A DNA stretch of 64,000 nt, taken from NCBI RefSeq assembly GCF_007995155.1, contig NZ_CP042593.1, forward strand, positions 2,274,001 through 2,338,000. Direction: 5' to 3'. This document shows, one piece after another, positions 1-64,000 of the stretch. The notes below the pieces were generated by a model. It worked only from the letters and a program-made list of their open reading frames with translations, was not told the origin of the DNA and ran no database searches. Position 1 is the stretch's first letter. Each line of letters opens with the position of its first letter. Source of the stretch: Cytobacillus dafuensis (lineage in GTDB: Bacteria; Bacillota; Bacilli; Bacillales; Cytobacillaceae). The position numbers and the translations under genes were made by a program.

Positions 1-137
1 AAATCTATTCCATCTTCAAATGTTTCATCACCAAATGTAATGGACAATGGAATAACATACACATCAGGATGTTTTTTAAATTCATCTGTAATATAGGCAG
101 TACTGTCAGTAATCCAGGCAATCTTCTTTTCAGTCAT
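1..137 (-). CDS. DegV family protein, N-terminal part only
   Basis: The reverse strand encodes MTEKKIAWITDSTAYITDEF and continues off the window edge, so only about 45 N-terminal residues are visible. The ITDST motif followed by VIPLSITFGDETFEDG is the start of the DegV fold, a fatty-acid-binding protein that serves as acyl carrier for fatty acid kinase in Firmicutes. The ATG at 137 is preceded by a TTG and by an AAAGGA ribosome site; a start one codon earlier is possible. Substrate cannot be judged from this fragment. Confidence 0.8.
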   Translation of the reverse strand, partial: MTEKKIAWITDSTAYITDEFKKHPDVYVIPLSITFGDETFEDGID

Positions 138-334
138 CAATTTAGTTAGTCCTTTATAAATATTTACCCGCTAAAAAGGTTTGCCAATAAAAGAAAAGCT
201 CTGCTTTCTCTTATCAATAAAGATAAATTTTTTTATCTTCCGGGCTTTTCCATTATACACTATTGGAACCGTTTGCACGAGTTTTAATCAAAGTTCATAT
301 ATTGGTCACATTTAATACGTTCGTAAAATTTCCA
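138..334. other. Intergenic, no gene seen
   Basis: AT-rich spacer between the DegV start and the ABC-F terminator. It contains a weak imperfect hairpin around 190-252 (AAAGCTCTGC and GGGCTTTTCC arms). No convincing ORF or RNA gene was found. Confidence 0.4.
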
Positions 335-367
335 ATCAAAAAAGGAGTTGTTGGGACAACTCCTTAG
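335..367 (-). terminator. Intrinsic terminator of the ABC-F gene
   Basis: Perfect 10-bp stem AAGGAGTTGT/ACAACTCCTT (342-351 and 356-365) with a 4-base loop. Read on the minus strand it is followed by a run of T, directly after the ABC-F stop. Confidence 0.85.
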
Positions 368-385
368 TATATGAAAAAAATTAGA

Positions 386-1936
386 TTACAGTTGTTGAGA
401 CCATTCTTCGACATTCCAAATCTTTGTTATCCAGTCCTCATAAAAATCTGGTTCGTGACAAACTAAAACAATGGTACCCTTATATGCTTTTAACGCACGC
501 TTAAGTTCTTCCTTTGCTACAACATCAAGGTGATTGGTCGGTTCATCAAATAATATCCAGTTGCTTTCATTCATCAATAGTTTACATAAGCGAACTTTAG
601 CTTGTTCTCCACCGCTTAATTGATTTAGTGGGCGTGAAATATGCTCATTTTTCAGACCGCATCTAGCAAGTGCAGCTCGCACCTGATGCTGATCCATGGA
701 AGGGAACTCATTCCAAACATCATCGATCGGTGTTATATTTCCTGCTTTTACTTCTTGTTCAAAATAAGAAGGGAAGAGGAAGTCTCCTCGTTCGACTTTA
801 CCGCTGATTGGATTGATTTTTCCAAGCATTGTCTTTAGGAGAGTGGATTTCCCGACACCGTTACATCCAACAATCGCAATTTTTTCTCCGCGTTCAATTG
901 ATATTGACATTTTAGGTAACAGCGCATGGGTATAACCGATTTCGAAATCATTTCCTTCAAAAACATAGCGGCTGCTGCCACGAGATTCTTTGAATTCAAA
1001 CGTTGGTTTCATGGCTGTTTCTGGACGGTCAATTCTTTCCATACGATCGAGCTGCTTCTGGCGGCTTTTTGCCCGGCCTGTTGTTGAATAGCGAGCTTTA
1101 TTTTTCGCTATGAAATCTTCCTGCTTTTTTATGAATTCTTTTTGCTTTTCATAGGCATTTATATGCTGGTTTTTATTGATTTCAGCTAATTCAAGAAATT
1201 TTTCATAGCTTGCAGTATAGCGTGTCAGCTTTGAAAATTCCAAATGGAAGATCGTGTTAGAAACCTGATTCATAAATTCTGTATCATGAGAAATAAGAAT
1301 GAATGCATACGGGTATTCTTTCAAGTAGTTTGTTAACCAGCGAATATGCTCGACATCTAAATAGTTTGTCGGCTCATCCAATAGTAAAATTTGTGGCTGT
1401 TCGAGAAGTAGCTTTGCTAATAATACTTTCGTACGCTGGCCGCCGCTTAGTGCAGAAACATCACGGTCTAAGCCGATTGCATCTAATCCAAGTCCTCGTG
1501 CAGCTTCTTCAATTTTAATATCTAGTGAATAGAAGCCACCTGCATCAAGGCGATCCTGGATTTTCCCCATTTCATCAAGTAAATCTTCTAATTCTTCTGG
1601 TGTTGCGTCTGCCATTTTTGCCGTTACTTCGTTTAAAGCCTTTTCTTGTTCAAAAAGTGGAAGAAACGCATCTTTGAGGGCATCTCTCATCGTTTTTCCT
1701 GGTGTCAAGACGGTATGCTGATCAAGATACCCATAATAAACAGAAGGGGTCCATTCGACACGGCCAGAATCATGAATTAGCTGTCCCGTAATAATATTCA
1801 TTAACGTCGATTTCCCAACACCGTTCGCTCCGACAAGTCCTACATGATCCTCTGCAAGCAGCCTGAAAGATACATCTTTAAACAATGTTCGGTCACCAAA
1901 TGTATGGCTTAAATTTTCTACATTTAATAAACTCAT
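386..1936 (-). CDS. ABC-F family ATPase (ribosome-associated type, YfmM-like)
   Basis: A 516-residue soluble protein with two ABC domains in one chain and no membrane segments, the ABC-F layout. Domain 1 has Walker A GANGVGKST (about 36-44), signature LSGGQ and Walker B LLLDEPTNYLD. A charged coiled linker follows (about 245-320, with the YSTTGRAKSRQKQLDRM stretch typical of the P-site tRNA interaction motif). Domain 2 has GCNGVGKST, LSGGEQ and ILFDEPTNHLD. Family members bind the ribosomal E site and act in translation rescue, or in resistance in some subgroups. Length and motifs resemble B. subtilis YfmM, a housekeeping paralogue; there is no antibiotic context. It has its own terminator. 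Confidence 0.88.
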   Translation of the reverse strand: MSLLNVENLSHTFGDRTLFKDVSFRLLAEDHVGLVGANGVGKSTLMNIITGQLIHDSGRVEWTPSVYYGYLDQHTVLTPGKTMRDALKDAFLPLFEQEKALNEVTAKMADATPEELEDLLDEMGKIQDRLDAGGFYSLDIKIEEAARGLGLDAIGLDRDVSALSGGQRTKVLLAKLLLEQPQILLLDEPTNYLDVEHIRWLTNYLKEYPYAFILISHDTEFMNQVSNTIFHLEFSKLTRYTASYEKFLELAEINKNQHINAYEKQKEFIKKQEDFIAKNKARYSTTGRAKSRQKQLDRMERIDRPETAMKPTFEFKESRGSSRYVFEGNDFEIGYTHALLPKMSISIERGEKIAIVGCNGVGKSTLLKTMLGKINPISGKVERGDFLFPSYFEQEVKAGNITPIDDVWNEFPSMDQHQVRAALARCGLKNEHISRPLNQLSGGEQAKVRLCKLLMNESNWILFDEPTNHLDVVAKEELKRALKAYKGTIVLVCHEPDFYEDWITKIWNVEEWSQQL

Positions 1937-2084
1937 ATTATAAAATCCTCACTTTTTCAAAAGTAATCCATTTTTACATCATACAAGATTTTTTCGCATA
2001 AAACTAGATTTTCCTAAGGTATATTGTTGGAAAATGTATAGATAAATAATATGTGAATCAATGTTATAAATTCTAGTAAAAGTA

Positions 2085-2120
2085 AAAACGAAAGGGTACC
2101 CGTTTAAACGGATACCCTTC
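2085..2120 (-). terminator. Intrinsic terminator of katA
   Basis: Stem AAGGGTACCCGTTT/AAACGGATACCCTT (2092-2119) with one mismatch. On the minus strand it is followed by CGTTTTTAC, just beyond the catalase stop codon. Confidence 0.8.
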
Positions 2121-2137
2121 ATGATCATTTGATTCTA

Positions 2138-3595
2138 TTATTTAACTTCCTCTTGCACTGCCAAACCAAGACCCTCTGCCACTTTTGTCCCGTATTCTGA
2201 GTCAGCTTTAAAGAAGTGTTGTATTTGGCGAAGCTTTATATCATCTCTTTCTACTGGTTTCATGGCACCGACGATATTATCGACAAGGCGAGCACGTTCT
2301 TCTTGAGACATTAAGCGGTATAGGTCACCTGCTTGAGTATAGTGATCATTGTGATCATAAGCAACGCTTTCTGCTATACCAGATACTTGATATGCAGCTT
2401 GTTTATGTTCAGGCATTTCAGTTGGTCCTCCAAAGCTGTTTGGCTCGTAGTAAACGGAACCCCCGCCATTGCTATCAAAACGCATTTGTCCATCTCGTTG
2501 ATAGTTATTAACTTCATTTTTTGGACGGTTGATAGGAAGTGCTTGATGATTGGCACCGACACGGTAACGGTGTGCATCATGGTATGCAAATAGGCGGCCT
2601 TGAAGCATTTTATCTGGTGAAACATCGATTCCAGGGACAAGTGTTCCAGGTGAGAATGTTGCCTGCTCGACTTCAGCGAAATAGTTTTCTGGATTTCTAT
2701 TCAATACCATTTTACCGACTTCAATTAATGGATAGTCTTTATGTGACCATACTTTCGTTACATCAAATGGATCAAATCGATACATATTCGCATCCTCTAG
2801 CGGCATGATTTGAACCTTTAATGTCCATGATGGATGTTCCCCATTTTCGATAGCATTAAATAAATCCTCGGTATGATAATCTGGGTTTTCTCCAGCAAGC
2901 TTAGCCGCAAGATTGACATCCATATTTTTAACACCTTGATCTGTAATAAAGTGATATTTTACCCAAACACCATTGCCGTCTTTGTTTGTCCATTTAAATG
3001 TATGGCTTCCGTATCCATTCATATGTCTTAATGTAGCTGGAATTCCGCGATCGCCCATTAAGTATGTTACTTGGTGTAATGATTCAGGTGATAAAGACCA
3101 GAAATCCCAAACAGCTGTAGGATTCTTCAGATGGGTCTTAGGATCTCTCTTTTGAGTATGAATAAAATCAGGGAATTTAATCGCATCACGAATGAAGAAA
3201 ATAGGTGTGTTGTTGCCTACTAAATCATAATTTCCTTCCTCCGTATAAAACTTCACTGCGAACCCACGAGGGTCACGAACAGTATCTGCTGAACCAAGCT
3301 CACCTGCAACTGTAGAGAAACGTATAAACATAGGTGTGCGTTTTCCCACTTCAGATAAAAAGTCAGCTTTCGTATATTTTGTAAGATCATTTGTTACTTC
3401 GAAATAACCGTGTGCTCCAGCGCCTTTCGCATGAACAACGCGCTCAGGTACTCGTTCGCGATTGAAATGAGCTAATTTCTCAAGTAGATGCACGTCTTGA
3501 ATTAAAGTTGGACCACGTGAGCCAGCTGTCATTGAGTTTTGGTTGTCTCCAACAGGAGCACCCCAGCTTGTTGTTAGTTTATTGTTTGTTGTCAT
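2138..3595 (-). CDS. katA: Heme catalase, small-subunit monofunctional type (KatA)
   Basis: A 485-residue cytoplasmic catalase that dismutates hydrogen peroxide. Visible landmarks are [19 protein letters not shown] near residue 55, which carries the catalytic His, [19 protein letters not shown] near 128 with the distal Asn region, and the proximal heme Tyr motif [14 protein letters not shown] near 335-350. The length matches vegetative catalase of Bacillus (about 483). The start is set at ATG 3595 with a GAGGTGA ribosome site; a TTG lies one codon upstream. Regulation by the peroxide sensor PerR is usual for this gene, and candidate half-palindromes lie just upstream. Confidence 0.95.
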
Positions 3596-3616
3596 CAATC
3601 ATTCACCTCATTATAT

Positions 3617-3647
3617 TTATTAAAATAATACTTGATTAAAATGATAA
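3617..3647. promoter_or_regulatory. Possible PerR-box-like dyads upstream of katA
   Basis: TTATTAAAATAATAC (3617-3631) and TGATTAAAATGATAA (about 3633-3647) match the PerR consensus TTATAATNATTATAA at about 10-11 of 14 fixed positions. Both lie within 55 bases of the catalase start. The surroundings are very AT-rich, so chance similarity is quite possible. Confidence 0.3.
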
Positions 3648-3650
3648 CAC

Positions 3651-3990
3651 TTCTCAATAAAAAATCAATACTTATTAAAAATTATTCTAAATAAAAAATA
3701 AGTATCAATAGTTTGAAAAAAATAACACTAATATATCTATATTTTTAAATGTGGACAAAAGAACTAAAAGTAAAAAATAGTGAATTAAGTCATAACTTCA
3801 TGAAATTCATTCATATTTTTTATGAACCAAAATGGGTAAACTACGATAAAACATTTTTTAGAAAAATTTTCAGAAAACTGTCCGCTATATATGTACAAAT
3901 ATGAAAAATATGATAAAGTAATACGTAAGAATCCTTTATATATCAATGTTATTCATGTCCTTCTTGTAAATACAGTTGTATTTCAGGGGG
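3651..3990. other. Divergent intergenic region, katA/kbl
   Basis: About 340 AT-rich bases between divergent katA and kbl, presumably holding both promoters. No ORF, terminator or recognisable riboswitch was seen. A GGGGGTGAC ribosome-like site at about 3985-3993 precedes a TTG at 3998 in frame with kbl. Confidence 0.4.
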
Positions 3991-4030
3991 TGACAATTTG
4001 GAAGAAATTTATCAAATTGGAGGATTAATT

Positions 4031-5221
4031 ATGACAAGTAAAACATTGGATGCATTCTTAAATGAAAATCTCGAAGATTTAAAAGGGAAGGGTTTATATA
4101 ATGTCATTGACCCATTAGAAAGCCCAAACGGCCCAATAATTAAACTTAATGGCAGGGAATTAATTAATCTTTCTTCTAATAATTATTTGGGATTGGCTAC
4201 AGATACTAGGCTAAAAGAGGCAGCAACGGAAGCTATTCATAAATATGGCGTTGGTGCAGGGGCTGTTCGTACAATCAACGGAACATTAGATATTCACGTA
4301 AAACTAGAAGAAAAATTAGCTGAGTTTAAACATACTGAAGCTGCGATAGCTTATCAGTCTGGCTTCAACTGTAATATGGCTGCTATATCGGCTGTTATGG
4401 ACAAAAATGATGCAATTCTATCAGACGAATTGAATCATGCCTCAATTATCGACGGTTGCCGCCTATCTAAAGCAAAGATTATTCGTGTTAACCATTCTGA
4501 TATGGACGATTTAAGAGAAAAGGCAAAAGAAGCGAAGGAGTCTGGGCAATATAATAAAATTATGGTCATTACAGATGGAGTTTTCTCAATGGATGGAGAT
4601 ATTGCGAAGCTTCCTGAGATTGTGGAAATTGCTGAAGAATTTGATCTTATTACATATGTAGATGATGCCCATGGTTCTGGCGTATTAGGTGACGGAGCAG
4701 GTACAGTTAAGCACTTCGGTCTATCTGATAAAATTGATTTTCAAATTGGAACCCTTTCTAAAGCAATTGGAGTTGTCGGCGGATATGTAGCTGGTAAACA
4801 ACAGTTAATTGATTGGCTTAAAGTACGAAGCAGACCGTTTCTTTTCTCTACATCCTTAACTCCAGCAGATGTTGTTGCTAGTATGAGAGCAATTGAGATA
4901 TTAATGGAAAGCACTGAGTTGAACGAAAAATTATGGGATAATGCCAATTATTTAAAAGCAGGTTTGAAGAAGCTAGGGTTTGATATTGGTGAAAGTGAAA
5001 CTCCAATTACACCTTGTATTATCGGGGATGAAGTCAAGACACAGGAATTCAGTAAAAAATTAAATGAAGAGGGCGTATATGCAAAATCAATTGTATTCCC
5101 AACTGTTCCAAAAGGGACTGGTAGAGTAAGAAATATGCCTTCCGCAGCACATACAAAGGAAATGCTTGACCAAGCAATTGCGATCTACGAAAAAGTTGGA
5201 AGAGAGCTGGGTATTATTTAA
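4031..5221 (+). CDS. kbl: 2-amino-3-ketobutyrate CoA ligase (glycine C-acetyltransferase)
   Basis: A 396-residue PLP enzyme of the alpha-oxoamine synthase family. It cleaves 2-amino-3-ketobutyrate with CoA into glycine and acetyl-CoA, the second step of threonine breakdown. Landmarks are [11 protein letters not shown] near the N-terminus, [29 protein letters not shown], and the PLP-lysine motif [13 protein letters not shown] near residue 245. The start chosen is ATG 4031 with GGAGG seven bases upstream. An in-frame TTG at 3998 with its own ribosome-like site would add 11 residues not found in the family. The tdh gene follows 25 bases downstream, clearly one operon. Confidence 0.95.
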
Positions 5222-5246
5222 TCAAGGGGAAGGATTGGAAAATTAG

Positions 5247-6185
5247 ATGAAAAAGATTTTTATTACAGGTGCATTAGGGCAAATTGGCTCTGAATTGACC
5301 ATGAAACTTAGAAATATTTATGGAACTGATAATGTCATTGCAACGGATATTCGCAAAAATGACTCTGAAGCTGCTCAATCGGGCCCTTTTGAAGTGGTGG
5401 ATGTAACAGATACAAAGACGATGATTGAAACAGCAAGGAAATATGAAGCAGATACAATTATCCATATGGCCGCATTGCTTTCTGCAACAGCTGAAAAAAA
5501 TCCTGTATTTGCTTGGAATTTAAATATGGGTGGGTTAATGAATGCTCTTGAAACGGCAAGGGAACTAAAAGCACAATTTTTCACTCCTAGCTCTATCGGC
5601 GCATTTGGCCCTTCAACACCAAAGGATCAAACACCACAGGATACCATTCAGAGACCTACAACGATGTATGGAGTAAATAAAGTAGCTGGTGAATTGCTTG
5701 CGGATTATTACTATCATAAATTTGGTGTTGATACAAGGGGTCTGAGATTTCCGGGTCTTATTTCGTATGTAACACCTCCTGGTGGCGGAACGACAGATTA
5801 TGCAGTTGAAATTTACTATGAAGCCATAAAAAATGGACGTTATACTTCATACATTAATAAAGGAACTTATATGGATATGATGTATATGCCTGATGCACTT
5901 AATGCCATTATTGACTTAATGGAAGCAGATAGTTCGAAATTAATCCATCGAAATTCATTTAATGTAACAGCAATGAGCTTTGATCCAGAAGAAATTGCTG
6001 CAGAAATTCGTAAATCTATTCCTAGCTTTGAAATAAGCTATGACGTTGATCCTGTAAGACAACAGATTGCTGATAGCTGGCCAAATTCAATCGATGCGAC
6101 TGCCGCTAAAGAAGAATGGGGCTTTAAAGCAGAATTTGATTTAAAGAAAATGACTATCGATATGTTAGAAAAGCTTAATAAATAA
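5247..6185 (+). CDS. tdh: L-threonine 3-dehydrogenase, SDR type
   Basis: A 312-residue NAD-dependent extended short-chain dehydrogenase. It has the Rossmann motif [10 protein letters not shown] at residues 8-17 and a YGVNK catalytic motif (Tyr and Lys near 140-144) with the upstream SSIGAFGP serine region. The sequence resembles the GalE-like bacterial and animal threonine dehydrogenases rather than the zinc alcohol-dehydrogenase type. It oxidises threonine to 2-amino-3-ketobutyrate, the substrate of the preceding gene; the operon assignment strongly supports threonine over sugar nucleotides as substrate. Confidence 0.9.
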
Positions 6186-6190
6186 ATGAT

Positions 6191-6220
6191 AAAAGGACAG
6201 CTAAAATTAGCTGTCCTTTA
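6191..6220. terminator. Bidirectional terminator, tdh/nat
   Basis: Stem AAAGGACAGCTAA/TTAGCTGTCCTTT (6192-6204 and 6207-6219) lies between convergent genes and is flanked by A and T tracts. The stop codon of the minus-strand gene lies inside the 3' arm. Confidence 0.8.
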
Positions 6221-6956
6221 TTCTAATGCTAAAAAAATCTTCAAGAAATTTTTTCTTTTCTATCTCAGTCAATTCCAATTTTGTTTTTACGCCATTTTTC
6301 GCTTTGGTAACCGTTTGACCTGAAAGTGTAATTCTTCCATTCTCTGTTGCTATTGTTGCAATATCACCATGAGTAAAAGAAGATTCAGGTGAAGTTTGAT
6401 TAAAATAGCATCCTTCAGAAAAATCTTCTAACTTTTTTGGAACATTTGCAAAGCGATATAATGTTTTCCATTCTTGATTTTCGAATCGCTGCAAGTCAAA
6501 TAAATGATTCTCATTCAAATTGATCCGGTAAATTCCACTTACATCTTCCTGCTCTTTTCCTGTTAATGGCAAAGGCTTGCGGACGGAATCTCCAAAGCCA
6601 ACATCTACAAGATAGGGCTGATCTAAATGAACGATCATTGCTGCATGAGTATTTTCTTTGGCCCAGCCATTTTGTTTTTTTACAGTACAGGATATTAAAT
6701 GTGATTTGAAGCCAAGCTTGGTTAATAACTGCTGAAATAGTCCATTTAGTTCATAGCAAAAGCCACCCCTATGGTCTCCGATTATTTTATTGTAAAAACG
6801 ACTCAAATTTAGGGTGATTTCTACGTTTCGAGTTACATCCAAATTTTCAAAGGGAATATTCTCCATATGATGCTTTTGCAGCTTCTGTAAAAATTCCAAA
6901 GTGGGTTCGCTTTCTTTTTCTACTGAAATACGCTGTAAATATGCTTTTACGTTCAT
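6207..6956 (-). CDS. nat: Arylamine N-acetyltransferase (NAT family)
   Basis: A 249-residue NAT-fold enzyme that transfers acetyl from acetyl-CoA to aromatic amines or hydrazines. The catalytic triad is readable: Cys in RGGFCYELNGLF (about 68), His in THAAMIVHLDQPY (about 107) and Asp in YLVDVGFGD (about 122). The start ATG at 6956 follows an AGAAGGTGATTCT ribosome site. It sits head-to-tail after selD on the same strand with a short gap, but no functional link is known. The physiological substrate cannot be told from sequence. Confidence 0.9.
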   Translation of the reverse strand: MNVKAYLQRISVEKESEPTLEFLQKLQKHHMENIPFENLDVTRNVEITLNLSRFYNKIIGDHRGGFCYELNGLFQQLLTKLGFKSHLISCTVKKQNGWAKENTHAAMIVHLDQPYLVDVGFGDSVRKPLPLTGKEQEDVSGIYRINLNENHLFDLQRFENQEWKTLYRFANVPKKLEDFSEGCYFNQTSPESSFTHGDIATIATENGRITLSGQTVTKAKNGVKTKLELTEIEKKKFLEDFFSIRIKDS

Positions 6957-6982
6957 AGAATCACCTTCTAAATAAGCTCTTT

Positions 6983-8032
6983 CTATTTCACATAAATTAA
7001 CTTCTCAGATTTTGGAAGAACTCTTCCTATCATTGATGCATGAGCTAGACCAGATTCATGTAATATTTCAATATATTTTTTTGCTTCATCTTCTGGTAAA
7101 GCAACTAATAAGCCGCCTGAAGTAATGGCATCACATAAAATATATTGATTTTCAATAGAAATATTTTCATAAGACACATCTTCATGAAGCCACTTATGGT
7201 TAGATTTAGAACCACCAGGAATTATACCTTTTTCTGCTAGCTCATATGTACCTTCCAATACTGGAACTTGATCTAATATAATTTCAAAGCTAACATCGCT
7301 GCCACGAGCCATTTCGCTTCCATGACCAAGCAGTCCAAATCCAGTTACATCCGTTACAGCATGTGGAGAAAAGGGATTTAACATTTCAGCAGCTATTTTA
7401 TTCAACATTGCCATTGTTTCAGTTACGGCTATCTCTTGTTCTGGAGTGACAGCGCCCCTTTTAATACCAGTTGTTAAAATTCCTACACCAATTGGCTTAG
7501 TTATAACAAGAGCATCACCAGGCTTTGCCCCGACATTTTTCAATACTCGTTGTGGATGAACAGTACCTGTAACAGAGAGTCCGAATTTCGGTTCCTGATC
7601 ATCAATAGAATGTCCTCCAACAGTAATAGCCCCAGCTTCCTTTACCTTATCACCGGCACCTCGTAGTATTTCTGCAAGTATTTCAGCACCAAGCTTTTTA
7701 ATTGGGTAGCCTACGATATTTAGCACTGTTTTTGGCTGTCCACCCATGGCGTAAACATCACTAAGCGAATTGGCAGCAGCAATTTGACCAAACATATATG
7801 GGTCATCAACAATCGGTGTAAAATAATCTACAGTTTGGATTAAAGCGATCGAATCGGTTAATTGATAAACGCCTGCATCATCAGATGTTTCGTGGCCAAC
7901 AAGCAATTCTGGCACAGGTTCTTGTTTTGGTAATAAACGCAAAACTTGCGTCAAGTCCTCAGGACCAATTTTGCATCCTCAGCCAGCTTTAGTTGACATG
8001 GAAGTCAATCGGATTTTTTCATTCTCACTCAT
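6983..8032 (-). CDS. selD: Selenophosphate synthetase, selenocysteine-containing (UGA at codon 18)
   Basis: Makes selenophosphate from selenide and ATP, the selenium donor for Sec-tRNA synthesis. Read from ATG 8032 (GAGGAGGTG ribosome site), the protein begins MSENEKIRLTSMSTKAG, then UGA (7981-7979), then GCKIGPEDLTQVL. The position of the UGA is the catalytic Cys/Sec of the family, followed by the essential Lys21. Total length with readthrough is 349 residues, the normal family length. A plain ORF caller would start at 7954 and lose the active site. GGHSIDDQEPKFGLSVTG and DVTGFGLLGHGSEMA are typical AIRS-fold motifs. selA and a selenoprotein lie next door. Confidence 0.95.
7955..7981 (-). 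promoter_or_regulatory. Putative bacterial SECIS of selD
   Basis: On the minus strand the UGA (7981-7979) is followed after 13 bases by a stem GUCC/GGAC (7965-7962 and 7958-7955) with a UGA loop, extendable by weak flanking pairs. Placement directly downstream of the recoded stop is as expected for a bacterial SECIS. Confidence 0.55.
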
Positions 8033-8180
8033 GATACCACCTCCTCAAATAAGTATACCTTTATTCATTGAAAATATCATAAAAATGAATTGGATTTATT
8101 GCAAAAAAAGATAGAATATACTAGAATAACATTATAAAATATGCGAATATTTAGTAAATTTTTTGTAAGGAGGTCTATTG

Positions 8181-8417
8181 ATGGAAAAGTTTGAAGTGAA
8201 AATTGAATTTTGTATGATGTGAAACTATGCACCAAAAGCTGCGAGTTTCGCAGAAGAGCTCTTCACACATTTTCGACATAAAATTGAAAAGATGGAACTA
8301 ATCCCAAGTTCGGGTGGAGTATTTGAAGTAACTGTAAATGGAGACAAGATTCACTCAAAGAATGAAACTGGATTATTTCCAAAAGTCCATGAAATTATTG
8401 AAAAAATGCAGGCGTAG
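8181..8417 (+). CDS. SelW/SelT/SelH-type (Rdx family) selenoprotein, CxxU motif
   Basis: A 78-residue thioredoxin-like protein interrupted by UGA at codon 14 (8220-8222). It reads MEKFEVKIEFCMM, U, NYAPKAASFAEEL, and ends PKVHEIIEKMQA. The C11-x-x-U14 redox motif after the first strand, then the helix RAASFAEEL-like region and IPSSGGVFEVTVNGDKI, is the Rdx family signature (SelW, SelT, SelH). These are thiol-disulfide oxidoreductases of uncertain substrate. The ribosome site is AAGGAGG. It lies between selD and selA, which supports readthrough. Treating it as a pseudogene is unlikely because the frame is intact on both sides. Confidence 0.9.
8220..8253 (+). promoter_or_regulatory. Putative bacterial SECIS of the SelW-like gene
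   Basis: The UGA (8220-8222) is followed 16 bases later by the stem CTGCG/CGCAG (8239-8243 and 8249-8253) with loop AGTTT. Size and distance resemble the elements found in the other two UGA genes of the window. Confidence 0.6.
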
Positions 8418-8427
8418 CCTATATATT

Positions 8428-8464
8428 AAGCCTTTTCCATTATTTGAATGGAGGAGGCTTTTTT
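8428..8464 (+). terminator. Intrinsic terminator after the SelW-like gene
   Basis: Arms AAGCCT/AGGCTT with inner CCAT/ATGG pairs, followed by a T6 run. Confidence 0.75.
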
Positions 8465-8578
8465 GCATTAGGATTTTTCCTAAAATATTAAATAAATGTA
8501 GTTTTTTACTTATTTGACTGTAATATTATTATGTAAACTATTTTTAGATTATTTTACCGAATTTGGAGAGGGGAATAA

Positions 8579-8587
8579 TGGTATAAT
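8579..8587 (+). promoter_or_regulatory. Extended -10 promoter of selA
   Basis: TGGTATAAT (TG-N-TATAAT) lies 28 bases before the selA start; no good -35 hexamer is visible at the right spacing. Confidence 0.5.
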
Positions 8588-8615
8588 GAATGGGCAATGA
8601 TTGGAGGAATGATTA

Positions 8616-10019
8616 GTGAAACATTTACTTAGAAATATACCTCCCGTACATGAACTACAAAGGGATGACCGATTTCTCCTTTTAATGAAGAATTACGGGA
8701 TTGATTCGAAATATATGACAAACCAAATGAAATTAGTGCTTGATCATATTCGTAATGAAATGTTGGTTGACCAATGGATGGGACCAGAACCAGGAAGTCA
8801 AGCGTTTATTGATTCATTATTTCAAAAATTTGAAGCCTCGGTCAATCATCAATATAGCTATACGATTAAAAGGGTAATCAATGCAACTGGGACAATCCTA
8901 CATACGAATCTCGGCCGTGCGCGATTAAGTGAAAACGCAGCACAGCATATGCTAGATACGGCTCTTCATTATTCGAATTTGGAGTATATGCTAGATGAAG
9001 GTGTGAGAGGTTCAAGACATAGTCATGTTGAAGCACTTGTAAAAGAATTAACGGGAGCAGAAGCAGCCATGGTCGTGAACAATAATGCTGCTGCTGTATA
9101 TTTAATTCTTAAAGCCTTAGCTGAAAATCAGAATGTAATTGTATCAAGAGGACAACTTGTTGAGATTGGAGGGTCTTTCAGGATTTCTTCTATTATGGAA
9201 GAAAGCGGAGCTCATCTCGTTGAGGTTGGAACTACGAATAAAACACATTTAGCTGATTATGAAAAAGCAATTAACGAACAAACATCAATGATATTAAAAG
9301 TCCACACAAGTAATTTTAAAGTTGTGGGTTTTACAAAGTCGGTGGAGTCAGAAGAATTAGCATTATTGGCAAAAGAGAAGAATGTTATTTTTTATGAGGA
9401 TCTAGGCAGCGGAGCATTATTTGATTTTCGCCAAATAGGTATAGGTGACGAGTCAGTGGTAAAGGAAGTATTAAGGATGGGGGCTGACCTTGTTTCTTTT
9501 AGCGGAGACAAACTATTAGGCGGACCGCAAGCCGGAATAATTGCTGGTAAGAAAGAGTTGATTGATTCGTTGAAGAAACATCAACTTGCACGTGTACTAA
9601 GAGTGGATAAGATGACTCTTGCTGCTCTTGAAGGAACCTTAATTGATTATGCAAAGGGTGAAGATGGGATAAAGAATATTCCAGTTATAAGGGATCTGAT
9701 GGTAACAAGAGAAGAATTGAAACAAAGGACTGAAGTCTTTATTCAAAACTTGCAAACAAATTCTTGCCAATATGATGTTGAAATTCGTGAAAGCTCTGGG
9801 CAGGTAGGTGGAGGAACAATGCCAGATGTAAAACTTCCATCCATTGTTGCAGTTATCAGGCATAAAAAGTTGACGTCTGAGGAATTAGCAAAAAAATTAA
9901 GAACAGAAACTTCTCCTTCCATCGTTGTCCGTATTCAAAAAGAAGAGGTACTTATCGATTTAAGAACTGTTACAATGGAAGAAGAAACGTATATAATCGA
10001 TGCACTTTGTACTTCTTAA
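8616..10019 (+). CDS. selA: L-seryl-tRNA(Sec) selenium transferase
   Basis: A 467-residue PLP enzyme that converts Ser-tRNA(Sec) to Sec-tRNA(Sec) using selenophosphate, acting as a decamer. Family landmarks are INATGTILHTNLGRA near residue 90, GSRHSHVEALVKELTGAEAA near 132-150, and the PLP-lysine motif SFSGDKLLGGPQAG with Lys near 299. The start is GTG 8616 with GGAGGA upstream. It is monocistronic here: selB does not follow, unlike many selAB operons, and a terminator comes directly after. With selD and three UGA genes nearby it shows a working Sec system. Confidence 0.95.
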   Translation: MKHLLRNIPPVHELQRDDRFLLLMKNYGIDSKYMTNQMKLVLDHIRNEMLVDQWMGPEPGSQAFIDSLFQKFEASVNHQYSYTIKRVINATGTILHTNLGRARLSENAAQHMLDTALHYSNLEYMLDEGVRGSRHSHVEALVKELTGAEAAMVVNNNAAAVYLILKALAENQNVIVSRGQLVEIGGSFRISSIMEESGAHLVEVGTTNKTHLADYEKAINEQTSMILKVHTSNFKVVGFTKSVESEELALLAKEKNVIFYEDLGSGALFDFRQIGIGDESVVKEVLRMGADLVSFSGDKLLGGPQAGIIAGKKELIDSLKKHQLARVLRVDKMTLAALEGTLIDYAKGEDGIKNIPVIRDLMVTREELKQRTEVFIQNLQTNSCQYDVEIRESSGQVGGGTMPDVKLPSIVAVIRHKKLTSEELAKKLRTETSPSIVVRIQKEEVLIDLRTVTMEEETYIIDALCTS

Positions 10020-10039
10020 TCATGATAAGAAATCCGCTA

Positions 10040-10077
10040 ATGGCTTCTAATTATTTGTAATTAGAAGCCATAAGTTT
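10040..10077 (+). terminator. Intrinsic terminator of selA
   Basis: Perfect 14-bp stem ATGGCTTCTAATTA/TAATTAGAAGCCAT (10040-10053 and 10058-10071), followed by a T6 run. Confidence 0.9.
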
Positions 10078-10098
10078 TTTAATTTATAGTTTTCTATT

Positions 10099-10242
10099 CT
10101 ACATATCGTGACTTGAGTTATTTTTCTGCCTTGTATGGTTTCTATTTTTTACTTTTTTTGAACCGCTCAATGGTTCTGGTTGACCTGGATTATCTCCTTT
10201 AGGTGCATTTTTTCGCATATCTTTACTATCATTTTTATTCAT
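10099..10242 (-). CDS. sspP: Small acid-soluble spore protein P
   Basis: A 47-residue protein, [18 protein letters not shown] then [18 protein letters not shown], the typical SspP sequence with its conserved C-terminal [10 protein letters not shown]. SspP is a minor spore-core protein expressed in the forespore. The start ATG 10242 was chosen because AGGAGG lies 10 bases upstream; the earlier in-frame ATG at 10251 overlaps that ribosome site. In B. subtilis sspO-sspP lie beside citB, as here, but here an extra small gene on the other strand separates sspP from sspO. Confidence 0.9.
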
Positions 10243-10356
10243 ATTGTTCATCCCTCCTAACAATAGCTTGGTGAGATGCTGTAAATTTATACGGAATATT
10301 TTTTTAGCTGTATGCACAATTTAAATGTACAAAATAATAAAGGAGTGAAATAAGGG

Positions 10357-10617
10357 ATGCCATACAATAAGAATAAACAGCAAGCATTCCAAGCTGCTCA
10401 ACAAGGGATGGAGGATGCTCAGGAGTTATATTACGAAATTGTGAGGGACTCAGCCACTTATGGTCATCAGCTAAAACATTTAAAACAAGAAGTCAATGAA
10501 GCTTACGAGCAAATTGAAAATGCACTTGAAGTTGCTTCAGAATCTCAAAAAGCCCAGTTGAAAAAATTTCAGCAGGATTTAAGCAAAATGGTGACCGAAG
10601 TAAACGAATATCAATAA
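10357..10617 (+). CDS. Small coiled-coil protein of unknown function
   Basis: An 86-residue, highly charged, helix-rich protein with Gln-rich N-terminus (MPYNKNKQQAFQAAQQGMED) and heptad-like spacing between residues 30 and 82. A GGAGTGA ribosome site precedes the start. The pattern resembles the small DUF2524/YtzC-type proteins of Bacillus, but I cannot confirm this without a profile search. It lies on the opposite strand to sspP and sspO and is followed by its own terminator and a dispersed repeat. Function not recognised. Confidence 0.7.
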   Translation: MPYNKNKQQAFQAAQQGMEDAQELYYEIVRDSATYGHQLKHLKQEVNEAYEQIENALEVASESQKAQLKKFQQDLSKMVTEVNEYQ

Positions 10618-10665
10618 TATTCCCTGAAAATTAATCATAACGATCGAGCACGATAAACTAAAAAA

Positions 10666-10699
10666 GAGGAAGCGAAAAACCAATCGCTTCCTTTTATTT
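10666..10699 (+). terminator. Intrinsic terminator before repeat copy A1
   Basis: Stem GGAAGCGA/TCGCTTCC (10668-10675 and 10684-10691) followed by TTTTATTTT. Confidence 0.75.
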
Positions 10700-10703
10700 T
10701 ATA

Positions 10704-10893
10704 CATTAAGAAAGTATAAATTGTCAGCGTAGAAGATGTTTCGACGTAGTTGCCAATTTTAGGAATTAAGTACGACGGACAGGATGTCCTATTCGTGCGA
10801 ATGCCACAGGACGTGGCATGTATGAGCGCGATAAGTGCAACTACGCCTCTGTCATCTCCTTTCCAAAGCTCGCCACTCGGCGAGTTTTCTTTA
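10704..10893 (+). repeat. Dispersed repeat family A, copy 1
   Basis: About 190 bases, GC-richer than its surroundings, closely matching the copy at 24597-24784. It contains the palindromic core GCCACAGGACGTGGC and ends in a hairpin CTCGCC/GGCGAG followed by TTTTCTTTA. The last three bases are the stop codon of the minus-strand sspO gene. Several long ORFs across it are artefacts of its base composition. Confidence 0.85.
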
Positions 10894-11040
10894 TTGATTT
10901 TTCTTTCGTTTCTTATTATTCTGCTTCTGGGCTTCAGATAATGGTTCGTTTGAAAATTCTTCGTTAAATCCAGCTCCCATACCTTGTCCTTTGGCTGCAT
11001 TCATGCCTGGAATGACATGATTCGCTTTTCTTTTACCCAT
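10891..11040 (-). CDS. sspO: Small acid-soluble spore protein O
   Basis: A 49-residue protein [20 protein letters not shown] followed by [20 protein letters not shown], the SspO (CotK) sequence. It is a forespore-specific minor spore protein. The gene is divergent from acnA, exactly as sspO and citB are in B. subtilis. A GGAGGTGATTGACG ribosome site precedes the start. Repeat copy A1 ends on its stop codon. Confidence 0.92.
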
Positions 11041-11261
11041 CGTCAATCACCTCCATCAACTATTTTTTCGCAATAATTGCAGGAATATGTAAACCTTCAT
11101 TTTAATCCTTCTACACATGTTAAATAAGAAAAAAATTTTGTAACATAGTAAAGTTCATAAGAAATGAGCTTTACTAAAATCGAAAATCCTTTTCGTTTTA
11201 CATCTTATTAATATAAAATCAAATAAAATCGATTTTTATATAAGAAAAACTTATCAAAAAC

Positions 11262-11279
11262 AATAACTTTCTTGTTATT
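11262..11279 (+). promoter_or_regulatory. Dyad upstream of acnA, possible CcpC-type site
   Basis: AATAAC-TTTCTT-GTTATT is a perfect 6+6 dyad with ATAA/TTAT ends, resembling the ATAA-N7-TTAT half-sites bound by the citrate-responsive regulator CcpC at citB in B. subtilis. It lies about 125 bases upstream of the start. The rest of the 360-base sspO/acnA intergenic region is AT-rich with no gene. Confidence 0.4.
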
Positions 11280-11404
11280 TACTTATATAGAAGGTTGTAT
11301 TAAGATTAGAATTGTTAGAAATGTAAAGATGGACGAAAATTGCATCTTTTCGACAATTGTTAAACTCTTACACGGAATAATCTTTAAAAAGGGGGAAATT
11401 ACCC

Positions 11405-14113
11405 ATGGTGAAAAATGATGTATTTAATTCCCGTAAATCTTTTGATTTAAATGGGAAGCGTTACAATTACTATCACTTAGGCGCTTTAGAAAATTCTGGC
11501 GTCGGCAATGTATCTAAATTACCTTATTCTATTAAAGTATTATTAGAATCTGTCCTTCGACAATATGACGGACGTGTTATTACGAAAGAACATGTTGAAA
11601 ACTTAGCAAAATGGGGTACTGATGAAGTAAAAGAGGTTGATGTACCTTTCAAGCCCTCACGTGTAATCCTTCAAGACTTCACAGGTGTTCCTGCTGTAGT
11701 TGACTTAGCATCACTTCGTAAAGCGATGGCTGATATGGGTGGAGATCCAGACAAAATCAATCCGCTTAAGCCGGTTGACCTTGTCATTGACCACTCTGTT
11801 CAAGTCGATAAATTCGGAACTGCTGAAGCTCTTGGTTTAAATATGGAGCTTGAATTCGAACGTAATGCAGAGCGCTATCAATTCTTAAGCTGGGCGCAAA
11901 AAGCATTCGATAATTATCGCGCTGTGCCGCCAGCAACAGGTATCGTTCACCAAGTAAACTTGGAATACCTTGCAAATGTTGTTCATGCTCTTGAAAATGA
12001 AGCTGGAGAATTTGAAGCATTCCCAGACTCTTTAGTAGGAACAGATTCACATACAACAATGATCAATGGTATTGGTGTATTAGGTTGGGGTGTTGGAGGA
12101 ATTGAAGCAGAAGCAGGAATGCTTGGTCAGCCTTCATATTTCCCAGTTCCTGAAGTTGTAGGGGTTAAACTAACAGGGGAACTTCCAGATGGTGCTACTG
12201 CTACTGACCTTGCATTAAAAGTTACTCAAGTACTTCGTGCTCACGGTGTTGTTGGTAAATTTGTAGAATTCTTCGGTTCAGGAGTAACTGCATTACCACT
12301 AGCGGATCGTGCAACAATTGCAAATATGGCTCCAGAGTATGGTGCAACTTGTGGTTTCTTCCCAATTGATGCGGAATCATTAGAGTATATGCGTTTAACA
12401 GGTCGTTCTGAAGAACAAATCCAAATTGTTGAAACATATTGTAAAGAAAATGGATTATTCTTCGATCCTTTATTAGAACCAGTATATACAAATGTTATTG
12501 ATATAAATCTTGCTGAAATCGAAGCAAATCTTTCTGGTCCTAAGCGTCCACAAGACTTAATTCCTTTATCTGCAATGAAGAAGGAATTTAATAAATCAAT
12601 TACGGCTCCACAAGGAAACCAAGGCTTTGGTCTAGATGAGAAAGAAATCAACAAAGAGATTACTGTTAACTTTAATAATGGCGATTCAACTGAAATGAAA
12701 ACAGGTGCTGTGGCAATTGCAGCTATTACGAGCTGTACAAATACATCTAATCCATATGTATTAGTAGGTGCAGGTTTAGTTGCAAAAAAAGCAGTTGAAC
12801 TTGGTATGGAAGTTCCTAAGTTTGTAAAAACGTCATTAGCACCGGGATCTAAGGTTGTAACTGGCTATTTACGTGATTCAGGTCTTCAACCATATCTTGA
12901 TCAACTAGGTTTTAATATTGTTGGATATGGATGTACGACTTGTATCGGAAACTCTGGTCCACTAAAAGACGAAATAGAAAAAGCAATTGCAGAGAGCGAT
13001 CTTCTAGTTACATCAGTTCTATCTGGAAACCGTAACTTTGAAGGCCGTATTCATCCGCTTGTGAAAGCAAACTATTTAGCTTCTCCACCGCTAGTAGTCG
13101 CGTATGCACTTGCAGGAACTGTTGATATCGATCTTAAAAATGATCCAATTGGTAAAGATAAAGAAGGAAACGATGTCTTCTTTAAAGATATCTGGCCTTC
13201 AACTGCTGAAATTAATGATGTTGTTAAGCAAACTGTTACACCTGAATTATTCCGTAAAGAATATGAAAATGTATTTGGTGATAATGCTCTTTGGAATAAA
13301 ATTCAAACAAGCAATGAACCACTTTATACATTTGACGATACATCAACATATATTCAAAACCCGCCATTCTTTGAAGGATTAAAAGCAGATCCAGATGAAG
13401 TAAAACCATTAGATGGTTTACGAGTTGTGGGTAAATTTGGAGACTCTGTAACAACAGACCATATCTCTCCAGCAGGTGCAATTGGAAAAAATACACCAGC
13501 AGGTAAATATTTACTTGAAAATGGTGTTGAAGTTCGCGATTTCAACTCTTATGGATCTCGTCGTGGTAACCATGAGGTTATGATGCGTGGTACATTTGCA
13601 AATATTCGTATTCGAAACCAAATCGCACCAGGTACAGAAGGCGGATTCACAACTTACTGGCCAACTGGCGATGTAATGTCGATTTACGATGCTTGTATGA
13701 AGTACAAAGCGGATGGAACAGGACTTGCCGTACTTGCAGGTAAGGATTATGGTATGGGTTCTTCTCGTGACTGGGCTGCAAAAGGTACAAACCTTTTAGG
13801 AATTAAAACAGTTATCGCAGAAAGCTATGAGCGTATTCACCGTTCTAACCTAGTATTAATGGGAGTTCTTCCTCTTCAATTTAAGGAAGGCGAAAGTACT
13901 GAAACTCTTGGTCTAACAGGTAAAGAAACAATCGATGTTCAAGTCGATGAAAATGTAAAACCTCGAGACCTTGTTAAAGTAACAGCTACTGATGAAAACG
14001 GAAATAAGAAGGAATTTGAAGTTCTTGTACGTTTTGACTCAGAAGTAGAAATTGATTACTACCGTCACGGTGGAATTCTACAAATGGTTCTTCGCGAGAA
14101 ATTAGCAAATTAA
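11405..14113 (+). CDS. acnA: Aconitate hydratase A
   Basis: A 902-residue [4Fe-4S] enzyme of the TCA cycle converting citrate to isocitrate via cis-aconitate; the Bacillus orthologue (CitB) also binds RNA when iron is scarce. Landmarks are [22 protein letters not shown] near 208-230, cluster ligands in [10 protein letters not shown] (Cys near 445) and [10 protein letters not shown] (two Cys near 511-514), and the swivelling domain motif [20 protein letters not shown] near 715-735 with [16 protein letters not shown]. The start ATG 11405 follows AAAGGGGGAAATTACCC. It stands alone with its own terminator. Confidence 0.97.
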
Positions 14114-14127
14114 TAAATGATTAATAT

Positions 14128-14168
14128 AGACGTGTGGTTTCATTATGAAATCACACGTCTTTTTTTAT
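14128..14168 (+). terminator. Intrinsic terminator of acnA
   Basis: A 16-bp stem with one wobble pair (14128-14143 and 14145-14160), followed by T7. Confidence 0.9.
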
Positions 14169-14249
14169 TAGTGGATACAAATATTTATTTTTACAAATCA
14201 TGTAAGCTTTTGTATTGTATAGAAAGAACCGATAATCGGAGGCTGGAAA

Positions 14250-14663
14250 ATGGAAGCGATATTTATAGGACCTTTTATCATCAAATATGAATGGGTATGG
14301 CTAATTATTTCTTTTATTAGTGCATATTTCATGATGAAATATAAAACGAAAACAGACCGAGAATTTCAACCATTTTTCATGGATTCTGTCATAAATGCTG
14401 TCATAATTGGATTTATTACCTTTAAACTTAGTATAGTATTGTTTCAACCTTCAATCTTAAAAAATCCACTATTAATTCTTTACTCATCAGGAGGAAAAAA
14501 GGGGATCATAATTGGATTAGTATTAGGACTCATTTATATAGTATGGAAACATAAAAAAGGAAAATGGTCTTTATACGTTTGGATAAGTTCAATTGTTTAC
14601 GGTATTGTCACATTTTTCATTACTTTTTGGCTTTCGAGAACCTTATTTTTTCTTATCGTCTAG
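14250..14663 (+). CDS. Small integral membrane protein, partly Lgt-like
   Basis: A 137-residue protein with four predicted membrane segments (about 8-28, 47-68, 86-104, 112-135) and a basic C-terminal loop KHKKGK. The segment LLILYSSGGKKGIIIGLVLG loosely recalls the GGL-containing region of prolipoprotein diacylglyceryl transferase, but the protein is half that length and lacks the essential Lgt His/Arg motifs. It precedes a thioredoxin-like gene on the same strand, which suggests a membrane thiol or redox partnership without proof. Start supported by GGAGG. Confidence 0.6.
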   Translation: MEAIFIGPFIIKYEWVWLIISFISAYFMMKYKTKTDREFQPFFMDSVINAVIIGFITFKLSIVLFQPSILKNPLLILYSSGGKKGIIIGLVLGLIYIVWKHKKGKWSLYVWISSIVYGIVTFFITFWLSRTLFFLIV

Positions 14664-14686
14664 GTTACAATACGGTTAAATAGGAT

Positions 14687-14757
14687 AACCCCCACTAAGG
14701 AATGTTTTTGTTGACTCGACTTCTCGAAGAGGGTACAGCCCGTTAATCTGCGAAAAA
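14687..14757. repeat. Partial member of the CCCCCACT repeat family
   Basis: It begins AACCCCCACTAAGGAATG and ends GCCCGTTAATCTGCGAAAA. The latter is the reverse complement of the left edge of the repeat block at 19174. It separates the membrane protein from the thioredoxin-like gene. Confidence 0.6.
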
Positions 14758-14770
14758 AGGTGTTGAACAG

Positions 14771-15289
14771 ATGATAAAGAAGATATTCGCCGGAATTGTA
14801 TTATTTGGGTTAATGACAGTTGCGATCGTTCAAGCAATGGAGAAGGAAGAACCTAGGCCTAAAAATGATGATCGTCTTACAGGTTTGAGTGTTGGTTTAA
14901 AGGCTCCAGATTTTGAATTGAAAAATTTAAAAGGTGAAACAGTTAAACTGTCAGATTATAAAGGTCAGAAGGTCATGTTAAATTTCTGGGCTACATGGTG
15001 CCCTCCATGCAAAGCAGAAATGCCGGATATGCAGAAATTTTATACAGAATCTGGCGATAATAATGCAATTTTAGCCATTAATATAGATCCTGAATATGAT
15101 GTTGCGGGATTTGCAAAAGAATTAGGTCTTGATTTTACAATTCTTCTCGATGATCAAGATAAAGTGAACACAGCCTATAAAATCTTAACCATCCCAACAA
15201 CATTTTTTATTGATGAGGATGGAATCATCACACACAAACATTTAAGTGCAATGTCGATCGAAACGATGAGAAAATATTCAGGATTATAA
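14771..15289 (+). CDS. Membrane-anchored TlpA/ResA-like thiol-disulfide oxidoreductase (YneN-like)
   Basis: A 172-residue protein with one N-terminal membrane anchor (about 5-22), then an AhpC/TSA-like redoxin domain on the outer face. The active site is FWATWCPPCKAEMP (Cys near 79 and 82) and the cis-proline is in TIPTTFFIDEDG. It would reduce extracytoplasmic disulfides such as those of apocytochromes, but the partner is unknown. It occupies the yneN position after citB in B. subtilis. Confidence 0.88.
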   Translation: MIKKIFAGIVLFGLMTVAIVQAMEKEEPRPKNDDRLTGLSVGLKAPDFELKNLKGETVKLSDYKGQKVMLNFWATWCPPCKAEMPDMQKFYTESGDNNAILAINIDPEYDVAGFAKELGLDFTILLDDQDKVNTAYKILTIPTTFFIDEDGIITHKHLSAMSIETMRKYSGL

Positions 15290-15474
15290 GCATTGAGCAT
15301 CAACAAAAAAGCTGGTGTTTTTTTATGGCTGTATTAAAGCTCAGTATTAATAATGCTAACAGTTAAGTTAAACATATAAAAAAGAAATATATAATTTTCG
15401 AAAATTTGTAATAATTTAAAGGTTTTTTGTCCATAATAACTGTTAATATAGGATTAAAGGAAGGTGAAATTGTA

Positions 15475-15606
15475 ATGAGAAAACCTAGAAAACGCTCATT
15501 CGCCGAACTTGTTTTAGAAAATAAGCGACAGATATTAAAAGATCAGTCTGCTATGGAGAAAATAGAAGAAAAATTAGAAGAAAAACGGCTTCATAAAGCA
15601 GAATAA
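15475..15606 (+). CDS. fbpB: FbpB-like small basic protein
   Basis: A 43-residue basic protein: MRKPRKRSFAELVLENKRQI then helix-forming LKDQSAMEKIEEKLEEKRLH. The opening MRKPRK.SF.ELV matches the FbpB/FbpC family, the Fur-regulated basic proteins that assist the FsrA iron-sparing small RNA in B. subtilis. The ribosome site AAGGAAGGTGA supports the ATG. I do not see a clear Fur box upstream, so iron control is uncertain here. Confidence 0.75.
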   Translation: MRKPRKRSFAELVLENKRQILKDQSAMEKIEEKLEEKRLHKAE

Positions 15607-15627
15607 CATTCATTTCCATTAATAAAA

Positions 15628-15668
15628 CCCTCCTCAAAGTCACATACTTTAATTGAGGAGGGATTTTT
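15628..15668 (+). terminator. Intrinsic terminator after fbpB, overlapping the sspN ribosome site
   Basis: Perfect 10-bp stem CCCTCCTCAA/TTGAGGAGGG (15628-15637 and 15653-15662) followed by ATTTTTT. The 3' arm contains GAGGAGGG, which is also the ribosome-binding site of sspN (ATG at 15670). Confidence 0.85.
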
Positions 15669-15669
15669 T

Positions 15670-15813
15670 ATGAGTAACCCGAAAAGGGACGCTAGGAAAT
15701 TTAATCCTAACCACATAGGTACGCAACCTCGTGGTTATGGAGGTAATAATGGAAAGAAAATGCAGAGTAATACAGGTGGAACCCCTCAAGTAATACAAAC
15801 AAAAGGTGAATAA
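15670..15813 (+). CDS. sspN: Small acid-soluble spore protein N
   Basis: A 47-residue protein: MSNPKRDARKFNPNHIGTQP, then RGYGGNNGKKMQ, ending QVIQTKGE. The NHIGTQPRG.GGN.GKKM core is the SspN signature. It is a minor forespore-expressed spore-core protein. As in B. subtilis it lies upstream of tlp; here each gene has its own terminator. Its Shine-Dalgarno sequence is buried in the preceding terminator hairpin. Confidence 0.9.
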   Translation: MSNPKRDARKFNPNHIGTQPRGYGGNNGKKMQSNTGGTPQVIQTKGE

Positions 15814-15825
15814 CACTTTCATAAG

Positions 15826-15862
15826 CCCGCTGCATCATTATTCAGATGCAGCGGGTTATTAC
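15826..15862 (+). terminator. Intrinsic terminator of sspN
   Basis: Perfect 11-bp stem CCCGCTGCATC/GATGCAGCGGG (15826-15836 and 15845-15855), followed by TTATTA. Confidence 0.8.
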
Positions 15863-15969
15863 TATTGGTTAAGTTTTAGTATAGCCGCCACACTTTTCCG
15901 TTGATATTTTTTCTTTGAATTCACAAACTAAATTTGTATCACCACTTAATCAATAGGAGGAATAATAAA

Positions 15970-16221
15970 ATGACATTTAACAACAAACCGAAGCCTGATG
16001 ATAGAAGTGATAATGTTGAAAAACTACAAACAATGGTAGAAAATACGATGGAAAATATAAATGATGCCAATGAGACAATGCAGTTTGCTGATGGAGAGGA
16101 ACGTGCAAAGATTGCAGCGAAAAACGAACGTCGTAAGGAAAGCATTCAGGCAATGAAGGAAGAAATTCAAGATGAAAGTCAAGCACGTCAAAATGGCTTT
16201 AAAGAAAATAATTATCAATAG
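15970..16221 (+). CDS. tlp: Small acid-soluble spore protein Tlp
   Basis: An 83-residue, very hydrophilic, helical protein: MTFNNKPKPDDRSDNVEKLQ followed by MVENTMENINDANETM, the Tlp (thioredoxin-like protein) spore family. It is a spore-core component with no demonstrated enzyme activity. The start ATG 15970 has AGGAGG nine bases upstream; an extended ORF from 15934 runs through that ribosome site and is rejected. Confidence 0.9.
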   Translation: MTFNNKPKPDDRSDNVEKLQTMVENTMENINDANETMQFADGEERAKIAAKNERRKESIQAMKEEIQDESQARQNGFKENNYQ

Positions 16222-16248
16222 AGAGCGTGGAATACTTCTGTAGACATA

Positions 16249-16278
16249 GAAGACCTGATTCTGTTATCAGGTCTTTTT
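16249..16278 (+). terminator. Intrinsic terminator of tlp
   Basis: Stem AGACCTGAT/ATCAGGTCT (16251-16259 and 16266-16274) followed by TTTT. Confidence 0.85.
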
Positions 16279-16354
16279 AAGCTCTTCTTTTTTTCCATTG
16301 AAGGAAATATGATATGATTAGTATTGGAAATTGAATAGAAGAAGTGATATTTCG

Positions 16355-18709
16355 ATGGAAAAACAAAGACAAAGAAAAGTAATGACGGAAAGAATAACTC
16401 TTTGGAAAAATGAGCTTCGTCAATTCGGATACATAGAAAAGGAAAATGAAGTTTTATCCTTCTTAAGCTCTCTAGATGAAGAAGAAGACAATGAGATCAT
16501 CTCCGAAATTTTAACACTTATTGCTCTGTCGAGAATTGGAAAATCGAAGCAAGACTCACTTGGGTTAGTATGGTTAAATAAGGCTATTAAATTAAATCCT
16601 GACAACCAAAAAGCTGCTGAGTATTTAACTCAATTCGAATGGAGTAAAAAGGAAAGTATCTTTACTATTCTCTCATTTCCTACTTTAAGAGAAACTGACA
16701 ACAAACAAGCAAAAATGAAAACAGCAGAGGATATTCTTGAAGTTTGCAGGGAATTTATTGAGCTAGCAGAAGAGGAAATAGATGAGCTTCACAAATTAAA
16801 ATTAAAAACAAAGGATGCTCATTTGCTTCAATCTTATGAGAAAATGACAGAGATATTAAAGCTTTCTTTGGAAGATACGGTCTTGCTTATAAAAGCAACA
16901 GAGGAATATTATCAATCAATTGCAGGTGTATTTTATAATTCTTCCTTTTATAGTGAAATGAAATTAATAATTGATCGGATAGAAGGATGGAAGGAGGATT
17001 GGCACCAATTATTCCTTACAAATATAGACAATGAAGAAAATGGTGTTAGCCCCCTTGAAGAGCTTCAAGAGATGATTGGCCTAGAGGAAGTAAAAGAGCG
17101 TGTAAATCTTTTGTACCGTTTTTTAAAATATCAAAAGGAACGTAAGGCACTTGGTTATCAATTAAAAGATGAATTGAGCTTACATATGATTTTAACGGGA
17201 AATCCCGGTACTGGAAAAACGAGCTTAGCGCGGTTGCTTGCAAAAATATATCATGAGCTTGGAGTTCTTCCCCGTGAAGAGGTAGTGGAAGTTGATCGAT
17301 CACAGCTTGTTGGTGCATATGTTGGACAAACTGAAGAAAATGTAAAGGCATTGGTTGAAAAAGCTCTTGGCGGAGTATTATTTATTGATGAGGCTTATAG
17401 TTTAAAAAGAGAGGGGCAGACTGGAAATGATTATGGTCAAGTAGCCATCGATACTTTAGTGTCTTACATGACTAGCTCTGAGTACGTTGGGAAATTTGCG
17501 CTTATATTAGCTGGGTATCCTGAAGAAATGCGTCAATTTTTAGATATAAACCCTGGACTTCGAAGTCGTTTCCCAAATTCAAATCATATTCATTTGCCGG
17601 ATTATTCGAATACAGAATTAATTCAAATTGGAGAAAAGCTCGCCATAGACAATGACTACATTATGACTGAGGATGCAAAAAAAGAGCTTGAAAAACGGAT
17701 AGAGAGAGATCGGGTAGATGACACTTTTGGAAATGCTCGGTCAGTTAGATATATTGTACTTGATGCGATTTTTAAAAAAGGGTCAAGCTCTAGAAAGGAA
17801 AACCATATTTTAGACTTTACATTACTAGAGAAAAAGGACTTTGAAAATATTATTCAAGACAAAGGGAATAATCCAAAGGTGCAGCTTGCAAATTTAATCG
17901 GACTTGAATCTGTAAAAAATGAAGTAAATATGTTATTGGCATTTGTGAAGATGCAGCAAATAAGAAGAGAAAAGGGGCTTCCTATCGTCCCTGTCCAGCT
18001 CCATTCTGTATTTACTGGTAATCCAGGGACTGGCAAAACAACCGTTGCCAAAATATATGCGGAGCTCTTAAAGGAATATGGATTTCTGAAGAGGGGCCAT
18101 TTAATTGTTGCAAGCAGAGCTGATTTTGTCGCTGGTTATGTTGGTCAAACTGCAATCAAGACAAAAAAGAAAATAAAAGAGGCGCTTGGTGGTGTGCTCT
18201 TTATTGATGAAGCCTATTCCTTACTATCATCATCTCAAGGGGATTTTGGCAAGGAAGTCGTTGATACGCTTGTTGATGAAATGACTAAGCATAATGAAAA
18301 TTTAGTCATCATATTAGCTGGTTATCCAGATGAAATGAGAGTATTGTTACATAGTAACCCAGGTTTGAAATCGAGATATAAGAAGTTTTTCCATTTTAGT
18401 GATTATTCTATTGATGAACTTCTGGAAATCATTATTAAATATGCTTCAGACTATCAATATGAATTAACACAAGAGGCGCTTAAATATTTAAAGGAAGCGT
18501 TAAGTGTAATTCAAATTAACGGAAATGGCCGCTTTGCTACAAATTTAACGGATGAAGCAATCCAATCACAAGCATTGCGGCTTATTTCAGAGGAGAAGGA
18601 TTGTAAGCATTTAAAGCATGTTTCATATTTAGAGAAATTAGATTTTGAAACGGCATTAACAAGAATTAGAGAGGGGAATCATAATGTTAGTATCAACGAA
18701 GGAAATTGA
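16355..18709 (+). CDS. Tandem AAA+ ATPase of the CbxX/CfqX (SpoVK-like) family
   Basis: About 784 residues. The N-terminal about 230 residues are helical, starting with a short repeat-like segment. Two AAA+ modules follow: Walker A GNPGTGKTSLARLL (about 282) with Walker B GGVLFIDEAYSLKREG, and Walker A GNPGTGKTTVAKIY (about 555) with GGVLFIDEAYSLLSSS. Both have the GYVGQT pore-side motif. This is the CbxX/CfqX group that includes SpoVK and rubisco activases. B. subtilis SpoVK has a single module, so this is a duplicated form. It likely remodels a protein partner, perhaps in sporulation given its neighbours. ATG 16355 preferred over TTG 16331. Confidence 0.85.
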   Translation: MEKQRQRKVMTERITLWKNELRQFGYIEKENEVLSFLSSLDEEEDNEIISEILTLIALSRIGKSKQDSLGLVWLNKAIKLNPDNQKAAEYLTQFEWSKKESIFTILSFPTLRETDNKQAKMKTAEDILEVCREFIELAEEEIDELHKLKLKTKDAHLLQSYEKMTEILKLSLEDTVLLIKATEEYYQSIAGVFYNSSFYSEMKLIIDRIEGWKEDWHQLFLTNIDNEENGVSPLEELQEMIGLEEVKERVNLLYRFLKYQKERKALGYQLKDELSLHMILTGNPGTGKTSLARLLAKIYHELGVLPREEVVEVDRSQLVGAYVGQTEENVKALVEKALGGVLFIDEAYSLKREGQTGNDYGQVAIDTLVSYMTSSEYVGKFALILAGYPEEMRQFLDINPGLRSRFPNSNHIHLPDYSNTELIQIGEKLAIDNDYIMTEDAKKELEKRIERDRVDDTFGNARSVRYIVLDAIFKKGSSSRKENHILDFTLLEKKDFENIIQDKGNNPKVQLANLIGLESVKNEVNMLLAFVKMQQIRREKGLPIVPVQLHSVFTGNPGTGKTTVAKIYAELLKEYGFLKRGHLIVASRADFVAGYVGQTAIKTKKKIKEALGGVLFIDEAYSLLSSSQGDFGKEVVDTLVDEMTKHNENLVIILAGYPDEMRVLLHSNPGLKSRYKKFFHFSDYSIDELLEIIIKYASDYQYELTQEALKYLKEALSVIQINGNGRFATNLTDEAIQSQALRLISEEKDCKHLKHVSYLEKLDFETALTRIREGNHNVSINEGN

Positions 18710-19118
18710 AGTGAGATATGCGGAAACGGACCAAATGGGTGTTGTTTATCATGCAAACTATTTAGTATGGATGGAATTAGGAAGAACACAAATCATTAAG
18801 GACTTAGGCTTTAATTATGCTGAAATGGAAAAAGACGGAATTATTTCGCCTGTACTTGATATTCAAGCCTCGTATAAAAAACCTCTTCATTATGGTGAAA
18901 AAGCAATTGTAAAAACGTGGATTGAGGAATACGATGGTTTACGAACTAGTTATGGTTATGAAATATATACAGAGAAAGATGAATTAGCTGTCACAGGATT
19001 TTCAAAGCATGTTTGTGTAAAAAAGGAAACCTTTAGACCGATTTCTATAAAAAAATATTACCCAGTATGGCATGAAGCATATGAAAAAGCAAAAAAGCAA
19101 CCAGCAGAAGCTTATTAG
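18684..19118 (+). CDS. yneP: 4-hydroxybenzoyl-CoA thioesterase-like hotdog protein (YneP/YbgC type)
   Basis: A 144-residue acyl-CoA thioesterase. The catalytic motif YAETDQMGVVYHANYLVWMELGR (residues 10-32) has the Asp of the YbgC/4HBT group. It overlaps the end of the AAA+ gene by 26 bases and has its own GAGAGGGG ribosome site, so the two are probably cotranscribed. Substrate unknown; B. subtilis YneP holds the same position between tlp and yneR. Confidence 0.85.
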   Translation: MLVSTKEIEVRYAETDQMGVVYHANYLVWMELGRTQIIKDLGFNYAEMEKDGIISPVLDIQASYKKPLHYGEKAIVKTWIEEYDGLRTSYGYEIYTEKDELAVTGFSKHVCVKKETFRPISIKKYYPVWHEAYEKAKKQPAEAY

Positions 19119-19129
19119 AAATGAGAAGA

Positions 19130-19170
19130 GGAGATAGCATTCAACTTATGCTATCTCCATTATTTTGTTA
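19130..19170 (+). terminator. Intrinsic terminator of yneP
   Basis: Perfect 11-bp stem GGAGATAGCAT/ATGCTATCTCC (19130-19140 and 19148-19158), followed by ATTATTTTGTT. Confidence 0.8.
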
Positions 19171-19173
19171 ATT

Positions 19174-19475
19174 TTTCGCAGATTAACGGGCAGTAAGACC
19201 CCCACTTCAAGGATTCGCGTATACAAAGAAGAGTAAGTGGGGGATCAACTGCCCATAAATGCCCGACGACGGACACGATGTCCTAGTCAGGCGAAAGCCA
19301 CAGGACGAGGCGTTTTGAGCGTGATTGGTTCAAATAACAATAAGTGGGGGATGAAGGCCGACTAAGAACGCCACGTCCTGTGGCAACGTCGGCACTAGCA
19401 CGTCCTGTGCGTCGAAAAACCCCCACTGATGGAAGTTTCACTTTATCTCAGATTAACTGGCTGTAAGACCCCCAC
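19174..19475. repeat. Composite repeat block, family B copy 1 and related pieces
   Basis: About 300 gene-free bases built of hairpin modules. There is an inner inverted pair CCCCCACTT/AAGTGGGGG (19199-19245). A core near 19262-19310 resembles family A. Then a unit from AGTGGGGGATGAAGG to TTTCACTTTAT (19343-19446) differs from the copy at 37757-37860 at only about three positions. A last CCCCCACTTATTGAAGTTTC runs into the 3' end of the yneR gene, sharing its final 17 bases. Confidence 0.8.
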
Positions 19476-19769
19476 TTATTGAAGTTTCACTTTATAAGAA
19501 GGTTCATTTTCAATTTCATTAAACTCCACAGACAAATCATGATTATCAAAATACCATAGATCTTTTTCTTCTATAAAATAAGTGATTCCGTTTTTAATTG
19601 TCTCAGCACCAGCATCAATAGGTGCATCGGTTGATATTCCTAATGAAAAGCCTTTCTGAACAGTGCTACAGCCGCCATATCGTGCAAAAAAACGTACGAA
19701 ATCTCCCTCTTTTAAGAGCATTTCTTCTACAAACCAAGCTGCTGCATCCTCACTAATATGTATTTTCAA
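19476..19769 (-). CDS. yneR: HesB/IscA-like protein, YneR type
   Basis: A 97-residue member of the HesB/IscA (Fe-S biogenesis) superfamily: MKIHISEDAAAWFVEEMLLK then FARYGGCSTVQKGFSLGIS. It has the first cysteine (Cys34) of the A-type carrier motif but lacks the C-terminal C-G-C pair, as YneR proteins do, so classical cluster transfer is doubtful. The start is TTG, fixed by AAAGGAGG eight bases upstream. A second HesB-like gene with selenocysteine at the matching place lies 4.5 kb away. Confidence 0.85.
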   Translation of the reverse strand: MKIHISEDAAAWFVEEMLLKEGDFVRFFARYGGCSTVQKGFSLGISTDAPIDAGAETIKNGITYFIEEKDLWYFDNHDLSVEFNEIENEPSYKVKLQ

Positions 19770-19802
19770 TTGAAACTCCTCCTTTTGAGAATGATAGGTG
19801 GT

Positions 19803-20639
19803 TTAGTCGATATACGGAATTATACCGCTTAATATCATCAAAAAATTAAAGATAATATGCCAAATAATTGCAGGGAGAATGCTTCCTGAGCGAACTGTTA
19901 TCCCAGCATAGAATATCCCTCCAAGTGCAAATAGAAGGCAAACACCCCATGAAAACCCGAGTGCAATATGTGAGATTCCAAAAGTGATCCCTGAAAATAT
20001 AACAGCTGCTTTTTCCCCTGCTAAATCACTCATTCTTGTTAACAATATCCCTCTCCACAATATTTCTTCCAGTATTGCATTTACAAATGAAAAAATAAAT
20101 AGAAAAAATAGAAAGGAGGGAGAAGCTAATTCAATGTTTGAAAAATGAATAAAAGGAATAAAAACTGCGAAATTAATACATATTGCAATCATTAAAAATA
20201 CTTTTACTGAAACAGAATGAAAACCACTCCATATAAACGGAAATGAAATTGTTGCCTTCCAATTAGGTTTAACCCAATAATGATTTAGTACTACATCAAA
20301 TTTTTTTATAACGTAGACCATGAAAATGATTGGAAAAAAAAGCAGACAGCGATTCATGATCATTAAAATACTAATGGGGAAGGGGAATTCTTCTATAAAT
20401 CTATCTCCATATAAATAAAATAAGTAACCAAGTATGTAAGCGGTAATCACCCAAATAAAAACTCGATTTTGTTTAGATGTTACTGTCATAAATATAACAA
20501 ATCCAATAATTATTGTGAAAGCAAGTGTAAATTGCTTATATTGCGTAAAGATAATAATAATTAAAAAAATGAAGAGCTGTAAAAATGGCAGTACCTTAGC
20601 TTGCCGATCAATTGTAGTCAATTGGTTCATCCTTTCCAT
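19803..20639 (-). CDS. CPBP family intramembrane metalloprotease
   Basis: About 278 residues with roughly eight membrane segments. The CPBP motifs are present: EEILWRGILL (EEXXXR, near 190), FGISHIALGFSWG and the last HIIFNF. The family includes CAAX prenyl proteases and bacterial proteins processing bacteriocins or acting in signalling. There is no bacteriocin gene nearby, so the role is unknown. The start is ambiguous among GTG 20648, ATG 20639 and ATG 20630; no ribosome site decides it cleanly. Confidence 0.85.
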   Translation of the reverse strand: MERMNQLTTIDRQAKVLPFLQLFIFLIIIIFTQYKQFTLAFTIIIGFVIFMTVTSKQNRVFIWVITAYILGYLFYLYGDRFIEEFPFPISILMIMNRCLLFFPIIFMVYVIKKFDVVLNHYWVKPNWKATISFPFIWSGFHSVSVKVFLMIAICINFAVFIPFIHFSNIELASPSFLFFLFIFSFVNAILEEILWRGILLTRMSDLAGEKAAVIFSGITFGISHIALGFSWGVCLLFALGGIFYAGITVRSGSILPAIIWHIIFNFLMILSGIIPYID

Positions 20640-20761
20640 TTTCCTCACTATATTTTATCATTTTCCAATTGAAAATTCTTTACAAATGAAAAATAGCTGG
20701 AATAAAAAAGAATGAGCTTTCGTTTACGATAGCTCATTCCAATAATGAATTAAAGGTATTA

Positions 20762-22852
20762 TTATTCAATCTTAAAGTGTTCAATAGAGTCTCGTAACTC
20801 ATAAGATAATTTGCGTAGATTTTCAGAGATTTTTTCCACCTCGTGAACGGATTGCTTCTGCTCTTCGGTAATACTTGTTACTTCTTCAACTCCAGCCGAT
20901 GTTTGTTGAGAAATGGATACAACACTATCAACGGAAGATGAGATGGATTGGCTACTTTCTGCAAGTATTTCACTAGCATTAGCAATTTCATCAATATCTG
21001 TTGCAAGGCTATCCATTAATCCAAACATACTTCTAAAGCCACTAGCAGTGTTTACAACCATTTCTGCTCCTTCAACGGCAAATTCTTTTCCATTTTCAAT
21101 ATTTTCTAATGCTTTTGAAGAATCTAATTGAATTTCAGTGATTAGGACAGAGATTTTTTCAACAGATTCCCGGCTTTGTTCAGCGAGTTTCTTTACCTCA
21201 TTTGCTACAACTGCAAAGCCTCTTCCTTGCTCGCCAGCCCTCGCTGCTTCAATTGACGCGTTGAGAGAGAGAAGGTTCGTTTGTTCAGCTATATCATGGA
21301 TCAAGGCTGTAATATCATTAATTGTTTGAAGTTTTAAATCGAGCTCCTTCATGATAGCAGCAGATTCCACTGATTGATTGACAATGCGATTCATTTTATT
21401 ATTCATATTTTCCATTGCAACCTGTCCTTCAGAAGTCACCGTTTTTGTTTCTCTTGCATGTCCAACAATTTTACTTATGCGATCAGACATTGAGCGGACA
21501 GCGAGGTCATTGTTATCAATATGTGAAGATATATTAACCATTTCCGAAGCTAGCTGATCAGACCCACAAGCTACTTCGTCCATTGCAGAACTCACTGTTT
21601 TAGTAACGTTGGAGGATACATTTGATTGATCGTTAAGGATCCTTGAGTCATTTTCTACCTGAACGATTAAGCGATTCATTTTAACAGCCATATCTCTTAA
21701 GCTATCGATTAAGTGATTCACAGAATTAAAGAGATCTCCTATCTCATCTTTTGATTTTACATCCATTTTTTTAGATAAATCACCATTCGCGACTACCTTC
21801 AAAAATTCAGAAAGCTTTTTAATAGGTCCAATGAAAAATCTGGCAAAGAAAAAGCTGATAATAATAGAAACAATTAGTAACACAATGATAATAATAATTT
21901 GGATGGATAATAGCTTTGAAAAAATTGCTTGAAGTTCATTTTCAGCTGATGCAATTCTCTTACTCATATTTTGTGAAATTTGATTAGAAAATGATTTTAT
22001 TTCTTCCTGAGAAATAACGGAGAAAATTTGCCATCCAGTTTCTTCCTCTTTATCACTAACATAAGTTACTTGATTGATGTCTAAATAAATATTTCCATCT
22101 TTTTTTTCTTTAAATATCGGCAGAGAAGAGATGTTTTCATTTTTTAACACAAGTTCATGATCTTTATAGGCGAGTAATGCTCCTTCTTTATCTGTTAATA
22201 TGACATAACCTGAGTTTCCAACTTTTGTATCTGCTATAGAAGCGGTTAATTTCTCAAGCGAAAGATCAACTCCCAGTACTCCGTACAGTTCATTATTTTT
22301 GTACAAAGGCATACTTACAGTAATCATATAAGTATCAGTACCAGCGTCAAGATAGGCATCTGTTATAAAGTATGAGTCTTTCTCTGCATCTTGAAGTGGA
22401 GAATACCATGGCCTTGTTGTAGGGTCATAGCCAGCTGGTAATGGATAATCATTTGGATAAATAATGAACTCCTTATTTTCAGTGCCAATATACATATTTG
22501 TAATCAGTTCATTTTGTTTAGCAATTTTTTCAAATAAGGCTGTAATTTCCTCAGGATTATTTGAAAAAACCTCATCAAAGCTAGCGATAATTGCCAAATC
22601 ACTCTTTGCTCCTGAAATAATTTGTTTAATTGATGATTTTACATTTTTAGTTTCATGATAGGTCAAAGTGCCTGCATAATGTTCAGCGAATCCGCTTACA
22701 TCTCTTTGGGCATCTGATGCAAGCCCACTTGTTAAATCTCTTCCATTATCCGAATATAGATTAACAGAAATAAAGGTAAATCCAGTACAAACTGAAATAA
22801 TCAGTATCATTGTAGATAATACACCTACAATTAATTTTGTCTTTAATGACAT
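20762..22852 (-). CDS. Methyl-accepting chemotaxis protein with dCache sensor
   Basis: A 696-residue transmembrane chemoreceptor. TM1 is at about 7-29. The extracellular part (30-310) carries double-Cache features including [14 protein letters not shown] and [15 protein letters not shown]2 is at about 316-338, then HAMP, then a long signalling coil with the hairpin tip [20 protein letters not shown] typical of all MCPs. It would couple ligand binding to CheA-CheW. The WYSPLQDA region is typical of amino-acid or amine sensing Cache domains, but the ligand cannot be fixed. The GGGGGG ribosome site is clear. The gene is single, not in an operon. Confidence 0.93.
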
Positions 22853-22966
22853 AGAATCCCCCCAAACCCCTTACTACTAGTATTATAATATAAGGGAAAA
22901 AAGGCCTAGCTATTAAATATGACATTTATATTACATTTTCAGAGAAATTAACATATTCAAACCTTT

Positions 22967-24118
22967 TTAAATATTTCCTAACATATGCTGCTGAATATCT
23001 TTATATTTATTCATTGCATCTTGCAAGCCAAATTTTGAAGCGTCATTAAGCGGGACAACCCGATAGTTCTTTAGCTTTTGATTTGATACGTAGGTAGGGA
23101 AAAAATCTGGATTATTTAATTTAATTTTTACCCCTTCCTCATCAATGATTTTTGTCACTTCAATGGTTGCCATCCCCCCAATGTCCTTATAATCTCGATA
23201 TTGGCCGGATAGAAAATTACCTAAGGAATAAACGATGAGTGCTTCATGACCATTAGGTGATTTCATCCATTCCATAGGCTGTAAAACATGAGGGTGGTGG
23301 CCGAACAAAATATCTATTCCTTCATTAGTTAAAAACTGAGCCAATTCCTTTTGTTCTGCTGTTGGAAATCGCTGATATTCATTTCCCCAATGAAGACTCA
23401 TAACAACTACGTCTGCTGCGTTTTTTGCACGGTGTATTTCTTCTTTCATTGCTTGTTTATCAATTAAGTTTACAAGATAATCTTTTCCCTTTGGGGTGGG
23501 AATCCCGTTTGTTCCGTATGTATAAGACAAATAAGCTATTTTTATTCCATTTTTGTTTAGAATGACTAATGATTGCTGATCCTCTTTCGTTGTAAAAGTG
23601 CCTACATGTGGGAGGCCAATCTTATCCATATAATTTATTGAACGAATCAGGCCTTTTTCCCCTTTATCCAGTGAATGATTGTTTGCAGTAGATACAATAT
23701 CAATACCTGCTTCAAGTAAAGCATCCCCAACCTCTTGGGGGCTATTGAATAGCGGGTAACTAGAAATACCAATTTCTGTACCTCCAAGAATCGTTTCTTG
23801 ATTAGCTAACAGTAAATCCGGTTCTTGTAATACATTTTTAATGTGTTGCAACATTGGATTGAAATCATAACCAGTTCTCGTTTTTGCATCGTTATACACC
23901 CAATCATGAATTAGAATATCTCCAATGGCTCCTAGAGTAATCGTTTCGCTAAAATATTTTGGACTAACAAAAGCCTGCCTTGCCTCGTGAGATTGAACTT
24001 GAAAATTGATCATTTTTTTGTGATTGTTTTTTTGGTACATATTAAAAAGTAGATAAGAGGAGAAAAAAATTAATGCCATACAAAAAAGAATGGAAAAATA
24101 AATTGACCGATTCTTCAT
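22967..24118 (-). CDS. CapA-like metallophosphatase-fold protein, membrane anchored
   Basis: A 383-residue protein with one N-terminal membrane anchor (about 7-26) and a CapA/YwtB domain outside. The metal-site motifs are visible: GAIGDILIHD, LLANQETILGG, STANNHSLDKG, VMSLHWGNEYQ and LFGHHPHVLQP. CapA proteins support poly-gamma-glutamate export, but capB and capC homologues are not adjacent, so it may act on other envelope material. It ends with a short hydrophilic tail. Confidence 0.87.
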   Translation of the reverse strand: MKNRSIYFSILFCMALIFFSSYLLFNMYQKNNHKKMINFQVQSHEARQAFVSPKYFSETITLGAIGDILIHDWVYNDAKTRTGYDFNPMLQHIKNVLQEPDLLLANQETILGGTEIGISSYPLFNSPQEVGDALLEAGIDIVSTANNHSLDKGEKGLIRSINYMDKIGLPHVGTFTTKEDQQSLVILNKNGIKIAYLSYTYGTNGIPTPKGKDYLVNLIDKQAMKEEIHRAKNAADVVVMSLHWGNEYQRFPTAEQKELAQFLTNEGIDILFGHHPHVLQPMEWMKSPNGHEALIVYSLGNFLSGQYRDYKDIGGMATIEVTKIIDEEGVKIKLNNPDFFPTYVSNQKLKNYRVVPLNDASKFGLQDAMNKYKDIQQHMLGNI

Positions 24119-24268
24119 ATTAATCTCCTTAACTTAAAGTTTATATATACTATAATACAAGATTGCGAATTATTCGATAAAAACCCAAAATATTGTAAAA
24201 GCATTTCGTTCGAAAGATTTTTTGAGGTAGTGTATAATATTGTAAAATAATATTAATGAGGTGATTGG

Positions 24269-24559
24269 ATGATAAAGTTGACTGGGAGCGCAGCAACTAT
24301 TCTTGCAGAAGCGATCAGTAACGAACAGAAGGATCTATCGGAGAAGCTGTATATTCGCTTATCAATGGGAATTGGCTGAGGGGGGCCACAATTAAAGCTG
24401 TCTCTGGAAGAGCAGCCATTAAGTGAAGATAAAGAATTTGAAATAGAAGGAATAAATCTTTTAATTCACGAGAAGGATTATGTTTACTTTGATCATACAA
24501 AACTTGATTATGTCAAAGATATCTTTGGTATTGGAAGATTTAAATTATTAAAAATTTGA
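24269..24559 (+). CDS. HesB/IscA-like selenoprotein (UGA at codon 37)
   Basis: A 96-residue protein reading MIKLTGSAATILAEAISNEQ, then RLSMGIG, U (24377-24379), GGPQLKLSLEEQPLSED, and ending GIGRFKLLKI. U37 lies in the G-x-G-[C/U]-x-G loop where IscA/HesB proteins have their first cluster-binding cysteine; the usual C-terminal C-G-C is absent. A TATAAT at 24233-24238 and a GAGGTGATTGG ribosome site precede it, and a terminator follows. HesB-like selenoproteins are a known Sec family of unknown function. The intact frame on both sides of UGA, the SECIS-like hairpin and selA/selD in the same window argue against a pseudogene. Confidence 0.9.
24377..24416 (+). promoter_or_regulatory. Putative bacterial SECIS of the HesB-like gene
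   Basis: Seventeen bases after the UGA a stem GCTG-T-CTC/GAG-CAGC (24397-24404 and 24410-24416) has a single bulged T at 24401 and loop TGGAA. The layout (bulged U in the 5' arm, G-containing loop) closely mirrors the E. coli fdhF SECIS. Confidence 0.75.
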
Positions 24560-24588
24560 AAAAGCGGCATCCTTTTGGAGCCGCTTTT
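24560..24588 (+). terminator. Intrinsic terminator of the HesB-like selenoprotein gene
   Basis: Stem AAAAGCGGC/GCCGCTTTT (24560-24568 and 24580-24588) immediately after the stop codon. Confidence 0.85.
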
Positions 24589-24596
24589 CTTACACG

Positions 24597-24784
24597 TTAA
24601 GAAAGTATAAATTGCCAGCGCAGAAGATGATTCGACGTAGTTGCCAATTTTAGGAATTAAGTACGACGGACAGGATGTCCTAGTCAGGCGAATGCCACAC
24701 GATGTGGCGTGTATGAGCGCGATAAGTGCAACTTCGCCTCTGTCTTCGCCTTTCCAAGGCTCGCCAATCGGCGAGTTTTCTTTA
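24597..24784 (+). repeat. Dispersed repeat family A, copy 2
   Basis: About 188 bases closely matching the copy at 10706-10893, in the same orientation. It has the same terminal hairpin CTCGCC/GGCGAG and TTTTCTTTA. As in copy 1, the final TTA is the stop codon of the convergent minus-strand gene, here the histidine kinase. Confidence 0.85.
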
Positions 24785-25864
24785 CGAAAATAATGGTAAT
24801 TCTAATTTGAAAATGGTTCCTTTTCCTTGCGTGCTGGTAATATACATATTGCCATCGTGATCCTCGAGGATTTTCTTGCAAATGGGAAGACCGATACCTG
24901 TACCAGTTTCTTTTGTGGAATAAAACGGTATAAATAAATGTTTCATTGTTTCTTCCGTCATTCCACAGCCATTATCTTCAATGATAATATAGACAGAAGC
25001 ATCATTAACTTCAACAGAAAGTTGTATTAGTCCATATTCATTATTTCTCTTAATAGATATTGCTTCAATCGCATTCTTTATAATATTGACCAAAACCTGT
25101 TTCAATTGCTTTCCGTTAGCCAAAACGATAGGGGATTGATCTGATAATTTGACATTAATTTGAATATTCTTGAGCAAGCCTTCACTTTCATAAAGAATAG
25201 CAATATCTTTCACAATTTTATTTAATGAGATTTCGGATTTCTTATTTTCCTGAGGCTTTGTGGAATTCAAAAATTCAAAGATAAGATCATTTGCCCGATT
25301 AATTTCCTCAAGGGCAATCTCTGCATATTGCTCTTTGCCAATTTCGATTAAGTATGGTTTTAATAGCTGAATGAAACCTTTTACAGTAGTTAGCGGATTT
25401 CTAATTTCATGAGCTATCCCAGCAGCTAGCTTGCTAATGTTTGTAATATATTCTGAATGAATGGATGCTTCATGAACTTCTTGTTTCGCATTATCTATGA
25501 TTTTTTCATTATCAATCATTTGCTCAATGAAATGAAGGGGAGTTAATTTAGATTCATTTATAGATGGGTCGATTTCTTTTTCAACTGGATAGCAAAATAG
25601 GTGAAAATTGTTATCCTCGTCCTCCATTTTATATATTCGATATAAGTTCCTCTTGTTGTTAATATTCAAATATACATCAACAGTATTTTTCAAAAATAGG
25701 TCCGATTCAAATCTTTCAATCTCATTTTTGTCCATTAACAAAGTGAAAATCTTTTCATGACAAATAGTTCCGAAATGTTTGGATGCTGCTAAGATCCGGA
25801 ATTGATGGTCAATAAAAAAATAGGGAAAAGGCAGATTTTCTAATAATGCTCCTGACAAGTTCAA
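24782..25864 (-). CDS. Sporulation-type sensor histidine kinase, PAS-like sensor
   Basis: A 360-residue soluble kinase. The N-terminal about 120 residues look PAS-like (LLENLPFPYFFIDHQFRILA). The phospho-acceptor His is in AAGIAHEIRNPLTTVKGFIQ, the KinA/KinE style H-box. The ATPase domain has NIIKNAIEAI, DNGCGM and GTGIGLPICKKIL. No response regulator gene is adjacent, as with phosphorelay kinases that feed Spo0F. The start was moved to TTG 25864 because AGGTGG lies exactly six bases upstream; an upstream ORF start would include that ribosome site in the protein. Confidence 0.88.
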   Translation of the reverse strand: MNLSGALLENLPFPYFFIDHQFRILAASKHFGTICHEKIFTLLMDKNEIERFESDLFLKNTVDVYLNINNKRNLYRIYKMEDEDNNFHLFCYPVEKEIDPSINESKLTPLHFIEQMIDNEKIIDNAKQEVHEASIHSEYITNISKLAAGIAHEIRNPLTTVKGFIQLLKPYLIEIGKEQYAEIALEEINRANDLIFEFLNSTKPQENKKSEISLNKIVKDIAILYESEGLLKNIQINVKLSDQSPIVLANGKQLKQVLVNIIKNAIEAISIKRNNEYGLIQLSVEVNDASVYIIIEDNGCGMTEETMKHLFIPFYSTKETGTGIGLPICKKILEDHDGNMYITSTQGKGTIFKLELPLFS

Positions 25865-26140
25865 AACTAACCACCTCATATTAGATTCGTATAAGAGAAA
25901 CAAAGTCCGGGAATTTGTTTACAATCTAATCTATGACGAAAAAGCTCATTTTATGTTTTGTTATGTATAAAAATTGAATCAATATAAAAAATGTAAGACT
26001 TTCCTACTATTATCATACCAAAAAAATGATGGTTATCAATAACGAACAATAGCATCTTTTAATTCGAACGTAGAATCAATTAGAAGTTTTCGGATGGATT
26101 GGAGGATATGACAGAATAAAAGAGGGAATGTGAACAAAAA

Positions 26141-26175
26141 AAAGCAGCGTATTTTCGTATACTGCTGCTTTTGTT
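26141..26175 (-). terminator. Intrinsic terminator of plsY
   Basis: Arms AAAGCAGC..TAT/TATAC..TGCTGCTTT around 26141-26173; on the minus strand a run of T follows. The remaining 275 bases up to the histidine kinase start hold no recognisable gene. Confidence 0.75.
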
Positions 26176-26196
26176 TATTGATTATTTACATTATGA

Positions 26197-26781
26197 TTAT
26201 AGCCATTTTATTTTCGGCTCCGTTTTGTTTATTATCCGTTTAATATTTGCTCGATGCCTATAGATTACAAAAAAGGCAAGAATTGAAACAACAATTATAA
26301 GGGGAATATCCCCAATGACTAAGGAATAAATAACAGCTACAATTCCGGCAAGTATTGACGAAAGGGATACATATTTTGTTAAGTATAAACAAACAAAGAA
26401 CGCTAAAAAAATAATAATAAACATCGGGTAAGCGTAGCCTAAAAGAACACCGCCAGATGTAGCAACTGCTTTTCCGCCTTTAAACCCAGCAAATAATGGG
26501 TACATATGTCCAACAACAGCGAAAATACCTACAATTAATGGATGTAATTCAGAACCGAAGAGTAATGGAAGCAATACTGCTAGCGTACCTTTTAAAATAT
26601 CCGCAATTGTAACAATCAATCCCGCTTTAACACCTAATGTCCGAAATGTATTTGTTCCTCCTAAGTTTCCGCTGCCATGCTGGCGTATATCTATCCCGTG
26701 AAAGACTTTACCTACGATTAATCCAGATGGGATAGAGCCAATTAAATAAGCTAAGACAATAATTATTCCGTTCACTACCAT
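26197..26781 (-). CDS. plsY: Glycerol-3-phosphate acyltransferase PlsY
   Basis: A 194-residue membrane enzyme with five membrane segments that acylates glycerol-3-phosphate from acyl-phosphate, the first step of phospholipid synthesis. The three family motifs are clear: [12 protein letters not shown] (start), [15 protein letters not shown] (about 37-51) and [21 protein letters not shown] (about 91-111). It equals B. subtilis YneS. In B. subtilis the next genes are yneT and parE; here about 26 kb of other genes separate them. Confidence 0.95.
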
Positions 26782-27041
26782 GAAAAATTCTCCTTCAACA
26801 TTATCTGCGTATCTCTTATTGTATCATGTCCATTATTATACACGCCATGTCCAATCCTGAAAAATACATCTTTAAAAAAATAAATATATGTATTTTTTAA
26901 TAAAAATCATTTGTATTGAAACTTTTCTTCATTTAATTTCGTTTGTTAAAAGGAGATGGTGAATTTAGGAAGATCAAATCCGTGAAAACTCCTTCCCATT
27001 AACTGATTTTTTCGTTACGATAGTTTCAAGGAGGAAAGTGA

Positions 27042-28763
27042 ATGGCACGTGTTGAATATCACAAACAAAAGCCGCTAGCAAAGAAATGGATAATAGCGGG
27101 TATATTGTTTGCTTTTTTCTTAATAATTTCTAGTATTTTACTATTGTTATATCCATTTGCATCATCTGTAAAAGAATCTTACTTCAAAGGTGAAAATCCA
27201 ATTTTATTCGAAGGGAAGCAGGTAGGAAATGCTATTATTGAAGGAAATAGTGTTTATATGCCAATTTCCTTTATTAAGGAATTTCTAGATGATTCAATTA
27301 TGTTTGATGAGAAATCGGAATCCATTATTATTACTACAAAAAATAAAGTAGTTCAAATGCCATCGGAATCACTCACATATTATGTGAATGAAGAGCCGGT
27401 CCAATTGCATTTTTCAGCTTTTAAAATGGAGAATAATGAAATGTATTTGGCTATTGAGCCATTACTCGCATATTACCCAATAGAATATTCGATTTTACCT
27501 GAAACAAATGCCATTTGGATCAAAAAAGATGGTCAGGAAATGCACCATGCAAAAATTACTGAAAAGGATGTTAATGAAGAGAAACTCCGATTAAGAAAGG
27601 ATCCAAGCTTACAAACCCCATATACTGCTCAAGTTAAAAATGGTGAAAAACTTTATATCGAAGCCGAGAAGGAAGATTACTATTTTATTAGAAAAGAAAA
27701 TGGTGTGGCGGGATATTTGAAAAAAGACCTCGTCACAGAAGGAGACATTGAAAAAATAGCCGTCCATCAAGAAAAAGAAGAGGTTGTCTTGCCAAAAATT
27801 GAAGATCCTATCCAGCTTACATGGGAAGCTGTGTACACCAAAAACCCTGACACTGCTAAAATACCACTGATGCCAGGTGTCAATGTTGTTTCCCCTACAT
27901 GGTTTGAACTAGGTGATACAAATGGAGCAATAAAAAATATAGGCTCTCTTGATTATGTAAATTGGGCACAAAAGCAAGGCTACCAAGTGTGGGGGCTATT
28001 TTCCAATGCTTTTGATCCTGCTTTAACCCATGAAGCATTTAAAAATTTTGAGACTAGACAAAATATGATTCGCCAGCTCCTTCATTTTAGTCAAATGTAC
28101 CATTTAAATGGAATTAATCTTGATATTGAAAATGTAAATACGGAAGATGGTCCACTGATTACACAATTTGTACGGGAAGCGGTACCATACTTTCATGAAG
28201 CAGGTCTCATAGTTTCAATGGATACTACCTTTATTTCTAGCAGTGGAAATTGGTCTGCTTTTTATGAACGGGATAAGCTTGCAAGCCTTGTTGACTATAT
28301 GGTTGTTATGGCATATGACGAGCATTGGGGCACGTCTCCGAAAGCAGGTAGTGTAGCTAGCTTACCTTGGGTAGAAGACAACTTGAAAAGACTGCTTGAA
28401 GTTGTTCCTAATGACCGATTAATTTTAGGTGTTCCATTATATGCTAGGTTGTGGGAGGAAAAGAATACTGGTGAAGTTTCCTCTAAGGCGCTTTCGATGG
28501 GAAAGGTAAAGCAATGGCTGAAGGATAATGAGTTAACTCCTGTTTATGATGAGGCAAGCGGACAAAATTATGCTGAGCTTTATTCAGAAGAAAAGCAAGC
28601 AACTTATAAAATCTGGCTTGAGGATGAGCTATCTTTAAGAAAACGTTCAGAGTTAGCACAGAAATATGAATTGGCTGGCGTAGCTAGCTGGTCCAGGTAT
28701 TTTGCGGATGAATCTGCATGGGCTGCATTATCGCTCCAGAATGAACAAATAACAAAAAAATAA
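27042..28763 (+). CDS. Membrane-anchored GH18 glycoside hydrolase with SH3-like domain
   Basis: A 573-residue protein. One membrane segment lies at about 18-41. A copper-amine-oxidase-N-like stretch (about 55-165, GNSVYMPISFIKEFLDD) and an SH3-like domain (about 180-235) follow. The C-terminal GH18 barrel (about 260-565) has the catalytic strand NGINLDIENVN with Glu near 366 (DxxDxDxE-like in shortened form), YMVVMAYDEHWG and VASWSRY. It resembles Bacillus spore cortex or wall N-acetylglucosaminidases such as YdhD/YvbX, and would act on peptidoglycan outside the membrane. Own promoter region and terminator. Confidence 0.88.
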   Translation: MARVEYHKQKPLAKKWIIAGILFAFFLIISSILLLLYPFASSVKESYFKGENPILFEGKQVGNAIIEGNSVYMPISFIKEFLDDSIMFDEKSESIIITTKNKVVQMPSESLTYYVNEEPVQLHFSAFKMENNEMYLAIEPLLAYYPIEYSILPETNAIWIKKDGQEMHHAKITEKDVNEEKLRLRKDPSLQTPYTAQVKNGEKLYIEAEKEDYYFIRKENGVAGYLKKDLVTEGDIEKIAVHQEKEEVVLPKIEDPIQLTWEAVYTKNPDTAKIPLMPGVNVVSPTWFELGDTNGAIKNIGSLDYVNWAQKQGYQVWGLFSNAFDPALTHEAFKNFETRQNMIRQLLHFSQMYHLNGINLDIENVNTEDGPLITQFVREAVPYFHEAGLIVSMDTTFISSSGNWSAFYERDKLASLVDYMVVMAYDEHWGTSPKAGSVASLPWVEDNLKRLLEVVPNDRLILGVPLYARLWEEKNTGEVSSKALSMGKVKQWLKDNELTPVYDEASGQNYAELYSEEKQATYKIWLEDELSLRKRSELAQKYELAGVASWSRYFADESAWAALSLQNEQITKK

Positions 28764-28778
28764 GTGAGTATAAACATA

Positions 28779-28812
28779 AATGGCTAGGAAAACCTTTCTT
28801 AGCCATTTTTTT
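28779..28812 (+). terminator. Terminator of the GH18 gene
   Basis: AATGGCTA/TAGCCATT arms with inner GGAAA/TTTCT pairs (28779-28807), followed by T7. Confidence 0.8.
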
Positions 28813-28814
28813 AA

Positions 28815-28850
28815 AAATAAAAGGCGGTTACCTATTCGTGCAAGTAACCG
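28815..28850 (-). terminator. Terminator of the purine operon (after ade)
   Basis: Stem CGGTTAC/GTAACCG (28825-28831 and 28844-28850); read on the minus strand it is followed by CCTTTTATTTTT. Confidence 0.7.
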
Positions 28851-28881
28851 ACCTTTCGAATTTCAAAATATTAAAATTCCT

Positions 28882-30618
28882 TTAAACTTCAACTTCAATA
28901 TGTTTAAACAACTTCACATTAAACAACCCAATATCTGTAAGTTTTATCTCTGGAATTACCGGTAGGGCTAAGAATGAAAGTGTTACAAAAGGATTGAATT
29001 CCATTGTACAGCCAATTTTTATTAAGGATTGATTTAGTTCCTCTATTCTTTCATAGATGTATTGCGAATCCATATTTGACATTAAGCCTGAAATCGGAAG
29101 AGGGAGGGAGGCGAGCAATTGTCCGTCTTCAACGATCACAAGACCACCTTTCATCTCAGCTGTTAAAGAGATTGCTGTAATAAGATCATCATCATTTGTA
29201 CCCGCAGCAACAATATTATGTGAATCATGTGAAACAGTTGATGCGATGGCACCACTTTTCATTTCCAAACCTTTTATTATCCCCAGCCCTATATTGCCTG
29301 TATTATGATGGCGTTCAAGAACAGCTATTTTTAGATGATCGTCAATTGTATTAGGTTGAAAAAAACCGTTTACATTTTTTACTTCTTCAATTAGATGCTT
29401 CGTGATAATCATATTAGGGATGATTTTAATAATATTTGCTTTTTTTCCTTCACTAACTTTAATATTTAAATCATTTTTAGATATAGGGCTAATATTCACG
29501 CTATCAATAATAGATGGAAAGGGCGTGATTTTTGATTGGGATGTATTGATCACAGTTCCATTTTTAGCGACAAGCTTTCCACTTTTAAAAACCTGTTCAA
29601 TATCAATTGAATCAAGCTCGTTTAATAGAAGAAAATCTGCTTCGTATCCAGGGGCAATAGCACCTTTTGTTTTTAAACCGAAACATTCAGCTGCATTTAG
29701 GGTAGCCATTTGAATAGCTAGCAGCGGGTCCAAACCTTCTTTAATAGCTGCCTTTACATTATAATTAATGCTTCCTTCATTAACGAGTTCATCTAAATGC
29801 TTATCATCAGTAACAAATAAGCAGCGGCGTGCATTGTTTTCATTGACAGCTTTCAATAAAGATACTAAATCCTTTGCAGCGGATCCTTCCCTTAGCATTA
29901 CGTACATCCCTCTACGAAGTCGATCTAATGCTTCTTGGGAAGATACACACTCATGGTCTGTTCGGATTCCAGCGGCCATGTAAACATTAATGCCGTCTGC
30001 GTCTATTCCAGAAGCATGCCCGTCTATACATTTTCCTTTTAATTCAGCATCTAATAACTTACTCAGCATTTTTTCATCTTTATATAAAATAGAGGGGTAA
30101 TCCATGACTTCACCAAGGCCAATCACTCTTGGATGGGAATAAAATGGTGACAAATCTGTGTGATCAAGTGTTGCGCCCGAGTTTTCAAAATGTGTCGCAG
30201 GGACACAGGATGGCAGCATAAATAGGACATCTAGAGGAATTCCTTCAGATGCATTGAGCATATATTCGATTCCATCAGAACCAGAAACATTAGCGATTTC
30301 ATGTGGATCTGCAATGATCGTTGTTACACCGTGAGGAAGAACTACATTTGAAAATTCAGAAGGTGTGACCATTGCAGATTCAATATGAACATGCCCATCG
30401 ATAAAGCCTGGCACGATATATTTACCTGCTGCATCAATCGTTTCATATCCTTCAAAATCTCCTATCCCAGCAAAATATCCATCTACAATGGCAATACTGT
30501 CAGTTAATATTTCTCTTGTAAAAACATTAATAATTTTTCCGTTTTTTACTACAAGATCTGCTGGGATTCTTTTCGCTGCTACATCTATTCTTTTTTTTAG
30601 CATTTCTTTAGAAAGCAT
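28882..30618 (-). CDS. ade: Adenine deaminase (AdeC type)
   Basis: A 578-residue binuclear-metal amidohydrolase converting adenine to hypoxanthine and ammonia. Key motifs are PGFIDGHVHIESAMVTPSEF (about 72), TTIIADPHEIANVSG (about 103), FVTDDKHLDELV (about 270) and the C-terminal LERHHNTGNIGLG with SHDSHNIVAAGTNDDD (about 430-480). It is the last gene of an eight-gene operon ending with a terminator and is coupled to a purine permease 25 bases upstream. A TTG one codon earlier shares the GAGGG ribosome site. Its paralogue lies in the microcompartment operon. Confidence 0.93.
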   Translation of the reverse strand: MLSKEMLKKRIDVAAKRIPADLVVKNGKIINVFTREILTDSIAIVDGYFAGIGDFEGYETIDAAGKYIVPGFIDGHVHIESAMVTPSEFSNVVLPHGVTTIIADPHEIANVSGSDGIEYMLNASEGIPLDVLFMLPSCVPATHFENSGATLDHTDLSPFYSHPRVIGLGEVMDYPSILYKDEKMLSKLLDAELKGKCIDGHASGIDADGINVYMAAGIRTDHECVSSQEALDRLRRGMYVMLREGSAAKDLVSLLKAVNENNARRCLFVTDDKHLDELVNEGSINYNVKAAIKEGLDPLLAIQMATLNAAECFGLKTKGAIAPGYEADFLLLNELDSIDIEQVFKSGKLVAKNGTVINTSQSKITPFPSIIDSVNISPISKNDLNIKVSEGKKANIIKIIPNMIITKHLIEEVKNVNGFFQPNTIDDHLKIAVLERHHNTGNIGLGIIKGLEMKSGAIASTVSHDSHNIVAAGTNDDDLITAISLTAEMKGGLVIVEDGQLLASLPLPISGLMSNMDSQYIYERIEELNQSLIKIGCTMEFNPFVTLSFLALPVIPEIKLTDIGLFNVKLFKHIEVEV

Positions 30619-30645
30619 CAATCATGATCCCTCTTTCAAATCGGT

Positions 30646-32013
30646 TTAATGACCGCCCATAATAAAGTTAATGATGAAAGCGATACTTACAATATACATA
30701 ATCCAATGGATTTCTTTTGTTTTTCCAGTGAGAAGCTTGAGAAGTGTATATGAAATAAATCCGAAAGCCAAGCCTGTTGCAATACTATACGTTAGCGGCA
30801 TTAAGATGATCGTTAAGAAAACCGGAATGACATCTGTAAAATCATCAAAACTTATATTTTTAACTTCGCTAATCATTAAGGCCCCAACAAGAATTAAAAT
30901 TGGTGCGGTCGCGACGGAAGGGACGAAGACAATTAACGGCGCGAAAACGAGTGCCAAAAGGAACAACACGCCCACTGTAAGTGCCGTTAAGCCGGTTCTT
31001 CCGCCTTCTTGAATACCTGTTGCATTTTCTACATAGGCATTTAATGCTGTACTTCCGAGTGTTGCACTGGCCATGGTTCCGATTGCATCTGCTTGGAGGG
31101 CACGATCCAAATTTTGAATTTTACCATTTTGATCTACTAATCCTGCCTTCTTTGTTAACCCAATAAGTGTGGCTAAATTATCGAATAATTCAACGATGGT
31201 GAAGGAGAAAATAACTGAGATAATTCCATAGGCAATTGCACCTTTAATATCCATCGCTAAGAAGGTATCTGCTAAACTAGGCAGGTTGAAGGAAACAATA
31301 TCACTAACCGATTTCGGGAATGCAATGAAACCAGTAATCATTGCAATGATGCTTGTGGCAAGAATGCTGATTAGAAGAGCACCTTTAATCTTTTTAGCCA
31401 TTAAAAAAGCTGCTACGATTAAGCCCAGAAGCGCTAGAAGTGGCCCGAGGCTTGTTACATCGCCTAATGCTACAAAGGTAGCTTCATTTGCTACAATCAA
31501 CTTAGCATTTGAAAAGCCGATAAAGGCAATAAATAATCCGATACCAACTCCAATAGCCGATTTCAAGACACTTGGAACTCCATCAACAATTTTTTGGCGT
31601 ATTCCAGTAATGGTTAATATTAAAAATACAATCCCTGAAATAAAAACGGCTCCTAGAGCAGTTTGCCATGTAAGCCCGTGGCCGAGTACAACTGTGTAGG
31701 CAAAAAAGGCATTTAATCCCATGCCTGGAGCTACTGCTACTGGATAATTAGCCCAAAGTGCCATAAGGATGGTACAGAATACACTCGCATAAATTGTAGC
31801 AGCCAGCGCAGCTTCTTTTGGTATGCCAGCATCAGCCAATATTGCGGGATTGACAAAAATAATATAGCTCATAGTTAAGAATGAAGTGACACCTGCAAGT
31901 ATTTCTGTACGAACATTTGTGTTGCGCTCAGTTAGTTTAAACATTCTTTCTAAAAGTGAATTTTTCGAAGAAGGTGGGAGGTTGGATCCTAAACCCTTTT
32001 CAATCATGGACAT
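30646..32013 (-). CDS. Hypoxanthine/guanine-type purine permease (AzgA/PbuG branch of NCS2)
   Basis: A 455-residue proton-driven purine transporter with about 13 membrane segments. The features YPVAVAPGMGLNAFFAYTVV (about 90-109) and the SATLGSTALNAYVENATGIQEGGRTG block (about 318-343) are those of the AzgA-like group (B. subtilis PbuG/PbuO, E. coli AdeP/AdeQ). These carry adenine, hypoxanthine or guanine rather than xanthine. It lies between the xanthine dehydrogenase genes and ade, so adenine or hypoxanthine uptake is most likely. Confidence 0.92.
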   Translation of the reverse strand: MSMIEKGLGSNLPPSSKNSLLERMFKLTERNTNVRTEILAGVTSFLTMSYIIFVNPAILADAGIPKEAALAATIYASVFCTILMALWANYPVAVAPGMGLNAFFAYTVVLGHGLTWQTALGAVFISGIVFLILTITGIRQKIVDGVPSVLKSAIGVGIGLFIAFIGFSNAKLIVANEATFVALGDVTSLGPLLALLGLIVAAFLMAKKIKGALLISILATSIIAMITGFIAFPKSVSDIVSFNLPSLADTFLAMDIKGAIAYGIISVIFSFTIVELFDNLATLIGLTKKAGLVDQNGKIQNLDRALQADAIGTMASATLGSTALNAYVENATGIQEGGRTGLTALTVGVLFLLALVFAPLIVFVPSVATAPILILVGALMISEVKNISFDDFTDVIPVFLTIILMPLTYSIATGLAFGFISYTLLKLLTGKTKEIHWIMYIVSIAFIINFIMGGH

Positions 32014-32075
32014 GAAAGATCACTCCTTAACTTATTATTGGCCAAACTGATCAACAATGATAAATAAAGTGAAAC

Positions 32076-32390
32076 TTATAGCGGTTCAATAAAAATATCC
32101 ATTATACCTCCGCAAATCCCACCATCCTCATAAAAGAGACCATTCGTAAGATCCACGATGTGTTTCGCAGGTCTCTTCGTTTGAATCACCTCAAGAGCTT
32201 TACGAATGACTTCAGCTTCTCCACAGCCACCTCCAATCGTTCCTTCTATTGTTCCATTTGAAAAGACGATCATTTTGCTGCCTGTTTTTCTTGGAGTAGA
32301 GCCTTTTGTACGAATAATCGTTGCCAGTGCTGCAACCTCACCTCCTTTCTGGATTTCCATCGTTCTATACAAAAACTGAAGCTGCTTCAA
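32076..32390 (-). CDS. XdhC/CoxI N-terminal-domain protein (stand-alone)
   Basis: A 104-residue protein made of only the XdhC_CoxI domain: AALATIIRTKGSTPRKTGSK (about 20-39), EGTIGGGCGEAEV (about 53) and YEDGGICGGIMDIFIEPL at the end. XdhC-type chaperones bind, and in some cases sulfurate, the molybdenum cofactor before insertion into xanthine dehydrogenase. In most homologues this domain is fused to the Rossmann part encoded by the preceding gene; here the two overlap by four bases (TTGA). The TTG start has AGGGGG seven bases upstream. Confidence 0.85.
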   Translation of the reverse strand: MKQLQFLYRTMEIQKGGEVAALATIIRTKGSTPRKTGSKMIVFSNGTIEGTIGGGCGEAEVIRKALEVIQTKRPAKHIVDLTNGLFYEDGGICGGIMDIFIEPL

Positions 32391-33202
32391 GTTGTAGCCC
32401 CCTCATGAAATCCCATTTTCGCAAAATCTCTAATTCGAGTGCTTAAAGACTGGCCTGATTTTTGATTTTTGATTTTTAGAATTTCTGCCATAATACTTAC
32501 TGCGATTTCTGAGGGTGTTTCCGCTCCAATGTCAAGGCCAACCGGTGTATAGAGGTGATCAAAGCTTTCCATAGGAAAATCTTTTTTCAGCTCTTCGAAC
32601 ACTCCGGAAATACGCCTTCTACTCCCAATCATTCCAATGTATGCAGCTTTTTCCTCACGCTTAAGCAACTCTTGTAAACTTAAAACATCATATTTATGTC
32701 CGCGTGTGAGAAGGAGGACATAGGTTTGATCGCTTAAATTGAGGTCTTTAAAATATTGCATGTAAGATTCACAGATAACCTCGTCAACATCCGGAAAACG
32801 GTCTCTATTGGCATAATCGGGGCGATCATCAATAACCGTGACGAAGAATCCAAGCATTTTTCCCACATGTGCAACTGGTTCACATACATGACCAGCTCCT
32901 GCAACAATTAAATGAAGTGGGACGGGGAAATATTCAGCGAAACATTCGATATTGGTTTCATTCCATTGAAATGAAAAGGTGCCGGATCGTTTTCTTGTTA
33001 TGAGTCTTTCGCAGCTTTGGAAGATTTTGCTCTGAATGGTAGGGGAGAGAGGAGCTTCGGTATAGAAATCCCCATTTGGCCATACGAGAGCCTTTTCGCC
33101 AATTAAACTTTGCTCTGAATGTTCTGTAAAAGTAATTAAAATAATTTCCTCACGCTTCTCAAGTGATTGAGTTATTTTATTAAATAAGCTTTGCTTTATC
33201 AT
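32387..33202 (-). CDS. pucA: XdhC/PucA-like molybdenum-cofactor maturation factor, Rossmann part
   Basis: About 271 residues. The C-terminal half has the XdhC Rossmann domain: LIVAGAGHVCEPVAHVGKML (about 97-116), VLLLTRGHKYDV and AYIGMIGSRRR, then PVGLDIGAETPSEIAVSIMAEI. The N-terminal about 90 residues are weakly conserved and lack the GTIGGGC motif, which is on the small gene that follows. It is needed for active xanthine dehydrogenase in B. subtilis (PucA). ATG 33202 fits the AGGTGA ribosome site best; GTG 33211 lies within it. Confidence 0.85.
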   Translation of the reverse strand: MIKQSLFNKITQSLEKREEIILITFTEHSEQSLIGEKALVWPNGDFYTEAPLSPTIQSKIFQSCERLITRKRSGTFSFQWNETNIECFAEYFPVPLHLIVAGAGHVCEPVAHVGKMLGFFVTVIDDRPDYANRDRFPDVDEVICESYMQYFKDLNLSDQTYVLLLTRGHKYDVLSLQELLKREEKAAYIGMIGSRRRISGVFEELKKDFPMESFDHLYTPVGLDIGAETPSEIAVSIMAEILKIKNQKSGQSLSTRIRDFAKMGFHEGATT

Positions 33203-33207
33203 TTCAT

Positions 33208-35541
33208 TCACCTAGAAGTGTGGACATTTTGTTTTTTTAATTCTTTTAATGCGTTAAAGATTCTTTCTGGTGTAGCTGGCAAATGGTAGATTCTTACTCC
33301 AGTTGCATCGTATATAGCCGACACGATGGCTGCAATAATTGGAATCATGACCACTTCACCAATTCCTTTTGCTCCAAAAGGACCAGAATCCTCGGGTGTA
33401 TCCTCAACTGGGAAGGTTTCAATTAATGGCGTTTCCCGTATGGTTGGAATAATATAGTCGGTAAAATTTCGTGTTTTATGGTAACCGTTTTCGATGACAA
33501 CATCCTCATAAAGGGTGTACCCAATTCCCATTACTGCTCCACCTTCGGCTTGGCCTTCTAGTCCTTGAGGATTTATGACCTTACCTGCATCAGGAATGGA
33601 AACGACTCGAAGTACATCTGTTTCTCCAGTAAGTGTATCTATTTCAACCATGACAACATGGGTTAAATAGCCATAAAGGTGGTGGGGGGCTCCTCCAGAT
33701 CCTTCGATTTCTACTCTTTCTTTTGGAAGGATAAAGTGACCCTCGACTCTCGTGCTTCGATGATGCTCAAACAGGTATTGATGTATGGTTTGGTAGTTTA
33801 CTGCTTTTCCATTTGCATTTAAGCAATTTGGCAGAACTTCTATTTTAGATGGAGGGACATTTAATAATTCAGCAGCAGTATTTGTAAGAAGCTTTACCAT
33901 ATTGGGGGCTGCAGTTGCTACAGCTCTTCCTCCTGTATAGGTTGAACGTGATGCTGTAACCGTACCGCCGTCTAAAGTGCGGGATGTATCTCCCTGTACA
34001 ACTTTTATGTTGTTTATATCGCAATTTAAGATTTCGGCAGCAACCTGTGCATAGGCGGTGCTATTTCCTCCACCAATTTCTTCACAACCAACAGCAACTA
34101 GGAATTTTCCATCTGGAAGAATTTCAATTGAAGCAGCTCCATAGTCTGGTAATCCGATTCCCATTCCAATTCCGTGAAAGGAAGTTGCTAAAGCTACTCC
34201 TCTTTTTTTCCAAGGCTCGCTTACTTCTGATTTATATTGGCTTCGATTTTTCCAAAGATCGCAATTTTCGGCAAGCTCTAGCGTTTTATATGTACCAACG
34301 CTTGACTTGACAATATGTCCTAAGCTAGAAATCTCGCCTTGGTGGTATACGTTTTTCTTTCGGATTTCAACTTTATCCATATTTAGCTGTTCGGCAATCA
34401 TGTCCAAATGAGTTTCGATTCCCATACAAACTTGGTTTACACCAAAACCTCTAAATGCACCTGAGATGCCATTATTTGTATAAACACAAAAGCCTTCAAG
34501 GTTTACGTTGGGAATTTTATATGGTCCACAGCTATGCTCAATTGCAAGAGCAATAACTGCACCTCCAAGGGATGCATATGCACCAGTATCTGCAACGGCT
34601 CGCACTTCATTTGCAATTAATGTTCCGTCTTTTTTTGCTGCCGTTTTCATATGAACCTTGAAAGGATGTCTTTTTATTCCTGCAATCACGGATTCTTCAC
34701 GGCTTAAATGGATTTTAACCGGCCGTCCATTTGTATGCATGGCGAGAAGGGCAAGATATATTTGCACTGTAATTTCATCCTTGCCGCCAAATGCACCACC
34801 AATTGGACTGGATATCACTCGAATTCGTTCAGGATTATAGGCAAGAGCACGAGCGATTTGCATACGATCACGATGTGCATATTGCCCTGGACAGTGGATG
34901 GTGATGAATCCGTCAGCATCCATGACGCCCCAGCCGCCTTCTGTTTCAATAAAAGCGTGCATTTGACGTGGTGAATAAAATGTATTTTCAACAATAATAT
35001 CCGCTTCTATAAAAGCTTCTTCTGTATTTCCATTCTTTATTTTGACATGGCTATGAATATTTCCATCTGGATGGAGCTGGGGTGCTGAAGCTGTCATCGC
35101 TTTTTCGGCATCCGTCACAACTTCTAGCAACTCATATTCAACATCAATTAATTCAAGAGCCCGTTCAGCTATTTCTTCCGATTCAGCAGCAACTAAGCAA
35201 ATAGCATCACCAGTGCAACGAACAATATTCGAACATAATATAGGCTGGTCAGGAATTACAATCCCAAATCCATTAAAACCTGGTATATCCTTATGAGTAA
35301 GAACACAGACTACACCTGGAAGTTTTTCTGCATTTAATGTATGAATGGATTTAATTTTTGCGTGAGGATATTTAGCTCGCAATACCTTTCCCCAGACCAT
35401 ATTGTCAAAATGGAGATCAGTCATATATTTTAATTCACCAGTCACTTTTTCTGGACCGTCAATTCTTTTAACTCGCTTTCCAACCCAATTTAAGGATTGT
35501 TCATTTTTCGTTGTATTTAACTGTTTCATTTGCTTTCCCAT
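33208..35541 (-). CDS. pucD: Xanthine dehydrogenase, molybdopterin-binding subunit
   Basis: A 777-residue molybdenum hydroxylase large subunit that oxidises hypoxanthine to xanthine (and in many relatives xanthine to urate). Landmarks are YPHAKIKSIHTLNAEKLPGV, QMHAFIETEGGWG (about 190), SPIGGAFGGKDEI (about 245), GAFRGFGVNQVCMGIE (about 360) and the C-terminal GPFGAKGIGEVVMIP with the catalytic Glu (about 735). It overlaps the FAD-subunit gene by 16 bases and pucA at its end. Whether the reaction stops at xanthine or goes on to urate cannot be told. Confidence 0.93.
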   Translation of the reverse strand: MGKQMKQLNTTKNEQSLNWVGKRVKRIDGPEKVTGELKYMTDLHFDNMVWGKVLRAKYPHAKIKSIHTLNAEKLPGVVCVLTHKDIPGFNGFGIVIPDQPILCSNIVRCTGDAICLVAAESEEIAERALELIDVEYELLEVVTDAEKAMTASAPQLHPDGNIHSHVKIKNGNTEEAFIEADIIVENTFYSPRQMHAFIETEGGWGVMDADGFITIHCPGQYAHRDRMQIARALAYNPERIRVISSPIGGAFGGKDEITVQIYLALLAMHTNGRPVKIHLSREESVIAGIKRHPFKVHMKTAAKKDGTLIANEVRAVADTGAYASLGGAVIALAIEHSCGPYKIPNVNLEGFCVYTNNGISGAFRGFGVNQVCMGIETHLDMIAEQLNMDKVEIRKKNVYHQGEISSLGHIVKSSVGTYKTLELAENCDLWKNRSQYKSEVSEPWKKRGVALATSFHGIGMGIGLPDYGAASIEILPDGKFLVAVGCEEIGGGNSTAYAQVAAEILNCDINNIKVVQGDTSRTLDGGTVTASRSTYTGGRAVATAAPNMVKLLTNTAAELLNVPPSKIEVLPNCLNANGKAVNYQTIHQYLFEHHRSTRVEGHFILPKERVEIEGSGGAPHHLYGYLTHVVMVEIDTLTGETDVLRVVSIPDAGKVINPQGLEGQAEGGAVMGIGYTLYEDVVIENGYHKTRNFTDYIIPTIRETPLIETFPVEDTPEDSGPFGAKGIGEVVMIPIIAAIVSAIYDATGVRIYHLPATPERIFNALKELKKQNVHTSR

Positions 35542-36401
35542 CTCCTCATTAGTCGGTAGAGGCCTCGCTCTAAGAGTGAACTCGCCATATCACGTCTGTA
35601 CTCTGCTGTAGCTCTAACGTCAGTAATTGGCATCACTTCTTTCCAAGCCACCTTTGCGATGTTCTGAATCATTTCATCTGTAAGGGGATGAAGAGTGAGG
35701 ATGGATTCACATTTTTTTGCCCGGATAATCGTTGGTGCAACGGAGCCAAATGCAATTTTTCCACTTAATACTTGACGGTCCTTCGCCATCAATAATGAAA
35801 TGGCTACATTCACAATTGAAATGGATTGTGCCTTACGTGGACCAAGCTTTTGAAAGATCCCAATTTCATTTTCGCCCTGAGGTTGAACAATAATATTCGT
35901 AATCATTTCATTTTTTTTCAAAATAGTTCTTCCTGGTCCTGTGAAAAATTCCTCAATAGGAACAATGCGTTTTGATTTATTTGTACTAAGTTCTAAAAGG
36001 GTGTTAAGTACATACAATGCTGGAAGTGTATCTCCAGCTGGGGAAGCTGTTCCAATATTGCCGCCAATCGTACCTACATTTTGCATCTGAATGGCTCCAA
36101 CTTCTCGTGATGCTTCAACAAGAACATTTGCTTTTTTTTGCAGGAGGGAGGAGCTGATGATATCGGTATGTGTTGTTAAGGGACCAATATGGATTGCACC
36201 GTCTTTTTCGATAATGTAACGTAATTCTCTTAATCCTTTTATATTTACCCATGTACTGGGTCTCCATTTTCCTTCTTTCATTCGAACTACGGCATCAGTA
36301 CCGCCTGCTATTAACTTCAAAACCTTCTCCTCATTGGCTATTATTGAAAGACATTCTTCTAATGTGGCAGGGGTGACAACCTCAATTTCAGAGACAAGCA
36401 T
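35526..36401 (-). CDS. pucC: Xanthine dehydrogenase, FAD-binding subunit
   Basis: A 291-residue subunit of the CoxM/XdhB family. FAD contacts are LIAGGTDAVVRMKEGKW (about 32) and QNVGTIGGNIGTASPAGDTL (about 105-124). It passes electrons from the molybdenum site to the acceptor. Start ATG 36401 has GGAGG seven bases upstream; a TTG two codons earlier sits against the ribosome site and is unlikely. Operon position between pucB and pucD. Confidence 0.92.
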   Translation of the reverse strand: MLVSEIEVVTPATLEECLSIIANEEKVLKLIAGGTDAVVRMKEGKWRPSTWVNIKGLRELRYIIEKDGAIHIGPLTTHTDIISSSLLQKKANVLVEASREVGAIQMQNVGTIGGNIGTASPAGDTLPALYVLNTLLELSTNKSKRIVPIEEFFTGPGRTILKKNEMITNIIVQPQGENEIGIFQKLGPRKAQSISIVNVAISLLMAKDRQVLSGKIAFGSVAPTIIRAKKCESILTLHPLTDEMIQNIAKVAWKEVMPITDVRATAEYRRDMASSLLERGLYRLMRRWESK

Positions 36402-36443
36402 GAACAATCCTCCTATCCAAAAAATTAAGTCTATCTAGTATCG

Positions 36444-37049
36444 TTAATTACCGCACAGATTTATCTTCATAGCATTTTGATAATCTTCGGGCGTGTTTAT
36501 ATTTAGTCCAATTAAGATACTATCAATAGGAACCTCAATAATTTGATTTTCATATTTTCGAATAATATTTCTTAGACCTTGTGTTTTTTCATTTATTAAG
36601 AGAAGATCACTAATAATTTTTCTGGAAAAAAGAATCGGATGCCCTCTCTTTCCTTTATTAATAGGAATAGAAATAGGCTGGTCTGTATCTTTCATCGAAA
36701 GAACAAGTTGATTAATGATTTTATAATCGACTGGCTGATCTACTGAAGAAACTAGAATCATCTTAGAATCTTTGTTAGCTGCTTGGAGTCCACAAATTAT
36801 AGAAGAACATTTTCCTTTTTTGAAATTCTCATTATATATTGTTTTCACTGGATATTTATTTGCTATATGTAAAAAGAGTTCCGCCTCATGCCCTAGAATA
36901 ACAATAATGTCCGAAAGTGAAGATTGCAGCAGCATTTGCAGTTGATGCTCAAATAAGGTCTTTCCCTCCCAAGACAGGAGACCTTTATGAGTTAGCGGCT
37001 GCATGCGTTTAGACTGTCCAGCTGCAAGAAGAATGGCAGTCCCAATCAT
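36444..37049 (-). CDS. pucB: Molybdenum cofactor nucleotidyltransferase, MocA/PucB-like
   Basis: A 201-residue GT-A fold nucleotidyltransferase: AILLAAGQSKRMQPLTHKGL at the start, DIIVILGHEAELF, LVSSVDQPVDYK and KGKRGHPILFSRK. MocA-type enzymes add CMP to the molybdopterin cofactor used by xanthine-oxidase-family enzymes. Its start overlaps the pucE stop (TAATG). B. subtilis pucB has the same association. Confidence 0.88.
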   Translation of the reverse strand: MIGTAILLAAGQSKRMQPLTHKGLLSWEGKTLFEHQLQMLLQSSLSDIIVILGHEAELFLHIANKYPVKTIYNENFKKGKCSSIICGLQAANKDSKMILVSSVDQPVDYKIINQLVLSMKDTDQPISIPINKGKRGHPILFSRKIISDLLLINEKTQGLRNIIRKYENQIIEVPIDSILIGLNINTPEDYQNAMKINLCGN

Positions 37050-37540
37050 TAATTTGTTAATATCCCTTTTATGCCTAATTCTTTTTCAGCGGCAGTTCTA
37101 ATTGCTTTTATTATTTTTGTATAACCTGTACAGCGGCATAGATTGCCTCCAAGAGCAGTTTTTATTTCATCTTCAGCGGGAACATAATCAATCCCATTAA
37201 GGAATGCTTTCGCGGATACTATAATTCCAGGTGTACAATAACCGCATTGAGTAGCACCTTCAGCTACAAAGGATTCTTGAATAATATCCATGTTTGAAGT
37301 CAATCCAACTCCTTCACATGTAATAATTTCCTGATTATTAACCTGACTAATAAGTAATAAACAAGAACATGCTGCCTCACCGTTTAGCAGAACAGAGCAT
37401 GATCCACATTCACCTTTTCCACAGCACTCTTTACTGGCAGTTAACTGAAGGTCTTCCCTTAATACATCTAGTAAAGTTTTAGTAGGATGGCATAGGACTG
37501 TACTACTTGAACCATTCACTTTTAAATGAAATGTTCGCAT
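37049..37540 (-). CDS. pucE: Xanthine dehydrogenase, [2Fe-2S] subunit
   Basis: A 163-residue subunit with two [2Fe-2S] clusters. The plant-ferredoxin-like cluster uses Cys in CCGKGECGSCSVLLNGEAAC (about 38-57); the second uses CGYCTPG (about 98) and CRCTGYTKI (about 133). First gene of the operon, with a strong AAGGAGG ribosome site. Gene order here (E-B-C-D-A) differs from B. subtilis pucABCDE. No clear promoter or PucR-like box could be identified upstream on the minus strand. Confidence 0.94.
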   Translation of the reverse strand: MRTFHLKVNGSSSTVLCHPTKTLLDVLREDLQLTASKECCGKGECGSCSVLLNGEAACSCLLLISQVNNQEIITCEGVGLTSNMDIIQESFVAEGATQCGYCTPGIIVSAKAFLNGIDYVPAEDEIKTALGGNLCRCTGYTKIIKAIRTAAEKELGIKGILTN

Positions 37541-37756
37541 TGTTTACCTCCTTGAATTGAAATGTTATTAATAAATCATTCATACAAAATTTACTAATTT
37601 ATTATTAGTCTGGAATAGTAATGGTAAAGTAAAGGGTCGATGTTTTTCATTTGTAAACATTATTGTGAAGTATTATGAGGGTGGAATCGTTTAACAAATT
37701 TACAGATTCGTTGAGGAAAAAATAAAAATTCCCATACAAAAGGGCTCTAGTGATAT

Positions 37757-37860
37757 AGTGGGGGATGAAAGCCGACTAAGAACGCCACGTCCTGTGGCAA
37801 CGTCGGCACTAGCACGTCCTGTTCGTCGAAAATCCCCCACTGATGGAAGTTTCACTTTAT
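37757..37860 (+). repeat. Dispersed repeat family B, copy 2
   Basis: A 104-base unit bounded by AGTGGGGGAT and ATCCCCCACT inverted ends plus a TGATGGAAGTTTCACTTTAT tail. It differs from 19343-19446 at about three bases. It lies in the 550-base gap between the divergent purine operons. The rest of this gap (37541-37756 and 37861-38042) has no convincing gene; a small dyad CCTCAA/TTGAGG is at 37909-37928. Confidence 0.85.
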
Positions 37861-38042
37861 CACAAGAAAACCCTTTCGTAGTCAGGAATTTACGGTCCCT
37901 AGTAGATACCCTCAAACCAATTATTGAGGTTATACGAAAAGAAATATTTGATATAAATTCAACTTGATTAATAGCTTGAATTGATTTGTAGTGTAAAGCT
38001 CGCACCAATATTTTGTCAAGTTCAAATTTTCAGAAAATATAA

Positions 38043-38071
38043 TTGACATTAAAAATGGTTTTGTTTAATAT
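38043..38071 (+). promoter_or_regulatory. Sigma-A promoter of the DUF2294 gene
   Basis: TTGACA (38043-38048), 17-base spacer, TAATAT (38066-38071): near-consensus. The ribosome site AGGAGG follows 13 bases later. Confidence 0.8.
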
Positions 38072-38092
38072 AGTGACTAACAGGAGGCAAAT

Positions 38093-38443
38093 ATGTCTAC
38101 TATTTCAATAAAATTCCACCATACTTTTAAAAAAGATCTTGCTCATCTGTATAATCGAGTCAATCAGGAGATATACGGGGTCGGTGTTAAAAAACAGAGA
38201 ATTGAAACCTTTGATGATAGAGTCATTATTTTTGCACAGCATAAGCGTGTACAGGCATTAAAAATGCTAAGCAAGAATTTTCAGCTCCTTACCATTTCGG
38301 TTGATTCAGCATTAATTGTTGAATTTAAATCGTTATTCAAAGTGCAGATTGAAGAAACTCTTCATCTGAAAGTAAAAACAATTTTAAAGGATTATGATCC
38401 CCTAAGTGAAGAAGCTTGTACAATCATTTACTTTGAAGAATAA
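38093..38443 (+). CDS. DUF2294 (MpsC-like) small protein
   Basis: A 116-residue soluble protein. The core NRVNQEIYGVGVKKQRIETF, then DDRVIIFAQHKRVQALKMLS and CTIIYFEE at the end, follows the pattern of DUF2294, a family named for a Na+-associated membrane-potential system (MpsC). Its biochemical role is poorly known. It has its own strong promoter and lies just ahead of the xanthine-permease operon, so it may be a small regulator or unrelated passenger. Assignment rests on pattern similarity only. Confidence 0.6.
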   Translation: MSTISIKFHHTFKKDLAHLYNRVNQEIYGVGVKKQRIETFDDRVIIFAQHKRVQALKMLSKNFQLLTISVDSALIVEFKSLFKVQIEETLHLKVKTILKDYDPLSEEACTIIYFEE

Positions 38444-38506
38444 TATGCATTCAATTTTGTTTGGGAAAGCTGCGCAGTGCGTATCTATCTTAAACCAATC
38501 TTGAAA

Positions 38507-38600
38507 GCGGTTCCTTTAGCTTTTGTTTATCGAAAGTTTTATGAAACCGCAGTAATAGGTCATCTTATTATTGGATGTCTTCTATTACTGCGGTTTTTTA
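38507..38600 (+). terminator. Strong hairpin terminator with overlapping alternative pairing, ahead of the permease operon
   Basis: Stem ACCGCAGTAATAG/CTATTACTGCGGT (38546-38558 and 38582-38594) followed by TTTTTTATA. The bases AACCGC at 38545-38550 can instead pair with GCGGTT at 38507-38512, which would break the base of the terminator. It may simply end the DUF2294 transcript, or act as an attenuator of the downstream operon. No known purine aptamer consensus was found. Confidence 0.65.
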
Positions 38601-38689
38601 TATATTTTTTCCCTTTTGAAAATCGGAGGTGATAAAAGATTTATTCTTATCTGTTTAGGAGATTACTTTTTTAAAATGGGGGGCTGAAC

Positions 38690-40018
38690 TTGGAAAAGCT
38701 AAATCCTGTAAAAGTTGGAACTTTAGGATTTCAGCATGTTTTGGCAATGTATGCGGGTGCTGTAATTGTTCCATTAATCGTCGGGCCTGCAATTGGTTTA
38801 AACGCTCAGCAACTAGCCTATTTAATTTCAATCGATTTATTCACCTGTGGGATAGCCACATTATTGCAGGTTATTGGCGGAAAGCATTTTGGAATAAAAT
38901 TGCCTGTCATATTAGGGTGTACCTTTACGGCAGTAGGACCAATGATTGCAATTGGGAAATTAGAAGGAATCACATCTATATACGGGGCCATTATTGTATC
39001 AGGAATAATTGTTATGATCCTATCCCAGTTTATGAGTAAAATCATGCGATTCTTTCCACCTGTGGTAACTGGTTCAGTTGTATCCATCATCGGAGTTTCC
39101 TTAATTCCGGTTGCAATGAATAATGCAGCAGGAGGTCTGGGATCTCCAGACTTTGGAAGTACGCAAAATCTACTTTTAGCCATATTAACTCTTGCCCTTA
39201 TTATAATAATAAACCGTTTCTTTAAGGGGTATATGAAAGCCATATCTGTCTTACTTTCCTTAATCGCAGGCACGGTTGTGGCATATTTTATGGGGATGGT
39301 TAGTTTTGATGATGTATCCAATGCCTCATGGTTTCATATCGTTCAGCCTTTTTATTTTGGATTTCCAACCTTTAGCTTCTCTGCCATCCTTACCATGACC
39401 CTTGTAGCCATTGTGAGCATGATAGAGTCGACTGGTGTTTTTTTAGCATTAGGTGATGTTTGTGATCGAAAGCTAGAATCTAGTGATATTAAAAAAGGAT
39501 TACGTGCTGAAGGACTTGCAGTTATAGTAGGTGGAATTTTTAATGCATTCCCATACACCTCTTTCTCGCAAAATGTGGGTTTAGTAGTTTTGACAAAAGT
39601 AAAAACGAGAAATGTTGTCATTTCTGCAGGGGTCATTTTAATGATTTTAGGTCTTTTGCCTAAGATCGCTGCTCTAACAACGATTATTCCAATGGCCGTT
39701 TTAGGGGGAGCGATGATTCCGATGTTTGGAATGGTTATTTCCTCCGGTGTAAGAATGCTTTCAGCGGTGGATTTTAGTAAAAATGAAAACCTATTAATCA
39801 TAGCCTGCTCAATCGGAATTGGACTTGGATCAGCAGTTGTTCCTGCAATATTTGGATCCCTCCCGACTAGTATCCGCTTATTAGTAGAAAACGGAATTGT
39901 ATTAGGAAGTTTGACAGCAATTTTATTAAATTTGGTCTTTAACTATAAAGATTTAAATATATCTGAAAGTGAGCAAGTCAATCAGCTGAAAAGTGATCAT
40001 TCGGTGGATGTCATTTAA
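38690..40018 (+). CDS. Xanthine/uracil permease (NCS2, PbuX-like)
   Basis: A 442-residue transporter with 12-14 membrane segments. The opening GTLGFQHVLAMYAGAVIVPL and the conserved IESTGVFLALGDVCDRKL (about 245-262) and NAFPYTSFSQNVGLV (about 284-298) motifs put it in the nucleobase-ascorbate family near xanthine permeases (QNVG signature). The TTG start has GGGGGG six bases upstream. First gene of the microcompartment operon, so xanthine (or a related oxopurine) is the likely cargo. Confidence 0.92.
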   Translation: MEKLNPVKVGTLGFQHVLAMYAGAVIVPLIVGPAIGLNAQQLAYLISIDLFTCGIATLLQVIGGKHFGIKLPVILGCTFTAVGPMIAIGKLEGITSIYGAIIVSGIIVMILSQFMSKIMRFFPPVVTGSVVSIIGVSLIPVAMNNAAGGLGSPDFGSTQNLLLAILTLALIIIINRFFKGYMKAISVLLSLIAGTVVAYFMGMVSFDDVSNASWFHIVQPFYFGFPTFSFSAILTMTLVAIVSMIESTGVFLALGDVCDRKLESSDIKKGLRAEGLAVIVGGIFNAFPYTSFSQNVGLVVLTKVKTRNVVISAGVILMILGLLPKIAALTTIIPMAVLGGAMIPMFGMVISSGVRMLSAVDFSKNENLLIIACSIGIGLGSAVVPAIFGSLPTSIRLLVENGIVLGSLTAILLNLVFNYKDLNISESEQVNQLKSDHSVDVI

Positions 40019-40074
40019 TAATCTGCTCTGTTAAATGAATAGAAGCAGAAATAAATAATAAAGGGAGAAGAACT

Positions 40075-41541
40075 ATGGATTTAATTCTTAAAAACGCAAA
40101 TATTCCTCAAGGAGATCGTCAAGTATTAACGAATATACTGGTAAAAGACGGAAAAATCGCAGGTTACTGCAACGATATTAGCATTTTAAACGCTGCACAG
40201 GTGATTGATGTAGGTGGAAAGCTCGTTGTTCCTGGGTGTATTGATCCTCATACTCATTTCATGGATCCAGGTTTTACGCATCGGGAAACCTTTGCAACAG
40301 GAAGTCGTTCCGCAGCCGCTGGTGGGTTAACGACAATTATTGATATGCCATGCTGCAGTAAGCCTTCAGTTCGAGATGGTGATAGTTTTCACAAGAAAAT
40401 TGGTCCAATTCGTGAACAAGCTTATGTTGATTATTGTTTCTGGGGTGGAATGACAGGGGAAGATGCACGTGAAGGCTGGATTGATAATATTTACCCTCAA
40501 ATTGAAGAAGGGGTAGTTGCATTTAAGGTTTATATGACACCTTCTGTACCTACTTTCCCAAGAGTTTCGGATGCCGAAATGCTAGAAATCTTTAAAAATG
40601 TTGCTAAAACAGGACTGCCTATAGGTGTACATGCAGAAAACTATGATATTTGTACGTTTAATTCCAAAAAATTAGAGAAGGAAGGACGGCTAGATGGTCC
40701 TGCATGGGCAGAAGCACGCTCAAGTCTAGCTGAGAAAGTGGCAATTGAATTAATCCTTAGCTTCGCCGAGGCAACGGATGCACGTGTACATGTTGTCCAT
40801 ATGAGTACAAAAGAAGGGGTAGAGCTCGTTAAGGCCGCTAAAAAACGAGGTGTGAAGGTTACAGCTGAAACATGTCCTCACTACCTTGTTTTAAATGCAC
40901 AAGACTCTATGTCAGAACGGGGATCATTTGCAAAAATTGCTCCGCCATTACGCGGCAAAGAAGATAACGAGTCTCATTGGCAAGCGCTTGCTGATGGAAC
41001 AATTGATTTTGTCGGTACAGACCATGCTCCATATGAAATTGCAACTGAAAAAGAATACTCTGGCTCTAACATTTGGAATACTTTCCCTGGTATTCCGGGT
41101 GTTGAAACAATGGTTCCGATTCTTGTAAGTGAAGGTCTTAATAAAGGGCGATTATCACTCTCTCGTTTCGTCGAGGTAACGAGCCGAAACGCAGCTATTC
41201 ATTATGGCATTTATCCGAAAAAAGGCTCAATGGAAATTGGTGCCGATGCTGATTTCACAGTCATTGATCTAGAAAAGGAATATGTAATAGATGAGCAAAA
41301 AACAGAATCAATGGCAAAATATAATCCTTTACATGGATTGAAATTAAAAGGAAAACCAGTTCAAACCATTATCCGTGGAAACATGATCTATGATGAGGAT
41401 GGCGGCGGTATTGTAGGGGAAGCAGGATATGGAGAGTATGTACGTCGTCAAAGCATTCAACGCCTAGAGCGAACACTAAAATATGAAAAATATGAAACTG
41501 TCAAAATCGAAACGAAAGAAGCGGTAACACAAAATTTATAG
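40075..41541 (+). CDS. Cyclic amidohydrolase (dihydropyrimidinase/allantoinase family); proposed xanthine ring-opening enzyme
   Basis: A 488-residue amidohydrolase with the full binuclear metal set: PGCIDPHTHFMDPG (about 55-68), carboxylated Lys in VAFKVYMTPS (about 149), VHAENYD (about 184), VHVVHMST (about 240) and GTDHAPY (about 318). The family hydrolyses cyclic amide bonds in dihydropyrimidines, hydantoins and allantoin. Given the permease upstream and UbiD downstream, hydrolysis of the six-membered ring of xanthine is my inference. After the barrel an extra helix YGEYVRRQSIQRLERTLKYE and a polar tail (about 446-488) could be an encapsulation signal. Alternatives: allantoinase or hydantoinase. 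Confidence 0.85.
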   Translation: MDLILKNANIPQGDRQVLTNILVKDGKIAGYCNDISILNAAQVIDVGGKLVVPGCIDPHTHFMDPGFTHRETFATGSRSAAAGGLTTIIDMPCCSKPSVRDGDSFHKKIGPIREQAYVDYCFWGGMTGEDAREGWIDNIYPQIEEGVVAFKVYMTPSVPTFPRVSDAEMLEIFKNVAKTGLPIGVHAENYDICTFNSKKLEKEGRLDGPAWAEARSSLAEKVAIELILSFAEATDARVHVVHMSTKEGVELVKAAKKRGVKVTAETCPHYLVLNAQDSMSERGSFAKIAPPLRGKEDNESHWQALADGTIDFVGTDHAPYEIATEKEYSGSNIWNTFPGIPGVETMVPILVSEGLNKGRLSLSRFVEVTSRNAAIHYGIYPKKGSMEIGADADFTVIDLEKEYVIDEQKTESMAKYNPLHGLKLKGKPVQTIIRGNMIYDEDGGGIVGEAGYGEYVRRQSIQRLERTLKYEKYETVKIETKEAVTQNL

Positions 41542-41573
41542 GTTTATGAATAGATAGAGAGGGTGATTGAATC

Positions 41574-42164
41574 ATGGAACTAAAAGGAAAAAAGCATTGT
41601 GTCGTCATTATTGACATGCTGAATGATTTTATTGGAGAGAATGCTGCATTACGCTGTGAAAATGGCGAAAAGATTGTTCCAAAAATTAGGGAGCTAATAG
41701 ATTTCGCACATGATCAAAATATTCAAGTTGTTCATGTCCAAGAAGCACATCGTAAAAATGATCGGGATTTCCGTGTAAGGCCGGTTCATGCAGTAAAGGG
41801 AACGTGGGGATCACAATTTATTCCTGAGTTACTGCCTGAAGAAGATAAGGGAGACTATGTTGTTCAAAAGAGGAGACATAGTGCTTTTAGCTACACAGAC
41901 TTTGATCTCTTTTTAAGAGAGGAAGAGATTGATACTGTCGTTTTGACGGGTGTCTGGACGAATGTGTGTGTACGAAGCACAGCTTCAGATGCTCTTTATC
42001 ACGGCTATCATATTATCTGTATTTCTGATGGAACGGCCTCTCAGGATGATGACATGCATCGATCAGGATTAAGAGATATTGATATTTTTGGAGATATTAT
42101 GACGACTGAAGAATATAAAGAAGCAGCAAAATTAAAATTCTCCCAAGACCAACAGGTTGTCTAG
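41574..42164 (+). CDS. Isochorismatase-fold cysteine amidohydrolase; proposed ureido-imidazole amidase
   Basis: A 196-residue enzyme with the D-K-C triad of the family: Asp in VVIIDMLNDFIG (about 14), Lys in VVQKRRHSAFSYTDFD (about 95) and Cys in VVLTGVWTNVCVRSTASDAL (about 131). Relatives include N-carbamoylsarcosine amidase and the ureidoacrylate hydrolase RutB, which release CO2 and ammonia from ureido groups. That matches removal of the ureido group after ring opening, but nicotinamidase-like activity cannot be excluded. It overlaps the next gene by eight bases. Confidence 0.85.
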   Translation: MELKGKKHCVVIIDMLNDFIGENAALRCENGEKIVPKIRELIDFAHDQNIQVVHVQEAHRKNDRDFRVRPVHAVKGTWGSQFIPELLPEEDKGDYVVQKRRHSAFSYTDFDLFLREEEIDTVVLTGVWTNVCVRSTASDALYHGYHIICISDGTASQDDDMHRSGLRDIDIFGDIMTTEEYKEAAKLKFSQDQQVV

Positions 42165-42744
42165 CTTTAGACAAGAAGAAAGAAAAAAGCGTATTTTAGT
42201 GGGAATAACCGGAGCAAGCGGATCATTGTATGCTTATGCATTGGTCCGTGCTCTCCATCAATTAGGAATTGAAACACACTTAATTGTAACGGAGATGGGA
42301 GAAAAAGTAATGCAATTTGAGTGTAACAAGAAGATGGATGAGCTCAAGGAATATGCCACTATTCATAGCAATAAAAACCTGTTTGCTTCCATTGCAAGCG
42401 GATCATACTTAACGGATGGGATGGTGATTGTCCCGTGCTCAATGAATACACTTGGTGCGATTGCAAATGGAGTCGGAGATACTTTGCTAAGCAGAGCGGC
42501 AAGTGTTGTTTTGAAAGAAAAACGAACCTTTATTATTGTTCCGAGAGAAGCACCTTTTAACTTAATTCATTTACGTAATATGACTGCACTTGCTGAGACT
42601 GGTGCTTGCATTATGCCTGCATCTCCTGGATTTTATCATAAACCAACAGAAATTTGGGAGCTAGCTAATTTTATGGTTGCACGTATTTTAGACATGCTGA
42701 ATATTGATCATCGGCTGCTTGAAAGGTGGGGAGAAAAGACATGA
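42157..42744 (+). CDS. ubiX: UbiX-like flavin prenyltransferase
   Basis: A 195-residue flavoprotein that prenylates FMN to make prFMN, the cofactor of UbiD decarboxylases. Motifs are ILVGITGASGSLYAYAL (about 13-29), LIVTEMGEKVMQFE, VIVPCSMNTLGAIANGVGD (about 91) and FIIVPREAPFNLIHLRNMTAL (about 130-150) with PASPGFYHKP. Its end overlaps the ubiD start by ATGA. The start is uncertain: TTG 42157 has no good ribosome site, but no better start precedes the conserved domain. Confidence 0.92.
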   Translation: MSSFRQEERKKRILVGITGASGSLYAYALVRALHQLGIETHLIVTEMGEKVMQFECNKKMDELKEYATIHSNKNLFASIASGSYLTDGMVIVPCSMNTLGAIANGVGDTLLSRAASVVLKEKRTFIIVPREAPFNLIHLRNMTALAETGACIMPASPGFYHKPTEIWELANFMVARILDMLNIDHRLLERWGEKT

Positions 42745-44078
42745 TTCCAGTAACTATGAGAGCATTATTAGATGACTGGGAAAATAGAGGTCTATTATAT
42801 CGTATAAAGAAAGAAGTAGATCCCCGCTATGAATTAGGTGCTGTTATTAATTCTAAACAAGGCAGACAGCCATTCCTTTTTGAAAAAATTAAAGGGTATC
42901 AATCATCAATGGCAGCAGGACTTGGCGGAGACCGTGATCTGGTTGCTGACAGTATTGGGGTACATACCTCAGAACTTATTCCAAAAATAATTGAATCTAT
43001 TGTGAATCCTATTCAAACAACTTTAAAAGAAACAGGTCCTGTTCAGGAGAATTTAGTAACAGGAGATTTTGATTTGGCTGATCTATTCCCAATACCAACT
43101 TATCATGAAAAGGACTCCGGGGCTTATTATGTTTCTGGCATTCTAGTTGTGAAGGATTTATCAGGGAATAAAAGGTACACCTCCATAAGGAGAATGCAAT
43201 ACCTGGGAGGAAATCGAACGAATATCTTAATTACTTCACCCGAATTATTGGAACAATATTCTCATTTTGAAAAACTTGGAGAACCTATGGAAGTGGCAGT
43301 AATGTTCGGTGTTGTCCCAGCAATCGTATTAAGTTCTCAGATTAGCACTCACCTCTATCACACAGATAAGCTAAATGTCGCAGGGGCATTACTTGGACAA
43401 TCCCTAGATGTTGTTCGCTGTAAAACAGTTGATTTAGATGTTCTGGCTGAAGCAGAAATTGTATTTGAAGGACAAATGCTTCCTCACGAGCGTGAAATGG
43501 AAGGACCGTTTGGGGAATTAGCAGGCTATTATGGCTTCCGTTCACCACAGCCAGTAGTTGAAATTTCTGCAGTTACCTACCGGAATAATGCAATTAATCA
43601 AACGATTTTCCCTTCAAGCTTCGAAGAGAAACTCCCAATGGCCCTTGTTCGTGAAGCGACACTATTAAGTACTGTAAGACAGGTTGTTCCAAGTATAAAA
43701 GGTGTACATATTCCTATGGGAGGTGTCGCGCGCTATCATGCAGTCATTCAAATCGAGAAGAAATCTGAAGGGGATGGAAAGCAAGCTGCACTTGCCGCTT
43801 TTGCAAGTGATAAAGATCTAAAGCATGTAGTAGTCGTTAATGATGACGTAGATATCTTTAATTCAGATGATGTAGAATGGGCGATCGCAACAAGGGTGCA
43901 GGCAGCCACTGATGTCTTCATAGTTCCTGGTGCTAAAGGCTCCCCTCTTGAATCATCTCATAATCTAAGAGGAGTGTCCGACAAAATGGGGATTGATGCG
44001 ACCTATCCATTAGGAATGGAAGAAATGTTTAAAAGAACATCTATACCAATAAAAATTAATATAGATGACTATCTCTAA
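42741..44078 (+). CDS. ubiD: UbiD-family prFMN-dependent decarboxylase; proposed 4-amino-5-imidazolecarboxylate decarboxylase
   Basis: A 445-residue decarboxylase. The motifs YTSIRRMQYLGGNRTNI (prFMN/Mn region, about 148-164), HEREMEGPFGELAGYYG (the Glu-rich active-site strand, about 250-266) and DATYPLGMEEMFKR near the end are typical. UbiD enzymes decarboxylate unsaturated or heteroaromatic acids. In this operon a heteroaromatic acid from purine breakdown, 4-amino-5-imidazolecarboxylate, is the natural candidate. ATG 42741 with GGGGAG was preferred over the longer ORF start. It lies right before the shell genes. Confidence 0.88.
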   Translation: MIPVTMRALLDDWENRGLLYRIKKEVDPRYELGAVINSKQGRQPFLFEKIKGYQSSMAAGLGGDRDLVADSIGVHTSELIPKIIESIVNPIQTTLKETGPVQENLVTGDFDLADLFPIPTYHEKDSGAYYVSGILVVKDLSGNKRYTSIRRMQYLGGNRTNILITSPELLEQYSHFEKLGEPMEVAVMFGVVPAIVLSSQISTHLYHTDKLNVAGALLGQSLDVVRCKTVDLDVLAEAEIVFEGQMLPHEREMEGPFGELAGYYGFRSPQPVVEISAVTYRNNAINQTIFPSSFEEKLPMALVREATLLSTVRQVVPSIKGVHIPMGGVARYHAVIQIEKKSEGDGKQAALAAFASDKDLKHVVVVNDDVDIFNSDDVEWAIATRVQAATDVFIVPGAKGSPLESSHNLRGVSDKMGIDATYPLGMEEMFKRTSIPIKINIDDYL

Positions 44079-44105
44079 TATGTCATCTATAAGGTGTCAG
44101 GCACC
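44061..44105 (+). repeat. Stem-loop at the ubiD stop and GGTGTCAGGCACC palindrome
   Basis: ATAGATGAC/GTCATCTAT (44061-44069 and 44082-44090) forms a 9-bp stem overlapping the ubiD stop codon with no T-run, so it is not a typical terminator. Directly after it GGTGTCAGGCACC (44093-44105) is a short palindrome of a type I recall as common between genes in Bacillaceae. The remaining 100 bases before the first shell gene show nothing else. Confidence 0.6.
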
Positions 44106-44205
44106 ATTCGTAGACAATCGTCCTTGTGGAGTGGATAGTTTGGGATAAAACAATATTATAATCCTTTTATACATCTATCTGACATTGTAAAGGGAGGGAT
44201 GATTA

Positions 44206-44469
44206 ATGAAAGCAATCGGTATGATTGAAACGAGAGGACTAACAGCAGCCATTGAGGCACTTGATTCGATGGCAAAGGCAGCGAATGTAAGTCTTGTTGA
44301 TTTAAAAAGAGTTGGATCTGGTCTTGTTACCGTCATTGTAGAGGGTGATGTTGCAGCGGTAACTGCTGCAGTTGAAGTTGGAAAGACAGCACATAGCAGG
44401 ACTGGTGGAGAACTTGTCTCTTTTAATGTCATTCCTCGTCCACATTCAGAACTTGCTAAGATTCTTTAA
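44206..44469 (+). CDS. BMC-domain shell protein, hexamer type (BMC-H 1)
   Basis: An 87-residue single BMC domain: [20 protein letters not shown], then [19 protein letters not shown] and the conserved VIPRPHSEL end. It forms hexameric tiles of a protein shell whose central pore faces the transported metabolites. It is the shortest and most canonical of the three and likely the main facet protein. Ribosome site AGGGAGG. Confidence 0.95.
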
Positions 44470-44485
44470 TAGGAAGTGATTATTT

Positions 44486-45475
44486 TTGTCTGAATTTATG
44501 AAAAGTGTTGTGAAAGAAGTATTAAAGCCAACGCAAAAACCTAAGGAAAATCCTCTGTTTGGAAGTGAAACCAAGTTTTTATATACGAAATCAATCATAA
44601 ATAAAACAGCAGAAAGTAAACAAAATCAGACAATACAAGGAATAAGTCGTCCAAATTATCAACAAAAGAATCTACAAAAAAGACTATCAGGTATTTCAGT
44701 GGATTCTCCTAATCAAACAGAAAATCACTCTCCTAAAGCTGGATTCATTAGTCAACCAAACTCTCAATCACCTAGAAACAGTGTCGAGGGCTCACTTTCG
44801 AAATTACAAGCCCTATCGCTTGTTCAAGGAAATAACCCTATAAACACACATCACCAAGCCAATATCACAGTAAATCGAAATTTATTTAATGAAGAAAGTC
44901 AGTTTATTGGCCAATCAAGGGAAGGTGTGAAAGCGTGGGTATTTTCAGGCCTTCATCCAAATCTTCATCCATCCTTTCAGCGTTCGTTAAAGTCTAATTC
45001 AATTGGTGTTATTGTTGCGGAAAAATGTTCTGTTGGCCAGCTATTTTTATTAAATGATATTTTAAGAGAATTTTCTTCGATTAAATATTGCTTGACATGG
45101 GATAAGAATAGCAAACAAGACTTTGTTCTTGAGTTATATGAAGATCAGACAAAAATACTTACGCAAGCAGTGAAAATGCTGTTTCAAAGGCTTTCACAAA
45201 ATTCATTCAAACCAATTCAAGTCTTCAAGGCTAACTCTCCAGGCCCATGGCTGACAAAGCAGCTCGGTTTAAAAACACATGTTGATGGAGCTGCAGTTAT
45301 TGAAGGTATTGATTATTATTCAGCAATCCTCCTCTTAGACCGTTTATTAAAAAAATCACCGGGTACAACTTTTGATTATTCAATAGAAAAAAAATACTTA
45401 CTTCTATATGGAAATTACGAAATTATTTCACAAGTATCAGAAGAATTGAAGAACCAGGCTGAAAGATTAATGTAG
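44486..45475 (+). CDS. BMC-locus protein with amphipathic N-terminal helix, long disordered linker and two degenerate BMC-like domains
   Basis: A 329-residue protein I do not recognise as a named family. Residues 2-14 (SEFMKSVVKEVLK) would form a short amphipathic helix followed by Pro/Lys, like the encapsulation peptides of BMC cargo. Residues 15-150 are Ser/Asn/Gln-rich and look disordered, with a second short helix SKLQALSLVQ near 105. Residues about 182-240 (IGVIVAEKCSVGQLFLLNDI) and 269-325 (AAVIEGIDYYSAILLLDRLL, then LLLYGNYEIISQVSEEL) each follow the hydrophobic spacing of a BMC domain but lack its Gly/Ala motifs. TTG start with AGGAAGTGA. Possible roles are shell-to-cargo scaffold or divergent tandem-domain shell protein. 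Confidence 0.75.
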   Translation: MSEFMKSVVKEVLKPTQKPKENPLFGSETKFLYTKSIINKTAESKQNQTIQGISRPNYQQKNLQKRLSGISVDSPNQTENHSPKAGFISQPNSQSPRNSVEGSLSKLQALSLVQGNNPINTHHQANITVNRNLFNEESQFIGQSREGVKAWVFSGLHPNLHPSFQRSLKSNSIGVIVAEKCSVGQLFLLNDILREFSSIKYCLTWDKNSKQDFVLELYEDQTKILTQAVKMLFQRLSQNSFKPIQVFKANSPGPWLTKQLGLKTHVDGAAVIEGIDYYSAILLLDRLLKKSPGTTFDYSIEKKYLLLYGNYEIISQVSEELKNQAERLM

Positions 45476-45509
45476 TTTCTTTAAGTCAATTTGATAGGAG
45501 GCAATTCAT

Positions 45510-45878
45510 TTGCATGCATTAGGGTTAATTGAAACAGTTGGCTATTTAACAGCTGTTTCGGCTGCAGATGCTGCCGTTAAAGCAGCTAATGTTGAGATTG
45601 TAGGTATTGAAAAGGTAATTGGTGTGAGCGGCTACCTCGGTGTGACCATCCATTTAAGTGGGGATGTAGCGGCTGTTAAATCTGCAGTTGATGCTGGAAA
45701 GAGCGCTGCAGATCGAGTAGGAAAGGTTATTTCTTCACATGTCATCCCGAGAGCTCATAACGAAGTGGCCAATAAGCTACTTCCGAATTTTAAGCTTGAG
45801 AAGAAATCTATAATTAAGGATGAAAATGACTTAACAACAGAAGGTAACTTAGAAGATACGGATCATTCAAATGAATAG
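45510..45878 (+). CDS. BMC-domain shell protein with C-terminal extension (BMC-H 2)
   Basis: A 122-residue BMC protein: [20 protein letters not shown], then [20 protein letters not shown] and [17 protein letters not shown]. After the domain (about 88) there is an acidic 33-residue tail ending [12 protein letters not shown]. The insert GVSGYLGV in the pore-adjacent strand is longer than in its neighbours, suggesting a different pore. TTG start with GGAGG eight bases upstream. Confidence 0.92.
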
Positions 45879-45897
45879 TAAATGGGGAGGAAAAATC

Positions 45898-46182
45898 ATG
45901 GGTGAAGCTTTAGGTTTAGTAGAAACAAAGGGTTTAGTCGGGGCAGTTGAAGCGGCAGATGCAATGGTTAAGGCAGCAAATGTTGAAATTTGCGGATATG
46001 AGAAGGTAGGCTTCGGATTAGTAACAGTTATGGTAAGAGGTGATGTGGGTGCTGTGAAAGCGGCAACCGATGCAGGAGCAGATGCAGCTAGCCGCGTTGG
46101 GGAGCTAGTATCCGTCCATGTAATTCCTAGACCACATAGTGAAGTTGAGAGAGTGTTATTATCCAAAAACAGTGGTGAATAG
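45898..46182 (+). CDS. BMC-domain shell protein (BMC-H 3)
   Basis: A 94-residue BMC domain: [20 protein letters not shown], then [20 protein letters not shown] and [17 protein letters not shown]. Canonical PduA/EutM-like facet protein. The start at 45898 has GGGGAGG ten bases upstream; the longer reading from 45871 overlaps the end of the previous gene and is unlikely. Confidence 0.95.
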
Positions 46183-46184
46183 TG

Positions 46185-46928
46185 ATGGGCATTGAAAGGC
46201 AGAGTGCGCTGACGGAAAACACTCTGTATGAACTGTGTAATCGAAATGGCAGTGGAAGGCGAATCAATAAGAGAAAACCATATGTCCTGGCTCTTATCAC
46301 CTCTCATTTGATTGGAATGGAACCAGGACTATCTTATTTGAGAGATTTATCGAATGCTCAAATGATGCTGCGAATTTCTGCAGAAGATGAACTGTTCTCA
46401 CATTTTTCATTACAAGAGCTTGTGAATTTAATTGGAAACGATGATTGGATTCTGCAAAGAGAATTATCTGAAATGATCATTAATCAGGTGGATATTATTT
46501 TTTTACCAATCCTCTCATTCTCACTCGTTTCAGATATTCTTTCATATAATGATCGAAGACTATTGGTTCGAATCATTTTAAAGGCAATATTATCCGGAAA
46601 AAAAGTAATCGGATTGAGATTAGGAGCAGACCCCTATCATCCAATTTGGCGAATGAAGGGCATGGATAAAGGACCACAGATTTTAAAAAGAAAACTTCAA
46701 GAGCAATTGCAAGGGTTAAAGTCATTGGGGATTAAATTAATTGATACAAATGAAAAAATAGACTTTACTTTTGAAAAAGCATATAAAAAATCAATTATTA
46801 CGGAGAAAACGATTCGATATGTCCATCAAAACAATCAATCATTTTTATTTATTTCGAATGAGACAATTTTAACACCACTTGCCAAGGATTTGGCAAGAGA
46901 GTTGAAAATATCATTAATTACAGAATAA
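46185..46928 (+). CDS. Flavoprotein-like protein of BMC locus, function unknown
   Basis: A 247-residue soluble protein. After about 28 residues KPYVLALITSHLIGMEPGLS begins a Rossmann-like fold; IIFLPILSFSLVSDILSYND and ILKAILSGKKVIGLRLGADP resemble the later strands of the flavoprotein (UbiX/PF02441-like) family, and LFISNETILTPLAKDLAREL ends it. Proteins of this broad type occur in several BMC operons, but the FMN-binding residues are not clear here. It could be a flavin-related accessory or a degenerate relative. Starts next to the BMC-H 3 stop, before the vertex gene. Confidence 0.5.
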   Translation: MGIERQSALTENTLYELCNRNGSGRRINKRKPYVLALITSHLIGMEPGLSYLRDLSNAQMMLRISAEDELFSHFSLQELVNLIGNDDWILQRELSEMIINQVDIIFLPILSFSLVSDILSYNDRRLLVRIILKAILSGKKVIGLRLGADPYHPIWRMKGMDKGPQILKRKLQEQLQGLKSLGIKLIDTNEKIDFTFEKAYKKSIITEKTIRYVHQNNQSFLFISNETILTPLAKDLARELKISLITE

Positions 46929-46942
46929 GGGGACGGTCTTTT

Positions 46943-47221
46943 ATGCAAATGGGAATAGTGGTTGGTCGGATTACTGCAACGAGAAAGGATGAAAATCTAG
47001 TAGGTACGAAGCTATTAATTACACAACCGATTGGACTAGACGGACAAGTTCTGCCAAACCCCATTATTGCCGTTGATACTGTTGGAGCTGGAATTGGTGA
47101 AAGGGTAATATATGTAACTGGAAGTATGGCTTCAAGAGCTATCAGGAACAAAGATGCGCCCATTGATGCTGCAATTATAGGAATTATTGATAGTTTAGAG
47201 GGAACGACGTTGGGAGGGTAA
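46943..47221 (+). CDS. BMC vertex protein (EutN/CcmL family, BMC-P)
   Basis: A 92-residue pentamer-forming protein closing the vertices of the icosahedral shell: MQMGIVVGRITATRKDENLV, then LLITQPIGLDG, VAVDTVGAG-type segment AVDTVGAGIGERVIYVTGS and AAIIGIIDSLEG. With three BMC-H genes the set is enough for a closed shell. Confidence 0.95.
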   Translation: MQMGIVVGRITATRKDENLVGTKLLITQPIGLDGQVLPNPIIAVDTVGAGIGERVIYVTGSMASRAIRNKDAPIDAAIIGIIDSLEGTTLGG

Positions 47222-47223
47222 CA

Positions 47224-49047
47224 ATGGACGCTCTAAAAATTAAAGAAGCAATACAATATAGGAAATTAATAGATGTTTTGTTGAATCCAAACCTCTATGC
47301 GGACATTGTTCTAAGAGGAGGATATTTTATCAATGTGATTACCCGTGAAATCTATGAAGCGGATGTAGCGATAAAAGGCCAATATATTTTAATGGTCGGT
47401 GATGCAAAAGATTTAATTGGTCCTAAAACGATTATAGAAGAGGTACGTGGAAAATTTATATGTCCTGGTTTTATTGATTCACATATGCATTTTGAAAGTG
47501 CGATGCTTACTTGTACAGAATTTTCAAAGCTATCTATTCCAACTGGAACGACAACATTAATCGGTGATCCACATGAGATAGGAAATGTTCTCGGTGTTCA
47601 AGGAATGAAAGCGATGATTGAGGAAGCCAAGACTCTTCCAAATCGAATCTTATTCACTGTTCCTTGTGCAGTGCCTGACGCACCTGGTCTTGAAACATCA
47701 GGATTTGATGTTTCAGCTAAGGACATGAAGGAATTATTAAATGACCCATATGTTCAAGGAATCGGTGAGATTCAAAGCTTTAGCAATATCCAGCCTGTTT
47801 ATCAGCATGCCCCAGAATTGATTGATGATCTTGTTGCAGCCGTTTCTTATGCGAACAGTATTGGGAAAACGGTTGAAGGTAATGCCCCTGGTTTATTTGG
47901 AAAAGAGCTTGCTGCGCATATTATTAGCGGAGGCACACATGTATCCTGTCATGAAACGACAACAAAGGAAGAGACGGTAGAAAAGCTTCGTTATGGCGTT
48001 AGTGTATTCATGAGGGAAGGCTCATCACAAAGGAATATGGCTGAATGCATTAGAGCGATTACGGAAGATGGATTGGATTCAAGAAGGGCGATTCTTGTTT
48101 CAGATGATATGGTTCCAGCTGATCTTCTGAAGTATGGCCATATGAATGATATTGTTCGACGTACTATTCATGAGGGGATTGACCCAGTCGAAGCCATTCA
48201 AATGGCAACGATTAACCCAGCGACTCATTTTGGTTTTAAAGATGTGGGTGTTATTGCTCCTGGAAAGCGTGCGGATGTTGTTGTAATAAGTGATTTAATG
48301 AATATGACAATTGATCAAGTCTATCTTGGAGGAAAAAAAGCGGCCGAAAAAGGAGAGCTTACTATTGAGATTTCCTCTTATATTTATCCAGAAACAGTGA
48401 AAAAATCGATAAAACGTAAAGCTGTTAATAAAGAAGATATTGTTATTAAAGCAAATGGAACTAAAGCAAATGGAACAAAGGCAAGAGTACGAGCAATCGA
48501 AGCAATTCCTTTTCAGAACCTAACAGGTGGAAGTGAATATACGCTTAATGTGAAAGATGGAACTGTACAGCCTTGCATACAGCAGGATGTATTGCCGCTT
48601 CTTGTAGTGGAACGTCACGGAAGAACAGGGAAAATTGGAAAAACCTTTTTACACGGCTTTGATCTGAAATTCGGTGCTATCGCTGAAAGTGTTGCCCACG
48701 ATACACATAATATTATCGCAACTGGTACGAATTATGAGGATATAGTGACGGCTATCAATCGAGTAATCGCAATGGGTGGCGGAATTGCTATGATCAAAGA
48801 TAGCAAAGTAGTTGGCGACTTGCCGCTCCGAATTGGAGGATTAATGACAGATGAATTATCAGGCAAGGAATTAAGTGAAAAGGTTGATGAGTTATCTAAG
48901 CTTGCAAAGAATGAGCTTGGATGCGGAATAGAAGTACCGTTCATGCATTTGTCCTTTTGGTCACTTGTTACAAGTCCTAAGTGGAAAATTACGGATATGG
49001 GCTTGATTGATGTTGATAAATTTGAAATCATACCGACGATTGTTTAA
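47224..49047 (+). CDS. AdeC-family deaminase inside the BMC operon; proposed 4-aminoimidazole deaminase
   Basis: A 607-residue paralogue of the adenine deaminase at 28.9 kb with the same metal motifs: PGFIDSHMHFESAMLTCTEF (about 78), TTLIGDPHEIGNVLG (about 113), LVSDDMVPADLL (about 293) and VERHGRTGKIGKTF with AHDTHNIIATGTNYED (about 460-505). The presence of a separate ade makes a second adenine deaminase redundant, and an amino-azole substrate fits the pathway. Between the two catalytic parts is a tandem five-residue repeat KANGTKANGT (direct 15-base repeats at 48448-48477). GGGAGGG ribosome site, two bases after the vertex gene. Confidence 0.85.
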   Translation: MDALKIKEAIQYRKLIDVLLNPNLYADIVLRGGYFINVITREIYEADVAIKGQYILMVGDAKDLIGPKTIIEEVRGKFICPGFIDSHMHFESAMLTCTEFSKLSIPTGTTTLIGDPHEIGNVLGVQGMKAMIEEAKTLPNRILFTVPCAVPDAPGLETSGFDVSAKDMKELLNDPYVQGIGEIQSFSNIQPVYQHAPELIDDLVAAVSYANSIGKTVEGNAPGLFGKELAAHIISGGTHVSCHETTTKEETVEKLRYGVSVFMREGSSQRNMAECIRAITEDGLDSRRAILVSDDMVPADLLKYGHMNDIVRRTIHEGIDPVEAIQMATINPATHFGFKDVGVIAPGKRADVVVISDLMNMTIDQVYLGGKKAAEKGELTIEISSYIYPETVKKSIKRKAVNKEDIVIKANGTKANGTKARVRAIEAIPFQNLTGGSEYTLNVKDGTVQPCIQQDVLPLLVVERHGRTGKIGKTFLHGFDLKFGAIAESVAHDTHNIIATGTNYEDIVTAINRVIAMGGGIAMIKDSKVVGDLPLRIGGLMTDELSGKELSEKVDELSKLAKNELGCGIEVPFMHLSFWSLVTSPKWKITDMGLIDVDKFEIIPTIV

Positions 49048-49087
49048 GGGTCATGCCCTTTGAAAAACTTAATTTTGGAGGGAAATC

Positions 49088-49771
49088 ATGGGAGTCAAAT
49101 TAGTAGATTTAACTCAGGAAATCTATCATGGGATGCCAGTCTTCCCTCTTCATCCATCAACAATGATTTTTACCAATATTACACATGAAGAATCAGAAAA
49201 AAAGATTGGTTTTCCTTTTGCTACCAACAATTTAATTATAAATGAGCATGGTCCAACCCATAGCGATGCTACATATGAATATGATCCTAATGGGAAATAC
49301 ATTGATGAGATGCCTTTAGAATATTTTTATGGCCCTGCAGTATGTCTGGATCTATCACATGTTTCTCCAGACCGCTCTATTAGTAGTCGCGATCTTGAAG
49401 AGTCATTAGCGGGGTCAGGGCAATTTATTGAAAAAGGAGACATTGTTCTGCTCTACACTGGGCATTACAACCGCTCATACGGGACGGAGAATTGGCTTAC
49501 AACCTATACAGGTCTTGATTATCATGCAGCAAAGTGGCTGGCTGAATTGGGTGTCGTCAATATTGGAATAGATGCACCTGCAATTGATCATCCAGATGAC
49601 CCTAATTACTCAGGGCATTTAATATGCAGAGAATATGGCATGACAAACACTGAGAATCTTTGTAATCTTGACCAAATCGCAGGTATGCGTTTTTTATACT
49701 TCGGTCTACCGCTTCGGATTCGAAAAGGAACGGGTTCCCCTATCCGTGCAGTCGCTGTTTTCATTGAATAA
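49088..49771 (+). CDS. Cyclase-family (kynurenine-formamidase-like) hydrolase; proposed imidazolonase
   Basis: A 227-residue metal hydrolase of the cyclase family: MGVKLVDLTQEIYHGMPVFP at the start, the metal motif NEHGPTHSDATYEYDP (about 55-70), DIVLLYTGHYNRSYG and the conserved NIGIDAPAIDHPDDP (about 158-172). Members hydrolyse formamides or cyclic amides using Zn or Mn. In this operon, opening of the five-membered 4-imidazolone ring to formiminoglycine is my inference; another amide substrate is possible. Confidence 0.82.
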   Translation: MGVKLVDLTQEIYHGMPVFPLHPSTMIFTNITHEESEKKIGFPFATNNLIINEHGPTHSDATYEYDPNGKYIDEMPLEYFYGPAVCLDLSHVSPDRSISSRDLEESLAGSGQFIEKGDIVLLYTGHYNRSYGTENWLTTYTGLDYHAAKWLAELGVVNIGIDAPAIDHPDDPNYSGHLICREYGMTNTENLCNLDQIAGMRFLYFGLPLRIRKGTGSPIRAVAVFIE

Positions 49772-49788
49772 AATTGGTGGGTGATTTC

Positions 49789-50412
49789 ATGAGAAATGTT
49801 TTTAATAGAGAAAAAATCCGTGAAGAAATCATTATTCCTCCTTATGAAGGGAGGAGTGCTTTTTTAAGAAAAGGAGAAGAGCTCATCATCATCGATTTGG
49901 AAGGTAAGCAGGTTGGTGATTTTATCTGCTTTAGTCATTCCGATCCTACAGAACATGTTTCCCCTGTCCATATGAGAGCTTCTTTAAGCAGCATCCGTTT
50001 AAAAAAAGGAGATCTCCTCTATAGTAATCGGCGCCGCCCCCTTATGCAGCTTTTAGAAGATACGGTGGGAGTTCATGATATCTTCTTCCCAGCATGTGAT
50101 TATTACCGTTATAAAATTGATTTCGATAAAGAGGATCATCCAAATTGCCACGATAATCTTGAAACAGCTCTAAAAAAGTACAAAATTCAACCTGCTGTCA
50201 TTCCGGATCCAATTAATCTTTTTATGAATAATGTGGTAGATGATTCGGGTGATTATGTAATCGAAGAACCGCTTTCAAAACCAGGTGATTATGTAAGATT
50301 AAAGGCTTTGGATGATGTAGTTATTGCTTGCACAACTTGTTCACAAGATATGGCTCCCGTGAACGGATGGAAGGTAACTTCATTAATAATGCAAATTGTG
50401 GAGGCGGAATAA
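49789..50412 (+). CDS. DUF1989 (urea-carboxylase-associated / CgdAB-like) protein; proposed formiminoglycine deiminase
   Basis: A 207-residue DUF1989 protein: EEIIIPPYEGRSAFLRKGEE at the start, LEGKQVGDFICFSHSDP, and the family-typical Cys motif IACTTCSQDMAPVNGW near 186-201. Two DUF1989 proteins form carboxyguanidine deiminase (CgdAB) in guanidine breakdown, showing that the fold can remove an imino nitrogen. Here no partner subunit or urea carboxylase is near. Acting on the formimino group is inferred from context. ATG 49789 has GGTGG; an earlier TTG start was rejected. Confidence 0.8.
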   Translation: MRNVFNREKIREEIIIPPYEGRSAFLRKGEELIIIDLEGKQVGDFICFSHSDPTEHVSPVHMRASLSSIRLKKGDLLYSNRRRPLMQLLEDTVGVHDIFFPACDYYRYKIDFDKEDHPNCHDNLETALKKYKIQPAVIPDPINLFMNNVVDDSGDYVIEEPLSKPGDYVRLKALDDVVIACTTCSQDMAPVNGWKVTSLIMQIVEAE

Positions 50413-51582
50413 ATGGATGAGATTCAATTTCTTCAAAGTTTACTCCGCACTAATAGTTCAAATCCCCCTGGAAACGAGCATAAAGTAACGGAAGTTTTTA
50501 TTGAAAGATGCAAGAAAATAGGTTTGCCATTTAAAATAACATATCTTGAAGAAAACCGAAGTAATTTGGAAATCACACTTAAGGGACATGGAGAAAAACA
50601 CTTAATCCTATGTGGGCATATGGATACGGTTTCACCGGGTAAGACCGAATGGGATTATCATCCTTATTCAGGTGAAATCGTTGAAGATAAGATATATGGA
50701 AGAGGAGCTTCTGACATGAAAAGCGGCCTAGCGGCCATGTATCTTGCTCTTGAATCCTTGTTTATAGAAAAGAAAACACCTCCTGCTACGATTACTTTTT
50801 TGGCAACTGCTGGTGAAGAAGTGGATAGCTGTGGTGCTAGGGTCTTTCTTGAAGGAAACGAAGCGAGAGTAATTGATGCACTTGTCATAGGCGAACCTAC
50901 AAATGAAAAGGTAGTAGTCGGACATAAAGGAGCTCTATGGCTCGAAATTACAACTTACGGAAAAACTGCTCACGGTTCTATGCCTGACCACGGTATAAAT
51001 GCTGTGGACCATATGGTAAGTATCATTAATATTTTGGAATCTATAAAAGTTGATTGGCAAATGGAGAAGCAGCCTCTCGGGAAGAGCAGTCTTGCTGTAA
51101 CAATGATAGAAGGCGGTATTCAAACAAATGTCATTCCTGATAGATGTACAATTCGAGTGGATATTCGGACAATACCTCCGCAAACTCATCAGACCTTAGT
51201 TGATGAGCTAAATAAAAGATTAGAAAGTCTAGTTGGAAAAAATGAAATCTATAAATTTAGTATTTCAATGATATTAGATCGTCCACCTATTTTAACCCCA
51301 GCTTCATCGAACATCATTCAATGTGCCTTAGCCATCAAAAATGAAATAGACTCAAACTGCTCAGGTGTTTCTTACTATACGGATGCAGCAGTTCTCAATC
51401 CTAGAAGTGAAATACCGACGTTAATATATGGACCTGGAGATGAGAAATTGGCTCATCAGCCAAATGAATGGGTTAGTATTTCCTCTTATAGACGCTCTAT
51501 CGATTTTTATAAAGCTTTGATTTTATCTTTTGATGAAAAAATGATAGCAGAGCCTAATCCATTTCGCGGAGGATTCAAATGA
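50413..51582 (+). CDS. M20 family amidohydrolase (ArgE/DapE-like); proposed N-formylglycine deformylase
   Basis: A 389-residue zinc amidohydrolase. Metal motifs are LILCGHMDTVSPGKTEWDYH (His-x-Asp, about 59-78), GRGASDMKSGLAAM (Asp, about 97), TAGEEVDSCGA (Glu-Glu, about 137) and VIGEPTNEKVVVGHKGA; the C-terminal His is in KLAHQPNEWVS. The family removes acyl groups from N-acyl amino acids and also includes YgeY of anaerobic urate breakdown. Hydrolysis of formylglycine to glycine and formate fits as the last step. It overlaps the next gene by ATGA. Confidence 0.85.
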   Translation: MDEIQFLQSLLRTNSSNPPGNEHKVTEVFIERCKKIGLPFKITYLEENRSNLEITLKGHGEKHLILCGHMDTVSPGKTEWDYHPYSGEIVEDKIYGRGASDMKSGLAAMYLALESLFIEKKTPPATITFLATAGEEVDSCGARVFLEGNEARVIDALVIGEPTNEKVVVGHKGALWLEITTYGKTAHGSMPDHGINAVDHMVSIINILESIKVDWQMEKQPLGKSSLAVTMIEGGIQTNVIPDRCTIRVDIRTIPPQTHQTLVDELNKRLESLVGKNEIYKFSISMILDRPPILTPASSNIIQCALAIKNEIDSNCSGVSYYTDAAVLNPRSEIPTLIYGPGDEKLAHQPNEWVSISSYRRSIDFYKALILSFDEKMIAEPNPFRGGFK

Positions 51583-52916
51583 GAAGTATTCTAATAAAAA
51601 ATGCCGAAATCATAACGATGAATGAAAAGGAAGAGATTTTAAAAGGGGATATCTATATTGAAGATGATCGTATTGTTGAAATCGGAAAAAACCTTTCTCA
51701 TTTTGCAAGCAAAGTAATCGATGCAACTGGCCGAACAGTAATTCCAGGATTTATCCAGACACATATTCACCTTTGCCAAACATTGTTCAGAGGACAGGCT
51801 GATGATTTGGAATTAATGGATTGGCTGAAGCAAAAAATTTGGCCGCTTGAAGCATCTCATGACGAGGAATCTATTTATTATTCTGCCATGCTAGGCATTG
51901 GAGAGTTATTACAAAGCGGGACTACCACCGTTGTTGATATGGAAACCGTTCATCATACTGACTCTGCTTTTAAAGCAATTGCCGAAAGCGGGATCCGTGC
52001 TTTAGCCGGAAAAGTCATGATGGATAAAGGAGACGAAGTCCCGGTTCTTTTAAGAGAAAATACAAAGGAATCCATTCAGAAAAGCGTTGATTTACTTGAA
52101 AAATGGCATTATCATGACGGCGGCAGAATCCAATATGCATTTTGTCCAAGGTTTGTTGTCTCATGCACGGAGGAATTATTAATAAATGTAAGAGACCTTT
52201 CAGCCAAATATCATGTAAGAGTCCATACGCATGCCTCTGAAAATGCGAATGAAATATTGATAGTAGAGCGTGAACATGGTATGAGGAATGTTGTTTATTT
52301 AGATAGTATCGGCCTAGCAAATGAGAGGTTGATTCTTGCCCATTGTGTATGGCTGAACGAAGAAGAAAAGAGAATCATTAAGGAACGGGGTGTTAAGGTT
52401 AGCCACTGTCCTGGTTCGAATCTAAAGCTCGCTTCCGGTATCGCTGAAGTCCCATCCCTTCTTGATTCGCATTCCTATGTTAGCCTTGGTGCGGACGGAG
52501 CCCCTTGTAATAATAACCTTGATATGTTCAATGAAATGAGACTTGCAGCCATCATTCAGAAGCCTGCTCATGGACCAACAGCTATGAATGCTAGAACGGT
52601 TTTTCGAATGGCAACCATTGGTGGTGCAAAAGCAGTAGGAATGGAAAATGAAATAGGCAGCATTGAGCTTGGAAAAAAAGCGGATCTTGCCATTTTAAAT
52701 TTAAATGATTTTCATATATATCCTTCCTTTGATATTGATCCCATCTCAAGAATTGTTTATTCTGCAACAAGAGCAGATGTGGAATCAACCATTGTAAATG
52801 GGAAAATTTTAATGGAAAATAGAAGGATGAACACGATAGACAAGGATATCATATTAAAGGAATCAAATAAATCAATCAAACGTTTGACCAAAAGACTAGA
52901 ATCAATTATGTATTGA
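51579..52916 (+). CDS. Amidohydrolase of the TrzA/SsnA/guanine-deaminase group; proposed guanine or aminopurine deaminase
   Basis: A 445-residue mononuclear-metal deaminase: PGFIQTHIHLCQTLFRGQAD (about 55-74), VRVHTHASENANE (about 209), LILAHCVWLNEEE (about 246), VSHCPGSNLKLASG and LGADGAPCNNNLDMF (about 302). The DLELMDWLKQKIWPLE segment is common to guanine, 8-oxoguanine and 5'-deoxyadenosine deaminases and to SsnA-like enzymes. Feeding guanine to xanthine would suit the operon. It could instead be the aminoimidazole deaminase. Last gene of the operon; I see no strong terminator after it. Confidence 0.82.
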   Translation: MRSILIKNAEIITMNEKEEILKGDIYIEDDRIVEIGKNLSHFASKVIDATGRTVIPGFIQTHIHLCQTLFRGQADDLELMDWLKQKIWPLEASHDEESIYYSAMLGIGELLQSGTTTVVDMETVHHTDSAFKAIAESGIRALAGKVMMDKGDEVPVLLRENTKESIQKSVDLLEKWHYHDGGRIQYAFCPRFVVSCTEELLINVRDLSAKYHVRVHTHASENANEILIVEREHGMRNVVYLDSIGLANERLILAHCVWLNEEEKRIIKERGVKVSHCPGSNLKLASGIAEVPSLLDSHSYVSLGADGAPCNNNLDMFNEMRLAAIIQKPAHGPTAMNARTVFRMATIGGAKAVGMENEIGSIELGKKADLAILNLNDFHIYPSFDIDPISRIVYSATRADVESTIVNGKILMENRRMNTIDKDIILKESNKSIKRLTKRLESIMY

Positions 52917-53028
52917 AATGAAAAATATCCCCTTCCAAAATCATTTTTTCTCATTCATTAGTAAAACATATCAATATTCGGTAATATGGGAATATGTTAT
53001 GTAATCATAAATTTTGGAGGGTCCATGT

Positions 53029-53442
53029 ATGACAATTGAAATTCCTAGTCGGGATGAACTCGGCGTCATTTTAAAAAAAGCAAAACGGGTTGCGGTTGTT
53101 GGGTTAAGCGGAAATCCTGAAAGAACTTCTAATATGGTATCTAAAGCGATGCAGGACGCAGGTTACGAAATCATTCCAGTTAATCCAACTGTAGACGAAG
53201 TGCTGGGTGTAAAAGCTGTCAAGAGCTTGAAGGAAATTGAAGGTCATGTCGATATTGTGAACGTTTTCCGACGTTCAGAGCATCTGTTAGAAGTGGCAAA
53301 GGAGTTTGCTGAAATCGATGCCGATGTCTTTTGGTCTCAGCTTGGCTGTATTAGCGAAGATGCTTATAACTTCTTGAAGGACAAGGATTTTACAGTGGTC
53401 ATGGACCGTTGTATTAAGGTAGAACATGCACTAACAAAATAA
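53029..53442 (+). CDS. yneT: CoA-binding domain protein (YneT/YccU-like)
   Basis: A 137-residue single Rossmann domain: AKRVAVVGLSGNPERTSNMV (about 19-38), YEIIPVNPTVDEVLGVKAV and VFWSQLGCISEDAYN. It corresponds to the N-terminal CoA-binding part of succinyl-CoA synthetase alpha, alone. Role unknown. In B. subtilis yneT lies between yneS and parE, so this gene marks the right edge of the insertion. ATG 53029 with GGAGGG was preferred to the longer reading. Confidence 0.88.
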   Translation: MTIEIPSRDELGVILKKAKRVAVVGLSGNPERTSNMVSKAMQDAGYEIIPVNPTVDEVLGVKAVKSLKEIEGHVDIVNVFRRSEHLLEVAKEFAEIDADVFWSQLGCISEDAYNFLKDKDFTVVMDRCIKVEHALTK

Positions 53443-53449
53443 AGTGATG

Positions 53450-53482
53450 ACATGAGATCTTTATAGGTCTCATGTTTTTTCT
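53450..53482 (+). terminator. Terminator of yneT
   Basis: Stem ACATGAGA/TCTCATGT (53450-53457 and 53468-53475) followed by TTTTT. Confidence 0.85.
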
Positions 53483-53597
53483 TTTCTAAAAAAACCGCTA
53501 AATCAGCCGATATAGAAAAAAAGCCATTTGCCAAATGAAAATAAATAGATACAATAAAGCATAGACGCTTATTAAAAATATGGTAAAATACACACAA

Positions 53598-53611
53598 CGA
53601 ACATTCGTTCT
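53598..53611 (+). promoter_or_regulatory. LexA (SOS) box upstream of parE
   Basis: CGAACATTCGTTCT matches the Bacillus LexA consensus CGAAC-N4-GTTCG at 9 of 10 fixed positions, 117 bases before the parE start. SOS control of parEC agrees with what is known in B. subtilis. Confidence 0.75.
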
Positions 53612-53727
53612 GTAATTGCGTGATCTACAAAATAAAAGGATAAAAACCTTTTTTAGACGAATACGTTTATGATTGTATTAACATAATTAGCAATACTTTT
53701 GTTGCAGTAATTGAAAGGGGTATGTTA

Positions 53728-55704
53728 GTGGCAAGAAATCAGGAAGCTTTTGACTATAATGATGATGCCATACAAGTACTAGAAGGGCTCGAGGCAGTTA
53801 GAAAACGCCCGGGAATGTACATTGGAAGTACTGATGCAAGGGGTCTTCACCATCTTGTATATGAAATTGTCGATAACGCTGTTGACGAAGCATTAGCAGG
53901 TTACGGGGATCATATTATTGTCAAAATACATAAAGATAATTCAATTAGTGTAGTAGATAAAGGACGGGGTATGCCAACGGGCATGCATCGTATGGGGAAA
54001 CCTACTCCAGAAGTCATTTTAACCGTTTTACATGCAGGTGGAAAATTTGGACAAGGCGGCTATAAAACAAGTGGTGGACTTCATGGCGTAGGGGCATCTG
54101 TTGTTAATGCTCTTTCCGAATGGCTTATCGTTAAGATCAAACGGGATGGTTTTGTGTATGAACAGCGTTTCGAAGATGGTGGAAAACCCGTTACGACTCT
54201 TGAGAAAATAGGAAAAACGAATCAAACAGGTACAACCATTCATTTTAAGCCAGATGTGTCGATTTTTTCGACAACGACATATAACTATGAAACATTATGT
54301 GAGCGTCTTCGGGAATCAGCTTTCCTTTTAAAAGGAATGAAAATAGAAATCGTTGATGAACGAAATGGCGTTCAGGAACTATTTCATTATGAAAATGGCA
54401 TAGAAGCATTTGTTGAATATTTAAATGAGGAAAAGGATATTCTTCATCCGGTTGTAAGCTTTGAAGGAGAGCAAAATGGCATAGAAGTGGATTTTGCCTT
54501 CCAATTTAATGATGGATATTCTGAGAATGTTCTTTCTTTTGTCAATAATGTTCGAACAAAAGATGGCGGTACACATGAAGCCGGATCGAAAACGGCCATG
54601 ACTCGAATTTTTAATGAGTATGCAAGAAAGGTTAATCTTCTGAGAGAAAAGGATAAAAATCTTGATGGTTCTGATATTCGAGAAGGATTCACGGCGATAA
54701 TTTCTGTTCGTGTTCCAGAAGACTTGCTTCAGTTTGAGGGCCAAACGAAAGGAAAGCTAGGAACGAGTGAAGCCCGTTCAGCAGTAGATGCGGTAGTTTC
54801 TGAGCATTTATCCTATTTCCTTGAAGAGAACCCGAACGTTAGTTCCTTGTTAATTAAAAAGGCAATAAAAGCATATCAGGCAAGGGAAGCGGCACGTAAA
54901 GCCCGCGAAGATGCAAGGAGCGGAAAGAAAAGAAAACGTGCTGATGCTGTTCTTTCAGGAAAATTAACACCTGCGCAATCACGAAATCCACAGAAGAATG
55001 AATTATATTTAGTGGAAGGAGACTCTGCGGGCGGTTCTGCCAAGCAAGGTCGTGATCGACGCTTCCAAGCTGTTCTCCCACTGCGTGGTAAAGTAATTAA
55101 TACGGAGAAGGCTAAGCTTCAGGATATCTTTAAAAATGAAGAAATCAATACGATTATCCATGCTGTTGGTGCTGGAGTCGGTGCTGATTTTAACCTAGAG
55201 GATGTCAATTATGACAAGGTTATTATTATGACAGATGCTGATACGGACGGAGCACATATCCAAGTCCTCCTTCTTACCTTTTTCTATCGTTATATGAAGC
55301 CGCTGTTGGATGCAGGAAAAATCTTTATCGCTCTTCCTCCATTATATAAAGTAAGCAGAGGAACTGGTAAAAAAGAAATCATAGAGTACGCATGGAGCGA
55401 AGATGATCTACAAGACGCCATCAAAAAGGTTGGAAAAGGGTATATGCTGCAGCGTTACAAAGGACTTGGTGAAATGAATGCTGATCAGCTTTGGGAAACA
55501 ACAATGGATCCTGAAACTCGGACATTGATTCGAGTTAGAATTGATGATGCTGCAAGAGCGGAACGCCGAGTTACTACCCTTATGGGTGATAAAGTAGAAC
55601 CGCGCAGGAAGTGGATTGAAACAAATGTGGCATTTGGACTTGAAGAGGATGCCAGCATACTTGAAAATGAAAATATATCAGTATTAGAGGAGGAGATTGA
55701 CTAA
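53728..55704 (+). CDS. parE: DNA topoisomerase IV subunit B
   Basis: A 658-residue ATPase subunit of topoisomerase IV, which decatenates daughter chromosomes with ParC. The GHKL ATPase motifs are EIVDNAVDEAL (about 45), DKGRGMPTG and GLHGVGASVVNALS; the TOPRIM domain has YLVEGDSAGGSAKQGRDRRF (about 430-449) and MTDADTDGAHIQ (about 505). GTG 53728 has AAAGGGG seven bases upstream and gives VARNQ, matching the B. subtilis N-terminus; the ATG at 53722 is too close to the ribosome site. Confidence 0.97.
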   Translation: MARNQEAFDYNDDAIQVLEGLEAVRKRPGMYIGSTDARGLHHLVYEIVDNAVDEALAGYGDHIIVKIHKDNSISVVDKGRGMPTGMHRMGKPTPEVILTVLHAGGKFGQGGYKTSGGLHGVGASVVNALSEWLIVKIKRDGFVYEQRFEDGGKPVTTLEKIGKTNQTGTTIHFKPDVSIFSTTTYNYETLCERLRESAFLLKGMKIEIVDERNGVQELFHYENGIEAFVEYLNEEKDILHPVVSFEGEQNGIEVDFAFQFNDGYSENVLSFVNNVRTKDGGTHEAGSKTAMTRIFNEYARKVNLLREKDKNLDGSDIREGFTAIISVRVPEDLLQFEGQTKGKLGTSEARSAVDAVVSEHLSYFLEENPNVSSLLIKKAIKAYQAREAARKAREDARSGKKRKRADAVLSGKLTPAQSRNPQKNELYLVEGDSAGGSAKQGRDRRFQAVLPLRGKVINTEKAKLQDIFKNEEINTIIHAVGAGVGADFNLEDVNYDKVIIMTDADTDGAHIQVLLLTFFYRYMKPLLDAGKIFIALPPLYKVSRGTGKKEIIEYAWSEDDLQDAIKKVGKGYMLQRYKGLGEMNADQLWETTMDPETRTLIRVRIDDAARAERRVTTLMGDKVEPRRKWIETNVAFGLEEDASILENENISVLEEEID

Positions 55705-58151
55705 TGTCATCAGTTGAGAAATTTCGCGACCTCCCTCTTGAAGATGTTCTAGGCGATCGATTTGGCCGCTATAGTAAATATATTATTCAGGAACGTGCAT
55801 TACCTGATGCTAGAGACGGGCTGAAGCCTGTTCAGCGCAGGATTTTATATGCGATGCATGTTGAAGGCAATACACATGATAAAGGCTTTAGGAAATCAGC
55901 GAAAACAGTTGGTAATGTAATCGGTAACTATCACCCGCATGGGGATACTTCCGTTTACGATGCTATGGTTCGGATGAGCCAGGAATGGAAGGTTCGTAAT
56001 CTTCTCGTTGAAATGCATGGGAATAACGGGAGCATCGATGGGGATCCTCCAGCTGCAATGCGTTACACAGAAGCAAGACTTTCACCAATTTCATCTGAAT
56101 TACTTAAGGATATTGAAAAAAGAACAGTAGATTTTGTCCCGAACTTTGATGATACATCGAATGAACCGACCGTTTTGCCCGCTATGTATCCAAATCTTTT
56201 AGTAAATGGGTCAACAGGAATTTCAGCAGGCTATGCGACAGAGATTCCACCCCATCACCTGAATGAGGTGATTGATGGTGTTATTCATCGTATGGATCAT
56301 CCAGAATGTTCTGTAGATGACCTGATGAAATATATAAAAGGACCTGATTTTCCGACCGGTGGTATTATTCAAGGGGTTGAGGGTATTAAGAAGGCCTATG
56401 AAACTGGCAAAGGAAAAATAATTGTCCGTGGAAAAGCGGAGATTGAAGATTTACGAGGCGGGAAAAAGCAGATTGTCGTTACCGAAATACCGTATGAAGT
56501 GAATAAGGCAAATCTTGTAAAGAAGATCGATGAATTTAGACTTGACCGCAAAGTTGAAGGGATTTCAGAAGTTCGTGATGAGACGGATCGGACAGGATTA
56601 CGGATTGTCGTAGAACTAAAAAAAGATGCAGATCCAGAGGGTGTCCTCCATTATTTATACAAAAATAGTGATTTACAGGTCACTTATAACTTTAATATGG
56701 TGGCTATTTATAATAGACATCCTAAACTCATGGGGTTAAGAGAACTGCTTGATGCATATATCCAGCATCGAAAAGAAGTTGTTATAAGAAGAACATCATT
56801 CGACTTAGAAAAAGCGCAAGCACGCCAGCATATTGTCGAAGGACTAATGAAGGCTCTTTCCATCCTCGATGAAGTTATTGCTGCAATTCGTGCTTCGAAA
56901 GATAAACGTGATGCGAAAGATAATTTAATAGCTAAGTTTACCTTCACTGAACCGCAGGCAGAAGCGATTGTTTCTTTACAGCTATACCGTTTGACGAATA
57001 CGGATATTACGGCACTTCAAGCAGAAGCAGAAGAGTTGGCTAAGAAGGTTGATGAATTTACCTCCATTTTAGAGAGTGAGAAAAAGCTTTACGCTGTTAT
57101 TCAAAAAGAGCTAAAAGATGTGAAAAAGCGTTTTGCCGATGATCGTCGCACAGTAATTGAAGACGAGATTGAAGAAATTAAAATTAATCTTGAAGTCCTT
57201 ATCGCAAGTGAGGATGTAATCGTAACAGTAACAAAGGAAGGTTATGTTAAGAGAACAAGTCAACGTTCTTTTGCTGCTTCAAATGGGCAGGATTTTGGCA
57301 TGAAGGATTCCGACCGTTTACTTGCACAATTAGATATGAACACAACCGATGTATTATTGTTATTTACAAATAAAGGGAATTATTTGTATTGCCCTGTCCA
57401 TTTACTTCCAGATATACGATGGAAGGATCTAGGACAGCATATCGCCAATATCATTCCGATTGATGGTGAAGAGTCCATTATTAAAGCTATTCCTGTTAAA
57501 GATTTTGATTCCGACTCATTTTTACTATTTGTAACCAAGAGCGGAATGGTTAAGAAAACGGAGCTTTCGCTCTATCAAGTACAGCGCTACTCAAAGCCAC
57601 TTGTTGCAATAAATGTTAAAGATAATGATGAAGTCATCGATGTTCACAAAACAGATGGGACGAAAGAATTGTTTTTATCCACGTATAATGGATATGCACT
57701 TTGGTTCCATGAGGAAGAAGTGAATATTGTTGGTACGAGAGCTGCTGGAGTTAAGGGAATCAATCTAAAAAACGGCGACTTCGTTACTGGAGGCCGGTTA
57801 ATTGATAATCAAAATGAACAATCAGTTGTAATAGTCACCCAAAGAGGCGCAGTTAAAAAGATGAAGCTATCGGAATTTGAACGCTCCTCCCGAGCAAAAC
57901 GGGGTGTTGTCATGTTAAGAGAATTAAAATCTAATCCTCACAGAATTATCGCTTCTCTTATTGCAAGAGAAAATGACGACATTTTTATCGAAACTGAAAA
58001 AGGTTTGATTGAATCAATTAAAGTTTTAAATATTCGATTTAATGATCGATATTCTAATGGATCTTTCGTTTTTGATGAATCAGAAAGTGGAAAAGCATTA
58101 ATTGCTTGGAAAAGCGAAGTGTCTGAAGAAAAAAATAATACTGAAGTGTGA
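55704..58151 (+). CDS. parC: DNA topoisomerase IV subunit A
   Basis: An 815-residue breakage-rejoining subunit. The quinolone region reads NYHPHGDTSVYDAMVRMSQE (about 74-93) and the catalytic Tyr is in AAMRYTEARLSP (about 122). A coiled-coil gate follows and then a C-terminal beta-pinwheel (about 495-800) with repeated GY.K.T motifs. Start overlaps the parE stop (TAATG), so the two are translationally coupled. The residues at the S80 and E84 positions are Thr and Asp. Confidence 0.96.
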   Translation: MSSVEKFRDLPLEDVLGDRFGRYSKYIIQERALPDARDGLKPVQRRILYAMHVEGNTHDKGFRKSAKTVGNVIGNYHPHGDTSVYDAMVRMSQEWKVRNLLVEMHGNNGSIDGDPPAAMRYTEARLSPISSELLKDIEKRTVDFVPNFDDTSNEPTVLPAMYPNLLVNGSTGISAGYATEIPPHHLNEVIDGVIHRMDHPECSVDDLMKYIKGPDFPTGGIIQGVEGIKKAYETGKGKIIVRGKAEIEDLRGGKKQIVVTEIPYEVNKANLVKKIDEFRLDRKVEGISEVRDETDRTGLRIVVELKKDADPEGVLHYLYKNSDLQVTYNFNMVAIYNRHPKLMGLRELLDAYIQHRKEVVIRRTSFDLEKAQARQHIVEGLMKALSILDEVIAAIRASKDKRDAKDNLIAKFTFTEPQAEAIVSLQLYRLTNTDITALQAEAEELAKKVDEFTSILESEKKLYAVIQKELKDVKKRFADDRRTVIEDEIEEIKINLEVLIASEDVIVTVTKEGYVKRTSQRSFAASNGQDFGMKDSDRLLAQLDMNTTDVLLLFTNKGNYLYCPVHLLPDIRWKDLGQHIANIIPIDGEESIIKAIPVKDFDSDSFLLFVTKSGMVKKTELSLYQVQRYSKPLVAINVKDNDEVIDVHKTDGTKELFLSTYNGYALWFHEEEVNIVGTRAAGVKGINLKNGDFVTGGRLIDNQNEQSVVIVTQRGAVKKMKLSEFERSSRAKRGVVMLRELKSNPHRIIASLIARENDDIFIETEKGLIESIKVLNIRFNDRYSNGSFVFDESESGKALIAWKSEVSEEKNNTEV

Positions 58152-58159
58152 CAAGTAAT

Positions 58160-58210
58160 GGGGCATTCTTATTAGTCGTGTTTTCGACTTATAAGAATGC
58201 CCCTTAATCG
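58160..58210 (+). terminator. Terminator of parEC
   Basis: Long stem GGGGCATTCTTAT/ATAAGAATGCCCC with inner AGTCG/CGACT pairs (58160-58203); only a short T-run follows. The next 200 bases before the symporter gene are AT-rich without a gene. Confidence 0.75.
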
Positions 58211-58407
58211 TGAATTTAACAGTTTTTCTGTATTAATAAAGGACTTACTTTTTTGATACATCTTCATTATTTCAATATATTGTAAAGTAAAAAATTCTAA
58301 AGTTAACTTGTCTACTAATTATTAATTTGATAGATTATTAAAAGTGATGTTTTTTCAGAACAAACAAATGCTTGTCACCAAAGAAATAATACATCAAGGG
58401 GGTAATT

Positions 58408-59850
58408 ATGGATCTTTTTTTAAAAAGCTTAGAATCTGGGGTAGGATTTCTTAATGAAATTGTATGGACTTATATATTAATTGCAGTATTAATTTTATTA
58501 GGTTTATATTTTAGTTTGAAGAGTAATTTTGTTCAATTTCGTTACTTCGGAGAAATGTTTCGGATACTGGGGGATAAATCGCTTGTTTCCGCTGACGGTA
58601 AGAGAGGAATATCTTCATTTCAAGCATTCTGCATAAGTGCTGCATCACGTGTTGGAACAGGAAATATAGCTGGAGTGGCTACAGCAATTGCAACAGGAGG
58701 GCCTGGAGCTGTTTTTTGGATGTGGCTTATCGCCTGTTTAGGTGCAGCATCTAGTTTCGTAGAGAGTACGCTTGCACAAATATACAAGGTGAAGGATAAG
58801 GATGGTTTCCGTGGAGGGCCAGCTTATTATATGGAAAAAGGCTTGAAGAAACGCTGGATGGGGATCATATTCGCCATTATCATTACATTCTGCTTTGGTC
58901 TCGTATTTAATTCAGTTCAATCTAATACGATTGCATTAGCCTTTAATGAAGCTTTTGGAACAAGTCGTCTTACAATTGGGATAGTGCTTGCTATTATGAC
59001 AGCGATTATCATTTTTGGTGGAGTAAAGCGAATTGCAAATGTTTCACAGGTGGTTGTGCCAATTATGGCAGTCATTTACCTTATTGTTGCGATTATTGTC
59101 GTAATAATGAATATTACAGAGATCCCACATTTAATTTCCATGATTGTAAAAAGCGCATTTGGTATCGAACAAGCTATCGGAGGTACATTTGGTGCAGCCA
59201 TTATGATGGGGATAAAGAGAGGGCTCTTTTCGAATGAAGCTGGTATGGGGAGTGCACCAAACGCAGCAGCAACCGCTTCTGTTACACATCCTGTAAAACA
59301 AGGTTTGATTCAAACCTTAGGTGTGTTCGTAGACACGCTTCTAATTTGTTCGGCTACTGCATTTATCATCCTCTTATATAGTGATTTTTCAACATCAGAT
59401 TTAACCGGTATCCAATTAACACAAGCTGCACTGACAGAACATGTCGGTTCATGGGGACCAACTTTCCTTGCTGTGGCAATCTTTTTGTTTGCTTTCACTT
59501 CTGTCATTGGTAACTACTATTATGGTGAAACGAATATTGAATTTATCAAAAACAGTCCAACAGCATTATTTATTTATCGTCTAGCTGTTGTTGGTATGGT
59601 TATTTTTGGAGCTGTAGTTGATTTAGCAACTGTATGGAGCCTTGCTGATTTATTCATGGGAATAATGGCTCTAATAAACCTTGTGGCTATCGTTATGCTA
59701 GGAAAAGTTGCAATTGCTGCGTTAAAAGATTATAAAGCTCAGCGTAAAGAAGGAAAAGATCCAGTATTTTATGCGGATTCAATTCCGGGCTTAGATGGAA
59801 TTGAGTGCTGGGAAACAAAAGAAGAAGCTCTAAATAAAAAGAAAATATGA
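58408..59850 (+). CDS. alsT: Sodium:alanine/glycine symporter (AgcS family, AlsT-like)
   Basis: A 480-residue Na+-coupled amino acid carrier with about 11 membrane segments. Signature motifs are AASRVGTGNIAGVATAIATG (about 79-98), GPGAVFWMWLIACLGAASSF and KRGLFSNEAGMGSAPNAAAT (about 270-289). The family takes up alanine, glycine or glutamine. It holds the alsT position after parC in B. subtilis. Glycine as substrate would be of interest given the purine pathway, but sequence alone does not show it. Confidence 0.93.
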   Translation: MDLFLKSLESGVGFLNEIVWTYILIAVLILLGLYFSLKSNFVQFRYFGEMFRILGDKSLVSADGKRGISSFQAFCISAASRVGTGNIAGVATAIATGGPGAVFWMWLIACLGAASSFVESTLAQIYKVKDKDGFRGGPAYYMEKGLKKRWMGIIFAIIITFCFGLVFNSVQSNTIALAFNEAFGTSRLTIGIVLAIMTAIIIFGGVKRIANVSQVVVPIMAVIYLIVAIIVVIMNITEIPHLISMIVKSAFGIEQAIGGTFGAAIMMGIKRGLFSNEAGMGSAPNAAATASVTHPVKQGLIQTLGVFVDTLLICSATAFIILLYSDFSTSDLTGIQLTQAALTEHVGSWGPTFLAVAIFLFAFTSVIGNYYYGETNIEFIKNSPTALFIYRLAVVGMVIFGAVVDLATVWSLADLFMGIMALINLVAIVMLGKVAIAALKDYKAQRKEGKDPVFYADSIPGLDGIECWETKEEALNKKKI

Positions 59851-59861
59851 TAATTTCGTAA

Positions 59862-59893
59862 CCTCTTGTCTATTTTTAGACAAGGGGTTTTTT
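59862..59893 (+). terminator. Terminator of the AgcS symporter gene
   Basis: Stem CCTCTTGTCT/AGACAAGGGG (59862-59871 and 59878-59887) with wobble, followed by T6. Confidence 0.85.
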
Positions 59894-60008
59894 AGTATAA
59901 AGAATTAGATCCAATAGAATAAAGTTTTAAAAAATCTTGGAAACGATACATTTATTTCCCAAAAATGGACAAAATAAATAACAGATGTGTCTAGGGAGGG
60001 TATCATAA

Positions 60009-60767
60009 GTGAAAAAAGAGATAGTCTTAGCTTTGACAGCATTCTTTTTAATTTCAATGTCAGCTTTTACAGGAGCGTACGCTGGTGATAAAGCTTCAAA
60101 TAAAAAAGTAACGATTTCCAAAGATAAAGTTGATTTAACTGGCGATGGAAAAAAAGATACGATTGTTATAAAAGGAATTCCTTATGAGGAGGAATCCGAT
60201 TTTTTTAGAGAGTTCCAAATGGAGGTTGTAGCATCAAATAATCAATCATTTACAGTGAATATTGATGGCGGTTTAAAACCGAAAGCTAAGTTTGTAGATT
60301 TAAATCATGATCGAACTAAAGATGTATATATAAGTGTAGAAACTGGCAGCAGGGGTCGTATTACCAATCACTATTTATACACTTTAAAGAATAATAAATT
60401 ATTGGATTTAACTGTCCCAGATCCCCTCGTTATTATGAGCCAATTTTTAGATAGTTATAAGGCAAGTATCACCATTCAAGATATAGGTGAATCCTATACA
60501 TTTGACTTAAAGAGTCGAACTAAAAACTACGAAATGTTAGGACTTTATCAAAATGGAAAATTAAGTGAGCCGACAGAATTAATGGTAGATGCTTATTCTA
60601 CATTGAAGCCCGTTCATGTTGAAGGTAAAACTTATGGATTAAAGGGAATCCAAGCAATAAGTGGAGTATATCATTCGGATAGAATTGCCCAAGTAGAAAC
60701 GATCTGGCTATTCGAAAACGGAAAGTGGGCATTGAAGTATTCGAAAATAATGGAATCTAAAAAATAA
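60009..60767 (+). CDS. Secreted protein of unknown function with calcium-loop-like motif
   Basis: A 252-residue protein with a signal peptide (MKKEIVLALTAFFLISMSAF, cleavage likely after AYA near 25). Mature parts include DLTGDGKKDTIVIKG (about 39-53) and DLNHDRTKDVYISVETGSRG (about 96-115), both D-x-[DN]-x-D type loops as in FG-GAP/dockerin-like repeats. No catalytic motif is visible. The GTG start has GGGAGGG upstream. Monocistronic. Function not recognised. Confidence 0.75.
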   Translation: MKKEIVLALTAFFLISMSAFTGAYAGDKASNKKVTISKDKVDLTGDGKKDTIVIKGIPYEEESDFFREFQMEVVASNNQSFTVNIDGGLKPKAKFVDLNHDRTKDVYISVETGSRGRITNHYLYTLKNNKLLDLTVPDPLVIMSQFLDSYKASITIQDIGESYTFDLKSRTKNYEMLGLYQNGKLSEPTELMVDAYSTLKPVHVEGKTYGLKGIQAISGVYHSDRIAQVETIWLFENGKWALKYSKIMESKK

Positions 60768-60861
60768 AAAAGAGGAAAATAGGCGATTGTCACATTTTAT
60801 TGCCTAATACATAAAATATGGTAAGTGGTGTTCCTAACTTAATGCGGAGGGGTCGCTTATC

Positions 60862-61341
60862 ATGAATAAATTAGATCCATCAACAGTTAGTGTAATGTAT
60901 TTACCGCCAACAACTGAATTTAGGCCTGTAGATGGCAGAAAATATACATTGGCACAATCTAAATCTACAGGTGAGTGGTTTTTAAGTATTGGTTATCATT
61001 ATAATCCTAATCCACAAAATTTTTCATTCAGAGATGAAGTCCTTGCAGAATGGATTCCGCAGCTAGGAGAGTATGTTTTAAGTGGAAAAATTTTTATAAG
61101 TGATCAAGATTTTGATAAGCATTATGCGAAAATACGCTTTATGATTTTCGAGCGAGAAGTAAAACAAGCATTATCAGGGATCATATTTGGTGACCGTATA
61201 TTTTTCTCAAATTACCCATGGCTTTTGGATTCCCCCATATACATTCAATTTGAATCAAATTTCGAAGAGTATAATAAAATGATTTACTTCGGAACGCCTC
61301 GCCAGTATTTAAGTTCTGCGCCTCAACTAATTGAGACGTAA
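60862..61341 (+). CDS. Staygreen-family protein (Mg-dechelatase-like fold)
   Basis: A 159-residue protein. LDPSTVSVMYLPPTTEFRPV, RKYTLAQSKSTGEWFLSIGY, FRDEVLAEW and the later LLDSPIYIQFESNFEEYNKM with YFGTPRQYL follow the Staygreen (SGR) family pattern step by step. Plant SGR removes Mg from chlorophyll a; bacterial homologues occur in organisms without chlorophyll and have shown dechelatase activity in some cases. Here it may act on a tetrapyrrole or have another role. Ribosome site GGAGGGG. Monocistronic with terminator. Confidence 0.8.
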   Translation: MNKLDPSTVSVMYLPPTTEFRPVDGRKYTLAQSKSTGEWFLSIGYHYNPNPQNFSFRDEVLAEWIPQLGEYVLSGKIFISDQDFDKHYAKIRFMIFEREVKQALSGIIFGDRIFFSNYPWLLDSPIYIQFESNFEEYNKMIYFGTPRQYLSSAPQLIET

Positions 61342-61377
61342 TAAAGACTTTTACTTATTTAGTTTGAAAACATGACG

Positions 61378-61408
61378 ACACAGGAACTATATCCTGTGTT
61401 TTTTTTAC
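61378..61408 (+). terminator. Terminator of the Staygreen-like gene
   Basis: Perfect 8-bp stem ACACAGGA/TCCTGTGT (61378-61385 and 61392-61399) followed by T8. Confidence 0.88.
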
Positions 61409-61512
61409 ATTGGAGATTTAACATTTACCGAGTTATTTCCAATAATTCAAGAGAAATAATACATATTTGCTGGATATAACCACATTATAAATGATAAAGG
61501 AGGTAGGAAGTA

Positions 61513-61647
61513 GTGAAAAAAGATAGTAATCCTTCATTTAAAAAGAGTTACGAATCAGATGATCAAATGGGAGATAGCAAGAAAATACAAGATAAGAAGA
61601 AAGACGATGCAGAAATATTCTTTAATTCTACGCAAAATAGTGAATAA
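61513..61647 (+). CDS. Small charged protein, possibly spore-related
   Basis: A 44-residue ORF with GTG start and a very strong ribosome site (AAAGGAGG, then TAGGAAGTA). The sequence is hydrophilic: VKKDSNPSFKKSYESDDQMG then a Lys/Asp-rich stretch and a FFNSTQNSE end. Composition recalls small acid-soluble spore proteins, but I do not recognise a named family. Confidence 0.5.
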   Translation: MKKDSNPSFKKSYESDDQMGDSKKIQDKKKDDAEIFFNSTQNSE

Positions 61648-62189
<542 letters not shown>

Positions 62190-62534
62190 ATGCACTACCA
62201 GCAAGCAATGGATGATTTTTTACTGTATCTAGAAGTCGAACAAAATTATTCATCAAACACGATTCGAAGCTATGAATATGACTTAACGGTATTTCGTTAT
62301 TTCCTTGAAAAACATAAACGTTCTACAGATCTTTCGGATCTGAATGCATCGATTGTACGGCGTTTTGTTCAGGATCAGATGTTGAATTATAAAAGTAAGC
62401 CGCGAACCATGCAGCGCCGAATTTCCAGCTTAAAGTCGTTCAGCAACTATTGTTTAAAAGAACAGCTGATGACAGCCGATTTTATGGCCGGAATTAAGGC
62501 TCAAAATCGGATTCCAAGCTTCCGGTTTATATGA
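62190..62534 (+). pseudogene. XerC/D-like tyrosine recombinase, N-terminal part (frameshifted)
   Basis: A 114-residue SAM-like core-binding domain: MHYQQAMDDFLLYLEVEQNY, then SSNTIRSYEYDLTVFRYFLE and TMQRRISSLKSFSNYC. It has GGAGG eight bases upstream. The frame breaks just after QNRIPSF. One base shift at about 62510-62516 would join it to the catalytic part as QNRI-KLPVYMNMEELKKL. The broken end overlaps the next start by ATGA, so both halves might still be made. Confidence 0.75.
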
Positions 62535-63139
62535 ATATGGAAGAACTAAAAAAGCTGTTTTCGTTCCTTGAGCAGGATCCTCATCCTCTTGCTCTTCGAA
62601 ATGAAACGATGTTTAAGCTGCTGGCAACAACCGGCATGCGGCGACAGGAACTGGTGGATCTCACTTGGGAACAAATCGATTTCTATAATGGGACGGTTCT
62701 CATTTTGGGTAAAGGAAAAAAAGAGCGTCTGCTCCCGCTTCATTCCATGATGCTGCCTTTGTTAAAGAAATACAAAGAGTTTTTAAAGGAATACCAGATA
62801 CATCCACAGGAGCCTGTATTCTTAAATAAGAATGGTAAGGTGCTCAATCCAAGTGGACTTCATGTTATTTTTAAGGAGATCCTGAAAAAATCAGGCCTCC
62901 CTCCCCACCGCTTTTCACTGCATCATCTGCGGCATACGTTTGCTACCTTGTTAGTCCAGCAAGTAAAAGCAGAGAAAGTAGACGAATATGGGAACGTCTC
63001 ATATATGCCTCAAGAAAAGGTGGATTTAAGAACGTTACAAGAACTTCTAGGACATGAATCCATGGCTACTACACAGGTTTACACGCATATTGATTTTGAA
63101 TCGAAAAAGAAAGCCATTGATTCGTTTCGGTTTTCATAA
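62531..63139 (+). CDS. XerC/D-like tyrosine recombinase, catalytic part (second half of the frameshifted gene)
   Basis: A 202-residue catalytic domain with the R-K-H-R-H-Y set: Arg in TTGMRRQELVDLTW (about 36), Lys in VLILGKGKKERLLPLH, HHLRHTFATLLV (about 136), LLGHESMATTQVYTH (His about 177, Tyr 186). All active-site residues are present. Short-form recombinases without a frameshift are usually about 300 residues, so this is the C-terminal two thirds. It could be active only if joined or complemented by the upstream half. Confidence 0.8.
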   Translation: MNMEELKKLFSFLEQDPHPLALRNETMFKLLATTGMRRQELVDLTWEQIDFYNGTVLILGKGKKERLLPLHSMMLPLLKKYKEFLKEYQIHPQEPVFLNKNGKVLNPSGLHVIFKEILKKSGLPPHRFSLHHLRHTFATLLVQQVKAEKVDEYGNVSYMPQEKVDLRTLQELLGHESMATTQVYTHIDFESKKKAIDSFRFS

Positions 63140-63142
63140 GGG

Positions 63143-63170
63143 AAAAGCTACCTAGGGGGGTAGCTTTTTT
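63143..63170. terminator. Bidirectional terminator between two recombinase genes
   Basis: Perfect 10-bp stem AAAAGCTACC/GGTAGCTTTT (63143-63152 and 63159-63168), flanked by A and T runs; both convergent genes end at it. Confidence 0.85.
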
Positions 63171-64000
63171 ATTCAAAAGTAACAAGATTTTGCTCAAGTA
63201 ATGCCATTGCAGCTGTTTTATTGACCTTCATAATTCGGAGAAATTCTTCCTGTGAAATCATATTTGAATGATTGGATGGAGCTTCTTTTACCGGGTTATG
63301 TAGGACAACAACTTCAGCATCTTCCTTATTTGCTATGTTTTTCCCTTCCCTTCCTTTAAGCAGTTCTACACCCTCTTCTATTTCTTGTTCAATTAAAGTC
63401 AATTCATGACGTAAACGATTTAGTTCTTTTCGATGACGACGCAAATAAAAATGCAGGTTATCGATCTTATCACTATGACCAAGTAATAATTTAATGTCGT
63501 CACGACTTACATCTCGTTCATGTAAAATGGTTGCTATGGATGCTCTAAACCCATGAGGAGTGACATGCAAATCCCCCGACCAATCCAAGTATTGAAATAT
63601 TTTGTCGGTAATGCGATTTAACTGTTTGGCACGTAATGGATATCCTTTTAGCCCAACAAGTAACGTGTCTTCCGGTTGTAATTGGTATGACCTGATTTGT
63701 TCCTTTAGTCGTGTAAGAAGTTTAGGCGGGACGGGAAATACCTGTATTTTATGTTTAGAATTGAATATCCCTATATTATAGTGAATCACTTGCTCTTTAA
63801 AGTCTACATCTTTTACTTTTAGCTCTGTGAGTGCCTTATTACGTAAACCTGTCGTTAGCATGACGTGAACGGTGATTCCTACATCGAATCCATCTTCTTT
63901 CATTTGATATAGGCAACTATATACTTTTATTAGTTCTTCTATGCCAAGATCCCGTGAATGATGCCCTTTTAATCCAATAGGTAATTCCGCAATTTTAAAC
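63169..64000 (-). CDS. Tyrosine recombinase/integrase, C-terminal part, runs off the window
   Basis: The frame stays open from the ATG at 63903 to the window edge (GLKGHHSRDLGIEELIKVYS upstream of that ATG), so the true start lies beyond position 64000. Catalytic features are TTGLRNKALTELKVKDVDF (Arg), VTPHGFRASIATILHERDV (His/Arg) and LLLGHSDKIDNLHFYLRRH. After the domain is a helical, Glu-rich tail of about 90 residues ending SQEEFLRIMKVNKTAAMALL. It resembles phage or element integrases more than XerC/D. The two recombinases suggest a recombination or integration site nearby. Confidence 0.8.
   Translation of the reverse strand, partial: FKIAELPIGLKGHHSRDLGIEELIKVYSCLYQMKEDGFDVGITVHVMLTTGLRNKALTELKVKDVDFKEQVIHYNIGIFNSKHKIQVFPVPPKLLTRLKEQIRSYQLQPEDTLLVGLKGYPLRAKQLNRITDKIFQYLDWSGDLHVTPHGFRASIATILHERDVSRDDIKLLLGHSDKIDNLHFYLRRHRKELNRLRHELTLIEQEIEEGVELLKGREGKNIANKEDAEVVVLHNPVKEAPSNHSNMISQEEFLRIMKVNKTAAMALLEQNLVTFE

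What the first reader, a model, noticed from the sequence alone, without database searches (positions are those of the whole stretch)
38690..52916. Microcompartment operon with enzyme classes for clostridial-type xanthine breakdown to glycine and formate
Seen: permease, cyclic amidohydrolase, cysteine amidase, UbiX, UbiD, three BMC-H, one BMC-P, AdeC paralogue, cyclase-family hydrolase, DUF1989, M20 deacylase and a guanine-deaminase-like enzyme, all one strand with overlaps or short gaps. Known: purinolytic clostridia open xanthine to 4-ureido-5-imidazolecarboxylate, then go via 4-amino-5-imidazolecarboxylate, 4-aminoimidazole, 4-imidazolone and formiminoglycine to glycine. Inference: every step has an enzyme of the right class here in roughly pathway order, and the shell would hold reactive aminoimidazole intermediates. 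Published BMC surveys list purine-linked or unknown-function types (I recall labels like XAU and BUF) but I cannot check whether this exact pathway has been described.
Basis: partly seen in the sequence, partly recalled or inferred. Interest (0 to 1): 0.95.

Follow-up and report, generated by a model that had tools for sequence, protein, structure and literature searches.

The report
Xanthine-degrading microcompartment operon, folate-free variant
This bacterial operon probably builds a protein-shelled organelle that breaks the purine xanthine down to glycine; the organelle type was already predicted in print, but here its last steps appear to use different enzymes from those of the classic clostridial pathway, and one shell protein has diverged beyond recognition by standard profiles.

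Summary
In detail: 38690-52916 is a one-strand operon with an NCS2 permease, cyclic amidohydrolase, isochorismatase-fold amidase, UbiX, UbiD, three BMC-H, one BMC-P and five further hydrolases. It belongs to a published organelle type: BUF1, proposed in 2019 as the xanthine-utilisation (Xau) microcompartment. The genes of the xanthinase pathway were reported in 2023 (paper not held here). The host lies near Cytobacillus citreus; 29 of 36 sampled genomes of its genus (itself included) have this UbiD. Support for the purine role: the divergent operon encodes xanthine dehydrogenase behind a guanine-class riboswitch, and in one relative the operon is followed by a glycine-riboswitch/glycine-cleavage operon. 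Details I did not find in the papers I could read: (1) ORF 44486-45475, without Pfam match, is a hidden PduB/EutL-type BMC-T; (2) formiminotransferase and DUF1989 exclude each other in 57 of 57 genomes, so the Bacilli probably finish without folate, DUF1989 deiminating formiminoglycine and M20 deformylating N-formylglycine (only three independent switches); (3) linkage assigns 4-imidazolone opening to the cyclase-family enzyme; (4) the AdeC paralogue has Asn where adenine deaminases have His, in 54 of 54. No activity was tested.

The parts
28882..30621 (-). adenine deaminase (AdeC2), end of the divergent purine operon
   Evidence: Pfam Adenine_deam_C and Amidohydro_1; has His202, as solved adenine deaminase 3nqb has
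30646..32013 (-). second NCS2-type purine permease
   Evidence: Pfam Xan_ur_permease
32076..33211 (-). two XdhC-type ORFs (molybdenum hydroxylase maturation)
   Evidence: Pfam XdhC_CoxI and XdhC_C
33208..37540 (-). xanthine dehydrogenase-type genes: Mo subunit 33208-35541, FAD subunit 35526-36407, MocA-like 36444-37049, FeS subunit 37049-37540
   Evidence: Pfam; such genes lie in the fetched stretch in 47 of 53 related loci
37859..37957 (-). purine riboswitch aptamer (guanine class) in the xdh leader
   Evidence: RF00167, 76.3 bits, gathering score 37; class read by me from the alignment
38690..40018 (+). xanthine permease (PbuX type)
   Evidence: TIGR03173 557 bits, cut-off 414
40075..41541 (+). 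XauA, cyclic amidohydrolase; proposed xanthine amidohydrolase (xanthinase)
   Evidence: Pfam; best solved match L-hydantoinase 1gkr; adjacent to the next gene in 49 of 49 loci that have them
41574..42164 (+). isochorismatase-fold amidohydrolase; proposed 4-ureido-5-imidazolecarboxylate hydrolase
   Evidence: Pfam; best solved match 3hb7, also N-carbamoylsarcosine amidase 1nba; D14, K99, C132 in 56 of 56 rows (that these are the catalytic triad is recalled)
42157..42744 (+). UbiX-type flavin prenyltransferase (makes prFMN)
   Evidence: TIGR00421, 206 bits, cut-off 109
42726..44078 (+). UbiD decarboxylase; proposed 4-amino-5-imidazolecarboxylate decarboxylase
   Evidence: Pfam UbiD domains; [quoted passage not shown]
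44206..44469 (+). BMC-H shell protein 1
   Evidence: PF00936 98 bits
44486..45475 (+). hidden BMC-T (PduB/EutL type) with an N-terminal helix resembling an encapsulation peptide, a long low-confidence linker and an RPNYQ motif
45510..45878 (+). BMC-H shell protein 2 (C-terminal extension)
   Evidence: PF00936 86 bits
45871..46182 (+). BMC-H shell protein 3
   Evidence: PF00936 102 bits
46182..46928 (+). divergent flavoprotein-like protein
   Evidence: no Pfam match itself; clostridial counterparts in L038 and L007 match PF02441, and PF15953 weakly; alignment A2, 22-23% identity to L007 and L008
46943..47221 (+). BMC-P pentamer
   Evidence: PF03319 104 bits
47224..49047 (+). AdeC paralogue; proposed 4-aminoimidazole deaminase
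   Evidence: Pfam; Asn in 54 of 54 where AdeC2 and solved adenine deaminase 3nqb have His
49088..49771 (+). cyclase-family hydrolase; proposed 4-imidazolonase
   Evidence: PF04199; kynurenine formamidase and isatin hydrolase among solved matches; tracks the pathway; directly before formiminotransferase and cyclodeaminase in G437
49774..50412 (+). DUF1989 protein; proposed formiminoglycine deiminase
   Evidence: PF09347; excludes formiminotransferase; Cys108, Cys125, Cys189 and His122 conserved
50413..51582 (+). M20 deacylase; proposed N-formylglycine deformylase
   Evidence: PF01546; in 40 of 45 stretches with DUF1989 and 0 of 8 without
51579..52916 (+). TRZ/ATZ-type deaminase; proposed purine-entry (guanine-type) deaminase
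   Evidence: NF005557 731 bits, cut-off 522; not found in 11 of 53 stretches; purine riboswitch before it in L051 and L052

Best explanation
It is a Bacilli version of the BUF1/Xau microcompartment. Xanthine enters through the permease or from other purines through the neighbouring dehydrogenase and deaminases. XauA opens the pyrimidine ring to 4-ureido-5-imidazolecarboxylate, the isochorismatase-fold enzyme removes the carbamoyl group, UbiD (with prFMN from UbiX) decarboxylates to 4-aminoimidazole, the AdeC paralogue deaminates this to 4-imidazolone, and the cyclase-family enzyme opens the ring to formiminoglycine. Here the pathway leaves the clostridial route: DUF1989 deiminates formiminoglycine to N-formylglycine and the M20 enzyme releases glycine and formate, without folate. 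The shell (three BMC-H, BMC-P and a hidden BMC-T whose N-terminal helix may tie shell to core) most likely confines the UbiD and AdeC steps and so 4-aminoimidazole. Shown: gene content, conservation, homology, predicted fold of the shell protein, exclusion pattern. Inferred: every activity, the order of steps and what is encapsulated.
For: Gene families. Xanthine dehydrogenase-type operon alongside with a guanine-class riboswitch; 9 of 22 scanned stretches have a purine aptamer before xdh genes. XauA and the amidase are adjacent in 49 of 49, also where they lie away from the shell cluster. UbiD's best solved match acts on a five-membered heteroaromatic acid. AdeC His-to-Asn in 54 of 54. Cyclase orthologue in 10 of 12 pathway genomes, 0 of 17 controls; cyclase, formiminotransferase and cyclodeaminase in a row in G437. 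Formiminotransferase in 11 of 11 genomes without DUF1989 and 0 of 46 with it; three independent switches, all reciprocal. DUF1989 family includes carboxyguanidine deiminase (passage in PMC11271267). Glycine as product: glycine riboswitch, SHMT, serine dehydratase and glycine cleavage genes downstream in G931. BMC-T.
Against: No activity is tested. The exclusion rests on three independent switches, too few for significance (sign test p 0.25). M20 was not found in 5 of 45 DUF1989 stretches. Cohnella L006 has shell, UbiD, AdeC, cyclase and DUF1989, but its genome shows no XauA orthologue (best 33%). Clostridial G369 (89% complete) shows no close cyclase and G362 only fragments. I noticed no encapsulation peptide on the enzymes (by eye only), so what is inside is open. 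Direct profile comparison of the BMC-T ORF with BMC-H gave 3.1%. Ravcheev 2019 gave the five-ring opening to another hydrolase.
Confidence: 0.75

Rival explanations
1. Same organelle and pathway, but the DUF1989 and M20 enzymes do not process formiminoglycine; they serve another nitrogen compound, and something elsewhere in the genome replaces the missing formiminotransferase.
For: DUF1989 is known from other reactions (carboxyguanidine deiminase, a domain of TMAO demethylase; passages). M20 was not found in 5 of 45 DUF1989 stretches. The exclusion has only three independent switches.
Against: The exclusion is exact over 57 genomes; two of the switches are between sister branches with 100% support (L051/L052, L053/L054); DUF1989 lies in the locus in 45 of 45 such stretches.
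Confidence: 0.25
2. The shell handles a different ring compound (a hydantoin, a dihydropyrimidine or an imported imidazole carboxylate), and xanthine is not the substrate.
For: XauA's best solved matches are hydantoinases and allantoinases. Cohnella L006 has the shell genes but no XauA orthologue, and a creatininase-family gene upstream.
Against: A xanthine permease, xanthine dehydrogenase-type genes, further purine deaminases and a guanine-class riboswitch surround it; the xanthinase gene cluster is reported for Clostridia and Bacilli (PMC12507026 citing Tong 2023, passages).
Confidence: 0.07
3. The cyclic amidohydrolase beside the amidase opens 4-imidazolone and another protein opens xanthine, as Ravcheev 2019 may imply for Amet_4584.
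For: Text of PMC6620236. That Amet_4584 is the counterpart of this gene is my inference from gene numbers; no Alkaliphilus metalliredigens sequence was examined.
Against: Only one cyclic amidohydrolase is in the operon; it is next to the ureido amidase in 49 of 49 and with UbiD in G437 and G362, where no shell genes were found nearby, as expected of the first steps; the cyclase lies before formiminotransferase in G437.
Confidence: 0.1

Closest known systems
BUF1 / Xau xanthine-utilisation microcompartment (Axen 2014 as cited; Ravcheev 2019, PMC6620236)
   Same: No aldehyde dehydrogenase in the operon; permease, ring-opening hydrolases, amidohydrolases, aromatic decarboxylase, BMC shell, xanthine dehydrogenase genes nearby; reported in two Bacillus genomes as well as Alkaliphilus.
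   Different: The 2019 scheme ends with formiminoglycine and a tetrahydrofolate formiminotransferase (reported as absent from the two Bacillus clusters; no replacement proposed in what I read). Here DUF1989 and M20 are proposed to finish, the cyclase is proposed as imidazolonase, and a hidden BMC-T is recognised.
Anaerobic xanthinase pathway of purinolytic clostridia (Rabinowitz and Pricer 1956 as cited; genes: Tong 2023 Cell Chem Biol, not held)
   Same: Same proposed intermediates down to formiminoglycine; PMC12507026 (passages) says its gene cluster occurs in Clostridia and Bacilli.
   Different: Whether Tong 2023 describes the shell, DUF1989 or M20 could not be read. In G437 and G362 XauA, amidase and UbiD lie together with no shell genes in the fetched stretches; their genomes were not searched for BMC genes.
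PduB / EtuB / EutL trimeric shell proteins (BMC-T)
   Different: 12-13% identity to these, no Pfam match in the Bacilli tested (window, L005), and about 135 N-terminal residues, mostly of low model confidence, with a helix resembling an encapsulation peptide.
Carboxyguanidine deiminase CgdAB (DUF1989)
   Same: Same protein family (passage in PMC11271267); deimination chemistry (recalled); conserved cysteines with spacing close to the zinc site of the TMAO demethylase DUF1989 domain.
   Different: One protein here, not a pair, and a different proposed substrate; the CgdAB paper is not held.

Membership tests
BUF1 / Xau microcompartment | BMC shell genes (hexamer and pentamer) in one locus with the enzymes | tested here: met
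   three PF00936 and one PF03319 in the operon
BUF1 / Xau microcompartment | no aldehyde dehydrogenase in the locus | tested here: met
   none among the operon's ORFs scanned
BUF1 / Xau microcompartment | ring-opening hydrolase, amidohydrolases, aromatic decarboxylase | tested here: met
BUF1 / Xau microcompartment | xanthine dehydrogenase genes in the genome, usually alongside | tested here: met
   37540-33208, divergent; in 47 of 53 related stretches
BUF1 / Xau microcompartment | formiminotransferase XauG (clostridial members; not defining for the type) | tested here: not met
   no PF02971 match in G000; PMC6620236 reports it absent from the cluster of two Bacillus members too
BUF1 / Xau microcompartment | shell-protein clades as in the published BUF1 locus diagrams | not testable with these tools
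   supplementary files not readable; Sutter 2021 seen in passages only
BUF1 / Xau microcompartment | shell forms and encloses the pathway | not testable with these tools
   needs microscopy and purification
BMC-T (PduB/EutL type) for ORF 44486-45475 | two BMC domains in tandem | tested here: met
   model, Foldseek and VIA, counterparts in L038 and L040 with two PF00936 stretches each, profile comparison with these 96.9%; against it: no Pfam match of its own and 3.1% against the BMC-H profile
xanthinase pathway | activity of the first enzyme on xanthine | not testable with these tools
   needs assay
adenine deaminase (for 47224-49047) | histidine in the motif GHA(S/R)G of AdeC2 and 3nqb | tested here: not met
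   Asn in 54 of 54 operon paralogues; His in AdeC2 and in 3nqb; whole-protein score just above the family cut-off, 476.8 against 472.5

The most novel reading that the evidence does not exclude
In Bacilli the Xau organelle has a folate-independent ending: a DUF1989 enzyme is a formiminoglycine deiminase, followed by an M20 N-formylglycine deformylase; the cyclase-family enzyme is the 4-imidazolonase; and a hidden BMC-T with a built-in peptide resembling an encapsulation signal links shell to core around the 4-aminoimidazole step.
Probability: 0.5. Interest if true: 0.62.

Novelty: new variant of a known kind. Interest (0 to 1): 0.48.

Why it matters
The Xau organelle has been proposed from genomes; in the passages I read nobody had tested it. 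This locus is a complete, widely conserved operon in Bacilli, some of them named strains, with one predicted enzyme for each step. It yields sharp tests: two enzyme families (DUF1989, cyclase) get specific activities, an AdeC subfamily gets a marker residue, and the locus points to 4-aminoimidazole as the confined intermediate. If right, the same shelled core can be joined to two different endings, one using folate and one not.

Tried and rejected
Profile comparison of the 44486 ORF with BMC-H gave 3.1% and does not by itself support homology; the case rests on the clostridial counterparts and the fold. Considered and rejected: the cyclase as N-formylglycine deformylase (it also occurs in genomes with formiminotransferase, so it should act before formiminoglycine); the TRZ/ATZ deaminase as a core enzyme (not found in 11 of 53 stretches; in two of those genomes, G246 and G320, it lies just beyond); the riboswitch as the published xanthine-II variant (U51G there, PMC9295807 passage; U51 kept here, read by eye). 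Promoter and terminator scans were at chance level (56 against a mean of 52.0; 12 against 10.1) and are not used. Folding of 12 riboswitch leaders shows a stem that uses the 3' strand of P1 before a U tract in window, L002, L003, L051 and L086, and in L005 by reading the printed structure, which would predict an ON switch; for the xdh leaders of L001, L052 and L082 it is unclear; a lead only. L030 (G285) is in the tree but not in the 53-locus count, as only 4.3 kb was held. In residue counts some genomes enter more than once (for DUF1989 G417 twice, as L037 and L099; for the amidase the second copies too). Stretch counts can miss genes beyond a stretch; L040 ends inside AdeC. One search printed nothing (run before the stretches were there).

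Papers: searches (no paper; 25 of 71 listed; 15 of 80; 15 of 20; 25 of 73). No listed title is about a DUF1989 formiminoglycine enzyme or a BMC-T of this locus, but unlisted papers, supplementary files and Tong 2023 were not seen.


Full report
WHAT IS THERE. The reported operon is real. Window 38690-52916 encodes, all on the + strand: an NCS2 xanthine permease, a cyclic amidohydrolase, an isochorismatase-fold amidase, UbiX, UbiD, a BMC-H, an ORF without Pfam match, two more BMC-H, a second ORF without Pfam match, a BMC-P, an adenine-deaminase paralogue, a cyclase-family hydrolase, a DUF1989 protein, an M20 deacylase and a TRZ/ATZ-type deaminase. UbiD may start at the ATG at 42741 rather than the GTG at 42726. 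Downstream lie a CoA-binding protein and two type II topoisomerase subunit genes. By my reading of the alignment its letters at positions 51 and 74 (numbering recalled) are U and C, as in the guanine class.

HOST AND SPREAD. The window lies in a 4.9-Mb single-contig genome; the nearest named relative found is Cytobacillus citreus FJAT-49705, with a 97% identical UbiD. With UbiD as probe (E up to 1e-60), 39 of 193 genomes of the family match, among them 29 of 36 of the genus; both counts include the window's own genome. Wider, evenly drawn samples, own genome included, gave 10 of 348 in the order (E up to 1e-110), 15 of 348 in the class (1e-110) and 17 of 398 in the phylum (1e-100); some of these are other UbiD enzymes without the operon (12 such rows form a separate branch). 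From these and I took 53 loci of 53 other genomes in which UbiD, BMC-H2 and AdeC occur together. In the fetched stretches UbiX is present in 53, three BMC-H in 53, BMC-P in 52, XauA and the amidase in 49, cyclase in 48, DUF1989 in 45, the TRZ/ATZ deaminase in 42 and M20 in 40, and xanthine dehydrogenase-type genes in 47.

PRIOR ART. Ravcheev 2019 (PMC6620236; abstract, passages and one section seen) described this kind of BMC locus in five Firmicutes, two of them Bacillus, proposed anaerobic xanthine degradation and named it Xau. A human-microbiome survey (PMC8156839, passages) links this to BUF1; the 2021 catalogue (PMC8217296, passages) mentions BUF1-3 but not the word xanthine in its main text; a 2024 review (PMC11346464, one passage) lists XAU for xanthine. 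PMC12507026 (passages) states that the gene cluster of the xanthinase pathway was identified in 2023 (Tong et al., Cell Chem Biol; not held) and occurs in Clostridia and Bacilli. So the type and its main pathway are known; what follows are details that I did not find in what I could read.

FIRST STEPS. XauA and the isochorismatase-fold amidase are adjacent on one strand in 49 of the 49 stretches that have them. In G417 and G1078 the shell cluster lacks both, but the pair lies together about 9-11 kb beyond it on the other strand; in G1121 XauA lies at a like place (the amidase there was not looked at). In G437 and G362, with no shell genes in the fetched stretches, XauA, the amidase and UbiD lie together, and each has a second XauA-amidase pair. 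This is expected if XauA makes the substrate of the amidase: xanthine to 4-ureido-5-imidazolecarboxylate to 4-amino-5-imidazolecarboxylate. The amidase keeps D14, K99 and C132 in 56 of 56 rows. [quoted passage not shown]

DEAMINASE AND RING OPENING. Where the neighbouring adenine deaminase and solved adenine deaminase 3nqb have a histidine (GHASG, GHARG), the operon's AdeC paralogue and its 53 relatives have Asn, 54 of 54; it scores at the edge of the adenine deaminase cut-off (476.8 against 472.5). That the histidine is an active-site residue is recalled. This fits a changed substrate such as 4-aminoimidazole. The cyclase-family enzyme has kynurenine formamidase and isatin hydrolase among its solved matches. 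An orthologue of 58% identity or more is in 10 of 12 pathway genomes (in G195 in two pieces; G362 has fragments only; G369, 89% complete, best 30%) and in 0 of 17 control genomes without a UbiD match, whose best is 33%. In G437 it stands directly before formiminotransferase and cyclodeaminase genes. I therefore assign it to 4-imidazolone opening, the step before formiminoglycine. Ravcheev 2019 gave that step to another hydrolase.

THE ENDING. Clostridia pass formiminoglycine to tetrahydrofolate by a formiminotransferase (PMC3519856, passages, which did not detect its gene in C. acidurici). That gene is in the stretch in L007, L008 and L040 and near the cluster in G246, G320 and G395. Searches over 57 genomes with this UbiD give an exact exclusion: PF02971 is found in 11 of 22 and 0 of 35 whole genomes; DUF1989 is found in the other 11 of the 22 whole genomes and in the locus of all 35 (these 35 were not searched genome-wide for DUF1989). 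So 46 have DUF1989 and no formiminotransferase, and 11 the reverse. Two of the 11 are in the window's own family: G017, with the transferase in its locus (L052), and G068, with it elsewhere. On a UbiD tree the label needs at least three changes and all three independent pairs go in opposite directions; with three pairs the sign test cannot reach significance (p 0.25). M20 is in 40 of 45 stretches with DUF1989 and 0 of 8 without. The DUF1989 family includes carboxyguanidine deiminase (PMC11271267 passage), and this protein keeps Cys108, Cys125 and His122 in 47 of 47 rows and Cys189 in 46 of 46, spaced 17 and 64 apart, against 16 and 64 for the zinc cysteines that PMC12560246 gives for TMAO demethylase (passages). 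The simplest reading is that DUF1989 deiminates formiminoglycine and M20 deformylates the product. In the five loci without M20 another deformylase would have to act.

PRODUCT AND REGULATION. In G931 the operon is followed, after a permease gene, by a glycine riboswitch and genes for serine hydroxymethyltransferase, serine dehydratase and the T, H and P proteins of glycine cleavage, as expected if glycine is the product; such a riboswitch was seen in one of 22 scanned stretches. A purine aptamer precedes the xanthine dehydrogenase-type genes in 9 of the 22 and the TRZ/ATZ deaminase in two.

VERDICT. A well-supported member of the known BUF1/Xau type, with a probably folate-free ending in Bacilli that deserves a bench test. 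No activity, shell or growth phenotype has been shown here.

Noticed in passing
window 37859-37957 (-): Purine riboswitch of the guanine class in the leader of a xanthine dehydrogenase-type operon; folding suggests that a terminator uses the 3' strand of P1, which would make it an ON switch.
   Followed up: partly
window 37760-37825 (+) and 19346-19411 (+): Two Bacillaceae-1 RNA elements (RF01690), one between the purine aptamer and the xdh genes.
   Followed up: no
G000:C1:2780522-2782106 (L113): A second microcompartment locus in the same genome: five BMC-domain matches, PduL-type phosphotransacylase, aldehyde dehydrogenase, class II aldolase and CoA transferases, resembling fucose/rhamnose-type organelles (the resemblance is recalled).
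   Followed up: partly
L006 (Cohnella caldifontis) 7892-18661: Shell cluster with UbiX/UbiD, AdeC, cyclase, DUF1989 and M20 but no XauA orthologue found in the genome; a creatininase-family gene lies upstream.
   Followed up: partly
L038 8585-9394 and L039 12683-13492: Clostridial loci add a gene between BMC-H3 and the flavoprotein-like gene; in L038 it matches MreB/FtsA/HSP70-type ATPase families.
   Followed up: no
L090 (G1053): Shell cluster with no BMC-P match in the stretch and only 31 bases between the flavoprotein-like gene and AdeC; the pentamer may be elsewhere.
   Followed up: no
window 38093-38443 (+): Small MpsC-domain protein (PF10057, exactly at its cut-off) upstream of the operon, found in many of the related loci.
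   Followed up: no
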